Source: Meghimatium bilineatum (lineage: Eukaryota > Mollusca > Gastropoda > Stylommatophora > Philomycidae). From it: DNA of 64,000 nucleotides. The position numbers were made by a program, and so were the translations under genes. The notes beneath the pieces were generated by a model. It made no database searches and had not been told where the DNA came from. It saw nothing but the letters and a program-made list of their open reading frames with translations. The stretch is taken from positions 26,678,528 to 26,742,527 of the forward strand of contig CM067298.1 in NCBI GenBank assembly GCA_034231615.1. The letters run 5' to 3'. Shown here piece by piece: positions 1 to 64,000 of the stretch. How positions within the stretch are numbered: the stretch's first letter is position 1; each line of letters opens with the position of its first letter.

Positions 1-575
1 ATACTCGAAAGCCTGTAATCTTCTCTCCATGTCCGCAGTGAGTGTCCAACTCTCACAACCATACAACACAACAGAAAGCACCAGCGACTTATACAGTTTG
101 ATTTTCACTCCAACACTGATGTTGCTTTTCCAAATCACAGTTAGCCTTGACAAGGACGCTAAAGCCATCTCCAGCCATATTTTTAGTTCTGCTTTGCATT
201 TACCATCGCTGCATATACTGGATCCGAGGTATTTGAAGGTATTCACCTCCTCAAGCTTATGTCCATTCATCATGATATTAGTCTGGTTTTCTGTGTCTCT
301 GCTGTTTACCAAGATTTTGCTCTTATCTGTATTGATTTCCATTCCGTACTTGCTGGTAACTTTTTCCAACTTTGATGTTAATTCTTGAAATGATTGTTCT
401 GACCCAGCTATAAGATCAATATCATCAGCGAAACGCAAGTTGCAAATAGGGCGACCTCCGATCGATATAGACGTGTTGTAGTCATGTAATGTCTCTTGTA
501 TGATGTGCTATAAGTATATCTTAAAAAGTACTGGGGACATTATGCATCCCTGTCGAACTCCCACAGTTGTTTTGA
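1..575 (-). mobile_element. RTE-type LINE fragment (reverse transcriptase, C-terminal half)
   Basis: Reading the minus strand from 575 down, the translation gives RT motif VRQGCIMSPVLF, then LRFADDIDLIAGS (the FADD catalytic box typical of RTE-type LINEs), MEINTDKSKI, FKYLGSSI and LYGCESWTL. The element runs off the left window edge. Positions 1-152 are nearly identical to 53009-53160, another minus-strand copy. The frame is interrupted, so it is a dead fragment. Seen: the motifs. Inferred: clade. Confidence 0.85.
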
Positions 576-586
576 AGAACTCTCCA

Positions 587-722
587 ATGCATACAGATTA
601 TTGACAGCAACACTTCTACGCTGGTTTTCCATGCATACAGATTATTGATAGCAACACTTCTACGCTGGTTCTTAATGCATACAGATTATTGATAGCAACA
701 CTTCTACGCTAGTTCTCAATGC
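587..722. repeat. 44-bp tandem repeat, 3 units
   Basis: Units begin at 587, 631 and 675 with atgcatacagattattga and continue with a shared cagcaacacttctacgct block; a fourth start is cut off at 719. It lies at the 5' edge of the LINE fragment. Confidence 0.85.
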
Positions 723-735
723 ATACAGATAAGCG

Positions 736-1742
736 GGATGCAGTCTGGAGAATGAAATACATGGCGTACAGCCCGGTTGTGACACTTCGAATTCATCTCG
801 CCGCTTGTGTCCACAAAATACCTCATTGGTGACTCTTCATATCTAATATATGAAAGGTTTACCATAAGTGCTCGGCTGCATAATCAGTGGTTGACGAGAA
901 ACCACATCAATAGCGTCAACTACCGCACTTGCTCAGAAGCGATGGCGCAAATCTTCGACCGTCGCAGAGCATCAGCCCAGGCTCACATAAAGACCTTCCA
1001 ACATAATTATTTATGACCCTAGTCGTGACATTTTTTACTATTGTAGGAAATTCGGATGGTCACTATTTACATACTTGTTATACATTTACATGTGTGCGAG
1101 ATACGTTCACTCTATTTGACATGCCCTTTCTTTGACGAGTAATTTATTCTTGTTCGGTGTCTTTGCATTATGCATACATGCTAAATAAGTTGAATTTTGT
1201 AGGGCTGGTCGACTGGAGAATTGTCTCTCATTCGACTTGAACCTTTTATCACTAAATTATATGTTAGTGAGCTAGTTACTGAGTTTATACTATTCTCAAC
1301 TCTTTAGAAATACTCTCAGTTATTACTTTCAACTTCATCTGATCATCTGTATTTATATCTAACAATGAAACATAGTTATAAACTGGTCTTATGGCTTCAC
1401 CAATACGCTGCTGTATTTTGACACTTCTATAACCAGCAGTTTCATTTACCGTATTGTTCCATCTTGAGCGCTGTGTAAATGTACATTTTAGCTGATTAAG
1501 CATACGACATCACATATACATTTAACTTTGGCACACCAGTGATACAGTATCCTTGATTATGCATAGTATCCCTAGAAGTGAGTGTTCTAATGGTAGAGTA
1601 TCTTTGAGTACATGCACAGCTAATCTGGACATGTGTGTTTTAACGATAGATGTATCTTTACTAGTTTTTATAGATGTGTATTTTCTAATGATAGAAATTG
1701 TTGCCAACAACATAAACGTAATTCTATTTCTTTTTTTTTTAG
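736..1742. other. No recognised feature; probably intron of gene 1
   Basis: This stretch ends in a polypyrimidine run and AG at 1741-1742, a 3' splice site. I see no exon-1-like signal-peptide start followed by GTAAGT here, so exon 1 of gene 1 probably lies left of the window. Small ORFs here have no recognisable domains. Confidence 0.5.
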
Positions 1743-2191
1743 ATGTCCTGATATCTGATGTCTTGACTCACGGTCACGGCGGAGGTGGAGGGCACGGAGG
1801 AGGAGGGCACGGAGGAGGAGGGCACGGAGGTGGCGGGCACGGTGGGGGTCATGGTGGAGGACACGGTGGAGGTCATGGTGGTGGTCATGGAGGCGGCCAT
1901 GGTGGTGGAGGACACGGTGGAGGTCATGGTGGTGGAGGACACGGTGGAGGTCATGGTGGTGGAGGACACGGTGGAGGCCATGGAGGTGGGCACGGCGGCG
2001 GTGGACATGGTGGCGGTGGACATGGTGGCGGCCATGGTGGTGGTCATGGTGGCGGTCATGGGGGTGGTCACGGTGGAGGACATGGTGGTGGAGGACACGG
2101 TGGAGGTCATGGAGGTGGACACGGAGGTGGTGGTCATGGTGGCGGTCATGGGGGTGGTGGACACGGAGGGGGCCACGGACACCACGGTTAA
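1743..2191 (+). CDS. Gly/His secreted protein, gene 1 (exon 2, exon 1 not in window)
   Basis: Exon 2 follows a long T tract and AG at 1741-1742 and is read in phase 1, as in the paralogues. It starts with VLISDVLT, the hydrophobic second half of a signal peptide. The rest is glycine runs of 3-5 broken by single histidines, beginning HGHGGGGG and ending GGGHGHHG before TAA. The predicted mature chain after the T|H cut contains only Gly and His. If exon 1 is 34 nt, as in genes 2-4, the protein is 160 residues and the frame closes exactly. The junction codon would be TAT (Tyr), where the paralogues have TGT or TGC (Cys). Gly/His chains of this kind bind Zn, Cu or Ni in known jaw and beak proteins; a role here is inferred. 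I cannot exclude a pseudogene without exon 1. Confidence 0.72.
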
Positions 2192-2378
2192 TGCTTATAA
2201 ACTTAGTAAGCTTTCACGAATCACATTTAATTATAACCACAATGAGAATATCACATATTTCATAACACAAATACGATATGAACTTCAAAGGTATATACGT
2301 GTATGCATTTGCTTATTATTATTATCTGGTGTACAACATCTACCATCTACGTTTATTAGTGGTTGTCGTTGGTGATAC

Positions 2379-2384
2379 AATAAA
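2379..2384 (+). terminator. Polyadenylation signal of gene 1
   Basis: AATAAA lies 188 nt after the gene 1 stop. The start of the 3' UTR (ggttaatgcttataaa) matches that of gene 2 (ggttaaggcttataaa), which supports a shared transcript end. Confidence 0.6.
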
Positions 2385-2399
2385 GTCTTTCAACAATAA

Positions 2400-3170
2400 T
2401 GATTGAGTACGGCAGTGTAGTATCTATCTGACCAGTGTTCTAATCATGTCTTTGAGATGAGGCAACAAAACCAATATATATCATTGTAGATAGAATTCAT
2501 GCTGTGTTTGTTAAATTCTTTTGTTAAAACTGATTGTGTTGTTAACATATTTTCTGCGGATGTTTTAAATTTCCATATTTTTTACAAGGAACTGAGATCA
2601 CTGCACAAAGCACATTCCCATGTGATCTGCTTGTCATTCCGTCAGTGAGTTAACAGTATATGAACTCAGTCTTCGAATCAGTAGTTGATTGTGGGTTTTG
2701 ATTTTTCAGGAAGAACGGACTTACCCCCCCCCCCCCACAACTATTTAATCACTCTCATCTCTATCAATTTATGCCCATATAGATGTCTCAGCAACATCTT
2801 GATTGTTTTCTATAGTATTCGTGAGTCTGCTTTATTTCAAGTAATTATGTCCATTCTCATCGATCTGTCATACTTATAAATTTACCCGCCATTGAATAAT
2901 TGCCGAAATAGTATACGGCATGCTTCAAGACGTCACTACAAGCGAACATTAAACACAGTAGCTGTATCGGACCCAAAAAATCCGTTTATGTTTGATGTCA
3001 TTGCCTTCAATAACATCAGTAATTAGAATGACATCATCTATCTCTCTTTCTACTTATGTGCTACTTCTCAAATTCCTATACAGTAATAGGATGTAGTTTG
3101 AAGAACGACAGTCGCAGTGTCATCATTTATTGCACGTATTTAATATCTGCGCCTATCTACCAAACATATC
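2400..3170. other. Spacer, nothing recognised
   Basis: AT-rich sequence with a C14-like homopolymer near 2725. No coding or repeat signal that I can support. Confidence 0.5.
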
Positions 3171-3177
3171 TGACTTC

Positions 3178-3330
3178 AGCATGCATTTGTGGTCACTTTG
3201 ACTCTTTATAAAATGACAGTCAACTTCACCACCGAACCTCCGTAATCACTTTGTAAGATATTTATGACAGCTAACAGTGTTGCTATTCGTTGCTTCCCTT
3301 TCAAGTTCCGGCAGTACATAAAACATCATC
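3178..3330 (-). mobile_element. GAA-tailed SINE, 5'-part fragment (diverged)
   Basis: The reverse complement matches the 5' half of the long SINE at 46866-47150: gaaagggaagcaacgaatagcaac, then the zone of aaagagtcaaagtg before the end. Diverged and lacking the GAA tail. Confidence 0.55.
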
Positions 3331-3431
3331 TTTCATATGTTTAATTATAAGTACAGCTTACGTCTGTGAAAATATAGCAGCGTGTCAACGCTGTAAGAAT
3401 AAGTACGGCTTCCAACACTGTAATAAATAAA

Positions 3432-3625
3432 TACATCTTGTCAACGCTGTAGAAATAAATACATCTTGTCAACGCTGTAGAAATAAATACATCTTGTCAA
3501 CGCTGTAGAAATAAATACATCTTATCAACTCTGTAAGAAATAAATGCATCTTGTCAACTCTGTAAGAAATAAATACATCTTGTCAATAATGTAAGTAATA
3601 TTTACATATTGTCAAAGCTGTAATA
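3432..3625. repeat. 28-bp tandem repeat, about 7 units
   Basis: Unit aaatacatcttgtcaacgct plus gtagaaat; starts are spaced exactly 28 bp at 3433, 3461, 3489 and 3517, then become more diverged. Confidence 0.85.
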
Positions 3626-3844
3626 AATATTCTTCACAACAAATGGGCGAGGCAAAGCCCCGCAAAAAAAGGTCAAAGTTGATTATTGTGTCGTAGTGTA
3701 ATATACATGTAAGATTTGGATTCTTGCCCAAGTAAAGGGACACAACATCATGGTCAAACTAATAATGGAAGAAATTGTTGTTGTTAATAGAAAAGAAGGG
3801 CTGCCCAAGATGACGATGGACAAGGGACATTTCAGGGTGTTTCT

Positions 3845-4030
3845 TCTTTTTCTTCTGGAGTGATTCTTGAGTAATTCTCAAACTCTCGCGGGATCTCTTT
3901 TGCAGTTAGACAAGTGTCGTAATTGATTTCCAGCAGAATATAGTGAAGAGAGTGGTAATGCACTGTGTCGCAGTTCTATTTGCGCTAATGGCCAGATACC
4001 TCTTTCCTTTTGCGGGTCTGAGTGTTTCAA
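3845..4030 (-). mobile_element. GAA-tailed SINE, diverged copy
   Basis: Same order of blocks as the copy at 5341-5525: tail-proximal ctcaaactctcgcgggatct, gatttccagcag, then cactgtgtcgcagttctatt and a gccagatacct block. In reverse complement these are the 3' half of the SINE. Old copy. Confidence 0.6.
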
Positions 4031-5335
4031 GTCCGTAGATAAGTGATGAAAGGGTATGAGGTTTTAGGATGTTTAAATTCCGTCTTTAGGATATAAGAAC
4101 ATGGCTTTTATTACTATGAATTTAGCCATAAGGTGGGCAAATATATATCTCCACCATTTTATTTTGTTATTAAAAAGTTCATCAAATTTCTCATACAAAA
4201 TAGGGAATTAAACACGAAAATGGGCAAATGACTTCTGTTATTAAGCAAATTCCCCACCCCTTTACTTATCTACGACCCTGGAGTACTTAGATATGTTTAT
4301 ATTAGCATATATGAATATTGGCATTGGTGTTTCAACTCTACAAGAGTTGTGAAGAAACCCGAGCATCCATAAAAAAAACAAGACTACGTTCAAGCAAGAC
4401 TCTATCACATAAGACATTTCCACAGTTACTATAGGTTTTAGATGACTTTTTTGAACTATCTATTTGAATATATATTTTGATTCGAATACATATTTTTATT
4501 GGTTCGGGAGATTGTTCATAAACTTGGCAAACATGATATCTCTTCATGGATACAACTACCAGCTTGTGTTTCTTCTCATTCTATTTTCTTATATTTCACA
4601 ATAATTACAATTTGAAGTTGTGTAATCGACTAAGATCAATACAATGTCCACCCTTTGTCAATCAAATATCAAGACAATGTCAACCTGACTAATCGCAACT
4701 GATTTCAAAACAAACAGTATTTAGTCTTATCTCCTGAACCTAGTGCTAACACAGAAAATAAAATATAGCAAACCAAATATTATGTGAACTCACGAATCAC
4801 ACGCGAAGAAATAGAGATTGATCTATTCACTTTTACAAAACTCAATATCCCTCACAATAACATCTATAAACAAGTCTTCACAGACAATTTGTAATATAGG
4901 ACACACAAACATATACGACATGCTCTCAGACGACACCATAATGAACAATTTCTTGCTAAAAAAAATTATTGTTATACGCACTTGTCGTACTCACTGTTGT
5001 TGAAATCTGCAACAATTTTAGTTGTACTTACGCTGAAAATAGTAAACTTCAGTGATTTAAAAGCAGTTTTACAAGCCATATAATACCCTAAACAAGACAG
5101 ACTCACTCAAAACAACACACACATCATCTCACAATTATCTACTGAAACAATACTGTTACTACAATGTAAACTGGATCACCGAGGAAAGGGGAGTGGTAAC
5201 ACATACGCATTTCAGAAAGTAAGAGATTATCGCAAGCACATTTCAGTTTCATGAAAGCAAAGGTTATGCTAAAATAGTTCAAGTGACATAACTAAACGGA
5301 ACTTACAGACCTCAGGAAGACAACAATCTAAAAAC
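4030..5335. other. Spacer, nothing recognised
   Basis: AT-rich sequence with several short ORFs that have no motif, no repeat structure and no homology to the rest of the window. Confidence 0.5.
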
Positions 5336-5340
5336 TAATT

Positions 5341-5525
5341 AAATGCGTTCTTCTTCTTCTTCAGCGTTCATTCTCAATCTCCTGCTGGATCTCTCTTGTA
5401 GCAGGACCATGATCCATTCTAGATTTCCAGCAGGATGTAGTCCAGAGAATGGAAATGCATTGTGTCGCCGTTTTATATGCGCCAGTGGCCCGACACATCC
5501 GTCTTCGGCGGTAAATGCGTTCAAA
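5341..5525 (-). mobile_element. GAA-tailed SINE copy
   Basis: Read in reverse: gaagacggatgtgtcgggcc, then aacggcgacacaatgcattt, ctctggactacatcctgctg, gagatccagcaggagattga and a terminal (GAA)n. The (GAA)n tail at the 3' end marks it as a retroposon. At least nine related copies or fragments occur in this window on both strands. Confidence 0.75.
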
Positions 5526-5855
5526 TATTTAGACTGAACAAAACACTCTAACAGACAGGGACCCTGCATCATCATTAGTGATAATGTAGCCTGCATCTAC
5601 AAAACAACAAAGACATCAGAGCTTACACTACAGGATTATCTCCAATGCAAGGAAAACAAAGTGGACAAGGTGGATACTAAACATTGAATGTGTCACTTAT
5701 TACTGTACAACATTATTCTTTTCTGATGTTCTGATTCATCAATAAAAGATGTTCTCACATGCATGGAGTTATGAAAGGACTAGCAGATCGAGAAATCAAA
5801 CAACTGATAACCGACAACACAGACAATAATGATGTTATTAAAGTAACGTTAGCAT

Positions 5856-6101
5856 TTATTAATGCCGTAGGTGTGTGAGATGTTAGCGGTCTCACATTTC
5901 AGTGGCCCTTCAAGTGACGACGATAGCCATCTCCTCTTCCTCGCAGTCTTTACATCCAAAATGAATACGGTACCCATTTAAGGCTTGGTCGACCCGGGAG
6001 CCGTTGTGATATGAAAAACATTTCCGCCTCTACTATGGGAATGAACCCAGCACCACTCATATTCGAAGCCAGTGCGCTAACCACCGAACTACGTGGTTCC
6101 C
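5856..6101 (-). mobile_element. tRNA-derived SINE
   Basis: The reverse complement starts GGGAACCACGTAGTTCGG and contains an A-box-like TGGTTAGCGCACTGG and a B-box-like GGGTTCATTCCC at tRNA spacing. Next come a body (gcggaaatgtttttcat, tcgaccaagcc) and a 3' end, cggcattaataaatg. A second copy at 38215-38461 aligns along its whole length. The flanks share tgatgtt, a possible short target-site duplication. The tRNA of origin is not identified. Confidence 0.8.
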
Positions 6102-6475
6102 TGATGTTGTTATATACACAGTTGGTTCTCTCTGAGAGGGTCAAGATTGGGATGTGTTTTTTTCTGAAAATAAAAAAAAAGTAGTAATAGCTTAAAAGTA
6201 TGAAACGTATAGATAGTACAACAGCCAGTATCAGAATAGATAAATAATACAACAACATCCAATAACAGATTAGTCATTTCAGTTACATTTCAGTTACCTT
6301 TCAGTTACATATGCCATAAAATGGACCACAGAAACAGTAACAATAAAATCGTGTTTGGTTCCAGTTCTCCAAATGTTTGACGACATAAGTAAATATTCCA
6401 ACAACGCTGCAATCTATTTACTGTTAAAGAGCACATTTTTTGAAGTTACTTTATAACATATATTTACTTCTTCTG
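6102..6475. other. Spacer, nothing recognised
   Basis: AT-rich; contains a short direct repeat of tttcagttac near 6279-6308 and an A-rich run. No gene seen. Confidence 0.45.
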
Positions 6476-7195
6476 CGTTGGCTCTCTTACAACTACAACG
6501 AATAAATCGTGTGATTTCCGCCGGGTAGTGTGAAGTACGTTGTACTGCTAGTTCTGCAGTTGAACTGTGTTATTTGCACATATGTTGGCTCACTCTGTAG
6601 CCCGGACATCTGAGGCTCAACGCATCCGTCTCCGTCATACCACTAATTCGGGTAGTGGACTTCCCTAGTCTGTGATAGGATGCCTATCTGTCGACTGGCA
6701 CACAGGTGTGTAATGACTTTTCACCGAAACGATTGTCGTTCATGTCTATCTCGCATGAGGTGTTCTACCGTCAGTGAACTTGCCTCGTGTAAGTAGACGT
6801 TATGTGTCTGTGACCACCGGTACTGTACCTTTTATCATCCGCGAGCCTGGTTCCGGTTAAGGAAGAACTCGACAGAAGAGTTAGACCCAGACCCTTTCGG
6901 CTTCGTAGTCGAGATGTCGTTCACCGACATTGTGAACCCTTCGTTCAAGTGCAAGTCTCACCACGCGTTTGGGAGTAAGATGAACGATGTTCTCGAGATG
7001 AACGATTTTGTCCCATTTGTGCCTGAGCCCATCGGGTACTGAACCCTTTCTCTCAACGAGCATGTTTCCGGTATAGGAACGTCTCTCCAGACAATCTCCG
7101 ACAGTTATCTCTTGCGCTGCGAGAAGAGTGAGCAGCCATCCAACAACATGTCCAACGGCTAATCGGATCCATTTCACGGACATTTCGTTCTCTGA
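6476..7195 (-). mobile_element. Unclassified dispersed element, copy 1
   Basis: A GC-richer block that aligns with 27240-28110. Shared pieces in the same order include gatttccgccggg, aacttgcctcgtgtaa, gagcctggttcc, gaagaactc, accacgcgttt, gagcccatcgggtactgaac and ttccggtataggaa. Strand is taken from copy 2, whose (CAAA)n tail and target duplication define its direction. No transposase or RT motif is visible in any frame. The right edge is uncertain. Confidence 0.6.
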
Positions 7196-7474
7196 TAGAA
7201 GTCATACACCTTACTTAAATGGAGACATCTGTTGCAAAGAATGAAGATCCAAACCACATTTCATTAACATCATTTCATTGTTACAGACTGAAAGTTTCTT
7301 CATGACAAGGTTGAAACATTAATTCCGTAAAATAAAATGTTGGGACAAGTTTGAAATTTGTTATCCATTAGCACTGCAATAATGTTGCATTTATTTTCTT
7401 TGTGGAACAGTTTAACATACAACACATTCATTTCTTCAGATTTTGACCTGCTAACATAAAGGAGATTACGAACA

Positions 7475-9312
7475 TGGGGCACGACGTAGATGGAGAAGGG
7501 AGCATGATGTAGATGGAGAAGGTAACATGAAGTAGATGGAGAAGGGAGCATGATGTAGATGGAAAAGGTAACATGAAGTAGATGGAGAAGGTAACATGAA
7601 GTAGATGGAGAAGGTAACATGAAGTAGATGGAGAAGGTAGCATGATGTAGATGGAGAAGGTAACATGAAGTAGATGGAAAAGGTAGCATGATGTAGATGG
7701 AAAAGGTAACATGAAGTAGATGGAAAAGGTAGCATGAAGTAGATGGAAAAGGTAGCATGAAGTAGATGGAGAAGGTAGCATAACGTAGATGGAAAAGGTA
7801 GCATGAAGTAGATGGAAAAGGTAGCATGAAGTAGATGGAAAAGGTAACATGAAGTAGATGGAAAAGGTAGCATGAAGTAGATGGAAAAGGTAGCATGAAG
7901 TAGATGGAAAAGGTAGCATGAAGTAGATGGAGAAGGTAGCATAACGTAGATGGAAAAGGTAGCATGAAGTAGACGAAGAAGGTAGCATGAAGTAGATGGA
8001 AAAGGTAGCATGAAGTAGATGGAAAAGGTAGCATGAAGTAGATGGAAAAGGTAGCATGAAGTAGATGGAAAAGGTAACATGAAGCAGACGAAGAAGGTAG
8101 CATGAAGTAGATGGAGAAGGTAGCATGAAGTAGATGGAAAAGGTAGCATGAAGTAGATGGAGAAGGTAGCATAACGTAGATGGAAAAGGTAGCATGAAGT
8201 AGATGGAAAAGGTAGCATGAAGTAGATGGAAAAGGTAGCATGAAGTAGATGGAGAAGGTAGCATGAAGTAGATGGAAAAGGTAGCATGATGTAGATGGAA
8301 AAGGTAGCATGAAGTAGATGGAGAAGGTAGCATAACGTAGATGGAAAAGGTAGCATGAAGTAGACGAAGAAGGTAGCATGAAGTAGATGGAAAAGGTAGC
8401 ATGAAGTAGATGGAAAAGGTAGCATGAAGTAGATGGAAAAGGTAGCATGAAGTAGATGGAAAAGGTAACATGAAGCAGACGAAGAAGGTAGCATGAAGTA
8501 GATGGAGAAGGTAGCATGAAGTAGATGGAAAAGGTAGCATGAAGTAGATGGAGAAGGTAGCATAACGTAGATGGAAAAGGTAGCATGAAGTAGATGGAAA
8601 AGGTAGCATGAAGTAGATGGAAAAGGTAGCATGAAGTAGATGGAGAAGGTAGCATGAAGTAGATGGAAAAGGTAGCATGATGTAGATGGAAAAGGTAGCA
8701 TGAAGTAGATGGAGAAGGTAGCATAACGTAGATGGAAAAGGTAGCATGAAGTAGACGAAGAAGGTAGCATGAAGTAGATGGAAAAGGTAGCATGAAGTAG
8801 ATGGAAAAGGTAGCATGAAGTAGATGGAAAAGGTAGCATGAAGTAGATGGAAAAGGTAGCATGAAGTAGATGGAGAAGGTATCATGAAGTAGATGGAGAA
8901 GGTAGCATAACGTAGATGGAAAAGGTAGCATAACGTAGATGGAAAAGGTAGCATGAAGTAGATGGCGAAGGTAGCATGAAGTAGATGGAGAAGGTAGCAT
9001 AACGTAGATGGAAAAGGTAGCATGAAGTAGATGGAGAAGGTAGCATGAAGTAGATGGAGAAGGTAGCATAACGTAGATGGAAAAGGTAGCATGAAGTAGA
9101 TGGAGAAGGTAGCATGAAGTAGATGGAGAAGGTAGCATAACGTAGATGGAAAAGGTAACATGAAGTAGACGAAGAAGGTAGCATGAAGTAGATGGAAAAG
9201 GTAACATGAAGCAGACGAAGAAGGTAGCATGAAGTAGATGGAAAAGGTAACATGAAGCAGACGAAGAAGGTAGCATGAAGTAGATGGAAAAGGTAGCATG
9301 ATGTAGATGGAG
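7475..9312. repeat. Large 23-bp minisatellite (about 80 units)
   Basis: Unit ggtagcatgaagtagatgg plus aaaa or agaa, with recurrent variants (ggtaacatg, gtagcataacg, gtagacgaag). Higher-order blocks of several hundred bp repeat, for example around 7890-8230 and 8230-8570. Three units are 69 bp, and no stop occurs in several minus-strand frames, so very long ORFs appear (the longest, 696 codons, over 7300-9390). These are artefacts of the repeat. Confidence 0.95.
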
Positions 9313-10275
9313 ATCATACACACTATCCCCATACCTGTTCAACATGTACGCAGAAAATATAATGAGGAATTTGAGAGAAGACATACACAACGCTGACTAC
9401 CACGTTTAAAACATCGGTGGATCGAAATCCCTGAACTACGCTAAAATCCCTGAACTACGCTAAAATCCCTGAACTACGCTACGCAGACGACATAGTGCTT
9501 CTTTCAAATGATATAAACTGATTGAACACCTAATCAAGAACACAAAGAAATATAGCGAATTAAAAAACTTGTATTTAAAACACGCAAACAACAAAAACCA
9601 TTTCAATAGATGTAACAACACACCAACCAAACATCAGAATAGATAATACCTATGGATACCTATGCATGTATGGATAAAGCCGAATACTTAGGAGCAAATA
9701 ACAGTGCAGGAATCTGCATGGCAGAAATAAGGAAAAGATTGGCAATGGCATATTGTAAAATAACACGGTTGGAAAAACATATAGAAAAACAACAAAATAG
9801 AACCGAAATTGCTAATGTTACGAACTTTTATGTTTCCGGTTTCAACATACGCCTATAAAACATGTACCCTAAATATAACAGCGACGAAGAAGATCAACGC
9901 CTCCGAGCTGAAATGCTACAGAAATATACTTAGAATATCATGGAAGGAAAAAAAAGAGAACCTCAGATATCATAAACACATTGACGATTCCAGAGTGTTG
10001 GTTACTAATCACAAAAGCAAAAGGAAAACTGCACCTGTTTGGTTATTGGAAGAGACACAACTGTTTAGAACGACAAATAACGGAGGGCAGAGTACCTTGG
10101 AGGACGGGGGGAGAAAGGGCAAACCAAGAAGACGGCAGACTGACGACCTTAAAGATAACATGAATACGTCGTTGGAAAATGCAAGCCGCATCGCCCAAGA
10201 CAGAGAGGGTTTCAGGGAGTGCATTGGGAAGACAACGTTCTGGAGAGAATACGTCACATGACATGACATATCTTA
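9313..10275 (+). mobile_element. RTE-like LINE 3' fragment
   Basis: Broken frames give LSPYLFNMYAENIMRN, then YADDIVLLSND (the RT catalytic box), then LKCYRNILRISWKEK and a C-terminal GRKGKPRRRQTDDLKDNM block, the order found at the end of RTE-like ORFs. The left edge falls exactly where the 23-bp minisatellite ends. A small triplication of aaaatccctgaactacgct at 9429-9480 sits just before the catalytic box. Frames are interrupted. Confidence 0.75.
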
Positions 10276-10439
10276 AAATGAACCAGGGAATGAACTTTTA
10301 GTTCAGGGTGAAATGAATAAAGTGACTTTCTCTTGTTTCCAGCAATGTCGCAGGAGGCGGCTACGGAAATTGGAGGGATACTCTGACGACATGTCACTTG
10401 GTGAAAAAAGTATTATCACTACATGTCTTCTCTCAGTTT

Positions 10440-10860
10440 CTTACTTGTCTTATCTGTCTTACTTATTCACCCTCTGTCTTACTTAATTACCCGCTGACTT
10501 ACTTATTCATCCGCTGTCTAACTGATTCACCCGCTCACTTACGGGTTTGTACAGGAGTGCATTAGGCTAAGGGAGTCAACCCTTACAGAGAGTCCTGTCA
10601 ACCCCTACATTTGGCTTGTTGTTTAGCAAGGGATTGCCTCATATCAATGGTGTAAACCCTATCAAAAATACGGAAATGAGACACTAAGACTGACAATGAT
10701 GTAAACCCTAGAAAATTCCGAAAGTGAGACCCAAAGACATTCAATGATGTAAACCCTAGCAAAAATCCGAAATTGAGAATGTAAGACAGTCAATGGTGTA
10801 AACTCTAGCAAGAATCCGAAAGTGATACCCTAAGACAGTCGATGATGTATTAAACTTTCT
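10440..10860. repeat. Two short diverged tandem repeats
   Basis: At 10440-10545 a ~20-bp unit built on cttacttattcacccgctg; at 10630-10850 a ~55-bp unit with aatgatgtaaaccctagcaa and aatccgaaagtgagaccc, about four copies. Both diverged. Confidence 0.7.
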
Positions 10861-11192
10861 TCTGACATCTCCTGCAGTTCTGCTTGTTTTTTTAAATGTA
10901 TTGGCCTTTTCCTTTTTCTTGGAACTAACATCGGCACAGCCGAGAGAGGGATAGTGTAAATGTGCAAGGCACTGTCCCCATAGCACCTGCCAAAGAAAGC
11001 AATCATGTGTGAAATCTGATGACAATATATCCTGCAACTCGTGTGAACGCCTCCTCAGTATTCATTTGAAAATTTACACGCCTGGATTCTGATTGGCTGT
11101 AAAGGCGAATAAGGGCATCGTATACGAATGTATAGAACAGATTGACTCCTGTCATCAAAGGCTATACAAATGACTTTTACTGCGAAAATAGC
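10861..11192. other. Spacer, nothing recognised
   Basis: No motif-bearing ORF or repeat; ends at the target-site duplication of LINE copy A. Confidence 0.5.
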
Positions 11193-11585
11193 TAAAAGAA
11201 CCCCATCAAAGCCAGCACCGTGCAGTGGTGATGGGGCTTAGTTCAGCCATCAGGGGCTGGAAACTAAGACTGGTCGGGCAGTCCCATTCGAGCAGGACCA
11301 TAGTCCTGCCCAAGTAAGCAGAGTGCTGAAGACGGAGTCATCCAACCAAAAGGCGCACAGATAATCAGGATGCCACGCACAAAACACAATGGAAACATGT
11401 CTGTATTTATAAAAAGTTATGGTGCCTGCCCTGTGGCGGACGTTCAGGCAGGGACGGTGCCGGGCCCTATACATCGAAAGGGCCCAATCTCAGTTACTGA
11501 AAGTCCTTCTCAATTGCCTCGAGGAGCCAGGAGGCAAGGGAATAGAGATAATGGCCAAACAAACTTTAAACGACCAATAACAATA

Positions 11586-12632
11586 ATGCACCGGAATGCT
11601 GAGGGTGTCTACAGTAAAAGAGATGGATACCGCAAAAAATTGGAACTTGAAAATGTCCTCAGTGAAGAACAAGTTAATATATGCTGTATCCAAGAAACAC
11701 ACCTCAGCAGCGACATAGCCTTCAAAATCAGAGGCTACCAGTGCTACCGATCTGACCGAAAGGACAGGCGAAAGGGTGGAATTCTGACACTTGTTAAAAA
11801 CAATATCAGCGCATGTCAGCTGGAAGTATATATGGAAGGGGCAGAATAACACATGCTCCACCTAAAAACAGACAGTGCAGAATTCCATCTCCTGAACTAC
11901 TACTGCCTAAATGATAAACCATTGGCACTAGACACAATTCCAGATAAAGAGAGACTTATGGTGTGTGGTGAATTCAACAGCCACTCTCAGAGCTGGGGCT
12001 ATGATCATATCGACAAGAGAGGTGAGGAACTTGAGAGCTGGCAGGATGAAAATAATCTCATCCTTATTAACCAGCCAGCTGACTCACCACCCTTCTACTC
12101 GAGAGCATGGAACACTACCTCTACACCAGATCTGGCATTCCACTCACCAGGCCTGGAATCGAACATCACACGTGTCGTTGGAAAGCAGCTTGGGGGTAGT
12201 GACCACAGACCAGTATTTCTGGAAATCCACAATGAATTTACCAAGGACAGCAGCACGCTCACTAGGTGGAACTATAAGAGGGCAGACTGGAAAATGTACC
12301 AGCATTTAACCAGTGTTCTAGCTAAGGACATGAACTTGGACAAAGACATCAACAGAGCAGTGAGTGAATTTAATAGATGTATACTACATGCTGCTAGTAA
12401 AACCATACCCAGGGGGGCACGCAAAAACTACAAACCCTACTGGAATGATGAACTGGAAAAGTTGCAAAATGAGATGGAAACATCTAGACAGCAGGCTGAG
12501 AACAGACCTAGCCAAGAACATCCCAACAAATATCAGCAAACAAAGGCTAAATTTCAAAGAGCCAAGTTACAAGCCAGACGGAGTAGCTGGAAAGTAAAAA
12601 ACAGAGTCGCTGAACCCAGAAAGAGATACTAG
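11586..12632 (+). pseudogene. LINE copy A: APE-type endonuclease and linker
   Basis: One frame, split by a single in-frame TAA at 11847-11849. Endonuclease motifs seen in order: CCIQETHL (catalytic Glu), KGGILTLVK, MVCGEFNSHSQSWG (usual form GDFNAH; here GEFNSH), NTTSTPDLAF and GGSDHRPVFLEI (catalytic SDH). A basic linker rich in Gln, Lys and Arg follows, and the frame stops at 12632 before the RT. The product would nick target DNA for reverse transcription. Because the family has only this ORF, the endonuclease would normally be fused to the RT downstream; here a +1 shift separates them. Confidence 0.88.
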
Positions 12633-12639
12633 GAAATTA

Positions 12640-13792
12640 TTGAAACTTGTAAAACAACTAAATGATGAAGGTACAGGGAGAAATACCAGGATCACACTTT
12701 ATAAAGATAGAGACATTTTAACAGGTAAACATGCAGCTGATTACTTTGCAGATTCCTTTGCAGAAGACAATAACATCAAAGTCAGCCCAGACAAACAACA
12801 GGAGGTTCGAGAGAACCAGCAAAACATTGGACAAGGCGAACCTATACCTGAAGTCATGGAGGCACCAATCACAATGAGAGAACTAGAGCATGCAATATCC
12901 AAATTGAAAATGAAAAAGTCCCCTGGAACTGATGGAGTGTCCAATGAAATGATTAGAAACCTGGGAATTGCAGCAAGAGCAAAGCTACTGCAGATCTTTA
13001 ACACAAGCTGGTCCACGGGTAATGTACCAAAGGCGTAGAGAGAAGCAATAATGATACCACTCCTCAAATCAGGAAATGATGGCAACACAGTCTCCAACTA
13101 CAGGCCCATCAGCCTCACAAGCTGTCTATGCAAAACAATGGAACGCATTATCAATCTTAGGATGCAGTGGTACCTTGAAAGTGAAAACCTTCTGGTATCA
13201 CAGCAAGCAGGTTTCAGACAGTGCTACTCTACTGAAGATCAGGCAACCTACCTCTCCCAAGAGATTGAGGATGCCTTCCAAGATAAGAAACTGGTATTAG
13301 CAGCATGGATAGACCTCAGAAAAGCATTTGATAAGGTCTGGAAAGAAGGGCTCCTAAAAGAAATTGCGAAATTGCAGGGTTAGCTCAAGAATGTACAAAT
13401 GGGTAAAAGCATACCTGCATAATAGAAGAGCCAGGGTATAATTAGATGGTCGCAAGAGCAAGAAAGTTCTACTGCGTCATGGAGTCCCCCAGGGAGGAGT
13501 CCTGTCACCCACACTTTTCTTGGTTTACATCAATGACCTAGTTGCTGAACTACCACATGGGATCAAAGTGGCAATGTATGCTGACGACCTGGTGATCTGG
13601 TGCACGGAAGAACATGCAACAGTAGCCACTAAACAAATACAAAATGATATCGATGCCATAACCTTATGGGCTAATAGATGGTGCGTCAACATTAACACAG
13701 ATAAGTGCAGCACTACACTTTTTACCCTCTCACCAAAACAAAAAGCCGGTCATATCAAAATAGATGGAGAGCTCTTGAAAGAAGAAAAATAA
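12640..13792 (+). pseudogene. LINE copy A: reverse transcriptase
   Basis: RT blocks in order: KMKKSPGTDGVSNEMI, AIMIPLLKSG, NYRPISLTSCLCKTMERII, QAGFRQCYSTEDQ, WIDLRKAFDKVW, HGVPQGGVLSPTLFLVYIND and MYADDLVIW (catalytic Asp pair). Stops at 13038, 13383 and 13792 and a frameshift near 13370 divide it. Copies B and C keep longer open stretches of the same domain, so these are lesions of this copy. Target-primed reverse transcription is the known role of the family. Confidence 0.9.
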
Positions 13793-14459
13793 CCCACATA
13801 CCTCGGAGTTACTTTTGATGATAAACTGACATGAAAGCAGCACATAAACAAAGCAACAACAAAATCCAGGAGGAAGTTAGCTATCCTGAGAAAACTAAGT
13901 GGAACCACATGGGGAGCCAGTGGGAATATACTCAGTAAAGTTTACCAGCAAGGCATAAGACCACACCTGGAATAATGTTCAGCTGCGTGGTGTCCTACAT
14001 CAAACACCACATTACAATATCTAGATAAAGCGCAAAACCAGGCACTTAGAATAATGTTGGGAGCAATGAAATCAACACCCATAGCAGAGATGCATAAAAT
14101 GGGAAGAATGCAAACACTTGGCGAACGCAGAGACACAAAAGTACTAATTCAGGCAGAAATGTTTCAGTGTATGCCAAGTCATCCAATGAAGGAAAGATTC
14201 CAAAATCTAGCAATGGGACGACTGAAAAGAAGCAGTTTTATCCATCACGCTAAACGACTCCGCAGACAACTTACAGACCTACCTGAAGTTGACAGCCCCT
14301 TAAGGTCTGTACCAGAACAAACCCCGTGGAGTGAAACGCATGGAATGCCAATATACATTCAGACCCATGTGAAAGGAATACTAAGCGAGGACGAACAGAA
14401 CAGTGTGCAGCGAAGGACAGTCACCCTCAGTTTCCTGGATGAGTAATATCCACAAGATA

Positions 14460-15220
14460 TATGTGTCAGTGTATATAAAGATGGGTCAGCACAGAATGCC
14501 GTGAGGAATGGAGGTGCAGGGGTATATATAGAATATCCACACAAGCATAGAGATACAATCAGAACACCGACAGGAAAATTCTGCAATAATTATAATGCAG
14601 AAATCCAGGCAATTAGTGTGGCAGCTAAAAAACTGCTGAACTCCAACTCTGACCTACAACCTGTGGTATTCCTGACAGATGCAAGGTCAGTGCTTCAAGT
14701 TCTTCAGTCTGGAAAATAAACAGACTTGAAAAAAACTACTTAGCGAATTGTCTTACCAGTATAGGGTAACCATGCAGTGGATACCCTCTCACTGTGGAAT
14801 ACCAGGAAAAAGCAGACTAACTGGCTAAGGAAGGTGCTGCCGAAGACCAACCAGATATACCAATCACATACCATCAGAAAAAACAGATGATCAAGTCAAT
14901 AAGAAAGCCACAAACACCAACACAAGATGACTATCATATTATGAACAGATCAGAACAAGTTATAATTCTACGCCTCAGAACAGGACACAACCGACTCCGC
15001 AGTCACATGTATACAAAGTTCAAGATTGGCAACACGGCCATGTGTACATGAGGACAGGCAGCACAGAGTGCCAAACATATACTTCAAGAGTGTTCTGAAC
15101 ATGAAACGCTGAGGAAGACATATTGGCCAGAGGTAACAACACTGGAATCAAAGCTCTATGGGACACTGTATGAACTACAAAAGACAGTGAATTTTATTAA
15201 GGAGACAGAATTACAGATAT
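14460..15220 (+). pseudogene. LINE copy A: RNase H and C-terminal segment
   Basis: YKDGSAQNAVRNGGAGVYIE carries the first RNase H Asp (DGSA), NAEIQAISVAAK the Glu, and VVFLTDARSVLQ the second Asp. IPSHCGIPG and KADWLAKEGA-like residues follow with a stop or shift among them. Downstream, LRLRTGHNRLRSHMYTKF and a Cys/His-like segment (MCT.GQAAQSAKHILQEC) close the ORF, as in many RNase H LINEs. The presence of RNase H puts the element in the I group. Confidence 0.85.
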
Positions 15221-15269
15221 AGACATGTTTCAAGTGAACGAAAGAAGAAGAAGAAGAAGGTAAAAGAAC

Positions 15270-16080
15270 ATTTTTTGACTTTGATCTGGTCATTTTAGAC
15301 AACAGGTGTATGTACAATGTGATTAAGATTGATCAGACAGGTGTATGTACAATGTGATGAAGATTGATCAGACAGGCATTTGGTGAACACAAGCTGACAG
15401 AAATACTAGTACTCTAGGATTGTAGCCTCACAGAAGAAGCTGAGCAAAGTTGCAGCCCTCCGCTACCGCTGGAAGGAAAAACTAGATAGTGACGCAATAA
15501 TCCAGGAACAGACCGTTAACCGTACGATCAGTGTGATCATTTGAACGAGACAAGAAGGAACAAAATAGTTGGTGTGCGTTAATAGAATGTCCCGAATCAA
15601 AATTTAATCAGTGATAATATGTAGGCAGCAAGGGTCATATATCGATAGCCTATGTTTGACCATATTGCTAACAAACAAGTCGATTCTATCATTCATGATA
15701 AAATGGCGAACGGTTTTCGGGCTATGTCACGTTTGGTCGCTTGATATGCGGTAATATCAAGTTCCGTGTCCGAATGTTGGTAACTCCTTCAATTTACCTT
15801 CTACTTGGTCTTCCACTGTATCTTGCAGTTTCTATTTTCATGGTAAACGCTCTTGTCGTTGGTCAATAAGCGTTCATTCTCGTTAGATGGTTGAACCACT
15901 TCAGTTTCTGTTTTTCAATATATGTGAACTATTGTTGTTCCAACAGTTCTTGTTATTTCCTTACTTCTGACATGATGTCTTCGTTCACTTCACTTTATAC
16001 AAATAATATCTTTCTTTTTCTATGAAATCTACTTTATACAAACAGTCTGTTTTATTTTCTTTGAATTTAACTCACTTTAT
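15270..16080. other. Spacer with a probable RTE-like LINE scrap
   Basis: 15290-15375 holds two copies of a 39-bp unit (caggtgtatgtacaatgtga). On the minus strand near 15920-15770 the translation QKLKWFNHLTRMNAY followed by ARYSGRPSRR resembles the end of RTE-like ORFs. Nothing else recognised. Confidence 0.45.
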
Positions 16081-16760
16081 AACATTCTCCTGTCTCTAGT
16101 CAATTAAATTAACACTGTAATCAAATCATCTGTCTATTGTCTATGAAATCAACTATTTAAACAAATCATCTGTCTATTGTCTATGAAATCAACTATTTAA
16201 ACAAATCATCTGTCTATTGTCTATGAAATCAACTATTTAAACAAATAATCTGTCTATTGTCTATAAAATCAACTATTTAAACAAATAATCTGTTCTCTTG
16301 TCTATGAAATCAACTATTTAAACAAATCATCTCTCTATTGTCTATGAAATCAACTATTTAAACAAATCATCTGTCTATTGTCTATGAAATCAACTATTTA
16401 AACAAATCATCTGTCTATTGTCTATGAAATCAACTATTTAAACAAAATCTGTTCTCTTGTCTATGGAATTAATACTTTAAACACATCATCTTTCTCTTGT
16501 CTATGGAATCAACTCTTTAAACACATCATTTGTCTCTTATCTATGGAATCAACTCTTTAATCAAATAATCTGCCTCTTGTCTATGGAATTAACACTTTAG
16601 ACAAATCATCTTTCTCTTGTCTATGGAATCAACTCTTTAAACACATCATTTGTCTCTTATCTATGGAATCATCTCTTTAATCAAATAATCTGCCTCTTGT
16701 CTATGGAATTAACACTTTAGACAAATCATCTATCTCTTGTCTATGAAATAAATTAACTTT
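16080..16760. repeat. 40-bp minisatellite, about 17 units
   Basis: Unit caaatcatctgtctattgtc followed by tatgaaatcaactatttaaa, exactly 40 bp in the central block (16130-16440), more diverged to the right (ctctt, tatgg variants). Confidence 0.92.
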
Positions 16761-17446
16761 GTACAAAAAACTAATTCCTGTCCATGAAATTAACCCCATT
16801 TTTACAAATAAATTGTTCCATGCATAAGGGATTAACTCACATTATACAAACGACGTATTCTTATCGACGTATGCTCACTTTGTATTGATACTTTTTCCTT
16901 AACTATGCACTTGTCTCACACATTAGACTAGTCAGCTGTTCATTTATCCTCATAATCTGAAACCACACATTGCTCAGTTCCTGGATGAAACCCATTCCTT
17001 CTTTTACTAACACAGTGAATTTTCATATTTTTTCATGTTATCGAATAGTCACGAATGAATGCATTCATTAAATTTATAGATATCAGGCTTACGTTATTCA
17101 TTTAATTTCTTTCTAAAGTATTCACACTATCTCTCACTATATTTGAACTAATTTAAACACCAGTCTTCTCCCATTCCTTACTCCTGTCATCTTTCCATTG
17201 CTCATTAATGAAACATCTTTCTCAACAACTCACTAACTCAGTCTTTCTGTCATCTTTAAATATTTTACTTATCTGTCATAGTTATTTATCTACTAAATAT
17301 CTGTATTATTCAAACCCACAAACTAACGCTTCAGCGAGCTCATTAATTAACTTACTTTTTCACAAACCTGGTTCTCTCGTTTCTCATTCATTGTACTCTT
17401 CAACTCATTTACTCCAGTGTCATTTTGATCCATTCACCGATGTCCC
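16761..17446. other. Spacer, nothing recognised
   Basis: T- and C-rich sequence without recognisable coding or repeat structure. Confidence 0.45.
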
Positions 17447-17960
17447 CATCTACTGAACATAGCGAACCACACAACGATGAACCAACCCACTGAACATAGC
17501 GAACCACACAACGATGAACCAACCCACTAAACATAGCGAACCACACAACGATGAACCAACCCACTGAACATAGCGAACCACACAACGATGAACCAACCCA
17601 CTGAACATAAAGATTCACACACCAATGTGCTTAGTTACAGAACATAAAAACCCACACATCGATGTTCCCACCTACTGAACATAAAACCCCACACATCGAT
17701 GTTCCCACCTACTGAACATAAAACTCACACAACGATGTGTCAACGTCCTGAAAATAAAGACCAACACACCAATGTACCAACCCACTGAACATAAAGATTC
17801 ACACACCGATGTACCAGCCCACTGAACATAAAGATTCACACACCGATGTACCAGCCCACTGAACATAAAGATCCACACACTAATTTCCCCACCTACTGAA
17901 CATAAAGACCAACACACTGATGTCACCACCCACTAAAATATAGACACACACAGATGTGCC
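17447..17960. repeat. 37-bp minisatellite, about 14 units
   Basis: Unit cccactgaacatagcgaacc followed by acacaacgatgaaccaa, regular at 17447-17600 and degenerate afterwards (hallmark ccactgaacataaaga). Minus-strand ORFs across it are repeat artefacts. Confidence 0.9.
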
Positions 17961-18139
17961 CACACACAGAACATAAATTTCCACACAGAAACGTACCCAC
18001 ACATCCAACCAATATGCGAATGTTGAACTCAAAATAAGTTCAATTTATGATTGAAAACTAGCAAAGTACCTGACAGTTTTCACATTGTCATTCTTCCACA
18101 TGTACAAGTCTGTCTATACAAACATAAATAAACCGTACT

Positions 18140-18345
18140 ATTTATTTGCACTAAATGTAAACATAACTGTGATGTGCCCTAGGGACGACAAGGAAATTCA
18201 CAATGACTTGCAGTTTCTTAAACGACAACATTTCATTGTACAATTTAAAAATGTTTTATTTAGATTCTTCCACAAATATTTTGATTGCCTGACAATGATA
18301 GGTTAGGAAATGGAACGCTGCTGACAGTTCCTATATAAAGTTGGG
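18140..18345 (+). promoter_or_regulatory. Promoter region of gene 2 with TATA box
   Basis: tatataaa lies at 18332-18339, 100 nt before the ATG. Upstream, 18249-18305 resembles 39455-39510 before gene 3: both have aatgttt(t)a(a/t)tttaga, then tattttgattg. Weaker similarity extends to tgccctaggga (18176-18186), matched by tgccccgaggga before gene 3. Shared TATA spacing and flanks suggest the paralogues are co-regulated; that is inference. Confidence 0.65.
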
Positions 18346-18431
18346 AGATCTGATTCTTTATCATTCGATCTTCATTCTGAGGATCAGATCATATTTGTTG
18401 ATTCTTGTGTGAACATAACCAACCAGAGACA

Positions 18432-18465
18432 ATGAAGGTGGCTTTACTTGTTGCATTTGGCCTCT
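18432..18465 (+). CDS. Gly/His secreted protein, gene 2, exon 1 (signal peptide start)
   Basis: ATG opens MKVALLVAFGLC, with the last codon split after its first base by GTAAGT at 18466 (phase 1). The A-rich context caatgaag and the TATA box 100 nt upstream support this start. Exon 1 is 34 nt of coding sequence, exactly the length of exon 1 in genes 3 and 4. Joined to 21151 it gives an uninterrupted hydrophobic signal peptide and a 146-residue protein. The exon is too short to be found by an ORF scan; I recognised it by the shared MKV/MKP start, length and donor site. Confidence 0.85.
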
Positions 18466-18507
18466 GTAAGTACCTGACAACTATGTGATATTGAAATCAA
18501 AGAATAC

Positions 18508-18912
18508 GTTATTTCACAAAGTGTAGTGTAACATTTCATAAAGAGTTGTGTAACATTTCACGAAGTGTAGTGTAACATTTTACAAAGTGTAGTGTAACAT
18601 TTCACAAAGCGTTGTGTAACATTTCACAATGTGCAGTGTAACATTTCACAAAGTGTTGTGTAACATTTCCCGACGTGTAGTGTAACATTTCACAAAGTGT
18701 AGTGTAACAATTCACAACCTGTAGTGTAACATTTCACAAAGTGTAGTGTAACAATTCACAACGTGTAGTGTAACATTTCACAAAGTGTAGTGTAACAATT
18801 CACAACGTGTAGTGTAACATTTCACAAAGGGTAGTGTAACAATTCACAAAGTGTAGTGTAACATTTCACAAAGTGTAGTGTAACAATTCACAAAATGTAG
18901 TGTAACACTTAA
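18508..18912. repeat. 22-bp minisatellite in intron 1 of gene 2, about 18 units
   Basis: Unit acatttcacaaagtgtagtg plus ta, with acaattcacaacgtgtag variants alternating in the right half to give a 44-bp higher-order period. Confidence 0.92.
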
Positions 18913-18974
18913 GTTATTCATTTACTGATCATATCTCAGAACACTGGTCTTATATATAAACTACACATTTGTAA

Positions 18975-19190
18975 ACGAAAGGATGGGGGTGCATACAACA
19001 TGAGACTAGAAACACAAAGAGGAAGAGGAAGACCAAGAAGAATGTGGATTGACGACGTTACCAACGTTTTCAGACGTCGCATTGTTACTATGCATCAAGT
19101 AACCAAAGGAGCCATGACCCGCTCGTCATTCAATTCTGCGACGCCTGGCAACGAATACAGAGAACAGACAATATATAAATAGATGAAAAG
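18975..19190 (+). mobile_element. LINE 3'-end scrap
   Basis: ORF 19000-19182 starts MRLETQRGRGRPRRMWIDDV and ends near a TRSSFNSATPG block. The R-G-R-P-R-x-x-W-x-D-D pattern is the usual C-terminus of RTE-like ORFs. It sits in the gene 2 intron. Confidence 0.6.
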
Positions 19191-19225
19191 GGGGAGGAAG
19201 GGTTTGAAACTTCAAGCCTATTTTT

Positions 19226-19358
19226 TCAGCATGGTATCTGGGTCACTTGTACCAACAAGGGACGGCTTCGCCCAAAACCTACTTAAATGGACCTTAAAAC
19301 GTGCATAGAATCTAAACAGTGTTACTATTCTTTGCTCACTTTTCGGGCTGCAATAATA
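19226..19358 (-). mobile_element. GAA-tailed SINE, 5'-part fragment
   Basis: In reverse complement: gcccgaaaagtgagcaaag, aatagtaacactgttt and gtgacccagataccatgctg, matching the 5' half of the SINE at 46866-47150 but without its tail. Confidence 0.6.
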
Positions 19359-19359
19359 C

Positions 19360-21150
19360 ACATACGAAGTATTTTATTTATTTAATTATACAAAATTTCT
19401 AAAACTGTGAATTTCACAATCAAGTTTTCCTAAAACTGTGAATCTCACGACCAGGTATTTCTAAAACTGTGAATCTTACGACCAAGTTTCACGTTTGTCT
19501 TCTGAAATTAGAACATCTCTTGCATAATGTATGGTTATAGATGAAAAGTTGAGATGGTACTGATGAGTTGCTTCATTGTACTCGGTTCACCTCATATACA
19601 TTCCACTCATATCAACAACCGGCATACCTCTGCCAAGATTCCCATTCATAGCACGTAACTCGATAGCACCAAACCATAATTCCCTAGTGATATCTGAAAA
19701 AATTCACGTTGTAAACAAGACGTAGCAAACAGATCTAAACCCATAACCTCTTGAGCACACATAGAACGTCTTAACCACTACTCCAGCGTTCTATAATAAA
19801 TGCCTTTATCTTGTGTGTATGTATTAGCAAATGTCAGTATTTATTGCTTCAAACACAGTTTACTGAAAGAATGGTGTCTATGTTGAATGTTGGGATTACA
19901 TTGTTATATCTCAAAGGTGAATTTACACATCCAAAATGTACACTTCACGGCTATTACTATGACAACAAAGTATTTATTTCTGTAGCCAATGATAACTCTG
20001 CGGTCTTGAATGGAAAACATGGAGTAACGAAAATAATGAATTGTGTTCATTGGTATGTCTCGAACTTGGAGAGATTGTGTAGATATGAGCATTCTCTTCA
20101 AATGCTACGACACAAGTTGTCAGAATTCTCAATTTTTGACAAGCACTTTTCGTTGTTGTTTCTTTAACAAGGAAAATTGCAATTTCTTTCTATGAATAGG
20201 TCTTATTGTAATACATTTTATGTATTTCATAAATAATAAATCAAAACTATTTTGTGTGGTTTTCCCTTCATCATTCTTGTGCAATAAGTGATATTGTTAT
20301 ATTCTTTACTTAAATCTAACACGAAAACGTTCTCCTTATTATATTATATAGTGTTATGTTCTGTGTTCTTTGTCTTTAGTAGTAAGTAAAATACTGCACA
20401 CTATCTAATTCTTACTATTTGTACATATAATGAAGAAGTGTATCTACAACTTAGTATAATTTAGTACAAATAATAGTTTGAAAGACATCTGAACAGATAA
20501 CATATATGTAGTTGTGTCTGTATCATAATTTGTTAAAGCGGCGGTTGTATACTTTTCCCTGTCGCGAACCTTTTAAAAAAAATATTTTCTCTGTTATTTT
20601 CCAAAAAATTATTTCAATTCATTTCTTTATCTGTGTATGATAGTTTCACAATATTTCTCCGACTTTACCGTTGGTCCCTTGAGAAGAGCAATCGAGCCAA
20701 GTGGGATCTGTTGGCACTATTTTAAGAACCGCTAGCTTAAATAATTGATCGAATGTTATAAATCATTTTAAAATAGTACATTGTAATATTTCAAAGGTTC
20801 ACATTAAATAAATCTACGGATTATTAGTGCATAGCTCCTAAATGTTGCTTAGGAATGCATCTGTATGCAATATATAATAATATATGAAGTAGGTAATATT
20901 TGTCTACTTATGTTATACAGTAAAATATTCGAATATTACGAGTATATTTCTATAACAATTCGTTTATACATAATATTTCATTGAAATCGATCCAATAGTG
21001 TGTGTTAGGATATATGTTCCTATGGGAGTAAGAATTAGCATCATATGATACTGAAAATCTCTCTCTCTAGATATCTCTCACTCTCTCACTAGATATATAA
21101 ACTGTGATGAATACAATTACTGAAATAATTCATGAATATTTATTCTTCAG
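19360..21150 (+). other. Rest of intron 1 of gene 2, nothing recognised
   Basis: AT-rich; an open frame at 19811-20167 (118 codons) has no motif and no splice context that I trust. Ends at tattcttcag, the acceptor of exon 2, preceded by a TC-rich run near 21060-21090. Confidence 0.5.
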
Positions 21151-21557
21151 GTGTTCTTCTTTCTGCTGTCATGAGCCATGGTCATGGTGGCGGGGGACAC
21201 GGTGGCGGTGGACACGGTGGCGGTGGACACGGTGGCGGAGGACACGGTGGAGGACATGGTGGCGGGGGACACGGTGGAGGACATGGTGGAGGAGGACACG
21301 GTGGAGGACACGGTGGCGGGGGACACGGAGGAGGACATGGTGGCGGGGGACACGGTGGAGGACATGGTGGCGGGGGACACGGTGGAGGACACGGTGGTGG
21401 AGGCCACGGTGGCGGACATGGTGGCGGGGGACACGGTGGTGGTGGACACGGCGGTGGTCATGGTGGAGGACATGGTGGTGGACATGGTGGTGGAGGACAT
21501 GGTGGTGGTCATGGCGGTGGCCATGGTGGAGGACATGGCGGTGGACATCACGGTTAA
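21151..21557 (+). CDS. Gly/His secreted protein, gene 2, exon 2
   Basis: Acceptor tattcttcag ends at 21150. Joined to exon 1 the junction codon is TGT (Cys), then VLLSAVMS completes the signal peptide. A cut after Ser fits the -3/-1 rule (Val, Ser). The mature chain of about 126 residues is only Gly and His: it starts HGHGGGG, proceeds mainly as GGGGH and GGGH in alternation, and ends GGGHHG before TAA. CAC mostly precedes a 3-Gly block and CAT a 4-Gly block, so the DNA repeats every 27 bp. No Cys, Tyr or Lys remains for cross-linking, which leaves metal binding by His as the obvious chemistry (inferred). Open frames on the other strand here are shadows. Confidence 0.88.
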
Positions 21558-21897
21558 GGCTTATAAAGAAACTAACTGTAAGCACACATACATATTACAA
21601 GTATGGAATATTACAGTTCTAGTTATAGCAAGTAGAATTCTAGGTAAACAATTTTTGAGCCGATCCTGCCATTGTATGTCATATTATTGGTAACTTTGTA
21701 TGTAACATCGTATGTTATATTATTGGTAACTTTGTATGTAACATCGTATGTTATATTATTGATGACTGCATTCTTGATATCATTCTTTTATGTAAGTTAT
21801 TCTGAGTATTCATATGTCATATAGCAACAGTGATAAGGAGTCTGCACTACAAATGTAACCATATCTCGTTGTCCTGCTCGTGATTTGTTGTTAGGAC

Positions 21898-21907
21898 AAT
21901 AAATAAA
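21898..21907 (+). terminator. Polyadenylation signals of gene 2
   Basis: Two overlapping AATAAA hexamers (21898 and 21902) lie about 345 nt after the stop. Between them and the stop is a ~35-bp repeat (gtatgtaacatcgtatgtta), two to three units, at 21675-21760. Confidence 0.6.
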
Positions 21908-21929
21908 GTGACGACAATATTCAAACATG

Positions 21930-22625
21930 GAATTACAGTTATGCACTTATTTGTGAATATCATGATTGATAGATTGATAGACTGACTGACTGATTGATTG
22001 AATGATTGATGCATATGTTTGTTAATCCTTACATATAGTATAATAATAATGTGTTTATTTTATATTCTCTCTATGTACATTCATGTTTGTTATTGACAAC
22101 TTTAAATTACCAGATATTGAGATATAATAATAATGACAAATGAAGCACTTCACATGTGGAAAATTCCGGTACTTCAAGCAATATTCCCCGTTAAGTTCTG
22201 CACCTTAGAAATGTTTCTGTATTATCTTTGGTAAAATGAATTTCATAGAATCGGTAAATGACGTATTATGGGAAATCATGAGATGACCTAATTGTTCAAA
22301 TAACATACATAACACGTTATGAATGAATTATCTAGCTCAAAACTAAACATAATCCTAACCTCAAACCAATGCCATATATCCAAACCTACTCTACTAACTA
22401 TACCGACAATTAGAAACTTAAGCCAGAAGCTAATGATGACATTTGTGATTTAACAAGCCTCTCACCGAAGATAACATCTAGTTATCAATAATAAAATTAG
22501 CAAACCAACTGGAAGTCATTAAATTTTAGCAAATCATCTTTCTGTTGTGCTGTATGACCTGAAATAGAAGACTGTACATAGTAAAGTCATCTAATTGGGG
22601 GACAGCAAATTGGGATTGTTATCTT
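21930..22625. other. Spacer, nothing recognised
   Basis: AT-rich; a short gattgattga-like run near 21965-22010. No gene seen. Confidence 0.5.
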
Positions 22626-22745
22626 TCGTTCGTTCTCACTCCCTCGGAATTTCTCTTGTAGCTTCACAGTTATCCTACTAGATTTCTAGCAGGCTGTAGT
22701 GTATATAACGAAGTAAGATGTGTTCATGCTAATGACACAATAGAT
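22626..22745 (-). mobile_element. GAA-tailed SINE, diverged 3' part
   Basis: Blocks cgttctcactccctcgga, tctcttgtagc, ctagatttctagcaggctgt and gctaatgacac match the minus-strand order of the copy at 5341-5525. Confidence 0.55.
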
Positions 22746-23192
22746 ACCAGTGTGGCATGAAACTGATATACATTTTTCATAGAGGTCTTTCCTCTAAGCT
22801 TCATGTATATTATATCTGTTTCGGTGTTCGTGTTCCTCTTGTCTCTGATCCACACAGAATTACGAAGTACATACATCAGATATGCGCAGATTTAGATTAG
22901 CGTTTGTACTGGCGTTCTTTCAGTCTCATACTTCACTTTCTAAACTTGTTTTTAGTTAATGCCTTCTTGTTATACAGAGGTCATGCTCAGATGAAAGTTG
23001 TCTAGATGTCACGGTTGTAATGAACTAGAAGATAGAAAGGGAGTGTGGGGGGGGGGGGGGTTGATTCGAATAGAATCACAATGTTCTTTTGTGAGCTCCG
23101 GGTTAGATGATGAATCAAGAACAATTCAATCCTTATAATAAAAAACTGTGGAATCATTAACAACCTAGACTATTGAATCATTAACAATCAAG
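22746..23192. other. Spacer with poly-G tract and start of 25-bp repeat
   Basis: A G12-like run near 23047. From ~23150 the gaatcattaacaatcaag unit begins; LINE copy B inserted into that repeat at 23193. Confidence 0.5.
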
Positions 23193-25960
23193 CAAACCCT
23201 ACTGGAATGATGAACTGGAAAAGCTGCAAAATGAGATGGAAACAGCAGGCTGAGAACAGACCTAGCCAAGAACATCACAACAAATATCAGCAAACAAAGG
23301 CTAAATTTTAAAGAGTCAAGTTAGAAGCCAGACGGAGCAGCTGGAAAGAAAAAACATAGTCGCTGAACCTAGAAAGAGATACTAGGAAATTATTGAAACT
23401 TGTAAAACAACTAAATAATGAAGGTACATGGAGAAATACCAGGATCACACTTTATAAAGATAGAAACATTTTAACAGGTAAACATGCAGCTCATTACTTT
23501 GCAGATTCCTTTGCAGAAGACAATAACGTCAAAGTCAGCCCAGACAAACAACAGGAGGTTCGAGAGAACCAGCAAAACATTGGACAATGCGAACCTATAC
23601 CTGAAGTCATGGAGGCACCAATCACAATGAGAGAACTGGAGCATGCAATATCCAAATTGAAAATGAAAAAGTCCCCTGGAGCTTATGGAGTGTCCAATGA
23701 AATGATTAGAAACCTGGGAATTGCAGCAAGAGCAAAGCTGCTGCAGATCTTTAACACAAGCTGGTCCACAGGTAATGTACCACAGGCGTGGAGAGAAGCA
23801 ATAATGATACCACTCCTCAAATCAGGAAAGGATGGCAACACAGTCTCCAACTACAGGCCCATCAGCCTCACAAGCTGTCTATGTAACACAATGGAACGCA
23901 TTATCAATCTTAGGATGCTGTGGTACCTTGAAAGTGAACACCTTCTGGTATCACAGCAAGCAGGTTTCAGACAGTGCTACTCTACTGAAGATCATGCAAC
24001 CTACCTCTCCCAAGAGATTGATGATGCCTTCCAATATAAGGAACTGGTACTAGCAGCATGGATAGACCTCAGGAAAGCATTTGATAAGGTCTAGACAGAA
24101 GGGCTCCTAAAGAAATTGCCAAATTTCAGGGTTAGCTCAAGAATGTACAAATGGGTAAAAGCATACCTGCATAATAGAAGAGCCAGGGTACAATTAGATG
24201 GTCGCAACAGCAAGAAAGTTCTACTGCGTCATGGAGTCCCCCAAGGAGGAGTTCTGTCACCCACACTTTTCTTGGTTTACATCAATGACTTAGCTGCTGA
24301 ACTACCACACGAGATCAAAGTGACAATGTATGCTGACGACCTGGTGATCTGGTGCACGGAAGAACATGCAACAGTGGCCACTAAACAAATACAAAGAGCT
24401 ATCGATGCCCTAACATTATGGGCAAATAGATGGTGCGTCAGCATTAACACAGATAAGTGCAGCACTACACTCTTTACCCTCTCACCAAAACAAAAAGCTG
24501 GTCATATTAAGATAGATGGAGAGCTCTTGAAAGAAGACAAACAACCCACATACCTCGGAGTTACTTTTGATGATAAGCTGACATGGAAGCAGCACATAAA
24601 CAAAGCAACAACAAAAGCCAGAAGGAAGTTAGCTATCCTGAGAAAACTAAGTGGAACCACATGGGGAGCCAGTGGAAATATACTCAGTAAAGTTTACCAG
24701 CAAGGCATAAGACCACACCTGGAATATGGTTCAGCTGCGTGGTGTCCTGCATCAAACACCACATTACAAGATCTAGATAAAGTGCAAAACCAGCCACTTA
24801 GAATAATGTTGGGAGCAATGAAATCAACACCTATAGCAGAGATGCAGAAAATGGGAAGACTGCAAGCATTTGGCGAACGCAGAGACACAAAAGTAGAAAA
24901 GCAGAAAAGTTTCAGTGTATACCAAGTCATCCATGAAGGAAAGATTCAAAAATCTAACAATAGGGCGACTGAAAAGGAGTAGCTTTATCCATCAAGCTAA
25001 ACGACTTCGTTGACAATTTACAGACCTATCTGAAGTTGACAGCCCCTTAAGGTCTGTACCAGAACAAACCCTGTGGAATGAAAGCCATGTAATGCCAATA
25101 TACATTCAGACCCATGTGAAAGGAATACTAAGCGAGGACGAACTGAACAGTGTGCAGCGAATGACAGTCACCCTCATTTTCCTGGATGAGGAATATCACA
25201 AGATATATGGGTCAGAGTGTATACAGATGGGTCAGCACAGAATGCTGTGAGGAATGGAGGTGCTGGTGTATATATAGAATATCCACACAAGCATAGAGAT
25301 ACAATCAGAACACCGACAGGAAAATTCTGCAATAATTATGATGCAGAAATCCAGGCAATTAGTGTGGCAGCTAAAACACTGCTGAACTCCAACTCTGGCC
25401 TACAGCTTGTGGTATTCCTGACAGATGCAAGGTCAGTGCTTCAAGCTCTCCAGTCTGGAAAACTAATAGACTTGAAAAAACTACTTAGCGAATTGTCTTA
25501 CCAGTATAGGGTAACCATTCAGTGGATACCCTCTCACTGTGGAAGACCAACCTGATATACCAATCACCTACCATCAGAAAAAACAGATGATCAAGTCAAT
25601 AAGAAAGCCGCAAACAGCAACAGAAGATGACTATCACATTATGAACAGATCAGAACAAGTTATAATTCTACGTCTCAGAACAGGACACAACCGACTCCGC
25701 AGTCACATGTATACAAAGTTCAAGATTGGCAACACGGCCATGTGTACATGTGGACAGACAGCACAGAGTGTCAAACATATACTTCAAGAGTGTTCTGAGC
25801 ATGAAACGCTGAGGCAGACATATGGGCCAGAGGAAACAACACTGGAATCAAAGCTCTATGGGACACTGTATGAACTACAGAGGACAGTGAGTTTTATTAA
25901 GGAGACAGAATTACAGATATAGACATGTTTCAAGTAAACGAAAGATTAAGAAGAAGAAGA
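23193..25960 (+). mobile_element. RNase H LINE copy B, 5'-truncated
   Basis: Begins inside the linker after the endonuclease (position equivalent to 12431 of copy A) and runs through the (GAA)n tail. It is flanked by 13 bp attaacaatcaag at 23180-23192 and 25961-25973, although the target is itself a tandem repeat. Long open pieces: 23393-24094 (RT N-terminal half, SLTSCLCNTMERII, WIDLRKAFDKV), 24116-24982 (HGVPQGGVLSPTLF, MYADDLVIW, YLGVTFDDKLTW) and 25217-25555 (RNase H, YTDGSAQNAV). The RNase H end joins the tail segment with a deletion after IPSHCG. 5' truncation is typical of LINE insertion. Confidence 0.92.
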
Positions 25961-26200
25961 ATTAACAATCAAGAACTATTGAATCATTAACAATAAAGAA
26001 CTATTGAATCATTAACAATCAAGAACTATTTAATTAGTAATAATCCAGAACTATTTAATAATCAACAATCAAGAACTATTGAATCCTTAAAAATCAAGAC
26101 TATTGAATTATCAACAATCAAGAACTATCGAATTATTAACAATCAAGAACTTTTGAATCTTTAACAATAAAGAATTATTGAATTATCAACAATCAAGCTC
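25961..26200. repeat. 25-bp minisatellite, about 9 units
   Basis: Unit caatcaagaactattgaatc plus attaa, continuing the array interrupted by LINE copy B. Confidence 0.88.
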
Positions 26201-26344
26201 CTGCTGCACATAAATTATCCTCGTCATGCCTCTTGGCTTCTTGTACACGTTTTCTTTCCTTTTGTATCTTTCAATCTATTATATTTCCTTCGTCGACTGC
26301 TCTTACTATGACGCGTCTGAAATGCTGAAATGCCGTAACACTGT

Positions 26345-26445
26345 GATCATCATCAAGTGCCGTCCCCGCAACAAAGGTTGGCTGCAACGTATCTCCAACA
26401 TCTCCTGTCTCTTGTCTTGGTGGTGCACTCTGCTAGATAACACTG
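26345..26445 (-). mobile_element. LINE 3'-end scrap (same family as 37865-38700)
   Basis: catcatcaagtgccgtcccc, gcaacaaaggttggctg and gtcttggtggtgcactctgc match 37880-37970 and, in the other direction, 44060-44150. Confidence 0.7.
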
Positions 26446-26454
26446 TGATACCCA

Positions 26455-27000
26455 CAGCTGAGTCCTAATTTCTTCAAACTATCAATCCCGTCTAGCTGCC
26501 CTTCATTGAATACAATAATGGTACAATTTCCAACTAATTCTAATCTGTCTGTTCCTACAAATGTTGGTTTAGGGCATCTATCCCAGATCAGATGATGAAA
26601 TGTTTCATTTGAATTTTGCGTCCCATCATGCAAACACTATTATAGCAAACTACCATCCAACAATCCTCAAAATTAAGTTGTATTATTTCTATGACAAAGT
26701 CACTCAGCTTATTCTTGTTTTGACCATGACACCACAATTGTGAACGGTTTGGATGTATTCCTTGTCTATGCTAACATATTGCCTATATTGCTTTCATAAT
26801 AGTGTCTAAATGTCCCACATGTGACATAAATTGACCTCCGTAGTAACCCTGAATTCTTTTTATTGTCGCTTTTGTTAGTCTACCAACTCCTCCAAATCCT
26901 TTATACGTTCTACCATTCTCTATAAATGATTTGCTCCTTTAAGCAGAAATTTCTCTGAGAGTGTTTTGCCCATACGCTTCAGAACTTGACCTCAGCATTC
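26455..27000 (-). mobile_element. Mutator-like transposase fragment
   Basis: The minus-strand translation shows GGVGRLTKATIKRIQGYYG, then, after interruptions, HDGTQNSNETFHHLIWDRCP and FVGTDRLELVGNCTIIVFNEG followed by LKKLGL. This order (GxGRLTxxxIxxxQxYYG ... TQNxNExxxxxIWxRCPKxxFVG ... FNxG) is the C-terminal part of the Mutator-like transposase domain seen in many invertebrates. Stops interrupt it and no terminal repeats were found. Confidence 0.7.
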
Positions 27001-27118
27001 TAATTTTTATATTAACTAATAACCATGGAAACTTTACAAATTAATTTAACATACTTCCAGATGGATTATTACATCTAGACATGAATCCTTGTTTTCACAA
27101 ATGACTACATCTAGACAT

Positions 27119-30100
27119 TTTTGTTTCTTCTTCTTTCGTTCACTTGAAACATGTCTATATCTGTAATTCTGTCTCCTTAATAAAACTCACTGTCTTTTGT
27201 AGTTCATACAGTGTCCCATAGAGTTTTGTTTGTTTGTTTGTTTTTCGTTCGCTCCATTGTAACCATCACAGATATCCGTGCGATTTCCGCCGGGAGCGTG
27301 ATTACGTTGTGCCACCGTTATGCGCCTTGTAGGCCTAGCGCATCCGATTTCGGCATGCCTTAACAATTCGGGTGGGCTACCCTTAGCCTGTGACAGCCTC
27401 TATATCTGTCTCCAGGCACGCGTAGTGGCGACTCTTCACCCAGGCGATATTTTGCTCTCGTCTGACTCGAACGAGGTGTTCCACTGTCTATGAACTTGCC
27501 TCGTGTAATTGGACGTGCTGTGCCTGTGCCCATTGGGTACTGAACCGTTTCTCATCCGTGAGCCTGGTTCCTTAAGGGGAAGAACTCAACATAGGAGTTG
27601 GACCCTGGCTCTTTCGCCCTCTTAGCCGAGGTGTCATTCACCGACATGGTGTACCCCTTGTCCAGGTTCGAGTCTCACACCACGCGTTTGAGAGCAAGGC
27701 GTTCTCGATCTGAGCGTCCTTGTCCCAATAGCGCCTGAGCCCATCAGGTACTGAACCCTTTCTCTCTTCAAGTGTATTTCCGGTGTAGGAAAACCTGACA
27801 GTAGAGTTAGGCCAGGGCTAAATCGTTGTCCCTTTTGTGCCTGAGCGAATCGATTACGGAACCCTTTCTCTCTGCAAGTGTACTTCCGGTATAGGAAACC
27901 TTGACAGTAGAGTCGGGCCAGGACTACCATCGTTATCCCTTTCTTGCCTAAGCCCATCGGGTACAGAACCCGTTCTCTTCGCGAGCATATTTCCGGTTTA
28001 GGAAGGCTCGACATTAGAGTTGAGTTAGGTCTTCTTGCTTTACCAAACGCCAATGGATGGGTCTGGATCTCTGCCTGTAAGGAACTCAGGTAACTAGAAG
28101 CTCGTCTCGAGCTGACGGAGCTTGTAGTTCCCCTTTCCTAGGGAATTTTCACTTTCTATTTGCAGTTCGCGCTGCCCTCTAGCGCTGTTCTGCCCTTTCA
28201 TTGTTTCATTGTACTCTGTATGAAATATATTTGTCTCTCGCCATGCATCTACCTTTACGTGCATTTTACATTGGCCGCCCCTCCAATGTTCGGACTGGAC
28301 TGACTAGCTTCACTGTATGTCGACAGTGTCGCTATATGTGGTGCTGCTGGTGGTGTCGGAGATATTGTCTGTCTCTTGTGCAGTCAAATCTCTTTCCATC
28401 TGCTACCTCCACATTCTCGGACACGATCCCCAAATGATTTGGCCAGAATCAGCACGAGCTCCTGTATTTCTGTTTCCAGGGTGCACCGCGTGGAGGTACA
28501 TTTTGGATCTTGGTTATCTGCTAACCCTGGGTCCGCCTAGAGCAATGCGTTCCCTTTGCACCCCCCATAGAGTTTTGATTCCAGTGTTGTTTCCTCTGGC
28601 CAATATGTCTGCCTCAGCGTTTCATGCTCAGAACACTCTTGAAGTATATGTTTTGCACTCTGTGCTGCCTGTCCACATGTACACATGGCTGTGTTGCCAT
28701 TCTTGAACTTTGTTAACATGTGACTGCGGAGTCGGTTGTGTCCTGTTCTGAGACGTAGAATTATAACTTGTTCTGGTCTGTTCAGAATATGATAGTCATC
28801 TTGTGTTGGTGTTTGTGGCTTTCTTATTGACTTGATCATCTGTTTTTTCTGATGGTAGGTGATTGGTATATCTGGTTGGTCTTCGGCAGCACCTTCCTTA
28901 GCCAGTTGGTCTGCTTTTTCATTTCCTGGTATTCTACAGTGAGAGGGTATCCACTGCATGGTTACCCTATACTGGTAAGACAATTCGCTAAGTAGTTTTT
29001 TCAAGTCTGTTAGTTTTTCAGACTGGAGAGCTTGAAGCACTGACCTTGCATCTGTCAGGAATACCACAGGCTGTAGGTCAGAGTTGGAGTTCAGCAGTTT
29101 TTTTAGCTGCCACACTAATTGCCTGGATTTCTGCATCATAATTGCAGAACTATTGCAGAATTTTCCTGTCGGTGTTCTGATTGTATCTCTAGGCTTGTGT
29201 GGATATTCTATATATACACCTGCACCTCCATTCCTCACGGCATTCTGTGCTGACCCATCTGTGTATACTCGGACCCATATATCTTGTGGATATTCCTCAT
29301 CCAGGAAACTGAGGGTGACTGTCCTTCGCTGCACACTGTTCTGTTCGTCCACGCTTAGTATTCCTTTCACATGGGTCTGAATGTATATTGGCATTCCATG
29401 TCTTTCACTCCAAGGGGTTTGTTCTGGTACAGGCCTTAAGGGGCTGTCAACTTCAGGTAGGTCTGTAAGTTGTCTGCGAAGTCGTTTAGCTTGATGGATA
29501 AAGCTACTTCTTTTCAGTCGTCCCATTGCTAGATTTTGGAATCTTTCCTTCATTGGATGACTTGGCATACACTGAAACTTTTCTGCCTGAATTAGTACTT
29601 TTGTGTCTCTGCGTTCGCCAAGTGTTTGCATTCTTCCCATTTTCTGCATCTCTGCTATGGGTGTTGATTTCATTGCTCCCAACATTATTCTAAGTGCCTG
29701 GTTTTGCACTTTATCTAGATCTTGTAATGTGGTGTTTGATGTAGGACACCACGCAGCTGAACCATATTCCAGGTGTGGTCTTATGCCTTGCTGGTAAACT
29801 TTACTGAGTATATTCCCACTGGCTCCCCATGTGGTTCCACTTAGTTTTCTCAGGATAGCTAACTTCCTCCTGGATTTTGTTGTTGCTTTGTTTATGTGCT
29901 GCTTTCATGTCAGTTTATCATCAAAAGTAACTCTGAGGTATGTGGGTTGTTTGTCTTCTTTCAAGAGCTCTCCATCTATTTTGATATGACCGGCTTTTTG
30001 TTTTGGTGAGAGGGTACAAAGTGTAGTGCTGCACTTATCTGTGTTAATGCTGACGCACCATCTATTAGCCCATAAGGTTAGGGCATCGATAGCATTTTGT

Positions 30101-30548
30101 ATTTGTTTAGTGGCCACTGTCGCATGTTCTTCCGTGCACCAGATCACCAGGTCGTCAGCATACATTGCCACTTTGATCTCATGTGGTAGTTCAGCAACTA
30201 GGTCATTGATGTAAACCAAGAAAAGTGTGGGTGACAGGACTCCTCCCTGGGGGACTCCATGACGCAGTAGAACTTTCTTGCTCCTGCGACCATCTAATTG
30301 TACCCTGGCTCTTCTACTATGCAGGTATGCTTTTACCCATTTGTACATTCTTTAGCTAACCCTGCAATTTTGCAATTTCTTTTAGGAGCCCTTCTTTCCA
30401 GACCTTATCAAATGCTTTTCTGAGGTCTATCCATGCTGCTAGTACCAGTTTCTTATCTTGGAAGGCATCCTCAATCTCTTGGGAGAGGTAGGTTGCCTGA
30501 TCTTCAGTAGAGTAGCACTGTCTGAAACCTGCTTGCTGTGATACCAGA
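27119..30548 (-). mobile_element. RNase H LINE copy C, 5'-truncated and interrupted
   Basis: The LINE occupies 30548 down to 28565 and 27224 down to 27119. The gap holds another element (27225-28564). Open pieces: 30348-29905 (HGVPQGGVLSPTLF, MYADDLVIW) and 29709-28537 (a 390-codon stretch with YTDGSAQNAV, SHCRIPGNEKADQLAKEGA and LRLRTGHNRLRSHM). The 5' end is truncated at the position equivalent to 13184 of copy A. Flanking atctagacat at 27109-27118 and 30549-30558 is the likely target duplication, again inside a short repeat (ctagacatgaatccttgttt on both sides). Confidence 0.92.
27225..28564 (-). mobile_element. Unclassified (CAAA)-tailed element nested in LINE copy C
   Basis: A 1.34-kb insertion with 14-bp direct repeats cccatagagttttg on both sides (27211-27224 and 28565-adjacent). 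Its left end is (GTTT)n, so on the minus strand it ends in a (CAAA)n tail, a sign of target-primed retrotransposition. Inside 27650-28040 a ~110-bp module (gagcccatcgggta, aaccctttctctc, ttccggtataggaa, gacagtagagt) recurs four times. No RT, transposase or capsid-like motif is visible; a 139-codon minus ORF covers the module array. The part 27240-28110 recurs at 6476-7195. It may be a long SINE-like element mobilised by a LINE with a CAAA tail. Confidence 0.75.
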
Positions 30549-30559
30549 ATCTAGACATG

Positions 30560-30938
30560 AATCCTTGTTTTCACAAATGGTTACATCTAGACCTGTATCC
30601 TTGTTGTCCACAATGATTACATTTTTAAATGAAGCAAACAACATAACATTTTCAAATGTTAAAGAAATAATATTGTGGATTTAACCTGATCTTAACAAAC
30701 AAGAATTGTTGAATCATTAAGAAACAAAGCTTCAAGATTTCTATGATCAACATTTAGATATTGAGAACAAACTGGAATATTGTATCTTTAAAACTGTGTT
30801 CAGTTCCATGCGAGTGACATCCTACTAAGCTCCCTCATCCAACGAAAGCAGCTGTATGGTTCTTTCTACTGTTTTCTAATAGTTACATTGCTATTACACC
30901 GGCAAAGCTGCACGAACAATTGACTGTTCTTACCGGGT
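30560..30938. other. Spacer, nothing recognised
   Basis: Starts with a remnant of the ctagacatgaatccttgttt repeat, then plain AT-rich sequence. Confidence 0.45.
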
Positions 30939-30946
30939 GTAGCTGG

Positions 30947-31135
30947 CAGTGTCGGATTTACCTATAAGCTAAAGAAGGTATAGCTTATGACCCCCACTGT
31001 TTTGGTGGACCCTGAATTATTTTTTAATTTCACGGTCTATATATTCTTAATCGTTAAAGGGTCCTATATCTCAAATAGCTTAGGGTCCCATGTCTCAAGT
31101 AGCTTAGGGCTCTATCAAGTCTAAATCCGGCCCCG
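30947..31135. mobile_element. Probable hAT-type MITE
   Basis: 189 bp starting cagtgtcggattta and ending taaatccggccccgg, an imperfect inverted pair around CGGATTTA. It is flanked by gtagctgg (30939-30946) and gttgctgg (31136-31143), an 8-bp duplication with one mismatch, as expected for hAT. It contains short internal repeats of tagcttagggt. No coding capacity. Confidence 0.55.
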
Positions 31136-31143
31136 GTTGCTGG

Positions 31144-31492
31144 TCAATATACGCGGTCGTAGTAAAAATAATTCAAATGGGCATTGGCTCAGCGATCATT
31201 GATGTCACTCGGAATGTATGCGGCAAGAATAACCTCTTAGGCGATGATTGATGATTCCTAGGCAGGAATATTGTCCACATGAATTATTGACAATCAATAA
31301 AAGGTAATACTGCTATAAAAATTTATGAAATTAATACTTAGTAGAAAACAGGTAATGAAGTCTTACAGAACGACGACTAACACACTATCACTGTAGGATG
31401 TTCACGTGAAATGATGATGATGTTGTTCCTCCTTCGCAAGTGAAGATGAGCATGGCATGAAAAACAATAAATGAAATTTTTTTTTTAAAGTG
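31144..31492. other. Spacer, nothing recognised
   Basis: AT-rich; no gene or repeat seen. Confidence 0.45.
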
Positions 31493-31720
31493 TATAATTT
31501 AATTTGTGAGTTCGTTGGTGCCCGATGAGTCCGATTCGTGGACGGAAAGTTCTATTGCAGTGCATGCAGGAGTGCTGAAGGTTCGGGGTAGGAGAATTTT
31601 CGAATGAGTACGTCCACTTATTGCGCTTGTGAATTTCCCGCCATGTTCTTTCTTGTTCAAATTTCGTGATGCCAGCAGTGATCTGGGTGTGCCAGGCTTA
31701 GCGATCACATGCTGTAATCT
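31493..31720 (-). mobile_element. LINE 3'-end fragment encoding a C2H2 zinc finger
   Basis: Minus-strand frame FEQERTWREIHKRNKW, then a finger with CMHC, twelve residues (NRTFRPRIGLIG) and HQRTH: C-x2-C-x12-H-x3-H. Some invertebrate LINE ORFs end with such a finger after an (A/R)DR..W segment, and the residues before FEQ fit that. A host zinc-finger gene is unlikely because only one finger and no other exon are present. Confidence 0.6.
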
Positions 31721-31795
31721 CCCAAGGAGCTAGTATCGACCAACATAATGGGAAAAAATAAATAATCTTGCAAGCCAACAAGAACTTCTCATGAC

Positions 31796-32075
31796 AGTTT
31801 GAAGTTTCCTAAACCTGTGTGGTTTGACCACGTTTTGAGGCATGATTACCTTCCCAAAATTATGGTACAGAGAGCCGTTGAGGGTGAAAGAAAAAGAGGA
31901 GGAGAGAAGAAAGTGCAGATTGATAATAGTAAAGGCTGGACAAGATTAAGATTCTCCACACTAAACAAAGAACTGAGACAGAGAATCATGGTAAAATATT
32001 TTAGCTGATGTCTCCATAATGGTACCACTTCGTCCTTGAATGATTATGGGTTTGATGGTGATATCAGTAATTTGG
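31796..32075 (+). mobile_element. RTE-type LINE 3'-end fragment
   Basis: PVWFDHVLRHDYLPKIMVQ, VEGERKRGGEKKVQIDNSK and the terminal ATGGTACCACTTCG-like 3' UTR correspond to the end of the RTE copies at 52635-53166 and 56284-56640. Diverged. Confidence 0.7.
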
Positions 32076-32099
32076 GTTGTGTATAATTTGCTTCAAAAT

Positions 32100-32190
32100 A
32101 TCAGGGATGGGGATCTGAAAAATCGGGTATAGGGATCTGAAAAATCAGGGATGGAGATCTGAAAAATCATGTATGGGGATCTGAAAATGT
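32100..32190. repeat. ~22-bp tandem repeat, 4 units
   Basis: Unit gggatctgaaaaatcaggga. Confidence 0.8.
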
Positions 32191-33585
32191 ATGACAATTA
32201 TTGAGAAGGGGGAAAGAGTGAGTGTATGGACCGTTGACGTGAACAATGCTATTTTCTACAATAATTAAAATATTATTTAAAAAATACATTATAAGGATTC
32301 AAAAATAAAATGTTAATTTTATAATGATCTGTCTTGGCACTTAACAGTAGATTAACAATTTCATAACATATTTTAATTAAGCTTTCTGCATACAATGTTA
32401 AAGAATTTTTACAATAATATTTTTTCTTTTTATTGAATTTTGAAACTTTTCATTAAAAACAAAAAAAAAGAAAATGTAGCTATAATTTACACATCATTTC
32501 ACGACGTCAACAATATGTTTTTAAGATCTTCTTGAAATTGCAATATTTGAGTCTTCTGCTTAAAAGAAAATAGATTAATTGCGTAGTTACCGCAGAAAAT
32601 GCTTACGAAAATAAAAGTTATTTCAGATCAGATGTTCAAGAGTCAGTCGCTTCCTCGAACATAGAAAATTTTGCATAAACAATAAATGATCGCAGCCCAG
32701 AAATTTTTGCATAAACAATAAATGATTGCAGCCACCTTTTTTTCTTCTATCAGATATCCCTAACATTTTGATGACTTGATCTCCCAAGTTATTAGAGAAC
32801 TTGAAACCGATCGCTTGTTTGTAGTCAAGCCCGTAGTTAATTGTGGGGAGGGGGGACTGTGAGAGTGCGTCCCCTTATTAAGAAACTATATCCTGATATT
32901 TAATACTAGGAAGCAGGTCAAAAATAGTGTCAAAACCTGCAGGATATATCAGATCATTTATTTCTCGTGCACCATAAACATTCCCTGCTAACATTATACA
33001 ATTGTGTATAGATATAACCTATATATTTGACTATAATCTGAAAAAGAGATATCTGAAACTAGATACATTTTATGAATACAACACATGTTTATTAAGGTCA
33101 TGAAGAATATAATATTATATGGAGAAATCAAATGATCAAGTTGTGTTTTTAGACAAAAATGTCACACTCCTTCATTGCGAACATATAATTCTTGGCGAGT
33201 TTCCTGCTGCTTCCAATAGCTGTTATCTCTTGTCCAACGTCGTTTTGGGTGGCAATGTTTTCTGCTACATGCCCCGTGCCTCACGTGTTTTTCTTTCTCT
33301 ATATAAGATATACAAATCCAAACTTCATTGCACATTTACATATATGTTTATATGTATAACGTAGCAGTAAGAACACAATAACTGTTCAGCTACATCATCC
33401 CAGTGTACAGGTTTGAATCAGACATTGAGGTTGTTCATTTCTCCACATGTTATCTTATGATGCTCAAAATATTTGGGACTCTAAGAACTCATGATAACCG
33501 GCAGTTGACTTAGATTACGTCATTTTAATTAATACTTTGTTGACAATTAGTAATTCTTAAGTCATTTATGTCATTCCATCTCACT
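32191..33585. other. Spacer, nothing recognised
   Basis: Very AT-rich. A 40-bp duplication (aatttttgcataaacaataa) near 32668-32730. ORF 33119-33364 has no motif. Confidence 0.5.
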
Positions 33586-33589
33586 CACG

Positions 33590-34100
33590 AATTCTCGATA
33601 GAGGATTCAGTCATTTATGTCCTTCCCTTTTCACTCACGAATTCTCGATAGAGGATTCAGTAGTTTATCTTCTCGATAGAGGATTCAATAATTCATCGGC
33701 TTGATAGTAGATTCAATCATTCATCGTCTCGATAGCATATACAGTCATTCATATTCGCAATAATAGATTCAGTCATTCATCGTCTCAATGGTAGATTCAG
33801 TCGTCATCGTCTCGATAGCATATTTAGTCGTTCATCGACTCGATAGTAGATTCAGCCATTAATCGTCGCGATAGAAGATTCAGTCATTCATCGACTAAAT
33901 AGTAGATTCAGTCATTCATCGTCATGATGGTAGATTCAGTCAATCATCGTCTCGATAGTAAATTCAGTGATTTATCGTCTCGATGGTAGATTCAGTCAAT
34001 CATCGTTTCGATAGTAAATTCAGTGATTTATCGTCTCGATGGTAGATTCAGTCAATCATCGTCTCAATAGTAAATTCAGTGATTTATCGTCTTCAATTCT
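33590..34100. repeat. ~28-bp degenerate minisatellite, about 17 units
   Basis: Unit gattcagtcattcatcgtct plus cgatagta, with a regular doublet of atggtagattcagtcaatca and aaattcagtgatttatcg at the right end. Confidence 0.85.
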
Positions 34101-34586
34101 GCCGATTTAATTCTATACTATGAAATTTAGACATTGTCATACATTATACATTTCTCGTTTGCTTACTTCTTATTCTCAGAGAATCATTTTCTATCATCCA
34201 CATTACTTTTCTAAGAGTGATATCCCTAATATATATCATCAATTTTTTTAACCCCCCCCCCTTCCCATGTCTACAACGGTCACGAATTCAGGGACCACAA
34301 CTCTTTTAATTATGTTAAAATAATTTAACACCCCCACCTCCACCATAGGATCAAAAGTTTCTGACAAAAATTACGAAAATAACACGACATTTAATACAGT
34401 GGATATTTTTTTTCTCAAATTCAAGCAATTTATTTGGAGTAAAAGTAAAAAACAGTATTCTTGACGTGAACTTTTCTCAAATTCCCCTTTATCAACAACT
34501 GTGAGTCTCTCTTTACTTTCGAGATTTTGTATCTTCTACATTTTTGAAGGTCACGTTGATGGAACAGATGATGGAGTATGAGATTG

Positions 34587-35035
34587 TCATTCTTGTTGTC
34601 TATGTTAGTTGAGGATGATCTTGTCATTCTTGGTGTCTATGTTAGTTGAGGATGATCTTGTCATTCTTGTTGTCTATGTTAGTTGAGGATGATCTTGTCA
34701 TTCTTGTTGTCTATGTTAGTTGAGGATGATCTTGTCATTCTTGTTGTCTATGTTAGTTGAGGATGATCTTGTCATTCTTGTTGTCTATGTTAGTTGAGGA
34801 TGATCTTGTCATTCTTGTTGTCTTGTTGTCTACGTTAGTTGAGGATGATCTTGTCATTCTTGGTGTCTATGTTAGTTGAGGATGATCTTGTCATTCTTGT
34901 TGTCTATGTTAGTTGAGGATGATCTTGTCATTCTTGTTGTCTTGTTGTCTACGTTAGTTGAGGATGATCTTGTCATTCTTGGTGTCTATGTTAGTTGAGG
35001 ATGATCTTGTCATTCTTGGTGTCTATGGTATTGGA
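34587..35035. repeat. 37-bp minisatellite, about 12 units
   Basis: Unit gtcattcttgttgtctatgt plus tagttgaggatgatctt. Two units carry the same 10-bp internal duplication (ttgtcttgttgtctac), showing block amplification. Confidence 0.93.
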
Positions 35036-35127
35036 AGATAAAGTTGTCATTATTGTTGTCTATATTAGACGGTGAAGTTTTATATTCAGCTCCAGAATGG
35101 TGTTTCTCTGACAATAATTTGATACGA

Positions 35128-35265
35128 TGATGTGGTTGTAAAGTGTGATGAAATGGCCAATCTTCTGTTACACTTCATGTGGTTGTAAAGTGTGACGAAA
35201 TGGCCAATCTTCTGTTACACTTGATGTGGTTGTAAAGTGTAATGTCACGGGATGACCAATGTTCT
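35128..35265. repeat. ~47-bp tandem repeat, 3 units
   Basis: tgtggttgtaaagtgt followed by gaaatggccaatcttctg recurs three times. Confidence 0.8.
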
Positions 35266-35269
35266 GCTG

Positions 35270-36890
35270 AGGATGTAACTTTACTGTGACTTACTTAAAG
35301 TCAGGTAGTCTGTTGAAGATAAGAGTGTTTACATCTTTTCAGCAGCTCACACGAGAATTGTTCTAAAACTTTACTACATCATAGATCTTAGGGCTTGTTA
35401 TAATATCCCAAACCCAACCCACTTAATCGCAGCTGACTACATATTGAACTAGAGATATATTGATATTTTTTTAATTGTATTTCTGTACGCTGTAAAACAT
35501 TACCGGCTGAGTAAGGTAAACCATGACCGAGTTCTAGTATTGATCTCTCAACGGAGCGTAATCAATTGTTAATTCGTGACGTTTTTATTGTTATCGTGAT
35601 TTTCTTTGGTCATCAATTATATAGATGGAATCTTCTACCAGAAAAGCCGAGGCCGACCAATGAAATGCGCGGAACTAATAAAAAATAAGCCATTTAGGTC
35701 ATGTTTACTTTCTGTTGTGATATCCTATAATACTGTAGATGGTAATGGGTAAACACATCCAGAACATGAGGACTGGTCCGCTCTTTTCAAAAGGAACTGA
35801 AAGATGTAAAATTGTATACACGTATAACCTTACGGTACTATATACTTCCGAGTATAGAAGTTGCTGTAGTGTAGACTCAGTCGTCCCGATCAAAACACAC
35901 TTACTTCGAGTTCACTCATAATTCATGGTTTGAAATAAGAAATACTACAGCTGTTTTCCCAAACATAAAAAAACTACCAGAGCTTATGCTCTGGGAAGGT
36001 AGAGGAATGGCTCCACCGCATTTTAGCAATTATAGTAAACAAGGCTAGCCAGCAGATCACTGGTCTACATCTGACTAGGCAGGTGAACACTTATACGAAA
36101 CCATGTATATAACGCTGATTCATAACTCAGTTTAACGTTACCTTTTATATATACAATATGGTTTGCTTGTGTGTTTCTGACTCCACATTTTAATTCGCGT
36201 TCTCTTTACCCCATTTCTTCAATAAATTAAGGATATGTACAGCTGAGATTTGTCACCGCATTCTGGCGGAATACGACAGCGGAACAAGTCTTACTGGAAT
36301 GTATCAGCATGTTGTCTTGAATAGAAAGACATGATCCACACAAAACGGTATTGATGAGAAAGACACGATCAACAGAAAACATCATAGAATTTAAAAAAAT
36401 TATCTACAGAAACCAGCGGTGAAGAGTAAACATGATCCACACAAAACAGCAATTAGAAAGTGATGATCCACACAAAACAACATTGAGGAGAAAGACATAA
36501 CACATACAAACCAACAGCTAAGAGAAACTTTGTGAAGTTTGAAACCCTAAAATAGCAGCAGACTTTATCACAGATTCCTGAGTGTCATTCTGAGTACGAA
36601 ATATTCCCCAAAGTATAATAATTGATTAATCATTAAATAAAACTGCTACTCATTACACAGACAGAATGTGAGCAGGAATAAACAGTGACAGTAAATATGG
36701 AAATGCATATGTGATGAACATTGTGTGAATACTTTAGCGAATACCTAAATTAATTTTAAGAGAGACGATACAAATTATCAAGGATATTGTCGTCTTATGC
36801 AAAATCTGGAAAGGAAATCTGGGGAGGAAATATCTGTAACTTATGCTCATAAGACAAAAGACAGTCCGATCTGGATTTGTTTTTAGCTTA
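35270..36890. other. Spacer, nothing recognised
   Basis: Contains a perfect short palindrome ccagagcttatgctctgg (35975-35992) and, at 36325-36530, a loose repeat of agaaagacatgatccacacaa. No gene seen. Confidence 0.5.
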
Positions 36891-36891
36891 T

Positions 36892-37425
36892 GTCCTCAAA
36901 CTCTCACTGGATCTCTCTTGTAGCAGGACAATGTTCTCAAACTCTCACTGGATCTCTCTTGTAGCAGGACAATGTTCTCAAACTCTCACTGGATCTCTCT
37001 TGTAGCAGGACAATGTTCTCAAACTCTCACTGGATCTCTCTTGTAGCAGGACAATGTTCTCAAAATCTCACTGGATCTCTCTTGTAGCAGGACAATGTTC
37101 TTAAACTCTCACTGGATCTCTCTTGTAGCAGGACAATGTTCTCAAACTCTCACTGGATCTCTCTTGTAGCAGGACAATGTTCTCAAACTCTCACTGGATC
37201 TCTCTTGTAGCAGGACAATGTTCTCAAACTCTCACTGGATCTCTCTTGTAGCAGGACAATGTTCTCCAACTTTCACTGGATCTCTCTTGTAGCAGGACAA
37301 TGTTCTCAAACTCTCACTGGATCTCTCTTGTAGCAGGACAATGTCCTCAAACTCCCACTGGATCTCTCTTTTAGCAGGACAATGTTCTCAAACTCCCACT
37401 GGATCTCTCTTGTAGCAGGACAATG
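36892..37425. repeat. 41-bp minisatellite grown from a SINE tail, 13 units
   Basis: Unit gttctcaaactctcactgga plus tctctcttgtagcaggacaat. The unit is the tail-proximal part of the GAA-tailed SINE, whose remaining body follows directly at 37415-37535. Confidence 0.93.
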
Positions 37426-37535
37426 ATGATGCTAGATTTCCAGCTGCATGTAGTTCAGAGGCAAAGATGCGTTATGTCGAACTTTTGTTTGCACTACTTG
37501 CCCAATACATCCGACTTCGTCGATAGTAATTAATA
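37390..37535 (-). mobile_element. GAA-tailed SINE copy whose tail is the 41-bp array
   Basis: Reading left to right: tctctcttgtagcaggac, gctagatttccagctgca, gatgcgttatgtcgaac, ttgcactacttgccc and acatccgacttcgtcgat, the same order as in the 5341-5525 copy. Confidence 0.75.
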
Positions 37536-37864
37536 CTTCAATGTTATTCCAACTCCTGCTGTACCGTGGAAGTCAATAACTACATAGCTATCATGCCAAT
37601 TATACGTTGTAACTTGCACGTGTGCTGCATGCTTGTCCACAATCTCAAAGCTACCATGATCAAACTTGCTTGATATTTTTGTAGCCGTCTTTGTCGCTAT
37701 CGACATAGCTACACAAGCGCACTTCTTGATTTAGTACTTGCTGTTCATTTGATATCCAAAATCATAAATCTTTAATTGTATGTGATAATATCTTTCAATG
37801 AACATACACATATGTACATTACGTCATACTTGTTATTACTAGTGACATTCAACAAATCATCTTT

Positions 37865-38700
37865 CATCATCATCATCAAATGCCGTCTCCGCAACGAAGG
37901 TTAGCTGTAATAGACCTCCAACATCACCTGTCTCTTGTTTTGGTGGTGCACTCTGCTAGACTGTCATTCTTGTCATGTTACTCTCCCACTTATATCTCTG
38001 CCTACCTCTTGCTCGCCACCCTTTGAATTTACCCTCAAGTAAGGGATTCAATCATGTCTTTTAATGTGTTTAATATTTTATTTGCCTGATCTTTATTTCT
38101 CTTAGTAATTCTTTCTTCACATTATGTGTTTTTAGAACCTCTGTGTTTATTTTCTTCTCTTTCCATAATTTTCTCCACATTCTTCTATAAAGTAAAAGTA
38201 AAGTTACCCATATCATTTATTAATGCCGTAGGGGTGTGAGATGTTATCGATCTCACATGTCAAGGGATCTGATATATGAGGGCAGTAGTCATCTCCCTCC
38301 CTCGCAGTCTTTACTTCCTGGATTAATCCCGTACCAATTTAAAGCTGGGTCGACCAGGGAGCTGTTGAGATCTGAAAAACCTTTCCGCCTCAACTGAGAA
38401 ATGAACCCAGGACCACTCATATGTGAAGCCAGTGCGCTAACCACTGTGCTACGCGGCCCCCAATAAACTTCTATTTACCCACATCTCAAAGGCATCCATT
38501 CTGTCTTCTAATTGTTTGTTTTGTCCATGCTTCTGAGCCATACATTAATATAGAATAGATGTTGCATTTTATAATTCTCATCTGTAACTTGTTTATAATT
38601 TGTTTAGACGTTACTATTTTCCTCATGCCATTGAAGGTACATTTAGAAATAATCCTTTTAGAAATAATACTTAAGCCCATTTAAAATAATTTTCCTGAAC
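37865..38700 (-). mobile_element. RTE-like LINE 3' fragment interrupted by a SINE
   Basis: The minus strand gives KCNIYSILMYGSEAWTKQ and RRMWRKLWKEKKINTEVL on either side of the inserted SINE (38461-38215), then a Lys/Arg-rich end (KGWRARGRQRYKWE) and a 3' UTR ending in gatgatgatgatg. YGSEAW is the hallmark near the end of RTE-like ORFs. Related ends lie at 26345-26445 and 44040-44160. Confidence 0.8.
38215..38461 (-). mobile_element. tRNA-derived SINE, second copy
   Basis: Reverse complement starts GGGGCCGCGTAGCACAGTGG, with A-box TGGTTAGCGCACTGG and B-box GGGTTCATTTCTC. The body aligns with the copy at 5856-6101 to cggcattaataaatga. Nested in the LINE at 37865-38700. Confidence 0.85.
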
Positions 38701-38960
38701 GCTATAATCCTACTTACAAAAAGCAGACATTTGTTTGAAATTGAAGGTACATTTCGAAATAATCCTTTTAGAACTAATACTTAAGCCCATTAAAAATAAT
38801 TTTCCTTAACGCTATAATCCTACTTACAAAAAGCAGACATTTGTGTGAAATTGAAGGTACATTTAGAAATAATCCTTTTAGAACTAATACTTAAGCCCAT
38901 TTAAAATAATTTTCCTGAACGCTATAATCCTACTTACAAAAAGCAGACATTTGTTTGACA
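38631..38960. repeat. 110-bp tandem repeat, 3 units
   Basis: Units start at 38631, 38741 and 38851 with ttgaaggtacattt and end in aaaagcagacatttgt; a fourth start (ttgaaggaac) is at 38961. The first unit begins in LINE sequence, so the repeat includes the LINE 5' truncation point. Confidence 0.92.
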
Positions 38961-38964
38961 TTGA

Positions 38965-39289
38965 AGGAACAGACTATCTGACTAATGAGTAAGAACAATT
39001 ACAGCTTACGAAATACGGAACAGACTAAATAAACATTTCAATCATACGGTCTTTAACAAGAACAATACAGGATAAACAGTACACAAATAGTAAAACTAAA
39101 AGTAATATCACAGATAAACTTAGAATGTAGGCATTTAGCAACAGACGCATCCAAATTTAACAATGACTCACGTACTAACATATATCACTTATCGACAATC
39201 TACAATTGCTACAAATGATGAAACACAGCTACATTTTTTAACAAATGATAACATTTTCAATTGAAACTGTCTCATTTTTTACATTGCCC
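38965..39289. other. Spacer before gene 3, nothing recognised
   Basis: AT-rich, no repeat or coding signal. Confidence 0.45.
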
Positions 39290-39545
39290 CGAGGGAACAC
39301 GAAAAAGTTCCCATTTTACGTGTAAAATGTGAAAAATGGCACGATGTTTATTTAAAGTAGATTGATGACCTAGTTTATGTTTACGCAGAGTACCCTGTTG
39401 CTACCAGAAATTCTCCCTTTATAATGGCAAAATGTAAATGTAAAATTAAAAAAATGTTTAATTTAGATGTTTTCCTTAAGTATTTTGATTGTTTGAAACT
39501 GATTGTTTAGAACTAGTCAAGTCACAGAGTGTTTCTATATAAACC
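39290..39545 (+). promoter_or_regulatory. Promoter region of gene 3 with TATA box
   Basis: tatataaa at 39536-39543 lies 108 nt before the ATG. The stretch 39440-39510 resembles the gene 2 promoter (atgttta/tatttaga ... tattttgattg ... gattgtttag), and cattgccccgagggaacacg resembles tgccctagggacgac of gene 2. Confidence 0.65.
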
Positions 39546-39643
39546 TGGGAAACTGTTCGTTTATCACGCTATTTTTGTGTGAAGATCATTGCCGATCTTC
39601 CATTATTGCCTTGTGTTCGTGCGTCAATAGTCAACTCGATACA

Positions 39644-39677
39644 ATGAAGGTTGCTATTCCTGTGGCAGTTTGCCTCT
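39644..39677 (+). CDS. Gly/His secreted protein, gene 3, exon 1
   Basis: ATG opens MKVAIPVAVCLC in context acaatgaag, with GTAAGT at 39678 and a phase-1 split of the last Cys codon. The coding length is 34 nt, as in genes 2 and 4. The first four residues equal those of gene 2 (MKVA). The exon reads as the front half of a signal peptide; spliced to 41691 the protein is 157 residues. Confidence 0.85.
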
Positions 39678-39925
39678 GTAAGTAACTAACAATGTTAAAA
39701 TATACATATATAAGTGTATGTATATGAACTTAGACATTATACTTAGATATATCATTTATATAATTATTAAGCACTCCAATCCCTCTTCGACCTACATATC
39801 TTTTCTTCATATCTTATGCAAATTTACATTCGCAATTGGAAATCTTCGTAATTTAAGTTAAGTATGTTTTGAGAAAATTAACTGAGGATACATTATTACA
39901 TTTAAGTGATAGGTTTTACCATTTT

Positions 39926-40210
39926 ATAGATCAACATGTCACCCTCAACATTATAGATCAACATGTCACCCTCAACATTATAGATTAACATGTCACCCTC
40001 AACATTATAGATTAACATGTCACCCTCAACATTATAGATCAACATGTCACCCTCAACATTATAGATCAACATGTCACCCTCAACATTATAGATCAACATG
40101 TCACCCTCAACATTATAGATCAACATGTCACCCTCAACATTATAGATCAACATGTCACCCTCAACATTATAGATCAACATGTCACCCTCAACATTATAGA
40201 TCAACACGTC
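39926..40210. repeat. 27-bp minisatellite in intron 1 of gene 3, about 11 units
   Basis: Unit tatagatcaacatgtcaccc plus tcaacat, almost identical in every copy, so recent. Its open minus frame (repeats of MLIYNVEGD) is an artefact of the 27-bp period. Confidence 0.93.
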
Positions 40211-40844
40211 GCCACATTTGTTAAGTTAATGAGATAGTGTATGTCACGTTCAGGCAGCTAAGAATTCCCTTATAAGTCAGGCTAATGATACGTCGAAGAG
40301 AAAATTATTCTGCTTATAATAAAACGACAATAAGTATTATATGTCCATCCTAAATCTGAGTATATAAATAATAATTGGCTAGACATTACTAGTGTGGTAA
40401 CACGAGTAGAATTAAGTCAATCATGTACGCCGTTTGAGCCCTTTTTGAGTATGAAATAATAAGCGAAGTTGAAATTTGAAGAAAATATGTAGATGCAACA
40501 AACATTCTTGTCACGAGAAAGGGGCTGCAGGTAAACTACGGCACTATTTTGTGTGAGGGTTTGATCCACTATCTCCCCCCCCCCTTGTAAACATCATGTC
40601 AATAATTCACGTCCTCCTCGCACCCCACCCTTCCCCCGTCCCCGCCCACCCTAAAGTATTATTATTATTTTTTGGAGCAGGAAAACATGCAAAATAATTA
40701 CATAATTTATTTCAGATATGTAAGAAAAATGTAGACAGTCACAGAATGTAATAGTGTAATAAGTGTATAAAAACCCGTTTAGTGGCGTCAACTTTTTCAG
40801 TACCTCCTCTTCGCCATGTCAACAACTGTCGGCTTTTAACTTCC

Positions 40845-41275
40845 CTAGAGAATTAGAGCGTTAACATATATCAATCTGTATGACTTTCCTAGAGAATTAG
40901 AATGTTAAAATACATCAATCTGTATGACTTCCCTAGAGTATTAGAATGTTAACATATATCAATCTGTATGACTTTCCTAGAGAATTAGAATGTTAACATA
41001 CATCAATCTGTATGACTTCCCTAGAATATTATAATGTTAACATCTATCAATCTGTATGACTTCCCTAGTGTATTATAATGTTAACATCTATCACTCTGTA
41101 TGACTTCCCTAGAATATTATAATGTTAACATCTATCAATCTGTATGACTTCCCTAGAATATTAGAATGTTAACATCTATAAATCTGTATGACTTTCCTAG
41201 TGTATTAGAATGTTAATATCTATCAATGTATCTGACTTCCGTAGAGCATTATAACGTTAACATATATTATAAAAG
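40845..41275. repeat. 44-bp minisatellite in intron 1 of gene 3, about 10 units
   Basis: Unit tcaatctgtatgacttccct plus agagaattagaatgttaacatcta, moderately diverged. Confidence 0.9.
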
Positions 41276-41690
41276 TGGCTTTTGATTCGTTACTGTGCTA
41301 TAAATAACACACTGTTTACATTTTTAACTAGCCAACGTCACGGATTTTCGTGTAACACCAATGAAAATAATGACTGCCGTGACGTCACATCTCTAGAATC
41401 ACTGAGTTCAACTCTAGACACAGACGAACTTATGTATAATTTGTTTCTTTTCTAATTTACATATTTTTTACAATTTTCCTATGATTTGTACTGAGCAAAC
41501 ATTATTTCTGCGCCTATTAAAAGTAGCGATGGCGACATTCATCGATCTTCCCAATATATGTTGTCCCATTAGTTCCACTTCACTGCTGTTTTTAGTTGTG
41601 TAAAGTGAACAACTTGTGCATTTGTAATGACTTTGTTTCTCTATTTTTTTTAAATAATGTATTCACTAATATTTGTTTTTACCATTTCAG

Positions 41691-42130
41691 GTATAATGGT
41701 GTCTTTGGTCGTGAGCCATGGTCATGGTGGAGGAGGGCACGGCGGGGGACACGGTGGAGGAGGGCACGGCGGGGGACATGGCGGAGGAGGGCATGGTGGA
41801 GGAGGACACGGTGGAGGACATGGCGGAGGAGGACACGGTGGAGGGCATGGCGGAGGAGGGCACGGTGGAGGACATGGCGGAGGAGGACATGGCGGAGGAG
41901 GACATGGCGGAGGAGGACATGGCGGAGGAGGACACGGTGGAGGACATGGTGGTGGAGGACATGGTGGTGGTGGTCACGGTGGAGGACATGGTGGTGGTGG
42001 TCACGGTGGAGGACATGGTGGTGGTGGTCACGGTGGAGGACATGGTGGTGGTGGTCACGGTGGTGGACATGGTGGTGGTGGCCACGGTGGAGGACATGGT
42101 GGTGGTGGAGGACATGGTCACCACGGTTAG
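41691..42130 (+). CDS. Gly/His secreted protein, gene 3, exon 2
   Basis: Acceptor accatttcag ends at 41690. The junction codon TGT (Cys) is followed by IMVSLVVS, and the predicted cut after Ser again has Val at -3. The mature chain of 137 residues is only Gly and His, starts HGHGGGG and ends GGGGGHGHHG before TAG. At 41960-42100 a 27-bp unit (ggtcacggtggaggacatgg plus tggtggt) recurs about five times, evidence of recent expansion by unequal exchange. At 41880-41940 a 15-bp unit (catggcggaggagga) repeats instead. Secretion is predicted; function is unknown, with metal binding or material formation as inference from composition. Confidence 0.88.
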
Positions 42131-42420
42131 GTCTTTCTATGTTTCTAAATGTAGGCATGAAAACAACATGTTGAATAACAGAACGGTTAGCAACAATTGT
42201 TACAAAACAGGATTACAATTTGGATTTTCACGAACAATGGCAAGCAGAACCGAACCCGCATCATTATAAGCGTAATGTTAAGTCATTGTTAGTAAATTCA
42301 TGTTGATGATCTATTGATGATCGTGAAATAGTTAAGTGATGTCTGTATAAAACTGAATTTGTAACTGACATGTTGATTCTTCATATAGTTTCATATGCTA
42401 TACACATTGTGTGCTTGTGA

Positions 42421-42426
42421 AATAAA
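42421..42426 (+). terminator. Polyadenylation signal of gene 3
   Basis: AATAAA 290 nt after the stop, comparable to the 3' UTR lengths of genes 2, 4 and 5. Confidence 0.6.
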
Positions 42427-42429
42427 ATT

Positions 42430-42784
42430 GTTAACATAAAATTCTTGCTGTTTTTGCTAATTATGAGACTGAAAGAGAGTATTACTAATCGACTGTATGA
42501 ATTGTTTAGAAGTTTATGGGTATCAGTTATATTGTTTGTATTCTTAATTTTCTTATAAATTATATCATCACTTCACATCGCCGCCTTATTAAATGTACTA
42601 ACTTTGTGTGTTATCATCGAGGTATAGCATGAGGTTGCGACACACAACCGGAGCCACAAAGCAATACTGGATATACATACCACCACCAGACTAGCATTTT
42701 CAGTGTCATATTTGTTGTATTACAATATTACTTACGTAGAACACAGGTTTTTGATGTTTCACTTGAACACAACACACGGACTAT
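42430..42784. other. Spacer, nothing recognised
   Basis: AT-rich, no repeat or coding signal. Confidence 0.45.
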
Positions 42785-43930
42785 CACTAAGATTAAGGTG
42801 TAAACACGAAAACGGCGAATTACACTACACAAGAAATTTTCAACGTTTCGAACCGGTATGTCTTTCTCAAGACAAAACAAGCAGTGAAAAATAATGAAAA
42901 CAGTAAAAACAAAGTTACCACCACATAAGCACTAGATACACAGTTGACATGTAAATAATTTGAAATCCAAGGTGACAATGATGTATATGGATATATTTAG
43001 TCACGGAAGTGGATTTTGTTGAAAATTAGACGGGATATGAAAACAGATATAACAAATTATAACCCAATACAACCTGGATAGCAATACAGTAAGGACCACA
43101 CCAACACAAATTTAAACAAATGAATGTTCGGAGTTAAGTCCAAAAGGTTTGAGAGTACCAAACTCAAAATAAATAGATTTTCAAGAGTGCACCTAGTTCT
43201 GTCATCCATGGTGCAGGATATGAGGGCAGTGACCTGGATATCGAAGGCACCATGATGACCATCACCATTGAAATGAATGGCGACAGCGTTAGGTTCTCTG
43301 TATTTTATGGAATGAGGATGCCTACAAAAGAGGTAACTCAATCGCAAGCACGTTTCACCTATATACTTCTTATCACAACGTCTTCAATATGATAACATAA
43401 ATGATATGACGAGGTTCACATTTAAAAGCATCATCCATAATGAAAGTGACCTTATGAAATAAAAAAGCGAATCTGAACTACATAAGGACATGTGTAGCAA
43501 CGACCACGTTTGCAACGAATAGTGCCAAAGTGAGCAGGAACATAAGACCTGAGATAACTATGGACCAAGATATCATTAAGTTTTTTGTCACGCCTTTAGG
43601 CAACCAATGGAAAGTCTTGGAAAGCTGCACGAGTTTCAGAATCAGAATGGAGAAGGGAATAATGTTTGAACAAGATTCGACGGACAATAGAGTTATGAGG
43701 ATAAAACGTAAGTACAAGTTCAACTCTATCAGAGGAGAATGAAGTACCCTGAGTATGAGTCTAGGTATAAAGTCGAGATAACTTACGGACACGAAGCCAT
43801 GCCAATAAAAGGATACTGTCAGTGAACAACCGTCTGCGAAAGAAATCAATCATCTCAGATAATTTATCAAGAATGTCGTCATCATCACTACATAAGCTGC
43901 GAAGGCGAAGACCTGGGACAATGACTGATC
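42785..43930 (-). mobile_element. Penelope-like element fragment (linker and GIY-YIG end)
   Basis: On the minus strand, VLTFYPHNSIVRRILFKHYSL and SETRAAFPRL match the linker that follows the RT in Penelope-like elements. Further on, DKKYIGETC, then AVAIHFNGDGHHGAFDIQV, are the GIY-YIG endonuclease region. The 3' UTR has cttgagaaagacataccggt followed by tcgaaacgttgaaaattt, a feature seen at many Penelope-like ends and again at 50680-50745. Broken and 5'-truncated, moderately old. Confidence 0.75.
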
Positions 43931-44039
43931 GAATGAATCATTAAGATATCATTCACGTATTTTGATGATATACAATGATATATTGTCAATGATATACCTT
44001 GGGGTGGTAGGCAGACATACAAGTGGTAGAGTAACATCA

Positions 44040-44160
44040 CAAGATGGACAGGTTACAGTCTAGCAGAGTGCACCACCAAAACAAGAGAGACTGGATGTTT
44101 GAGGTATATTGCAACCAACCTTCGTTGCGGAAACCTTCTGGATGAAGATGATGAATTTAC
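44040..44160 (+). mobile_element. RTE-like LINE 3'-end scrap
   Basis: tctagcagagtgcaccaccaa, aaacaagagag and caaccttcgttgcgga match the reverse complement of 37880-37970. Confidence 0.7.
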
Positions 44161-44164
44161 AAGG

Positions 44165-44868
44165 CAGGATGATTTCTATAAAATTGTGTTTCATACTCAG
44201 AAGGCTTGGCCTCTGGACCATATGCAATACTTGGAGAAGACACCTGTCAGATAGATGGATAGAGTATATGTGCATGTGAACAGTATATTCCACCATTTTG
44301 CATGCAGGCATCCAATCACAAGAACGCTTGCAAACATGTGACGGTAACAATAGAAATAGCGCAGTGTTTCAGAATTAGTGACGGTTGGTAAATAACATTG
44401 TTGGCTTGGATGACACGTGTTTAATGTTCTCAGTCAAGTCTTCCACTTCTTGTCAACAGGCTGACAGGTTATTTAAATTCTCGCACTTGTTTTAATGTGT
44501 AATTGTTTATCTGGACACTGTGTACTGATGGCGTGCAATTGTTGCTGTATGTTAGTTGTGAAAAAAATACAGGTTGCTGGCCTAACCCATCAAGACAATA
44601 ACCTTTTACTTATCTGTAAAACTACAGTATTATATACCTGCGCCACAAAATATCGTATCATAAGCTATAGCAATGTTCAATAATCAGAATTAGAGAAATT
44701 TTAAGTGTTTAAAAAAATCTTATGTGCATGTTTAACTATCAAAGAGATTGTGTAACCTTCTCTGAGGCGTTGGCTTAGGTTTGAAAAAGGCATGGTTACT
44801 TTGGAGGTCAATAATACATACATTCTAGTACTGAATATATTATAAATTGGAAAGCTTTGAATACAGCT
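44165..44868. other. Spacer, nothing recognised
   Basis: No gene or repeat that I can support. Confidence 0.45.
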
Positions 44869-45625
44869 CCCCATTGCACAAATAACATGAACTGGACAAA
44901 TATCGAGGAGTGCTTTGTTGAAATGTCTGACCGAAACAGTGTTGAGTCTGGGAATCTGGACACTGGGCACAACGTAGATGGGGGGGGGGAACAATCTCTA
45001 ACGGCACTTCAAACCTAGCCCAACTAGACTGTCGGCCGTTGTCCACCACATCTCATACAGAGAGCATCGGGTTCAGTGCCCAAGAGCACACTGCGAAACC
45101 CCTCGCCCGAGATTTGTATTTTACCTACCTCTTTGGGTAATGTACGCAATGGCGAAGAGTCAAAATACACAGACCGTGCCTTACGATTGGAAGGTCATCT
45201 CAAGCGGACCAGGCGAATGCGTCAACTAGGAATATGTATCGACCCTAGTCTAATTCGACCGTCGCCGTTACCCAATACGGCTCATTCTGAAGAAATTAGG
45301 TCTGGGATCTAGGAATACATAGAGTGGTTATGGAATGGTCTTCCTACACGAGGAACAGCTCGTTGGCTGTGAAGTGCCTCGTCAGAGGATAGACAAACAT
45401 TTGGTGACCCATGCAAAGGATCAACTCGCCTAGTTCGTCTCATGTACCACCCCCCCCCCTCCTGAGTAGAAGGCTCCTCCGAATAGGCATTGCACCAGGC
45501 CGAAAGGTGAAGTCTCCTGGGTATGAAAGAAAGCTCATAAACTTCCCCATTGCACAAACGAAAGAAGTAAGAGCAAACCGCTCACAATTCCTGGGGTTCT
45601 CAAACAAACACACAAACAAACATAT
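44869..45625. repeat. GC-richer unclassified block with 15-bp direct repeats
   Basis: tccccattgcacaaa occurs at about 44869-44883 and 45546-45560, bounding some 660 bp of GC-richer sequence with G8 and C9 runs. A (CAAA)-like tail (caaacaaacacacaaacaaac) ends the block at 45601-45625. The small ORFs inside show no domain. It could be a retroposon or an old duplicated piece. Confidence 0.4.
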
Positions 45626-45629
45626 TATA

Positions 45630-46135
45630 GGTTGAAATTTTGTTAACACAAGTTAGTGATATAATAGCAAGTTAAGCATTAAACAAATAGAAAAAAAAGA
45701 ACTGAAATTTTAAGAATAATGGTCTATTACGCTATGTGTTCTTTTTTTTCCAAACATCATCGAATCTGAGCATTATCAAACAACTCTCTAATTAAGTTTC
45801 CGCATTTATAATTTCGTGGACATTTCTCCATCTCTTCATTTCGAACTCTCTTGACGATTCATCTTTCTATCTTATCTCATAATTCTTTCATCTTTCCTCA
45901 ATATTAGGTTTCCTATAATATACCACATGCTTTGTGCTGTGACCAAATTTTTTTAAAGTATTCTGTTAAATTATATGTTTCAGCTCTTATTTTTCGCATG
46001 AGATGTATTACGAACAAATATATTTACGAGTACAACGTCATACAAAAGATCAGTCACACATAGGAATGAAATAGTTCACAGAAACTCTCTACAACCAAAT
46101 AGTTGTTGGGTTCATATCTGTCAAATACCACATGT
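45630..46135. other. Spacer, nothing recognised
   Basis: AT-rich. Confidence 0.45.
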
Positions 46136-46138
46136 TTC

Positions 46139-46520
46139 CTGTTAAGGAGTTGGAAAGAGGGATTTTGTAGCTGTGGGATAAAGTTAAGGAGTCGCAGGGA
46201 GGGATTTTGTAGCTGTGTGATAAAGTTAAGGAGTCGCAGGGAGGGATTTTGTCGCTGTGTGATAAAGTTAAGGAGTCGCAGGGAGGTATTTTGTAGCTGT
46301 GTGATAAAGTTAAGGAGTCGCAGGGAGGGATTTTGTAGCTGTGTGATAAAGTTAAGGAGTCGCAGGGAGGGATTTTGTAGCTGTGTGATAAAGTTAAAGA
46401 GTCGCAGGGAGGGATTTTGTCGCTGTGTGATAAAGTTAAGGAGTTGCAGGGAGGTATTTTGTAGCTGTGTGATAAAGTTAAGGAGTTACAGGGAGGGATT
46501 TTGTAGCTGTGTGACAAAGG
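46139..46520. repeat. 42-bp minisatellite grown from a SINE body, 9 units
   Basis: Unit agttaaggagtcgcagggag plus ggattttgtagctgtgtgataa. The unit merges without a break into the tRNA-headed SINE at 46521-46665. Because 42 is a multiple of 3, frames stay open on both strands; these are artefacts. Confidence 0.92.
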
Positions 46521-46665
46521 CCTCATGCTCTTGTTGTCGCCACGTCATGTACAGGATGAGTTTTTATAATTTAGACTCCGACAGCACAAAATCCAGTCCT
46601 TACCGGTGATTGAACTCTGTATCTCACGGGTGTGAAACCAACGTTCTAATCACTCGGCCATGCGC
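46521..46665 (-). mobile_element. tRNA(Ser/Leu-like)-headed SINE
   Basis: The reverse complement begins gtggcgcatggccgagtgat, with an A-box TGGCCGAGTGATTAGAACG and a B-box-like GAGTTCAATCACC about 40 nt later, then a non-tRNA body (ggactggattttgtgctgtc). No functional tRNA fold is expected: the cloverleaf arms are not intact. Confidence 0.6.
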
Positions 46666-46712
46666 CACATGGTTGTTTTATACGAGCTTAATATAATATA
46701 CCACTGTAGATG

Positions 46713-46855
46713 GATATGTCGGGCCGTTGGTGCAAAAAAAACAACGGCGACACTTCCGTTCTCTGGACAACATCCTGATGGAAATATCGTAGGACCATTG
46801 TCCTTCTATAGAAGAGAGATCCAACGGGAGTTTGAGAATGAATACTGAAGAATAA
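46713..46855 (+). mobile_element. GAA-tailed SINE, 3' part
   Basis: atgtcgggccgttggtgc, acggcgacacttccgttctc, tggacaacatcctgatgg, agagagatccaacgggag and tttgagaatgaatactgaag match the 5341-5525 copy on the opposite strand. Confidence 0.75.
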
Positions 46856-46865
46856 TATGATATTC

Positions 46866-47150
46866 CGCTCGTGTGTCGCCGAGGCCCGAAAGGGGAGCAA
46901 AGAATAGCAACACTGTTTACCTTCCATGCATGTCGTAAAAGGCGACTAAGGAGATTATGAGATGGAGATGACTGTCCCATCCCATATAGGGTCAGTGACC
47001 CAAAGCCATGATGAAGTCGGATGTGTCATGCCGAAAGGCGCAGATATCGCAGCAATGCTGTAAACCATGACACAGCGCATTCCCGTCTACTTACTACATC
47101 CTGCTAATCTGCAGGAGTTTGAGAACGAACGCAGAAGAAGAAGAAGAATA
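46866..47150 (+). mobile_element. GAA-tailed SINE, most complete copy
   Basis: Starts near gtgtcgccgaggcccgaaag, carries gtcgtaaaaggcgactaagg, actgtcccatcccatatagg, gatgtgtcatgccgaaaggc, tacatcctgctaatctgcag and gagtttgagaacgaacgc, and ends (GAA)n. The copy at 58095-58385 aligns along its full length. It gives the best consensus for the family; the gtcgtaaRaggcgactaa block is one I associate with molluscan SINEs (from memory). Confidence 0.8.
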
Positions 47151-47337
47151 TGATATGCAAAATATTTGTTGGTTTGATAGCTGCGACCTGATTATGATAT
47201 GCTCTCAATTTTTCTCTTCCTTTCTATAGTCGTCCTACTCGTTATACAGCAGTTGTGGTGTTCGGTTTATGCCAGCGTTTCATTTCACAATAGCGACATT
47301 GTGTCTACCTAAAATAATAAGTGCCACAACAAAAATG

Positions 47338-48268
47338 TAAGAAATATATTCAGGTAGTATAATCTATACCTAACATGATTTTTAGGTAGTATTATCTATA
47401 ACAAACAGCATATTCAGCTAGTATTATCCATAAAAAATATCATATTCAGGTATTATTATCTATAACAAACGTCGTATTCAGGTTGTATTATCTATAACAA
47501 ACATCATATTCAGGTTGTATTATCTATAACAAACATCATTTTAAGATAGTATTATTTATAACAAACATCATATTCAGGTAGTATAATCTATAACAAACAT
47601 TATATTCAGGTAGTATTATCTATAACAAACATCATATTCAGGTAGTATTATCTATAACACACATCATTTTAAGATAGTATTATCTATAACAAACAGCATA
47701 TTCAGGTAGTATAATCTATAACAAACATCATATTCAGGTAGTATTATCTATAACAAACATCATTTTAAGATAGTATTATCTATAACAAACAGCATATTCA
47801 GGTAGTATAATCTATAACAAACATTATATTCAGGTAGTATTATCTATAACAAACATCATATTCAGGTAGTATTATCTATAACACACATCATTTTAAGATA
47901 GTATTATCTATAACAAACAGCATATTCAGGTAGTATAATCTATAACAAACATCATATTCAGGTAGTATTATCTATAACAAACATCATTTTAAGATAGTAT
48001 TATCTATAACAAACAGCATATTCAGGTAGTATAATCTATAACAAACATCATATTCAGGTAGTATTATCTATAACAAACATCATTTTAAGATAGTATTATC
48101 TATAACAAACAGCATATTCAGGTAGTATAATCTATAACAAACATCATATTCAGGTAGTATTATCTATAACAAACATCATTTTAAGATAGTATTATCTATA
48201 ACAAACAGCATATTCAGGTAGTATAATCTATAACAAACATCATATTCAGGTAGTATTATCTATAGCGA
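47338..48268. repeat. 32-bp minisatellite with 96-bp higher-order period
   Basis: Unit aggtagtattatctataaca plus aacatcatattc. Variants cattttaagatagtattatc and cagcatattcaggtagtata recur in fixed order, so three-unit blocks (96 bp) have been amplified, most clearly over 47680-48250. About 29 units. Confidence 0.93.
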
Positions 48269-48269
48269 T

Positions 48270-48545
48270 ACCTTTTGGTAAATCTGTAACTTCCGTTGAT
48301 ATTTTAACACCTGTTGCTGATTACACACAAAAAATGAACATTCTCTTCTGACGTCTGTGTACCCCTCAATGGTAATATACATCATGGTTCACTCAGGTAC
48401 AATTGAGACATCAGCAAATTGTGCGCCCTCTTATATGCCTACTTCAAGATCAGACTATTAGCTGATTTAATTACGAGATCACCTCAAATATTGTAATTAT
48501 GTCATGCTAAAAAATGGCACACGAGTTCAGGTAAGGCAACTGTCC
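48270..48545. other. Upstream region of gene 4
   Basis: No repeat; weak similarity to the gene 2 and gene 3 upstream blocks (aaatattgtaattatgtcatg) only. Confidence 0.4.
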
Positions 48546-48547
48546 AG

Positions 48548-48554
48548 TATAAAG
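48548..48554 (+). promoter_or_regulatory. TATA box of gene 4
   Basis: tataaag 104 nt before the ATG; genes 2 and 3 have theirs at 100 and 108 nt. Confidence 0.6.
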
Positions 48555-48651
48555 CTGACGATCTGAGCCAGTTGACAAGTAATCCCGACAGCTGAACACA
48601 TAGTTCCTCATCTAGTTCTTCTACTCCGTTGATTGCAAGACTACAAGGAAA

Positions 48652-48685
48652 ATGAAACCTGGCATTTTGATCGCAATTTGCGTCT
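48652..48685 (+). CDS. Gly/His/Tyr secreted protein, gene 4, exon 1
   Basis: ATG opens MKPGILIAICVC in context aaaatgaaa, split in phase 1 by GTAAGT at 48686. Length 34 nt, as in genes 2 and 3. The nearest downstream acceptor with the family's second signal-peptide half is at 57346, so I join them across an 8660-nt intron. No other family exon lies between. That pairing is inferred from phase, order and the exact 34-nt length; an unseen exon cannot be excluded. Confidence 0.78.
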
Positions 48686-48689
48686 GTAA

Positions 48690-49300
48690 GTATATATGGA
48701 ATTTTGAACGCTCATACTTGAATCAGGGACATTACTTAGACTCATCAAACACCTTCGTTTCGCTATAACCTTGTACTTCACCATGTTCTTTCATTGAATT
48801 AATATTAATATATATTTCTAATCTGATATCCGTTCGCATTTTTCTTTATATCTGTCGTTTAGTTAAGGGGACAAAGCTACCCAGAAACAGGTCAAAATGC
48901 GTTTGTTTAGGTATATTATATTTTTTTCAGTACTCCAGTCTTCTTTCAACCACAGTATGAATTTTGTGACTAAGGAAAGCAGTTTGTTAGATACAAGCTT
49001 TGAAACAGGCCTAAGGTTCATGCAAAGATGAATTAAAATATTAAAATGACTTATGTTTTTCGTTACAACCATTACTTTGCATCTTTACATCATTACACTG
49101 GTGCGTTTTAGCTCTCCTTTTCATTAGTATAATATAATGAACACTCTCTTGTAATTTCATACACGTTTGTGATATTTAAAAAATAAAATCTTGCTTTGTG
49201 ATGATAGGTTGAGTGGTAAACTTAGTAAAAACGTAAGTTTTATGATAGTAGGTATACTAAGAAAAAAACGGACTTTGTGAAAATAGATTTTAAATTAACA
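48690..49300 (+). other. Start of gene 4 intron, nothing recognised
   Basis: AT-rich, no repeats. Confidence 0.45.
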
Positions 49301-49309
49301 CTATGCCGA

Positions 49310-50585
49310 ATGATATTGATGTTCAGAGATCTGATAAGAAACACCAGAAGACTGGAGAAACGTAAAAATCATTCCCATATGGAATAAAAAAGGCAGTAAG
49401 AGAGATAGCACACAATACAGAGGGATATCCTTACTTAGCCTCACAGGAAACATTTTTAACAAAATATTAGAACAACGATTACGATCATACATTGAATCAT
49501 AACTTAAAAACACCCGAATGGGTTTCTGTTAGAACAACAGCTGTACGGATGATATCTTTACACTTAGACAACTAAGAGCCATAGAAAACAACAGAATTAT
49601 ACATCGCACTCGTCGACCACGAAAAGGCCTTCGACAGAGTGGACAGACAACAACTATGGAAAACAGTAAGAGCAAATGCAGGAGTGTCCAATAAGTTCCA
49701 AATACAATCATGAGTTCGCCAGGGGTGTGTCTTATTCCCTCTACCTTTTATAACTTATAACGACCACATCTGTAAACTAACAAGTACCAACGAAGAAGAT
49801 AATATAAAAGACAAATTGAACGAACTACTCTTTGCAGACGACCAAGTACTAATGGCGACAACAGAAGAACAATTACAATAACATATGAACAGACTCTACA
49901 CAACATGCCAAAATTCAACATGAAGATTAATATGGAGAAGACCAAAATAATGGCAATAGCAAAGAAAGAAAGAAATATCACTATCTCCATAGATAACAAA
50001 CACTTTAAACAAATGAAGGAGTTCACTTATTTAGGAAGCATTATAACTAGTGAAGGGAAAAACAGTAAAGAGATACAAAATAGATGCAACAAAACATACC
50101 GGATCCTGGGACAGATGGAATATATTTTTTAAGAAAAAAATGTAAAATTAGACACGGAAGTTGCATTATACAAGACTTATTATCCCATCATTGTGCTGCC
50201 AGTGCCAAGCTTGGACAACGACATCACAATACAAAAGAAAAATAGTGACAGCAGAAATGGCATGTCTACAAAGAATACTCGGAGTGTCATAAACATATAC
50301 AATTAGAAACGATAACATCAGGCACATAACAAAAAATACCACTATTGGAACACATAAAAAGACAATAGATCAATTATTTCTCACACGCTTCCACACTACC
50401 AACAGACAGCATGCCACAGATGGCCATGACACATAGACATACCGGCTATAAAATCCGAGGCAGACCATGTAGAGGATGGATCACAGAAATAAAAGAAGAC
50501 ACAAGAATAATATAAATAACCAAATGGCCAGAGGGTGTCCGACAAAGTGGATGGTGCCGCAGTAACCTAATGAACAAATAGTAAT
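49310..50585 (+). mobile_element. Non-LTR LINE fragment, second family (copy 1)
   Basis: Broken frames give NKFQIQS, RQGCVLFPLPFITYNDHICK, LNELLFADDQVLMATTEEQL (the FADD box), INMEKTKIMAIAKKER and FTYLGSIITSEGKNSKEIQN. The copy at 58480-60465 aligns with it. Both flank or lie in the gene 4 region. Clade not resolved; RTE-like by the FADDQV and YLGSII motifs. Confidence 0.8.
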
Positions 50586-50679
50586 GCAAAATGATGTAAA
50601 AAGGTTACTAAAACACTTACCTAGCCTATTAATAAAAATATATTTTTAAGAAAAAAAACAAAAAACATACAATAAAACT

Positions 50680-52430
50680 AAACAGGACAATTCTCAACGT
50701 ATCGGCTCAAATTGAACCTTTTTCAAGAGACAAACAACAGAAAACGACAAAATAAAAAAATAAATAGATGTCTATATTTCATCAAGCCCTCGTCTCCATA
50801 ATAGCGCAGGGATGGCAACGCATCTAGTCAAGGTGAAAATGCGTGCATTCATTATAAACAAACCGAAAGTGGGAAATTAGAGACACTATAGATGAGTGCA
50901 AGAATAATAAAAGAAAAAGATAAGAAAAATACCCCTTTTGTCACTCTATCAGACAGGCAGGTTTTAAGAACATAGTCACAACAGGCACGACTGAAGGGAA
51001 CAGAGACAGATGGGGACGTGAGAAAATATTCATGTGACAACCTAGCAAGGCTTGGAAACAACGATCCTGATAACAATACTGTGAACAGAGAACCATGGTC
51101 ACCTACGCCAACAAGAATGGCATATGACAATGATAGATGAGTAATGATGAGGTTGTGTGGTGGTGGGGTGAGTGGGTTTGGGGAAGGAAGGATAGAAGAA
51201 GAATCAACATTTGAAAACGCATGGAATGAATGTGAAACCAAATATAGACATAAACATATATATAAAACCAAACCTAAACATACATAGAAATGTAAACACA
51301 CACCAAGAGTCAAGAAATAAACACATAACAAGATGGACACAGATGTGTGAAGGATACCCACACAAAATGCACAGGCATGTAAATGTATCCACACACAGGA
51401 AAGGGCTCACACCAGAATAGGTATACACATTGACACAGAATGGAGATACGTGCATTAACATAAAAAATCGCTCACATAAATATACATATATATATGTATA
51501 CACAAATATGAACATTCATGCACATAAACACTTTCTCGTATAAATAATAACATGAACATTCATACACATAGAAACATATACATATATTAATGTAAATATA
51601 AACGTTCGTTCACATAAAGATAATGCTATAACAACTGCATATGTATACATACAAATGTGTGGCCCAAAGTAATTGTGTGGATACATAGAACCATGTAAAA
51701 CGAAATGCATATACAAATAACTATATATGTGTGGGCACCCATCGAGAGACAACTGCAATAAAAACGAGGAAATCAAAATCTAAATATGTAAATGATTTAA
51801 CAATAACAAAATGGCAGAGTACAAAATAATCACATATTGACATACACAAACGAAAGAAGACATAAAGGAATTATATAGAAGAACGGCAAACACAAAAATA
51901 ATAATTATTCACGAAAGTGTACAAAGACAAATAATTACAAGAATCAGTGCAATACGGGAGTAGAGGGTATAAAGAAAAGGTGGGTAACTCAAACAAAACG
52001 GTGATTAATGTTCATTCCGTTTGGTTGCAAGACTCCCAAATGACAAATGAGACGATATTCCAAGGACTGACGTTGCCGGTCACCGGTATAACAACGTAAC
52101 AAACCGGTTACAGAGACATCAGAGCTACCATGATGTGACGGGCTGTTAAAATGATTAGCCACTGGGGAGTCACGATGATTCGTGATATCTCTCAAATGTT
52201 CGGCGAATCTATCAGCTAAACGTCTACCAGTCTCACCAATATACTTCATATCACAACGCTTACATATGATAGAGTATATTAAGTTACGGGACACACATGA
52301 AAAAGATAGATATAGATCTGATTCTACTACTAAACAAAATACAAACATAAACACTGATCCTCCTACAAGAATACGTGCCACTCTCCCCTCGGTCAGAAAT
52401 ACAAATTCAACAATTAAATTAAGTAATGAA
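50680..52430 (-). mobile_element. Penelope-like element fragment (GIY-YIG end and long 3' region)
   Basis: The minus-strand frame 52486-51989 ends with NLIYSIICKRC, MKYIGETGRRLADRFAEHL, SPVANHFNSPSHHGSSDVSV and LICHLGVLQPNGMN: a GIY-YIG endonuclease with its Cys pair, Tyr-Ile-Gly motif and Arg-rich helix intact. The RT is missing. About 1.3 kb of AC-rich non-coding sequence follows before a ctcttgaaaaaggttcaatt motif and the end near 50680. 5'-truncated. Confidence 0.8.
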
Positions 52431-52634
52431 TGACAGAAGTGATTCTGTACATGAATCTGATACATTATTAAGTGGAAACAATACATTGTAATAGCTTGAA
52501 ATGTGTTTTTGAAATTAATCTATATGGTAATAATAATATGGCATGCAATCCTTAGAAAGAAGTACACAAATATTGTCAGAAATGTTTGTTGAAAATGCAG
52601 TGTGCACGCGATTTTCTTGTGATCAATATCAATA

Positions 52635-53166
52635 TCAATAAACCCATAACCCTTCAGGGTCGTAGGGGTACCACATTGGATGCTTCAGCACACAGAGTCC
52701 TCCAGCGAATTCTATCGTCAGCGATGCGGATGAGTGTGGAAATATCTAGCCCTGTCCATTCCTTGATGTTGTCTGTCCATGTCTTTATTTGTCCTCCTCT
52801 GCTTCTTCCACCCTCGACAGTTCCCTGCAGTATTGTTTTTGACAAGGAATCGTGCCTGCATACATGTCCGAACCATGCTAGTTTTCGTCGTTTCACTATT
52901 GAAAGCAATGGCTCCTGGACACCTGCACACATCTCTACTTTATTTCTTACGTACACATTGGTCTTATGTTCCCTATAGGAAATTCGTAGAATTCTTCTGT
53001 AGCATTTATACTCGAAAGCCTGTAATCTTCTCTCCATGTCCGCAGTGAGTGTCCAACTCTCACAACCATACAACACAACAGAAAGCACCAGCGACCTATA
53101 CAGTTTGATTTTCACTCCAACACTGATGTTGCTTTTCCAAATCACAGTTAGCCTTGACAATGACGC
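52635..53166 (-). mobile_element. RTE-type LINE 3' end
   Basis: A 168-codon open frame (53160-52654): MSRLTVIWKSNISVGVKIKL, LYGCESWTLTADMERRL, EYKCYRRILRISYREHKTN, RRKLAWFGHVCRHD, and RSRGGQIKTWTDNIKEWTG. Classic RTE-type C-terminus, 5'-truncated at 53166. Nearly identical to the fragment at the left end of the window, so probably young. Confidence 0.85.
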
Positions 53167-54168
53167 TAAAAAAATGTTTTCTTGTGATACCGTGTTCGGA
53201 AATTATGCACATGCGTTCAACATCGCCATAGCTTAGTTCTCAACTCAGGGAATCAATGATTCTAGCTCATTCTCTGAGTTATTGTCAAATTAAGTAATAC
53301 AAATTAATTTGTAAAAGTGGTACTTTTTGACATCTCCTAAAACCATAACTGTAAAAGATGCAACTCTGTGCAGTCTATTTTGAAGGGACAATATAGAACA
53401 ATATTATTTGGAAAAATTAAGTGTTTAAAATGAAAAACAGGGAAAATGAAGTGCTTAGAATGAAAAACACAGGAAAAATCACATGCGGAATTATACACAT
53501 TTTTGAAATATGAATTTTTAATATTTGCATTATTACATTTTACATGAAAATCTGTAATGCTAAATTTGAATAAATTATGTCTATAGGTTAGTCATTTATA
53601 CAGCAGCTGTCCAAATTTGATATAGATATGTCATTAAAAAAATCGTTACAACATTTAAAGAAAACTGCACCTTGTTCTGATTAGCTGTGCCCTGTTAAGT
53701 CAAACTCTTCTACAGAACAGATCAGAACACATCTTCATATATAGAACGTATCAAAACTTTTAGAACTGCTTCTACAGAACAGATCAAAACATTCAGAACT
53801 CTTCCTCTTCTTTAGAGCAGATCAGAGCAGATCATAACTTTAAAAACTCGTATTTTTCTACAGAACAGATCAAAACATTCAGAACTCTTCTTCTTCTACA
53901 GAACAGTTACACACTTTCAGACATCTTCTTCTAAAGAATAGATCAGAACTCTTCTTCTACGGAATAGATCAGAACGCTTCTTCTTCTACACAATATATAC
54001 TGATAATGAGTTATTCATGATTTTCTGAATCGACGGCTATACACTCCGGGTATTCCCATATATGTTTCGTCTCGTTCAGCAGATAGCGAAGTGTATGTAT
54101 GTGAATATTTCCCGTAGCCCCTTGATTGTATTTATCTTTGCTTGTTTAGCCCTCTTGTATCTTTACTG
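53167..54168 (+). other. Gene 4 intron, with irregular repeats
   Basis: At 53695-53995 a loose unit (cttctacagaacagatca, aaacattcagaactcttc) recurs with variable spacing. Otherwise AT-rich without signal. Confidence 0.55.
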
Positions 54169-54631
54169 GAAGTGTTGAAACCATCATTGTGACATGTTTA
54201 ATCCAGCCCGTTTCTTTACTGGAAGTGTTGAAACCATCATTGTGATATGTTTCATCCAGCCCGTTTCTTTACTGGACATGTTGAAACCATCATTGTGATA
54301 TGTTTAATCCAGCCCGTTTCTTTACTGGAAGTGTTGAAACCATCATTGTGAAATGTTTAATCCAGCCCGTTTCTTTACTGGATATGTTGAAACCATCATT
54401 GTGAAATGTTTAATCCAGCCCGTTTCTTTACTGGATATGTTGAAACCATCATTGTGATATGTTTAATCCAGCCCGTTTCTTTACTGGAAGTGTTGAAACC
54501 ATCATTGTGAAATGTTTAATCCAGCCCGTTTCTTTACTGGACATGTTGAAACCATCATTGTGATATGTTTAATCCAGCCCGTTTCTTTACTGGACATGTT
54601 GAAACCATCATTGTGATATGTTTAATCCACA
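54169..54631. repeat. 53-bp minisatellite, about 9 units
   Basis: Unit ccatcattgtgatatgttta, atccagcccgtttctttact, ggaagtgttgaaa; variants ggacatg and ggatatg alternate. Confidence 0.93.
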
Positions 54632-54744
54632 TTATATCTTTGTTCTTCTATGAATGTAATAGAAGATAATGTTTCTTGTGTCTTTGCTAGTGACATCATT
54701 CCTTATTGTGATTTTCTTACTGCTTTCCATTGAGCAATTGTTTA

Positions 54745-55103
54745 CACACGTGACATGTTGGTAACTTGTTAACACACGTGACATGTTGGTAATTTGTGTA
54801 CACACGTGACATGTTGGTAATTTGTGTACACGCGTGACATGTTGGTAATTTGTGTACACACGTGACATGTTGGTAACTTGTTAACACACGTGACATGTTG
54901 GTAATTTGTGTACACACGTGACATGTTGGTAATTTGTGTACACACGTGACATGTTGGTAATTTGTGTACACACGTGACATGTTGGTAACTTGTTAACACA
55001 CGTGACATGTTGGTAATTTGTGTACACACGTGACATGTTGGTAATTTGTGTACACGCGTGACATGTTGGTAATTTGTGTACACACGTGACATGTTGGTAA
55101 TTT
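54745..55103. repeat. 28-bp minisatellite, about 13 units
   Basis: Unit acatgttggtaatttgtgta plus cacacgtg; a gtaacttgttaac variant recurs about every fourth or fifth unit. Minus-strand ORFs across it are artefacts. Confidence 0.93.
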
Positions 55104-55776
55104 TCTTAGGTTCTCTAGTTGGTGTTCATTTCTGATATTACTAATATAATATTTCTATGTTGTTGTTTTTTTTGTGGTTTTTGATTTAAATCTCGACGAT
55201 TTTCGAGAAACTTCATTATTTTCTATGTGCAGTGTGGTGATTTCTGGGAACTTACTTTCACATTCTGCAGACATTAGCTTTTAGCTTAATGAAATGCATG
55301 TGGGAAAAAAGCCTTCTATTCACTTGGGGTATATACTGGTATAAAGATGATAGTTATAGCGCGAAGTATGTTTTCCGCGTGAATATCAAGGTGCTTCAGA
55401 TGTTCTCATTGGTTAGCTAATACATTTAAATGTGTGGTTGACAAGGGTTTCCATTTCATTGACAATTCTTTTAAGTGAAGTCAACAATCTGTCAAGGTAT
55501 TCATCTTGAACATGTTTTTGACGTTGAACTTTTCATCTAGGTAGCGTTTAATAATGATGTATCATTTATTGTTATATCGTTTGACGGTTTATATCGGTAG
55601 TGTTTTCTAATGATGTGTCATTTACTGCCATGACAGTGTTCTAGCGCATTCTATAGCATCGTGACAGACGGGTACACCTACAGCTATACTACATCGTTTT
55701 GTCCGGAAAACATGATGATGATGAATATGATGATCTGACGAATAACTAACTAACTAACTATATCATCTTGCCTTGG
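55104..55776 (+). other. Gene 4 intron, nothing recognised
   Basis: AT-rich; two similar gatgtgtcattta/gatgtatcattta pieces near 55555 and 55613. Confidence 0.45.
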
Positions 55777-56082
55777 TCATTGGTTAATGAAACCAAGGTT
55801 ATATAACTGTCCAGACAGATCTATGTTCCATTGGTTAAAGAAACCAACGTTATATAACTGTCCAGACAGATCCATGTTCCATTTGTTAAAGAAACCAACG
55901 TTATATAACTGTCCAGACAGATCCATGTTCCATTGGTTAAAGAAACCAACGTTATATAACTGTCCAGACAGATCCATGTTCCATTGGTTAAAGAAACCAA
56001 CGTTATATAACTGTCCAGACAGATCCATGTTCCATTGGTTAAAGAAACCAACGTTATATAACTGTCCAGACAGATCCATGTT
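55777..56082. repeat. 51-bp minisatellite, 6 units
   Basis: Unit ccattggttaaagaaaccaa, cgttatataactgtccagac, agatccatgtt. 51 is a multiple of 3, so both strands read open 17-residue repeats; the frames have no start context or splice signal of note. Confidence 0.93.
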
Positions 56083-56283
56083 TCATAACTATCTTCGCTT
56101 GAGATTCGACGAAGATAAATACCTTACTAGAAATGCTAGATGTCATATATTCTACTTATTCTGTGTTCTCTCTCAAACCCCTGAAGATGAATGGGATGTA
56201 GTTCGGAGAACGGAATGTACTTTCATGGTTTACAGCTTAGTTGTAATACTTGCATTTTTCAACCTTACATATATGTGTTTATT

Positions 56284-56640
56284 CTAAGAATTTCCTATAG
56301 GGGACATAAGACAAATTTGTACGTAAGAAATAAAGTAGAGATGCATGCTTGTGTACAAGAACCATTGCTTTCAATAGTGAAACGACGAAAACTATCATGG
56401 TTTAGACATGTATGCAGACACAATGACTTGTCAAAAACAATAGTGCAGGGAGCCGTCGAAGGGGGAGAAGCAGATGAGGGCAAATAAAGAAATGGACAGA
56501 CAACATAAAAGGATGGACAGGACAACATTTTTTCCTCACTCCTTCGCATTGTTGAAGATAGAAATCGCTGGAGGACTGTTTGCTGAAGCATCCATTGTGG
56601 TACCCCTACGCCCCTGATGGGTTACGGGATATTTTATTAA
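56284..56640 (+). mobile_element. RTE-type LINE 3' end
   Basis: LRISYRGHKTNLYVRNKVEM, EPLLSIVKRRKLSWFRHVCR and a 3' UTR ending ggtacccctacgcccctgat match the reverse complement of 52635-53000. 5'-truncated, with a break after the GGEADEGK region. Confidence 0.85.
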
Positions 56641-56654
56641 TTTATTTCATTGAT

Positions 56655-56805
56655 ATGTGTTCAGCATGGCTTGTGGGTCCCTTTGACCCTTTATGAGATG
56701 GGACAGCCAGCACCACACCAAAAATCTTCTTCATCGCCTCTTACGACACTCAAGGAGGGTAAACTGTATTTCTTTTCTTACCTCCAATTTCAGGCCCCGA
56801 CACTG
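56655..56805 (-). mobile_element. GAA-tailed SINE, 5' part
   Basis: Reverse complement: gtgtcggggcctgaaattgg, gtcgtaagaggcgatgaaga and gctgtcccatctcataaagg, as in 46866-46990. Confidence 0.7.
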
Positions 56806-57222
56806 TACATGTGGATTTCATACATTGATAACATCGTATACAACCGAGTAAAGGTGTTCTCAAAGCATATAATTTAATAAATATATGGATATATATCAAA
56901 ACAGATCACAAGGTAGTGCGTTCTACCGTAACAGGCTAACTGACATACACTCATAATAAGGTCTTTCTCAAGAAAAGTACAGTGAAATAGAGAATAAATC
57001 CTTTAGAATAGTAATATCACAAAGGGACTAGGCTGCAGAAAATTTAACAACAGAAAAATTAAAGGTAGCAGCGAATAACGTACACACATACCTCACGTGA
57101 TATTGTAGAGAAGCAAATTAAAATCATGAGGAATGAGAACGAAATAAAACAATTATGACTGAAAACCAATGGAATGACAAAATAGCAGCAATGGCAACAC
57201 AAAAAGCAGTCTCATTTATGAG

Positions 57223-57302
57223 TGATTGTCGTAATATAGATTGTCGTAATATAGATTGTCGTAGTATAGATTGTCGTAATATAGATTGTCGTAATATAGG
57301 TA
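57223..57302. repeat. 15-bp tandem repeat, 5 units
   Basis: Unit gattgtcgtaatata, just before exon 2 of gene 4. Confidence 0.9.
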
Positions 57303-57345
57303 CACAACGTTCATGTGATCTGAATTATGTTTACTTTTCTTTCAG

Positions 57346-57578
57346 GCATTCTGGTATCTAGTGTCATGAGTTATGGTGGTCATGGCGGAAGTGGCCATGG
57401 GGGTGGTCATGCTGGAGGATACTATGGTGGACACAATGGTGGACACAATGGTGGACATCACGGAGGACATGGTGGAAAATACGCTGGTCATGGTGGTGGT
57501 CGAGGAAAGTATGGATGGGGACATGGCGGTAGATACGGTAGTGGTCATGGTGGTCACGCCGGCGGACATCATGGATAG
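57346..57578 (+). CDS. Gly/His/Tyr secreted protein, gene 4, exon 2
   Basis: Acceptor ttactttctttcag ends at 57345. The junction codon TGC (Cys) is followed by ILVSSVMS and a predicted cut before Tyr. The mature part is about 68 residues: YGGHGGSGHGGGHAGG, a YYGGHNGGHNGG stretch, then a second half with Lys, Arg, Tyr and Trp (GGKYAGHGGG, RGKYGWGHGG, RYGSGHGG) and the family ending GGHHG before a TAG. It is the most varied member and the only one with aromatic and basic residues, more like known Gly-rich cuticle or antimicrobial peptides. With exon 1 the protein is 88 residues. The regular 27-bp DNA repeat of the other genes is lost. Function unknown. Confidence 0.85.
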
Positions 57579-57860
57579 ACAGTTAAAGTCGTCCAGCATG
57601 AAGTTGTGCAGTTCTATTGAACAATACCCCCTACATCTAAGTTATTCATGCTGGACCTATAGTCAATAGATGTTCTTAGTGTCAACTTACAGGCCTTTGT
57701 ATGTCTAATTCATAGATATACAATGGAACATTTCTGTTTTCTTTGTTTTTTTTGTTTGCTGATTCTTATAATTGTGTTCTGTATTTCCATTAATTTGAAA
57801 TGTACAGACATAGTTTATAATTAATTATGCACATCTCTTGAACAAACTAACGTTAGTAAC

Positions 57861-57866
57861 AATAAA
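57861..57866 (+). terminator. Polyadenylation signal of gene 4
   Basis: AATAAA 283 nt after the stop. Confidence 0.6.
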
Positions 57867-58094
57867 AATATATTTCACTTTAAACCAGTATGTTTTGTGT
57901 TTTATATGAAAACGTTTTTGGTGCATTTGTTGTTTTCTGTTTTAAGTTATCTATACTAAACATTAACTGATTCACTTGGATTTTTTGTGTGTGTATGTGA
58001 GTCTTTTTATTATTTGTTACTGGTGATGTTAGAATATTCGTTTCGCTTCTTAAATTTTCATTTAATCTGTCCATCTTATTTTATTTTTTTAATT

Positions 58095-58385
58095 TTGCCT
58101 GTGTGTGCCGGGGTCTAAGAGGGAAGAAAAGAATAGCAGCGCTGTTACCGGCTACGCATGACGTAGCCGGCAACAAAGAGGTTTTGGGGTAGAGTTGACT
58201 GTCTATCCTATAAAGTATCAAAGTGAACCAGAAGCCATACTTAAGCTGGTTGTTTAAGGCCGAAAGCCGCAGATATCACGGCTATGCTGCAAAACCATGG
58301 GACAATTCATTTCTTTCTCCAGACTAAATCCTGCTAATCTGCAGGAATTTGAAATCTAACAAAGACAACAAAGCAGAAAAAGAAA
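58095..58385 (+). mobile_element. GAA-tailed SINE, full-length diverged copy
   Basis: gtgtgccggggtctaagagg, aagaatagcagcgctgttac, actgtctatcctataaagta, ggccgaaagccgcagatatc and ctaatctgcaggaattt align with 46866-47150. The zone of the gtcgtaa block has been altered by a short duplication (gctacgcatgacgtagccgg, a palindrome-like stretch). Confidence 0.75.
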
Positions 58386-58564
58386 GTGTTTAATTTTTGC
58401 ATTTTAATGCAATCTTGCTTTGTGTTTTGTTTCACACTGTGTGTATTAATTGATTGTTTTAGATTAAACAATAGAAGATATATATGAGCCAACAGAAAAA
58501 TAAATGGCGAAAACTGTAATGCACTAAAAGTACCGAAGCAAATAATGGAAAGATGGAATCAACA

Positions 58565-58806
58565 TTCACATCGAGGCCAGCACCATGATGTGGTGATGGG
58601 GCTTAGTTCAGCCTTCGGGGGCTGAAAACTAAGGCTGGTCGGACAGTCTCACTCGACCAGGACCATAGTCCTGCCCAAGTAAGCAGAGTGCTGAAGACGG
58701 AGGTAACCAGCCAAAATGTGCACAACAAATCAGGATACCACGCATAAAACACAATGGGGTTAGAGATATAGACATGTTTGAAGTGATCGAAAGAAGAAGA
58801 AGAAGA
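58565..58806 (+). mobile_element. Short internally deleted derivative of the RNase H LINE (RIME-like)
   Basis: 58568-58758 matches the 5' end of LINE copy A (11205-11395: gccagcacc, ggtgatggggcttagttcag, accatagtcctgcccaagta, cagagtgctgaagacgga, acacaatgg). It then jumps to the last ~45 nt of the LINE (agatatagacatgttt, gaaagaagaagaagaag). All coding sequence is missing. Inserted in the LINE at 58480-60465 with a 5-bp duplication caaca (58560-58564, 58807-58811). Internally deleted elements of this design (RIME from ingi in trypanosomes) move with the enzymes of the parent. Confidence 0.8.
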
Positions 58807-59385
58807 CAACAATATTTCAAAGAACTACTGAACTTGAAGGAAGGAGAAGTAGACACAACAATAAACATTACAGCAACAAACCTACAACCTCATATACTAC
58901 TATCGGAAATAGAAAATACAATAAACAAAGCACCAATAAACAAAGCAGCAGGCTCTGATAACATACAAACTAAACTTATCAAAACAACAGCAGAGAGCGG
59001 GAAACATTGGCTACACGGAGTTTTCAATGTTATATGGAAGAAACAAGAAACACTAGAAGACTGGAGAAACGTGACAATCCTTCCCACATGGAGGTGAAAA
59101 GGCAGAAAGAGACATTGGACAAATTACAGAGGCATATCCTTACTAAGCAACACAAGAACATTTGTTAACAAAATATTAGAAGAACGATTACGATCATACA
59201 TTGAATCACAACTTAATTTCACCCAAATGGGTTTCCGTAAGAACAAAAGCGGTACGGATACTATCTTCACATTTAGGCAACTTACAGAAAGAGCCGCAGA
59301 AAACAACAAAGTATTATACATCGCATTCGTCGACCAAGAAAAGACCTTCGACAGAGTAGACAGACAACAATTATAGAAAACAATA

Positions 59386-59530
59386 TCAATATACGGAGTA
59401 CCAGAACATTTAATCAATATACGGAGTACCAGAACATTTAATCAATATACGGAGTACCAGAACATTTAATCAATATACGGAGTACCAGAACATTTAATCA
59501 ATATACGGAGTACCAGAACATTTAATCAAT
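59386..59530. repeat. 28-bp tandem repeat inside a LINE, 5 units
   Basis: Unit tcaatatacggagtaccaga plus acatttaa, encoding IYGVPEHLI once in the ancestral LINE; 28 is not a multiple of 3, so the expansion broke the frame. Confidence 0.92.
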
Positions 59531-60465
59531 ATATGCAGGGACATTTATACTAATAGCCAATGTGAAATAAGAACAAATGCAGGAGTGTCCAATAAGTTCC
59601 AAATCCAATCAGAGGTTTGCCAAGAATGTGTCCTATCCCCTCTACATTTTATAACATATATCGACCACATCTGTAAACTAACAAGTACCAACGTAGATAA
59701 TAAAAAAGAAAAACTGAACGAACTACACAGTTTAGACGACCAAGTACTAATAGCGACATCAGAAAAACAATTCTAACAACATATGAACAGATTACACACA
59801 ACATGTCAAAAATTCATCATGAAGATTAATATTGACAAGACCGAAATAATGGCAATAGCAAGAGAAAGAAAGAAACATTACTATCTCTATCGATAATAAA
59901 CACCTTAAGCAAAGGCGTTTACTACTTAGGAAGCATTATATCCAATAAAGGGGAAAACAGTAAAGAGATACAAAACAGATGCAACAAAACATACCAGATC
60001 CTAGGACAGATGACACGTATTTTTAAGAACATAAATCTAAACATAGACACTAGATTTGCATTATATAGACTATTATTATCCTATCCCATCACTGCACTAC
60101 CAGTGCAAAACCTGGAAAATGACATCACAACACAAAAGAATAGTGACAGCAGAAATGACATGTGTACACTGAATACTCGGAGTATCATTAAGGAGATAAA
60201 ATTAGAAACGATAACATGAGACACATAACTAAAACAATAACGCTATTGGAACACTTCAAAAGACAACAGATCAATTGGTTTTCATATTACCAACAGACAG
60301 CACTCCACAGATGGCCGTGACATCACGACTATAAAGCAGAAGCAGTACATGTAAAAGATGGATCACAGAAATGAAAGAAGCAACAGGAACACACAAAAAT
60401 GCCATCTTCGGAGAACTCTTCTACGCCAGACGCCTCAAGGGAAATAAGGGCCACGGCGTATAGAT

Positions 60466-61150
60466 AGATGTTTAAACAGAAACCAATTAATATAGAGAAA
60501 ATATATGATAGCCGTTACAGGTGTAGTAAATTTGCCCGGTAAGAAAGAGAAAAATAATAATAATACATATCGTAAGGGTCGTCTAAGAATGTTGGGAGTG
60601 ACATAATTATCTATCACAAGATCTCCGCAGCCATGCAGCTTGGTAAATCCGTGTATGAACTGCTGGAATGGAGTTAACCATATTATCTACAGTATGTCTC
60701 CTTGATATTACATGAACAACAAACAAAGCAATCTCTGGGGAAAAAAAGAAAACAACAATGTGTGTATGTATATGTGTGTGTGAAGCTGGTTTCATTGCAC
60801 TATACATCCATTGTTGGTGTACGTGCAGCTGGTTTCCTTGCACCATACATCCCTTGTGAATAGAACAGTAATGTCAGACTTATTAATGCTCATAATTATA
60901 ATAACATTGTGCAAATAAAGTAAAGCTCTGCCACCACGCACAACGAACAAGAATAAGGGTAATAAATTATAACAAATAAAGTTAATACCAGTATCAGAAT
61001 ATAACTATTGTTACCATTACCACGACAAACATTTCTAGTCTCGTATGTAAAGATAGAACTTCAACACAAGCACAATCGCAACAGTTACACTGACACACAT
61101 TTCTTTCAGACACATGACCCAAACACTTGTGTAAGTATATTAATATACAC
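60466..61150. other. Spacer, nothing recognised
   Basis: A 50-bp duplication (agctggtttcattgcac / agctggtttccttgcac) near 60782-60852. No gene seen. Confidence 0.5.
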
Positions 61151-61156
61151 TTTATT
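61151..61156 (-). terminator. Polyadenylation signal of gene 5
   Basis: AATAAA on the minus strand, 294 nt after the stop; similar distance to those of genes 2-4. Confidence 0.55.
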
Positions 61157-61449
61157 ATTGGTTAGCTTGTTTTCATCAAAGTTCACCAACTACAGTTCAG
61201 AATTAAGTTTAACAATTCTTTTCATACTCAATGACTAAAATAGCAACCAATAAGAGCTCAAACACAAGACATTGATATGTATTGCATACTGGTCAACAGA
61301 AACAAAATTGTTTAAGCTTCATGTTAGTACGGCCATATTTGTATGGGATGACCTACGTCAAGTTATAATAATTGAGATGTGGTGGGTGATCCACTATTAA
61401 CGAAGCAGTTTGTACACAATATCTATTCATGTCTAAAGAATTCAACATT

Positions 61450-61841
61450 TTATCCATGGTGTCCGCCACCGTGGCCACCACCACCATGTCCTCCACCGTG
61501 ACCACCACCACCATGTCCTCCACCATGACCACCACCACCATGTCCTCCGCCGTGACCACCACCACCATGTCCTCCGCCGTGACCACCACCTCCGTGTCCA
61601 CCACCACCATGTCCTCCTCCATGTCCACCACCGCCATGTCCTCCTCCGTGTCCACCACCGCCGTGTCCTCCTCCGTGTCCACCACCGCCGTGACCTCCTC
61701 CGTGTCCACCACCGCCGTGTCCTCCTCCGTGTCCACCACCACCGTGTCCTCCTCCGTGTCCACCGCCACCATGTCCCCCACCGTGACCTCCTCCGTGTCC
61801 ACCACCACCACCGTGACCCATGACACTAACAATCAGAACAC
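61450..61841 (-). CDS. Gly/His secreted protein, gene 5, exon 2 (minus strand)
   Basis: On the minus strand the acceptor cttctgttttctag ends at 61842. The exon continues in phase 1 with VLIVSVMG, the family's second signal-peptide half. The mature chain is only Gly and His, starts HGGGGGHGGG, alternates GGGGH and GGGH and ends GGGHHG before TAA. A 34-nt exon 1 would make a 141-residue protein with the frame closed. No exon 1 of the standard type (MK..., 34 nt, GTAAGT) is visible from 61842 to the right edge; it may lie outside, or be the atypical candidate at 63064-63106. The gene is tail-to-tail with gene 4. Confidence 0.75.
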
Positions 61842-61849
61842 CTAGAAAA

Positions 61850-62816
61850 CAGAAGAGAAAATGCAATTTGGCAAAATCAATTCTGAATTTTCTTATAAAA
61901 GTATAACATGAACACTGATATCTAGACTTAATACAGTTCTGAATATGCACTAAATAATTATTTTTCCAATGTATCTTCCAATGTTTTCCAATCTACCATT
62001 TCTCTAACAGAAAGTAATCTATATTGTTTGAATGAACATAAACGATAATACAAGTTTCAGGTCTGTAGAAACATGAAACAAATATGACACCGATTATGTT
62101 ATTATACTAAACAACGCACTGTCTTGTCGTACATATTGTGTATGCACTGTTGTTCATAAAATGTCATTTTTATATGCTAGTCATAGTTTATGTGTCTTTA
62201 GCTACATCATTCACTTAACCTTTGTTTTGGTAAACTATCTTTTCACATTTACATATTTCTGTACATATTGATTGTTTTTTCTGGTTATTTCTTGACTAGG
62301 CCAATTGGCGGAATCAGGGAAATCGTATGTGTTTTTCTAATTTATATTTATTGCACTTTATACTTATTGATTGGATTTTTATTAATGGTAACAAATATCA
62401 AGCATACCCTTCATCAAATGATGTGGAAGACTGAGCGCTTATAGTTTTGCTAAAGTGCTATGATATCGGTTCATCATAACTCATAACCATAACCGTAATA
62501 GTATTCTCATCTCATCATAGACACCCATGGACCTCTGGATCAGCAACCATCATAGACACAATTTACCAACGTATCTTTATTAATATAAGTTTTCACACAG
62601 TTTAGTAATTTTAGCTTCATTATTGAGTGTGTCTGTGTAGGACAGTTATGTCTTATAATAAGCTGGTTTTAAGTACCAAAAGTATAGTGTTCGGGAGAAT
62701 GCAAACTCTATCAGATTAATACAGGTACCTGACATTTGTGAAAATGTTAACTTCACCAATAGAAATACTGTACAAGTGATTTGGAAATTAAACTTGGGAT
62801 ATTTGAGATATTTGTA
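61850..62816. other. Probably intron of gene 5, nothing recognised
   Basis: AT-rich, no repeats or domain-bearing ORFs. Confidence 0.5.
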
Positions 62817-62940
62817 AGTTAAAACTAGAACATGCATGTTAAAACTAGAACTCTCGTGTTAAAACTAGAACTCTCGTGTTAAAACTAGAACTCTCGTGTT
62901 AAAACTAGAATACTCATGTTAAAACTAGAATTCGCATGGT
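62817..62940. repeat. 20-bp tandem repeat, 6 units
   Basis: Unit gttaaaactagaactctcgt. Confidence 0.9.
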
Positions 62941-63063
62941 TTCACTGTATGCATCAGGAATCGATTTTAGCGTGTTTTAAATAACTTCATAATGACATAA
63001 ATAATATGATACAGCTCGGAAAAATAACGGTAAAAAGACCTTCACTGTTAGTCATTATCTTAC

Positions 63064-63106
63064 CGTGACAGTCGACGATAAAGACAGCTGAACAGAAAGT
63101 AAACAT
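63064..63106 (-). other. Candidate exon 1 of gene 5 (weak)
   Basis: On the minus strand ATG at 63106 opens MFTFCSAVFIVDCH and is split in phase 1 by GTAAGA. Joined to 61841 it gives a continuous hydrophobic leader ending VLIVSVMG. It differs from the family exon 1 (43 nt rather than 34, no MK start), has only a weak TATA-like tatttatg 106 nt upstream, and a poly(A) run would lie in the 5' UTR. Listed as a possibility only. Confidence 0.2.
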
Positions 63107-63161
63107 GATTTGAAAAGCTGGTTTTTCTTATTTTCGTGAATGTATTTATTGGTCGGTCCAC

Positions 63162-63400
63162 CTTTTTTTTTTTTTTTTTTTTTTTTGGCATACGACTTCA
63201 AGTACATAAATAGTGATCACCGAAAGCACAATAATAATCAATAACGTCCCGAATGAAATCTTGTTTATTTTCTGCACATAGATTTTTACTGTCGACCTTC
63301 GCGGTTTTACCATGTTCGTCTACAACATACGACCTATTGGTTAATTTGAAATTAGCCTTCTTGATGACTGATTTGACTATTCCCTTTATTTTCATTGCCT
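63162..63400 (-). pseudogene. Poly(A)-tailed retrocopy-like sequence with a 65-codon ORF
   Basis: The minus strand has an ORF (63395-63198) starting MKIKGIVKSVIKKANFKL, rich in Lys and ending DYYCAFGDHYLCT. About 10 nt after the stop comes a run of some 26 A (T run at 63161-63186 on the plus strand). A short ORF directly followed by a long A tail looks like a processed retrocopy. I do not recognise the protein, see no AATAAA before the tail and found no clear target duplication. Confidence 0.35.
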
Positions 63401-63685
63401 GTCACACAATGTATAATCATAGTGATTAATGAAAATCATGGAATAAGTTAAATATGTCCAGAATAAGGCTGGATTTAAAATTAACACGTAGGCTTTATTT
63501 TGTAAATAGCTACGAAATAACGCAATAATAGACATATTGCACAACATATAATACACTTTTACAATATATTATATGATCTATATTATAGGATTAACACAAA
63601 AATGTTTGGGGAAAATGCATTACTGGTCTCCATTACCGGCGACAACAAAAATAAAAAGGAGCAAATTGACGACTGTTTGGTGGCA
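63401..63685. other. Spacer, nothing recognised
   Basis: AT-rich. Confidence 0.4.
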
Positions 63686-63689
63686 TCAA

Positions 63690-63850
63690 CCAAGATTTCT
63701 TCTTCAGCTCCCACTGGATCTCCTTTGTAGCAAGACCATCGTCCTACTAGTTTGCCAGCAGGATGTTGTCCAGAGAATGGGAATGCGTTGTGTCGCCGTT
63801 TTATTTACGCCAATAACCCGACACATCCGGCTTCGGCGGGAACCAAGATA
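63690..63850 (-). mobile_element. GAA-tailed SINE copy
   Basis: Left to right: ttcttcttcagctcccactg (tail), gatctcctttgtagcaagac, ttgccagcaggatgttgtcc, gaatgcgttgtgtcgccgtt, taacccgacacatccggctt. Close to the 5341-5525 copy. Confidence 0.75.
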
Positions 63851-64000
63851 TGTGAGGATGTATAAAATCAGCAAACAGGACATATATCCGAAAATATTGT
63901 TGGCTCCTAACTCTCATATTATTTGTAAGATCACTTAATATGGTAATGAATGGAAATTTTATGATGTCACGGATCGAGTTGTCTGAAGGGGTAAGTTCAG

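Follow-up and report, generated by a model that had tools for sequence, protein, structure and literature searches.

The 64,000-nucleotide stretch of Meghimatium bilineatum DNA analysed here (hereafter the window) contains five related Gly/His repeat exons, four on the plus strand (genes 1-4) and one on the minus strand (gene 5), and the question raised by this locus is whether these exons belong to genes and what kind of product such genes could encode. All five were located where the first-pass annotation had placed them, each opening with the second half of a leader (Table 1).

Gene models with a divided leader

The first-pass annotation had proposed that genes 2, 3 and 4 each possess a 34-nt exon 1 ending at GTAAGT, and this proposal was upheld by the scan of the window. 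The motif ATGAAR-N28-GTAAGT occurs three times on the two strands, precisely at these exons, whereas 100 dinucleotide shuffles gave 0.04 occurrences on average and never as many as three. In pairwise comparison, the three exon 1s share 27, 19 and 22 of their 34 bases, and TATAAA is found 98-106 nt upstream of every one of them. In each of the three genes, the acceptor lies after TTCAG, the summed exon length is divisible by 3, and, as had been claimed, the spliced frame closes exactly, giving predicted proteins of 146, 157 and 88 amino acids with no internal stop. As judged from sequence alone, the intron is in phase 1 within the leader region and splits codon 12 after its first base. AATAAA was observed 188-341 nt past the stop in all five genes, as a raw count with no chance baseline.

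The leaders show features of a putative signal peptide. Following the Met-Lys start, the 8-residue hydropathy peak is 2.9 for gene 2, 3.2 for gene 3 and 3.5 for gene 4. With regard to the -3/-1 rule of signal-peptide cleavage, all five leaders carry Val at -3 and Ser, Thr or Gly at -1 of the predicted cut. The pattern of the leader half matched five times in the six frames of the window, precisely at the five acceptors; because the pattern was built from these five leaders, the scan shows only that the window holds no further copy of that form. Genes 2-4 are thus supported as a cluster of predicted secreted-protein gene models whose leader is split by a phase-1 intron.

The layout itself had been regarded as undescribed, which was not borne out. 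Its novelty was rejected on the basis of a study of animal secretory genes, in which phase-1 introns close to the cleavage site of the signal peptide are already known (PMC1626468). Genes 2-4 agree with those genes in phase and region, whereas here the intron interrupts codon 12 within the hydrophobic stretch, some 8 residues ahead of the predicted cleavage point. The same study describes 88 signal-peptide genes of Drosophila that have a phase-0 intron at position 5; it is the sole intron in 80 of the 88, and 38 of them are annotated cuticle constituents (PMC1626468).

Table 1. Positions and properties of the features predicted in the window
Feature	Position	Strand	Description
Gene 1 exon 2	1743..2191	+	Leader half VLISDVLT, 140 Gly/His-only residues, stop; exon 1 absent from window
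Gene 2 TATA-like box TATATAAA	18332..18339	+	TATAAA 98 nt upstream of ATG
Gene 2 exon 1	18432..18465	+	34 nt, MKVALLVAFGL + 1 nt, donor GTAAGT
Gene 2 predicted intron	18466..21150	+	Phase 1, 2685 nt; 22-bp minisatellite at 18511-18907
Gene 2 exon 2	21151..21557	+	Leader half VLLSAVMS, 126 Gly/His-only residues, stop
Gene 3 TATA-like box TATATAAA	39536..39543	+	TATAAA 106 nt upstream of ATG
Gene 3 exon 1	39644..39677	+	34 nt, MKVAIPVAVCL + 1 nt, donor GTAAGT
Gene 3 predicted intron	39678..41690	+	Phase 1, 2013 nt; contains minisatellites
Gene 3 exon 2	41691..42130	+	Leader half IMVSLVVS, 137 Gly/His-only residues, stop
Gene 4 TATA-like box AGTATAAA	48546..48553	+	TATAAA 104 nt upstream of ATG
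Gene 4 exon 1	48652..48685	+	34 nt, MKPGILIAICV + 1 nt, donor GTAAGT
Gene 4 predicted intron	48686..57345	+	Phase 1, 8660 nt; minisatellites and mobile-element fragments
Gene 4 exon 2	57346..57578	+	Leader half ILVSSVMS, 68-residue divergent Gly/His-rich region, stop
Gene 5 exon 2	61450..61841	-	Leader half VLIVSVMG, 121 Gly/His-only residues, stop; without 34-nt-type exon 1 in window

The proposed five-gene cluster held for genes 2-4, in which exon 1 was found, while genes 1 and 5 were only frame-compatible with it. The strict scan with GTAAGT returned only the three known exon 1s and none in the 1742 bases upstream of gene 1 or the 2159 bases upstream of gene 5. Since no exon 1 of the 34-nt type was found upstream of them in the window, the splicing of these two genes is inferred. 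A relaxed exon-1 scan gave eight rows, namely the three known exons, three minus-strand rows and one plus-strand row that are not upstream of any exon lacking a first exon, and one candidate for gene 5. This candidate (43 nt, 63106-63064, donor GTAAGA) has the strand and a phase that gene 5 would require; it may be genuine but was not adopted, since it shares only 12-15 of 34 bases with the exon 1s of genes 2-4 and no TATAAA lies in the 150 nt before it. Exon 2 of gene 1 begins with A, whereas the other four begin with G; were its exon 1 to end in T, the junction codon would specify Tyr instead of Cys. The leader half of gene 1 also includes an Asp residue. These two peculiarities of gene 1, the missing 34-nt exon 1 in both upstream regions, and the dissimilarity of the sole gene 5 candidate to the exon 1s of genes 2-4 would fit a situation in which genes 2-4 are intact, while duplication has maintained genes 1 and 5 as copies that are broken or have no exon 1. 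We nevertheless consider such decay improbable, as the Gly/His frames of both genes are free of any other codon, and as introns elsewhere extend up to 8660 nt, so that the window edge alone could explain the missing exons.

Two-residue composition and codon constraint

The unusual feature of this locus is its product, namely predicted mature regions consisting of only two amino acids in genes 1, 2, 3 and 5. All 524 codons of these regions specify Gly or His (75.7-76.9% Gly, 23.1-24.3% His), each gene uses all four Gly codons and both His codons, and each chain carries 28-34 His. Of the 120 intervals between successive His residues, 108 measure 4 or 5, and the two spacings often alternate to form a 9-residue unit, HGGGHGGGG. 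For gene 2, the predicted mature chain has a mass of 9.6 kDa and a pI of 7.67, with 76% Gly and 24% His. The divergent, Gly/His-rich mature region of gene 4, 68 residues long, includes 6 Tyr, 1 Trp and two each of Lys and Arg.

At the DNA level, the 56 HGGG units exist in 26 distinct versions requiring at least 27 changes, and the 52 HGGGG units in 23 versions requiring at least 25, all of the changes being at third positions; the variation in the 9 HG and 3 HGGGGG units is likewise confined to third positions. This bears directly on whether the Gly/His stretches could be non-coding G-rich minisatellites that are open by accident, with the exon-1 matches arising by chance. Minisatellites are indeed abundant throughout the window (83 tandem-repeat rows, counting those that overlap), and some unrelated arrays in it yield long open frames. 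However, with every change in the four arrays falling on a third codon position, and with the longest run of any two residues reaching only 10 in the six frames of the window once the five exons were masked, the non-coding reading was rejected as very improbable; the recurrence of the acceptor, leader half, stop, exon 1 and TATA box also argues against it.

In the database comparisons, a search with the gene 4 protein returned 6 matches with E up to 1 (best 0.02). One with the alignment of the five proteins, with scoring restricted to the 7992 candidates that had most words in common, returned 183, the best among the 120 listed being P0127 (E 1e-7), a Gly/His-rich protein whose leader differs and which carries a tail of other residues. 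P0140 and P0212, both named holotricin-3-like, appeared with E values of 0.003 and 0.14 in this composition-biased search. Among the 126 database proteins listed, the longest Gly/His-only run was 41 residues, against 121-140 here, and none contained the leader pattern. The database matches to the family look weak and driven by composition. The spliced gene 2 and gene 4 proteins matched no Pfam family, and no PDB match was found for the gene 4 protein. The matches listed from the open-licence literature held, in their titles and abstracts, no report of a two-residue Gly/His protein family in a mollusc. As for the rest of the window, Rfam searches at gathering scores and tRNA searches found none, and a reverse transcriptase between genes 2 and 3 had 75% identity to that of a land snail, Bradybaena similaris; among the 120 matches listed of its 450, the six rows naming an organism were all gastropods. 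This single mobile element makes a gastropod source of the window likely.

If expressed, genes 1, 2, 3 and 5 would provide four natural proteins with a two-amino-acid mature part of more than 120 residues, without a single exception in the 524 codons. They would represent a near-minimal natural polymer for histidine-metal chemistry, a motif of hard worm jaws and antifungal peptides, and would be easy to produce and assay. Such a family could escape gene finders altogether where these pass over a 34-nt first exon and mask low-complexity sequence.

Possible function of the predicted products

We give roughly an even chance to the proposal that the genes encode small secreted proteins that bind metal and assemble into an extracellular material or secretion. 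The predicted signal peptide would span about 20 residues, with cleavage behind V-x-S (or T, G). In the remaining chain, His would recur at intervals of 4 or 5 along a flexible backbone of Gly, and a chain of Gly and His is expected to be disordered. The evenly spaced His residues would likely coordinate zinc or copper; near neutral pH, the imidazoles would be uncharged and could bridge metal ions between chains. From this loss of charge and bridging, we infer that the soluble secreted protein could gel, harden or form fibrils. Gene 4, with its six Tyr and few Lys and Arg, may contribute covalent cross-linking, while the mature parts of genes 1, 2, 3 and 5, being devoid of Tyr, Lys and Cys, offer no obvious covalent cross-link. 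By analogy, the family is likely switched by metal and pH and would act like the worm-jaw or antifungal Gly/His proteins, to which no relationship beyond composition was found. More tentatively, it may be a gastropod family of two-letter (Gly, His) secreted proteins, its purity kept by strong selection, that arose independently of the worm-jaw proteins and provides a building material (for glue, tooth, dart or mucus scaffold) switched by metal and pH.

The behavior of shepherin I bears on this material role in several ways. The peptide formed fibrils upon Zn(II) binding; Cu(II) caused no fibrils in it, and its spaced His residues bound metal less stably than a contiguous-His peptide did, both of which count against a material (PMC10698721). 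Secreted His/Gly chains could instead act as metal buffers or metalloprotease inhibitors, by analogy with the poly-His-poly-Gly (pHpG) peptides of vipers, for which Zn chelation and MMP-1 inhibition are described (PMC12108757). Although the number of His residues in each mature chain would suit such a role, we regard it as rather improbable, since pHpG peptides are by name composed of His and Gly blocks whereas the His residues here are regularly spaced, and since the less stable metal binding of the spaced-His shepherin I also speaks against it.

Less probable than a material, yet deserving consideration, is that the products are Gly/His-rich antimicrobial, mainly antifungal, peptides of mucus or haemocytes, analogous to holotricin 3, tenecin 3 and the shepherins, in which case metal withdrawal or metal-driven fibrils would harm fungal cells. 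The small secreted size and the multigene cluster fit this possibility, and Zn-loaded shepherin I was antifungal (PMC10698721). Holotricin 3 is listed as 84 amino acids with a value of 64.1 (the column being taken as % Gly) and C. albicans as target (PMC5031766). Two weak matches, P0140 and P0212, bear the holotricin-3-like name, but their E values derive from the composition-biased search, and the leader pattern is missing from all database proteins listed. The pI predicted for gene 2 is not strongly cationic, either. Gly-rich peptides have been reported from Cornu aspersum mucus, and one of those tabled begins with His and a Gly run; they are, however, described as rich in Gly, Leu, Val and Pro, and the word "histidine" is absent from the main text (PMC11206429).

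Comparison with known Gly/His systems

Genes 1, 2, 3 and 5 conform to the description of Gly/His-rich antimicrobial peptides as small Gly-dominated proteins with His; a relation to these peptides beyond composition was not found among the database matches listed. Holotricin 3 and tenecin 3 are secreted and contain His. These beetle proteins are placed in a small, Gly-rich, antifungal class (PMC5031766), and the family here shares the small Gly-rich character, whereas P0140 and P0212 contain other residues and other leaders. The shepherins I and II of Capsella bursa-pastoris are also composed almost only of Gly and His (19 Gly, 8 His and 1 Tyr in shepherin I, 28 residues by count; PMC10698721). 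In contrast to these plant peptides with GGH repeats, the present proteins are animal, comprise 121-140 residues of HGGG/HGGGG and derive from a multigene cluster, and common descent is not expected.

Among jaw proteins, Nvjp-1 and Nai11527 of Nereis are described as structural proteins that are rich in His and Gly, coordinate metal and have related transcripts; Nai11527 has a signal peptide (PMC13120676). The partial Nai11527 has a mass of about 53 kDa and contains 29% Gly and 16% His (PMC13120676), and the mature chain of gene 2 is far from this in mass and in Gly and His content. Compared by size and composition, gene 2 differs from the large-chain Nvjp-1 type. The multi-tasking protein of Glycera jaws consists mostly of Gly plus His and binds Cu. 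In those jaws, His-Cu complexes are used (PMC6477608).

Predicted exon structure and flanking signals of the cluster

When all six frames of the 64 kb were scanned for open frames in which a stretch of 25 residues holds 18 or more Gly or His, all five Gly/His exons were recovered where the first-pass annotation had placed them, those of genes 1-4 on the plus strand and that of gene 5 on the minus strand, and no further open frame of this kind was detected in the window. The exon structure proposed for genes 2, 3 and 4, namely a 34-nt exon 1, a GTAAGT donor, a TTCAG acceptor and a closed frame, was likewise reproduced, giving predicted spliced proteins of 146, 157 and 88 residues and predicted introns of 2685, 2013 and 8660 nt, respectively. 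These predicted introns are in phase 1 at codon 12, somewhat earlier than in the known split-leader layout (a phase-1 intron near the signal-peptide cleavage site). The three exon 1s were identical at 27/34, 19/34 and 22/34 bases in pairwise comparisons, and the pattern ATGAAR-N28-GTAAGT, expected 0.04 times on average from 100 shuffles, occurred three times in the window, in every case upstream of a Gly/His exon.

The start codons of genes 2, 3 and 4 are preceded by a TATAAA motif at distances of 98, 106 and 104 nt, respectively, and the three motifs occupy the same alignment columns. In their promoters and first exons, genes 2 and 3 matched at 68.75% across 272 nt, a level that duplicated genes would be expected to show; at the same threshold, the upstream region of gene 4 gave no match to these promoters. 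In genes 1 to 5, the first AATAAA followed the stop codon by 188, 341, 291, 283 and 294 nt, respectively, although this motif may also arise by chance where the DNA is rich in AT. The search pattern for the leader half, derived from the five leaders themselves, had no other occurrence in the six frames of the window. Taken together, these sequence features further support the view that the predictions represent real genes.

For genes 1 and 5, splicing is inferred: no 34-nt exon 1 of the kind seen in genes 2-4 was present in the 1742 and 2159 upstream bases, respectively, inside the window, which is no surprise considering the predicted intron lengths of genes 2-4. A looser candidate for gene 5 (see table) shares 12-15 of 34 bases with the exon 1s of genes 2-4 and has no TATAAA in the 150 nt upstream, and is possibly a chance match. 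Gene 1 may be less well kept, since its exon 2 begins with A rather than G and its leader half contains Asp.

Composition and codon constraint of the predicted mature proteins

Counted from the putative cleavage site up to the stop, the mature regions of genes 1, 2, 3 and 5 comprise 140, 126, 137 and 121 residues, and all 524 of these codons specify Gly or His. The repeat consists mostly of H-G3 and H-G4, often in alternation and thus forming a 9-residue, 27-base unit, with successive His spaced 4 or 5 residues apart in 108 of the 120 intervals. The underlying DNA is not uniform and draws on the full set of four Gly and two His codons. When the distinct DNA versions of each unit were connected by the fewest changes, the 27 changes in H-G3 (56 copies) and the 25 in H-G4 (52 copies) fell exclusively in third positions, with none in first or second positions. 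Under equal single-base change rates, the chance of this result would be about 1e-15 and 3e-14, respectively, figures that serve only as a guide because the assumed independence of changes may be broken by slippage of the repeats and by gene conversion. After masking of the five exons, two-amino-acid runs in the six frames of the window reached 10 residues at most.

Gene 4, in which 18 of the 68 mature residues are other than Gly or His (including six Tyr, two Lys, two Arg and one Trp), is by its predicted sequence a divergent relative that resembles the others in its leader and shares their ending, the C-terminal His-His-Gly being common to all five proteins.

Mobile elements and repeats around the genes

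The three LINE-type copies are 94-96% identical where alignable, and the element was thus probably active recently between the Gly/His genes. Among 120 listed of 450 matches to its reverse transcriptase, the six bearing an organism name were all from gastropods (Bradybaena once, Littorina saxatilis three times, Elysia marginata twice). A gastropod is therefore the likely source of the window, with the reservation that mobile elements can pass from one lineage to another. Since its unit length is not divisible by 3, the 23-bp minisatellite is open in several frames and accounts for spurious minus-strand ORFs, the longest of 696 aa. The GIY-YIG ORF probably derives from a Penelope-like element. 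An ORF overlapping the first arm of the inverted pair looks like a reverse transcriptase tail and matches no Pfam family. The 66% pair may be either a dispersed repeat or the trace of an old duplication; a weaker 60% match links the introns of genes 2 and 4.

Coordinates of the exon 1 candidate, mobile elements and repeats
Feature	Position	Strand	Remarks
Gene 5 exon 1 candidate	63106-63064	-	43-nt ATG stretch; donor GTAAGA; in frame with exon 2 over 1222-nt intron
LINE-type element	12431-15259	+	
LINE-type element	23193-25959	+	reverse transcriptase domain
LINE-type element	28564-30549	-	RNase H
LINE-type reverse transcriptase	24116-24979		between genes 2 and 3; 75% identity over 90% of length to Bradybaena similaris (land snail) protein
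23-bp minisatellite	7479-9311		about 80 copies
GIY-YIG endonuclease ORF	51989-52486	-	barely at Pfam cut-off (22.7 vs 22.6 bits)
Inverted pair	52643-52992; 56281-56628		gene 4 intron; 86% identical
Dispersed repeat	49667-50498; 59568-60380		gene 4 intron; between genes 4 and 5; 82% identical
Similar pair	39016-39188; 56927-57096		upstream of gene 3; 3' part of gene 4 intron; 66%
Intronic minisatellites	18511-18907; 39924-40210; 40839-41267; 54160-55103; 55778-56086		in each of three introns; differing unit length

Relatives and possible function

Genes 2 and 4 matched no Pfam family. Against 5.8 billion proteins, gene 4 gave six weak matches and the five-protein alignment 183, of which 120 were listed; the 29 examined carried a short Gly/His part amid other residues, with two insect and one plant name among them and most others apparently bacterial. 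In the 126 matches listed, the longest Gly/His-only run was 41 residues and the leader pattern of genes 1-5 was absent. Since the search takes only candidates that share exact words and are already predicted as proteins, it would overlook snail genes of this type that have not been annotated.

The most likely reading, to which we give about even odds, is that the family forms an extracellular material switched by metal and pH. With 28-34 His set at regular intervals along its flexible Gly backbone, each chain would act as a metal-ligand polymer that changes its charge near neutral pH, and secretion into surroundings of other pH or metal content would thus lead to chain assembly. For the Gly/His peptide shepherin I, composed of 19 Gly, 8 His and 1 Tyr, Zn(II) binding is reported to bring about a structural change, fibrils and antifungal activity, effects not exerted there by Cu(II) (PMC10698721). 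In a jaw-tip protein of Nereis aibuhitensis that has a signal peptide, Gly makes up 29% and His 16% of the residues, and there are transcripts related to it (PMC13120676). The main rival, an antifungal peptide, appears rather unlikely to us. Both readings draw on the same chemistry, and the extracellular material and the antifungal function may not need to exclude each other.

The first-pass annotation had regarded the layout as undescribed, which did not hold, as split leaders are already known. The unusual features are instead how pure the product is and that it has been multiplied within a single cluster; no report of such a family was found among the open-licence papers listed by the literature searches.
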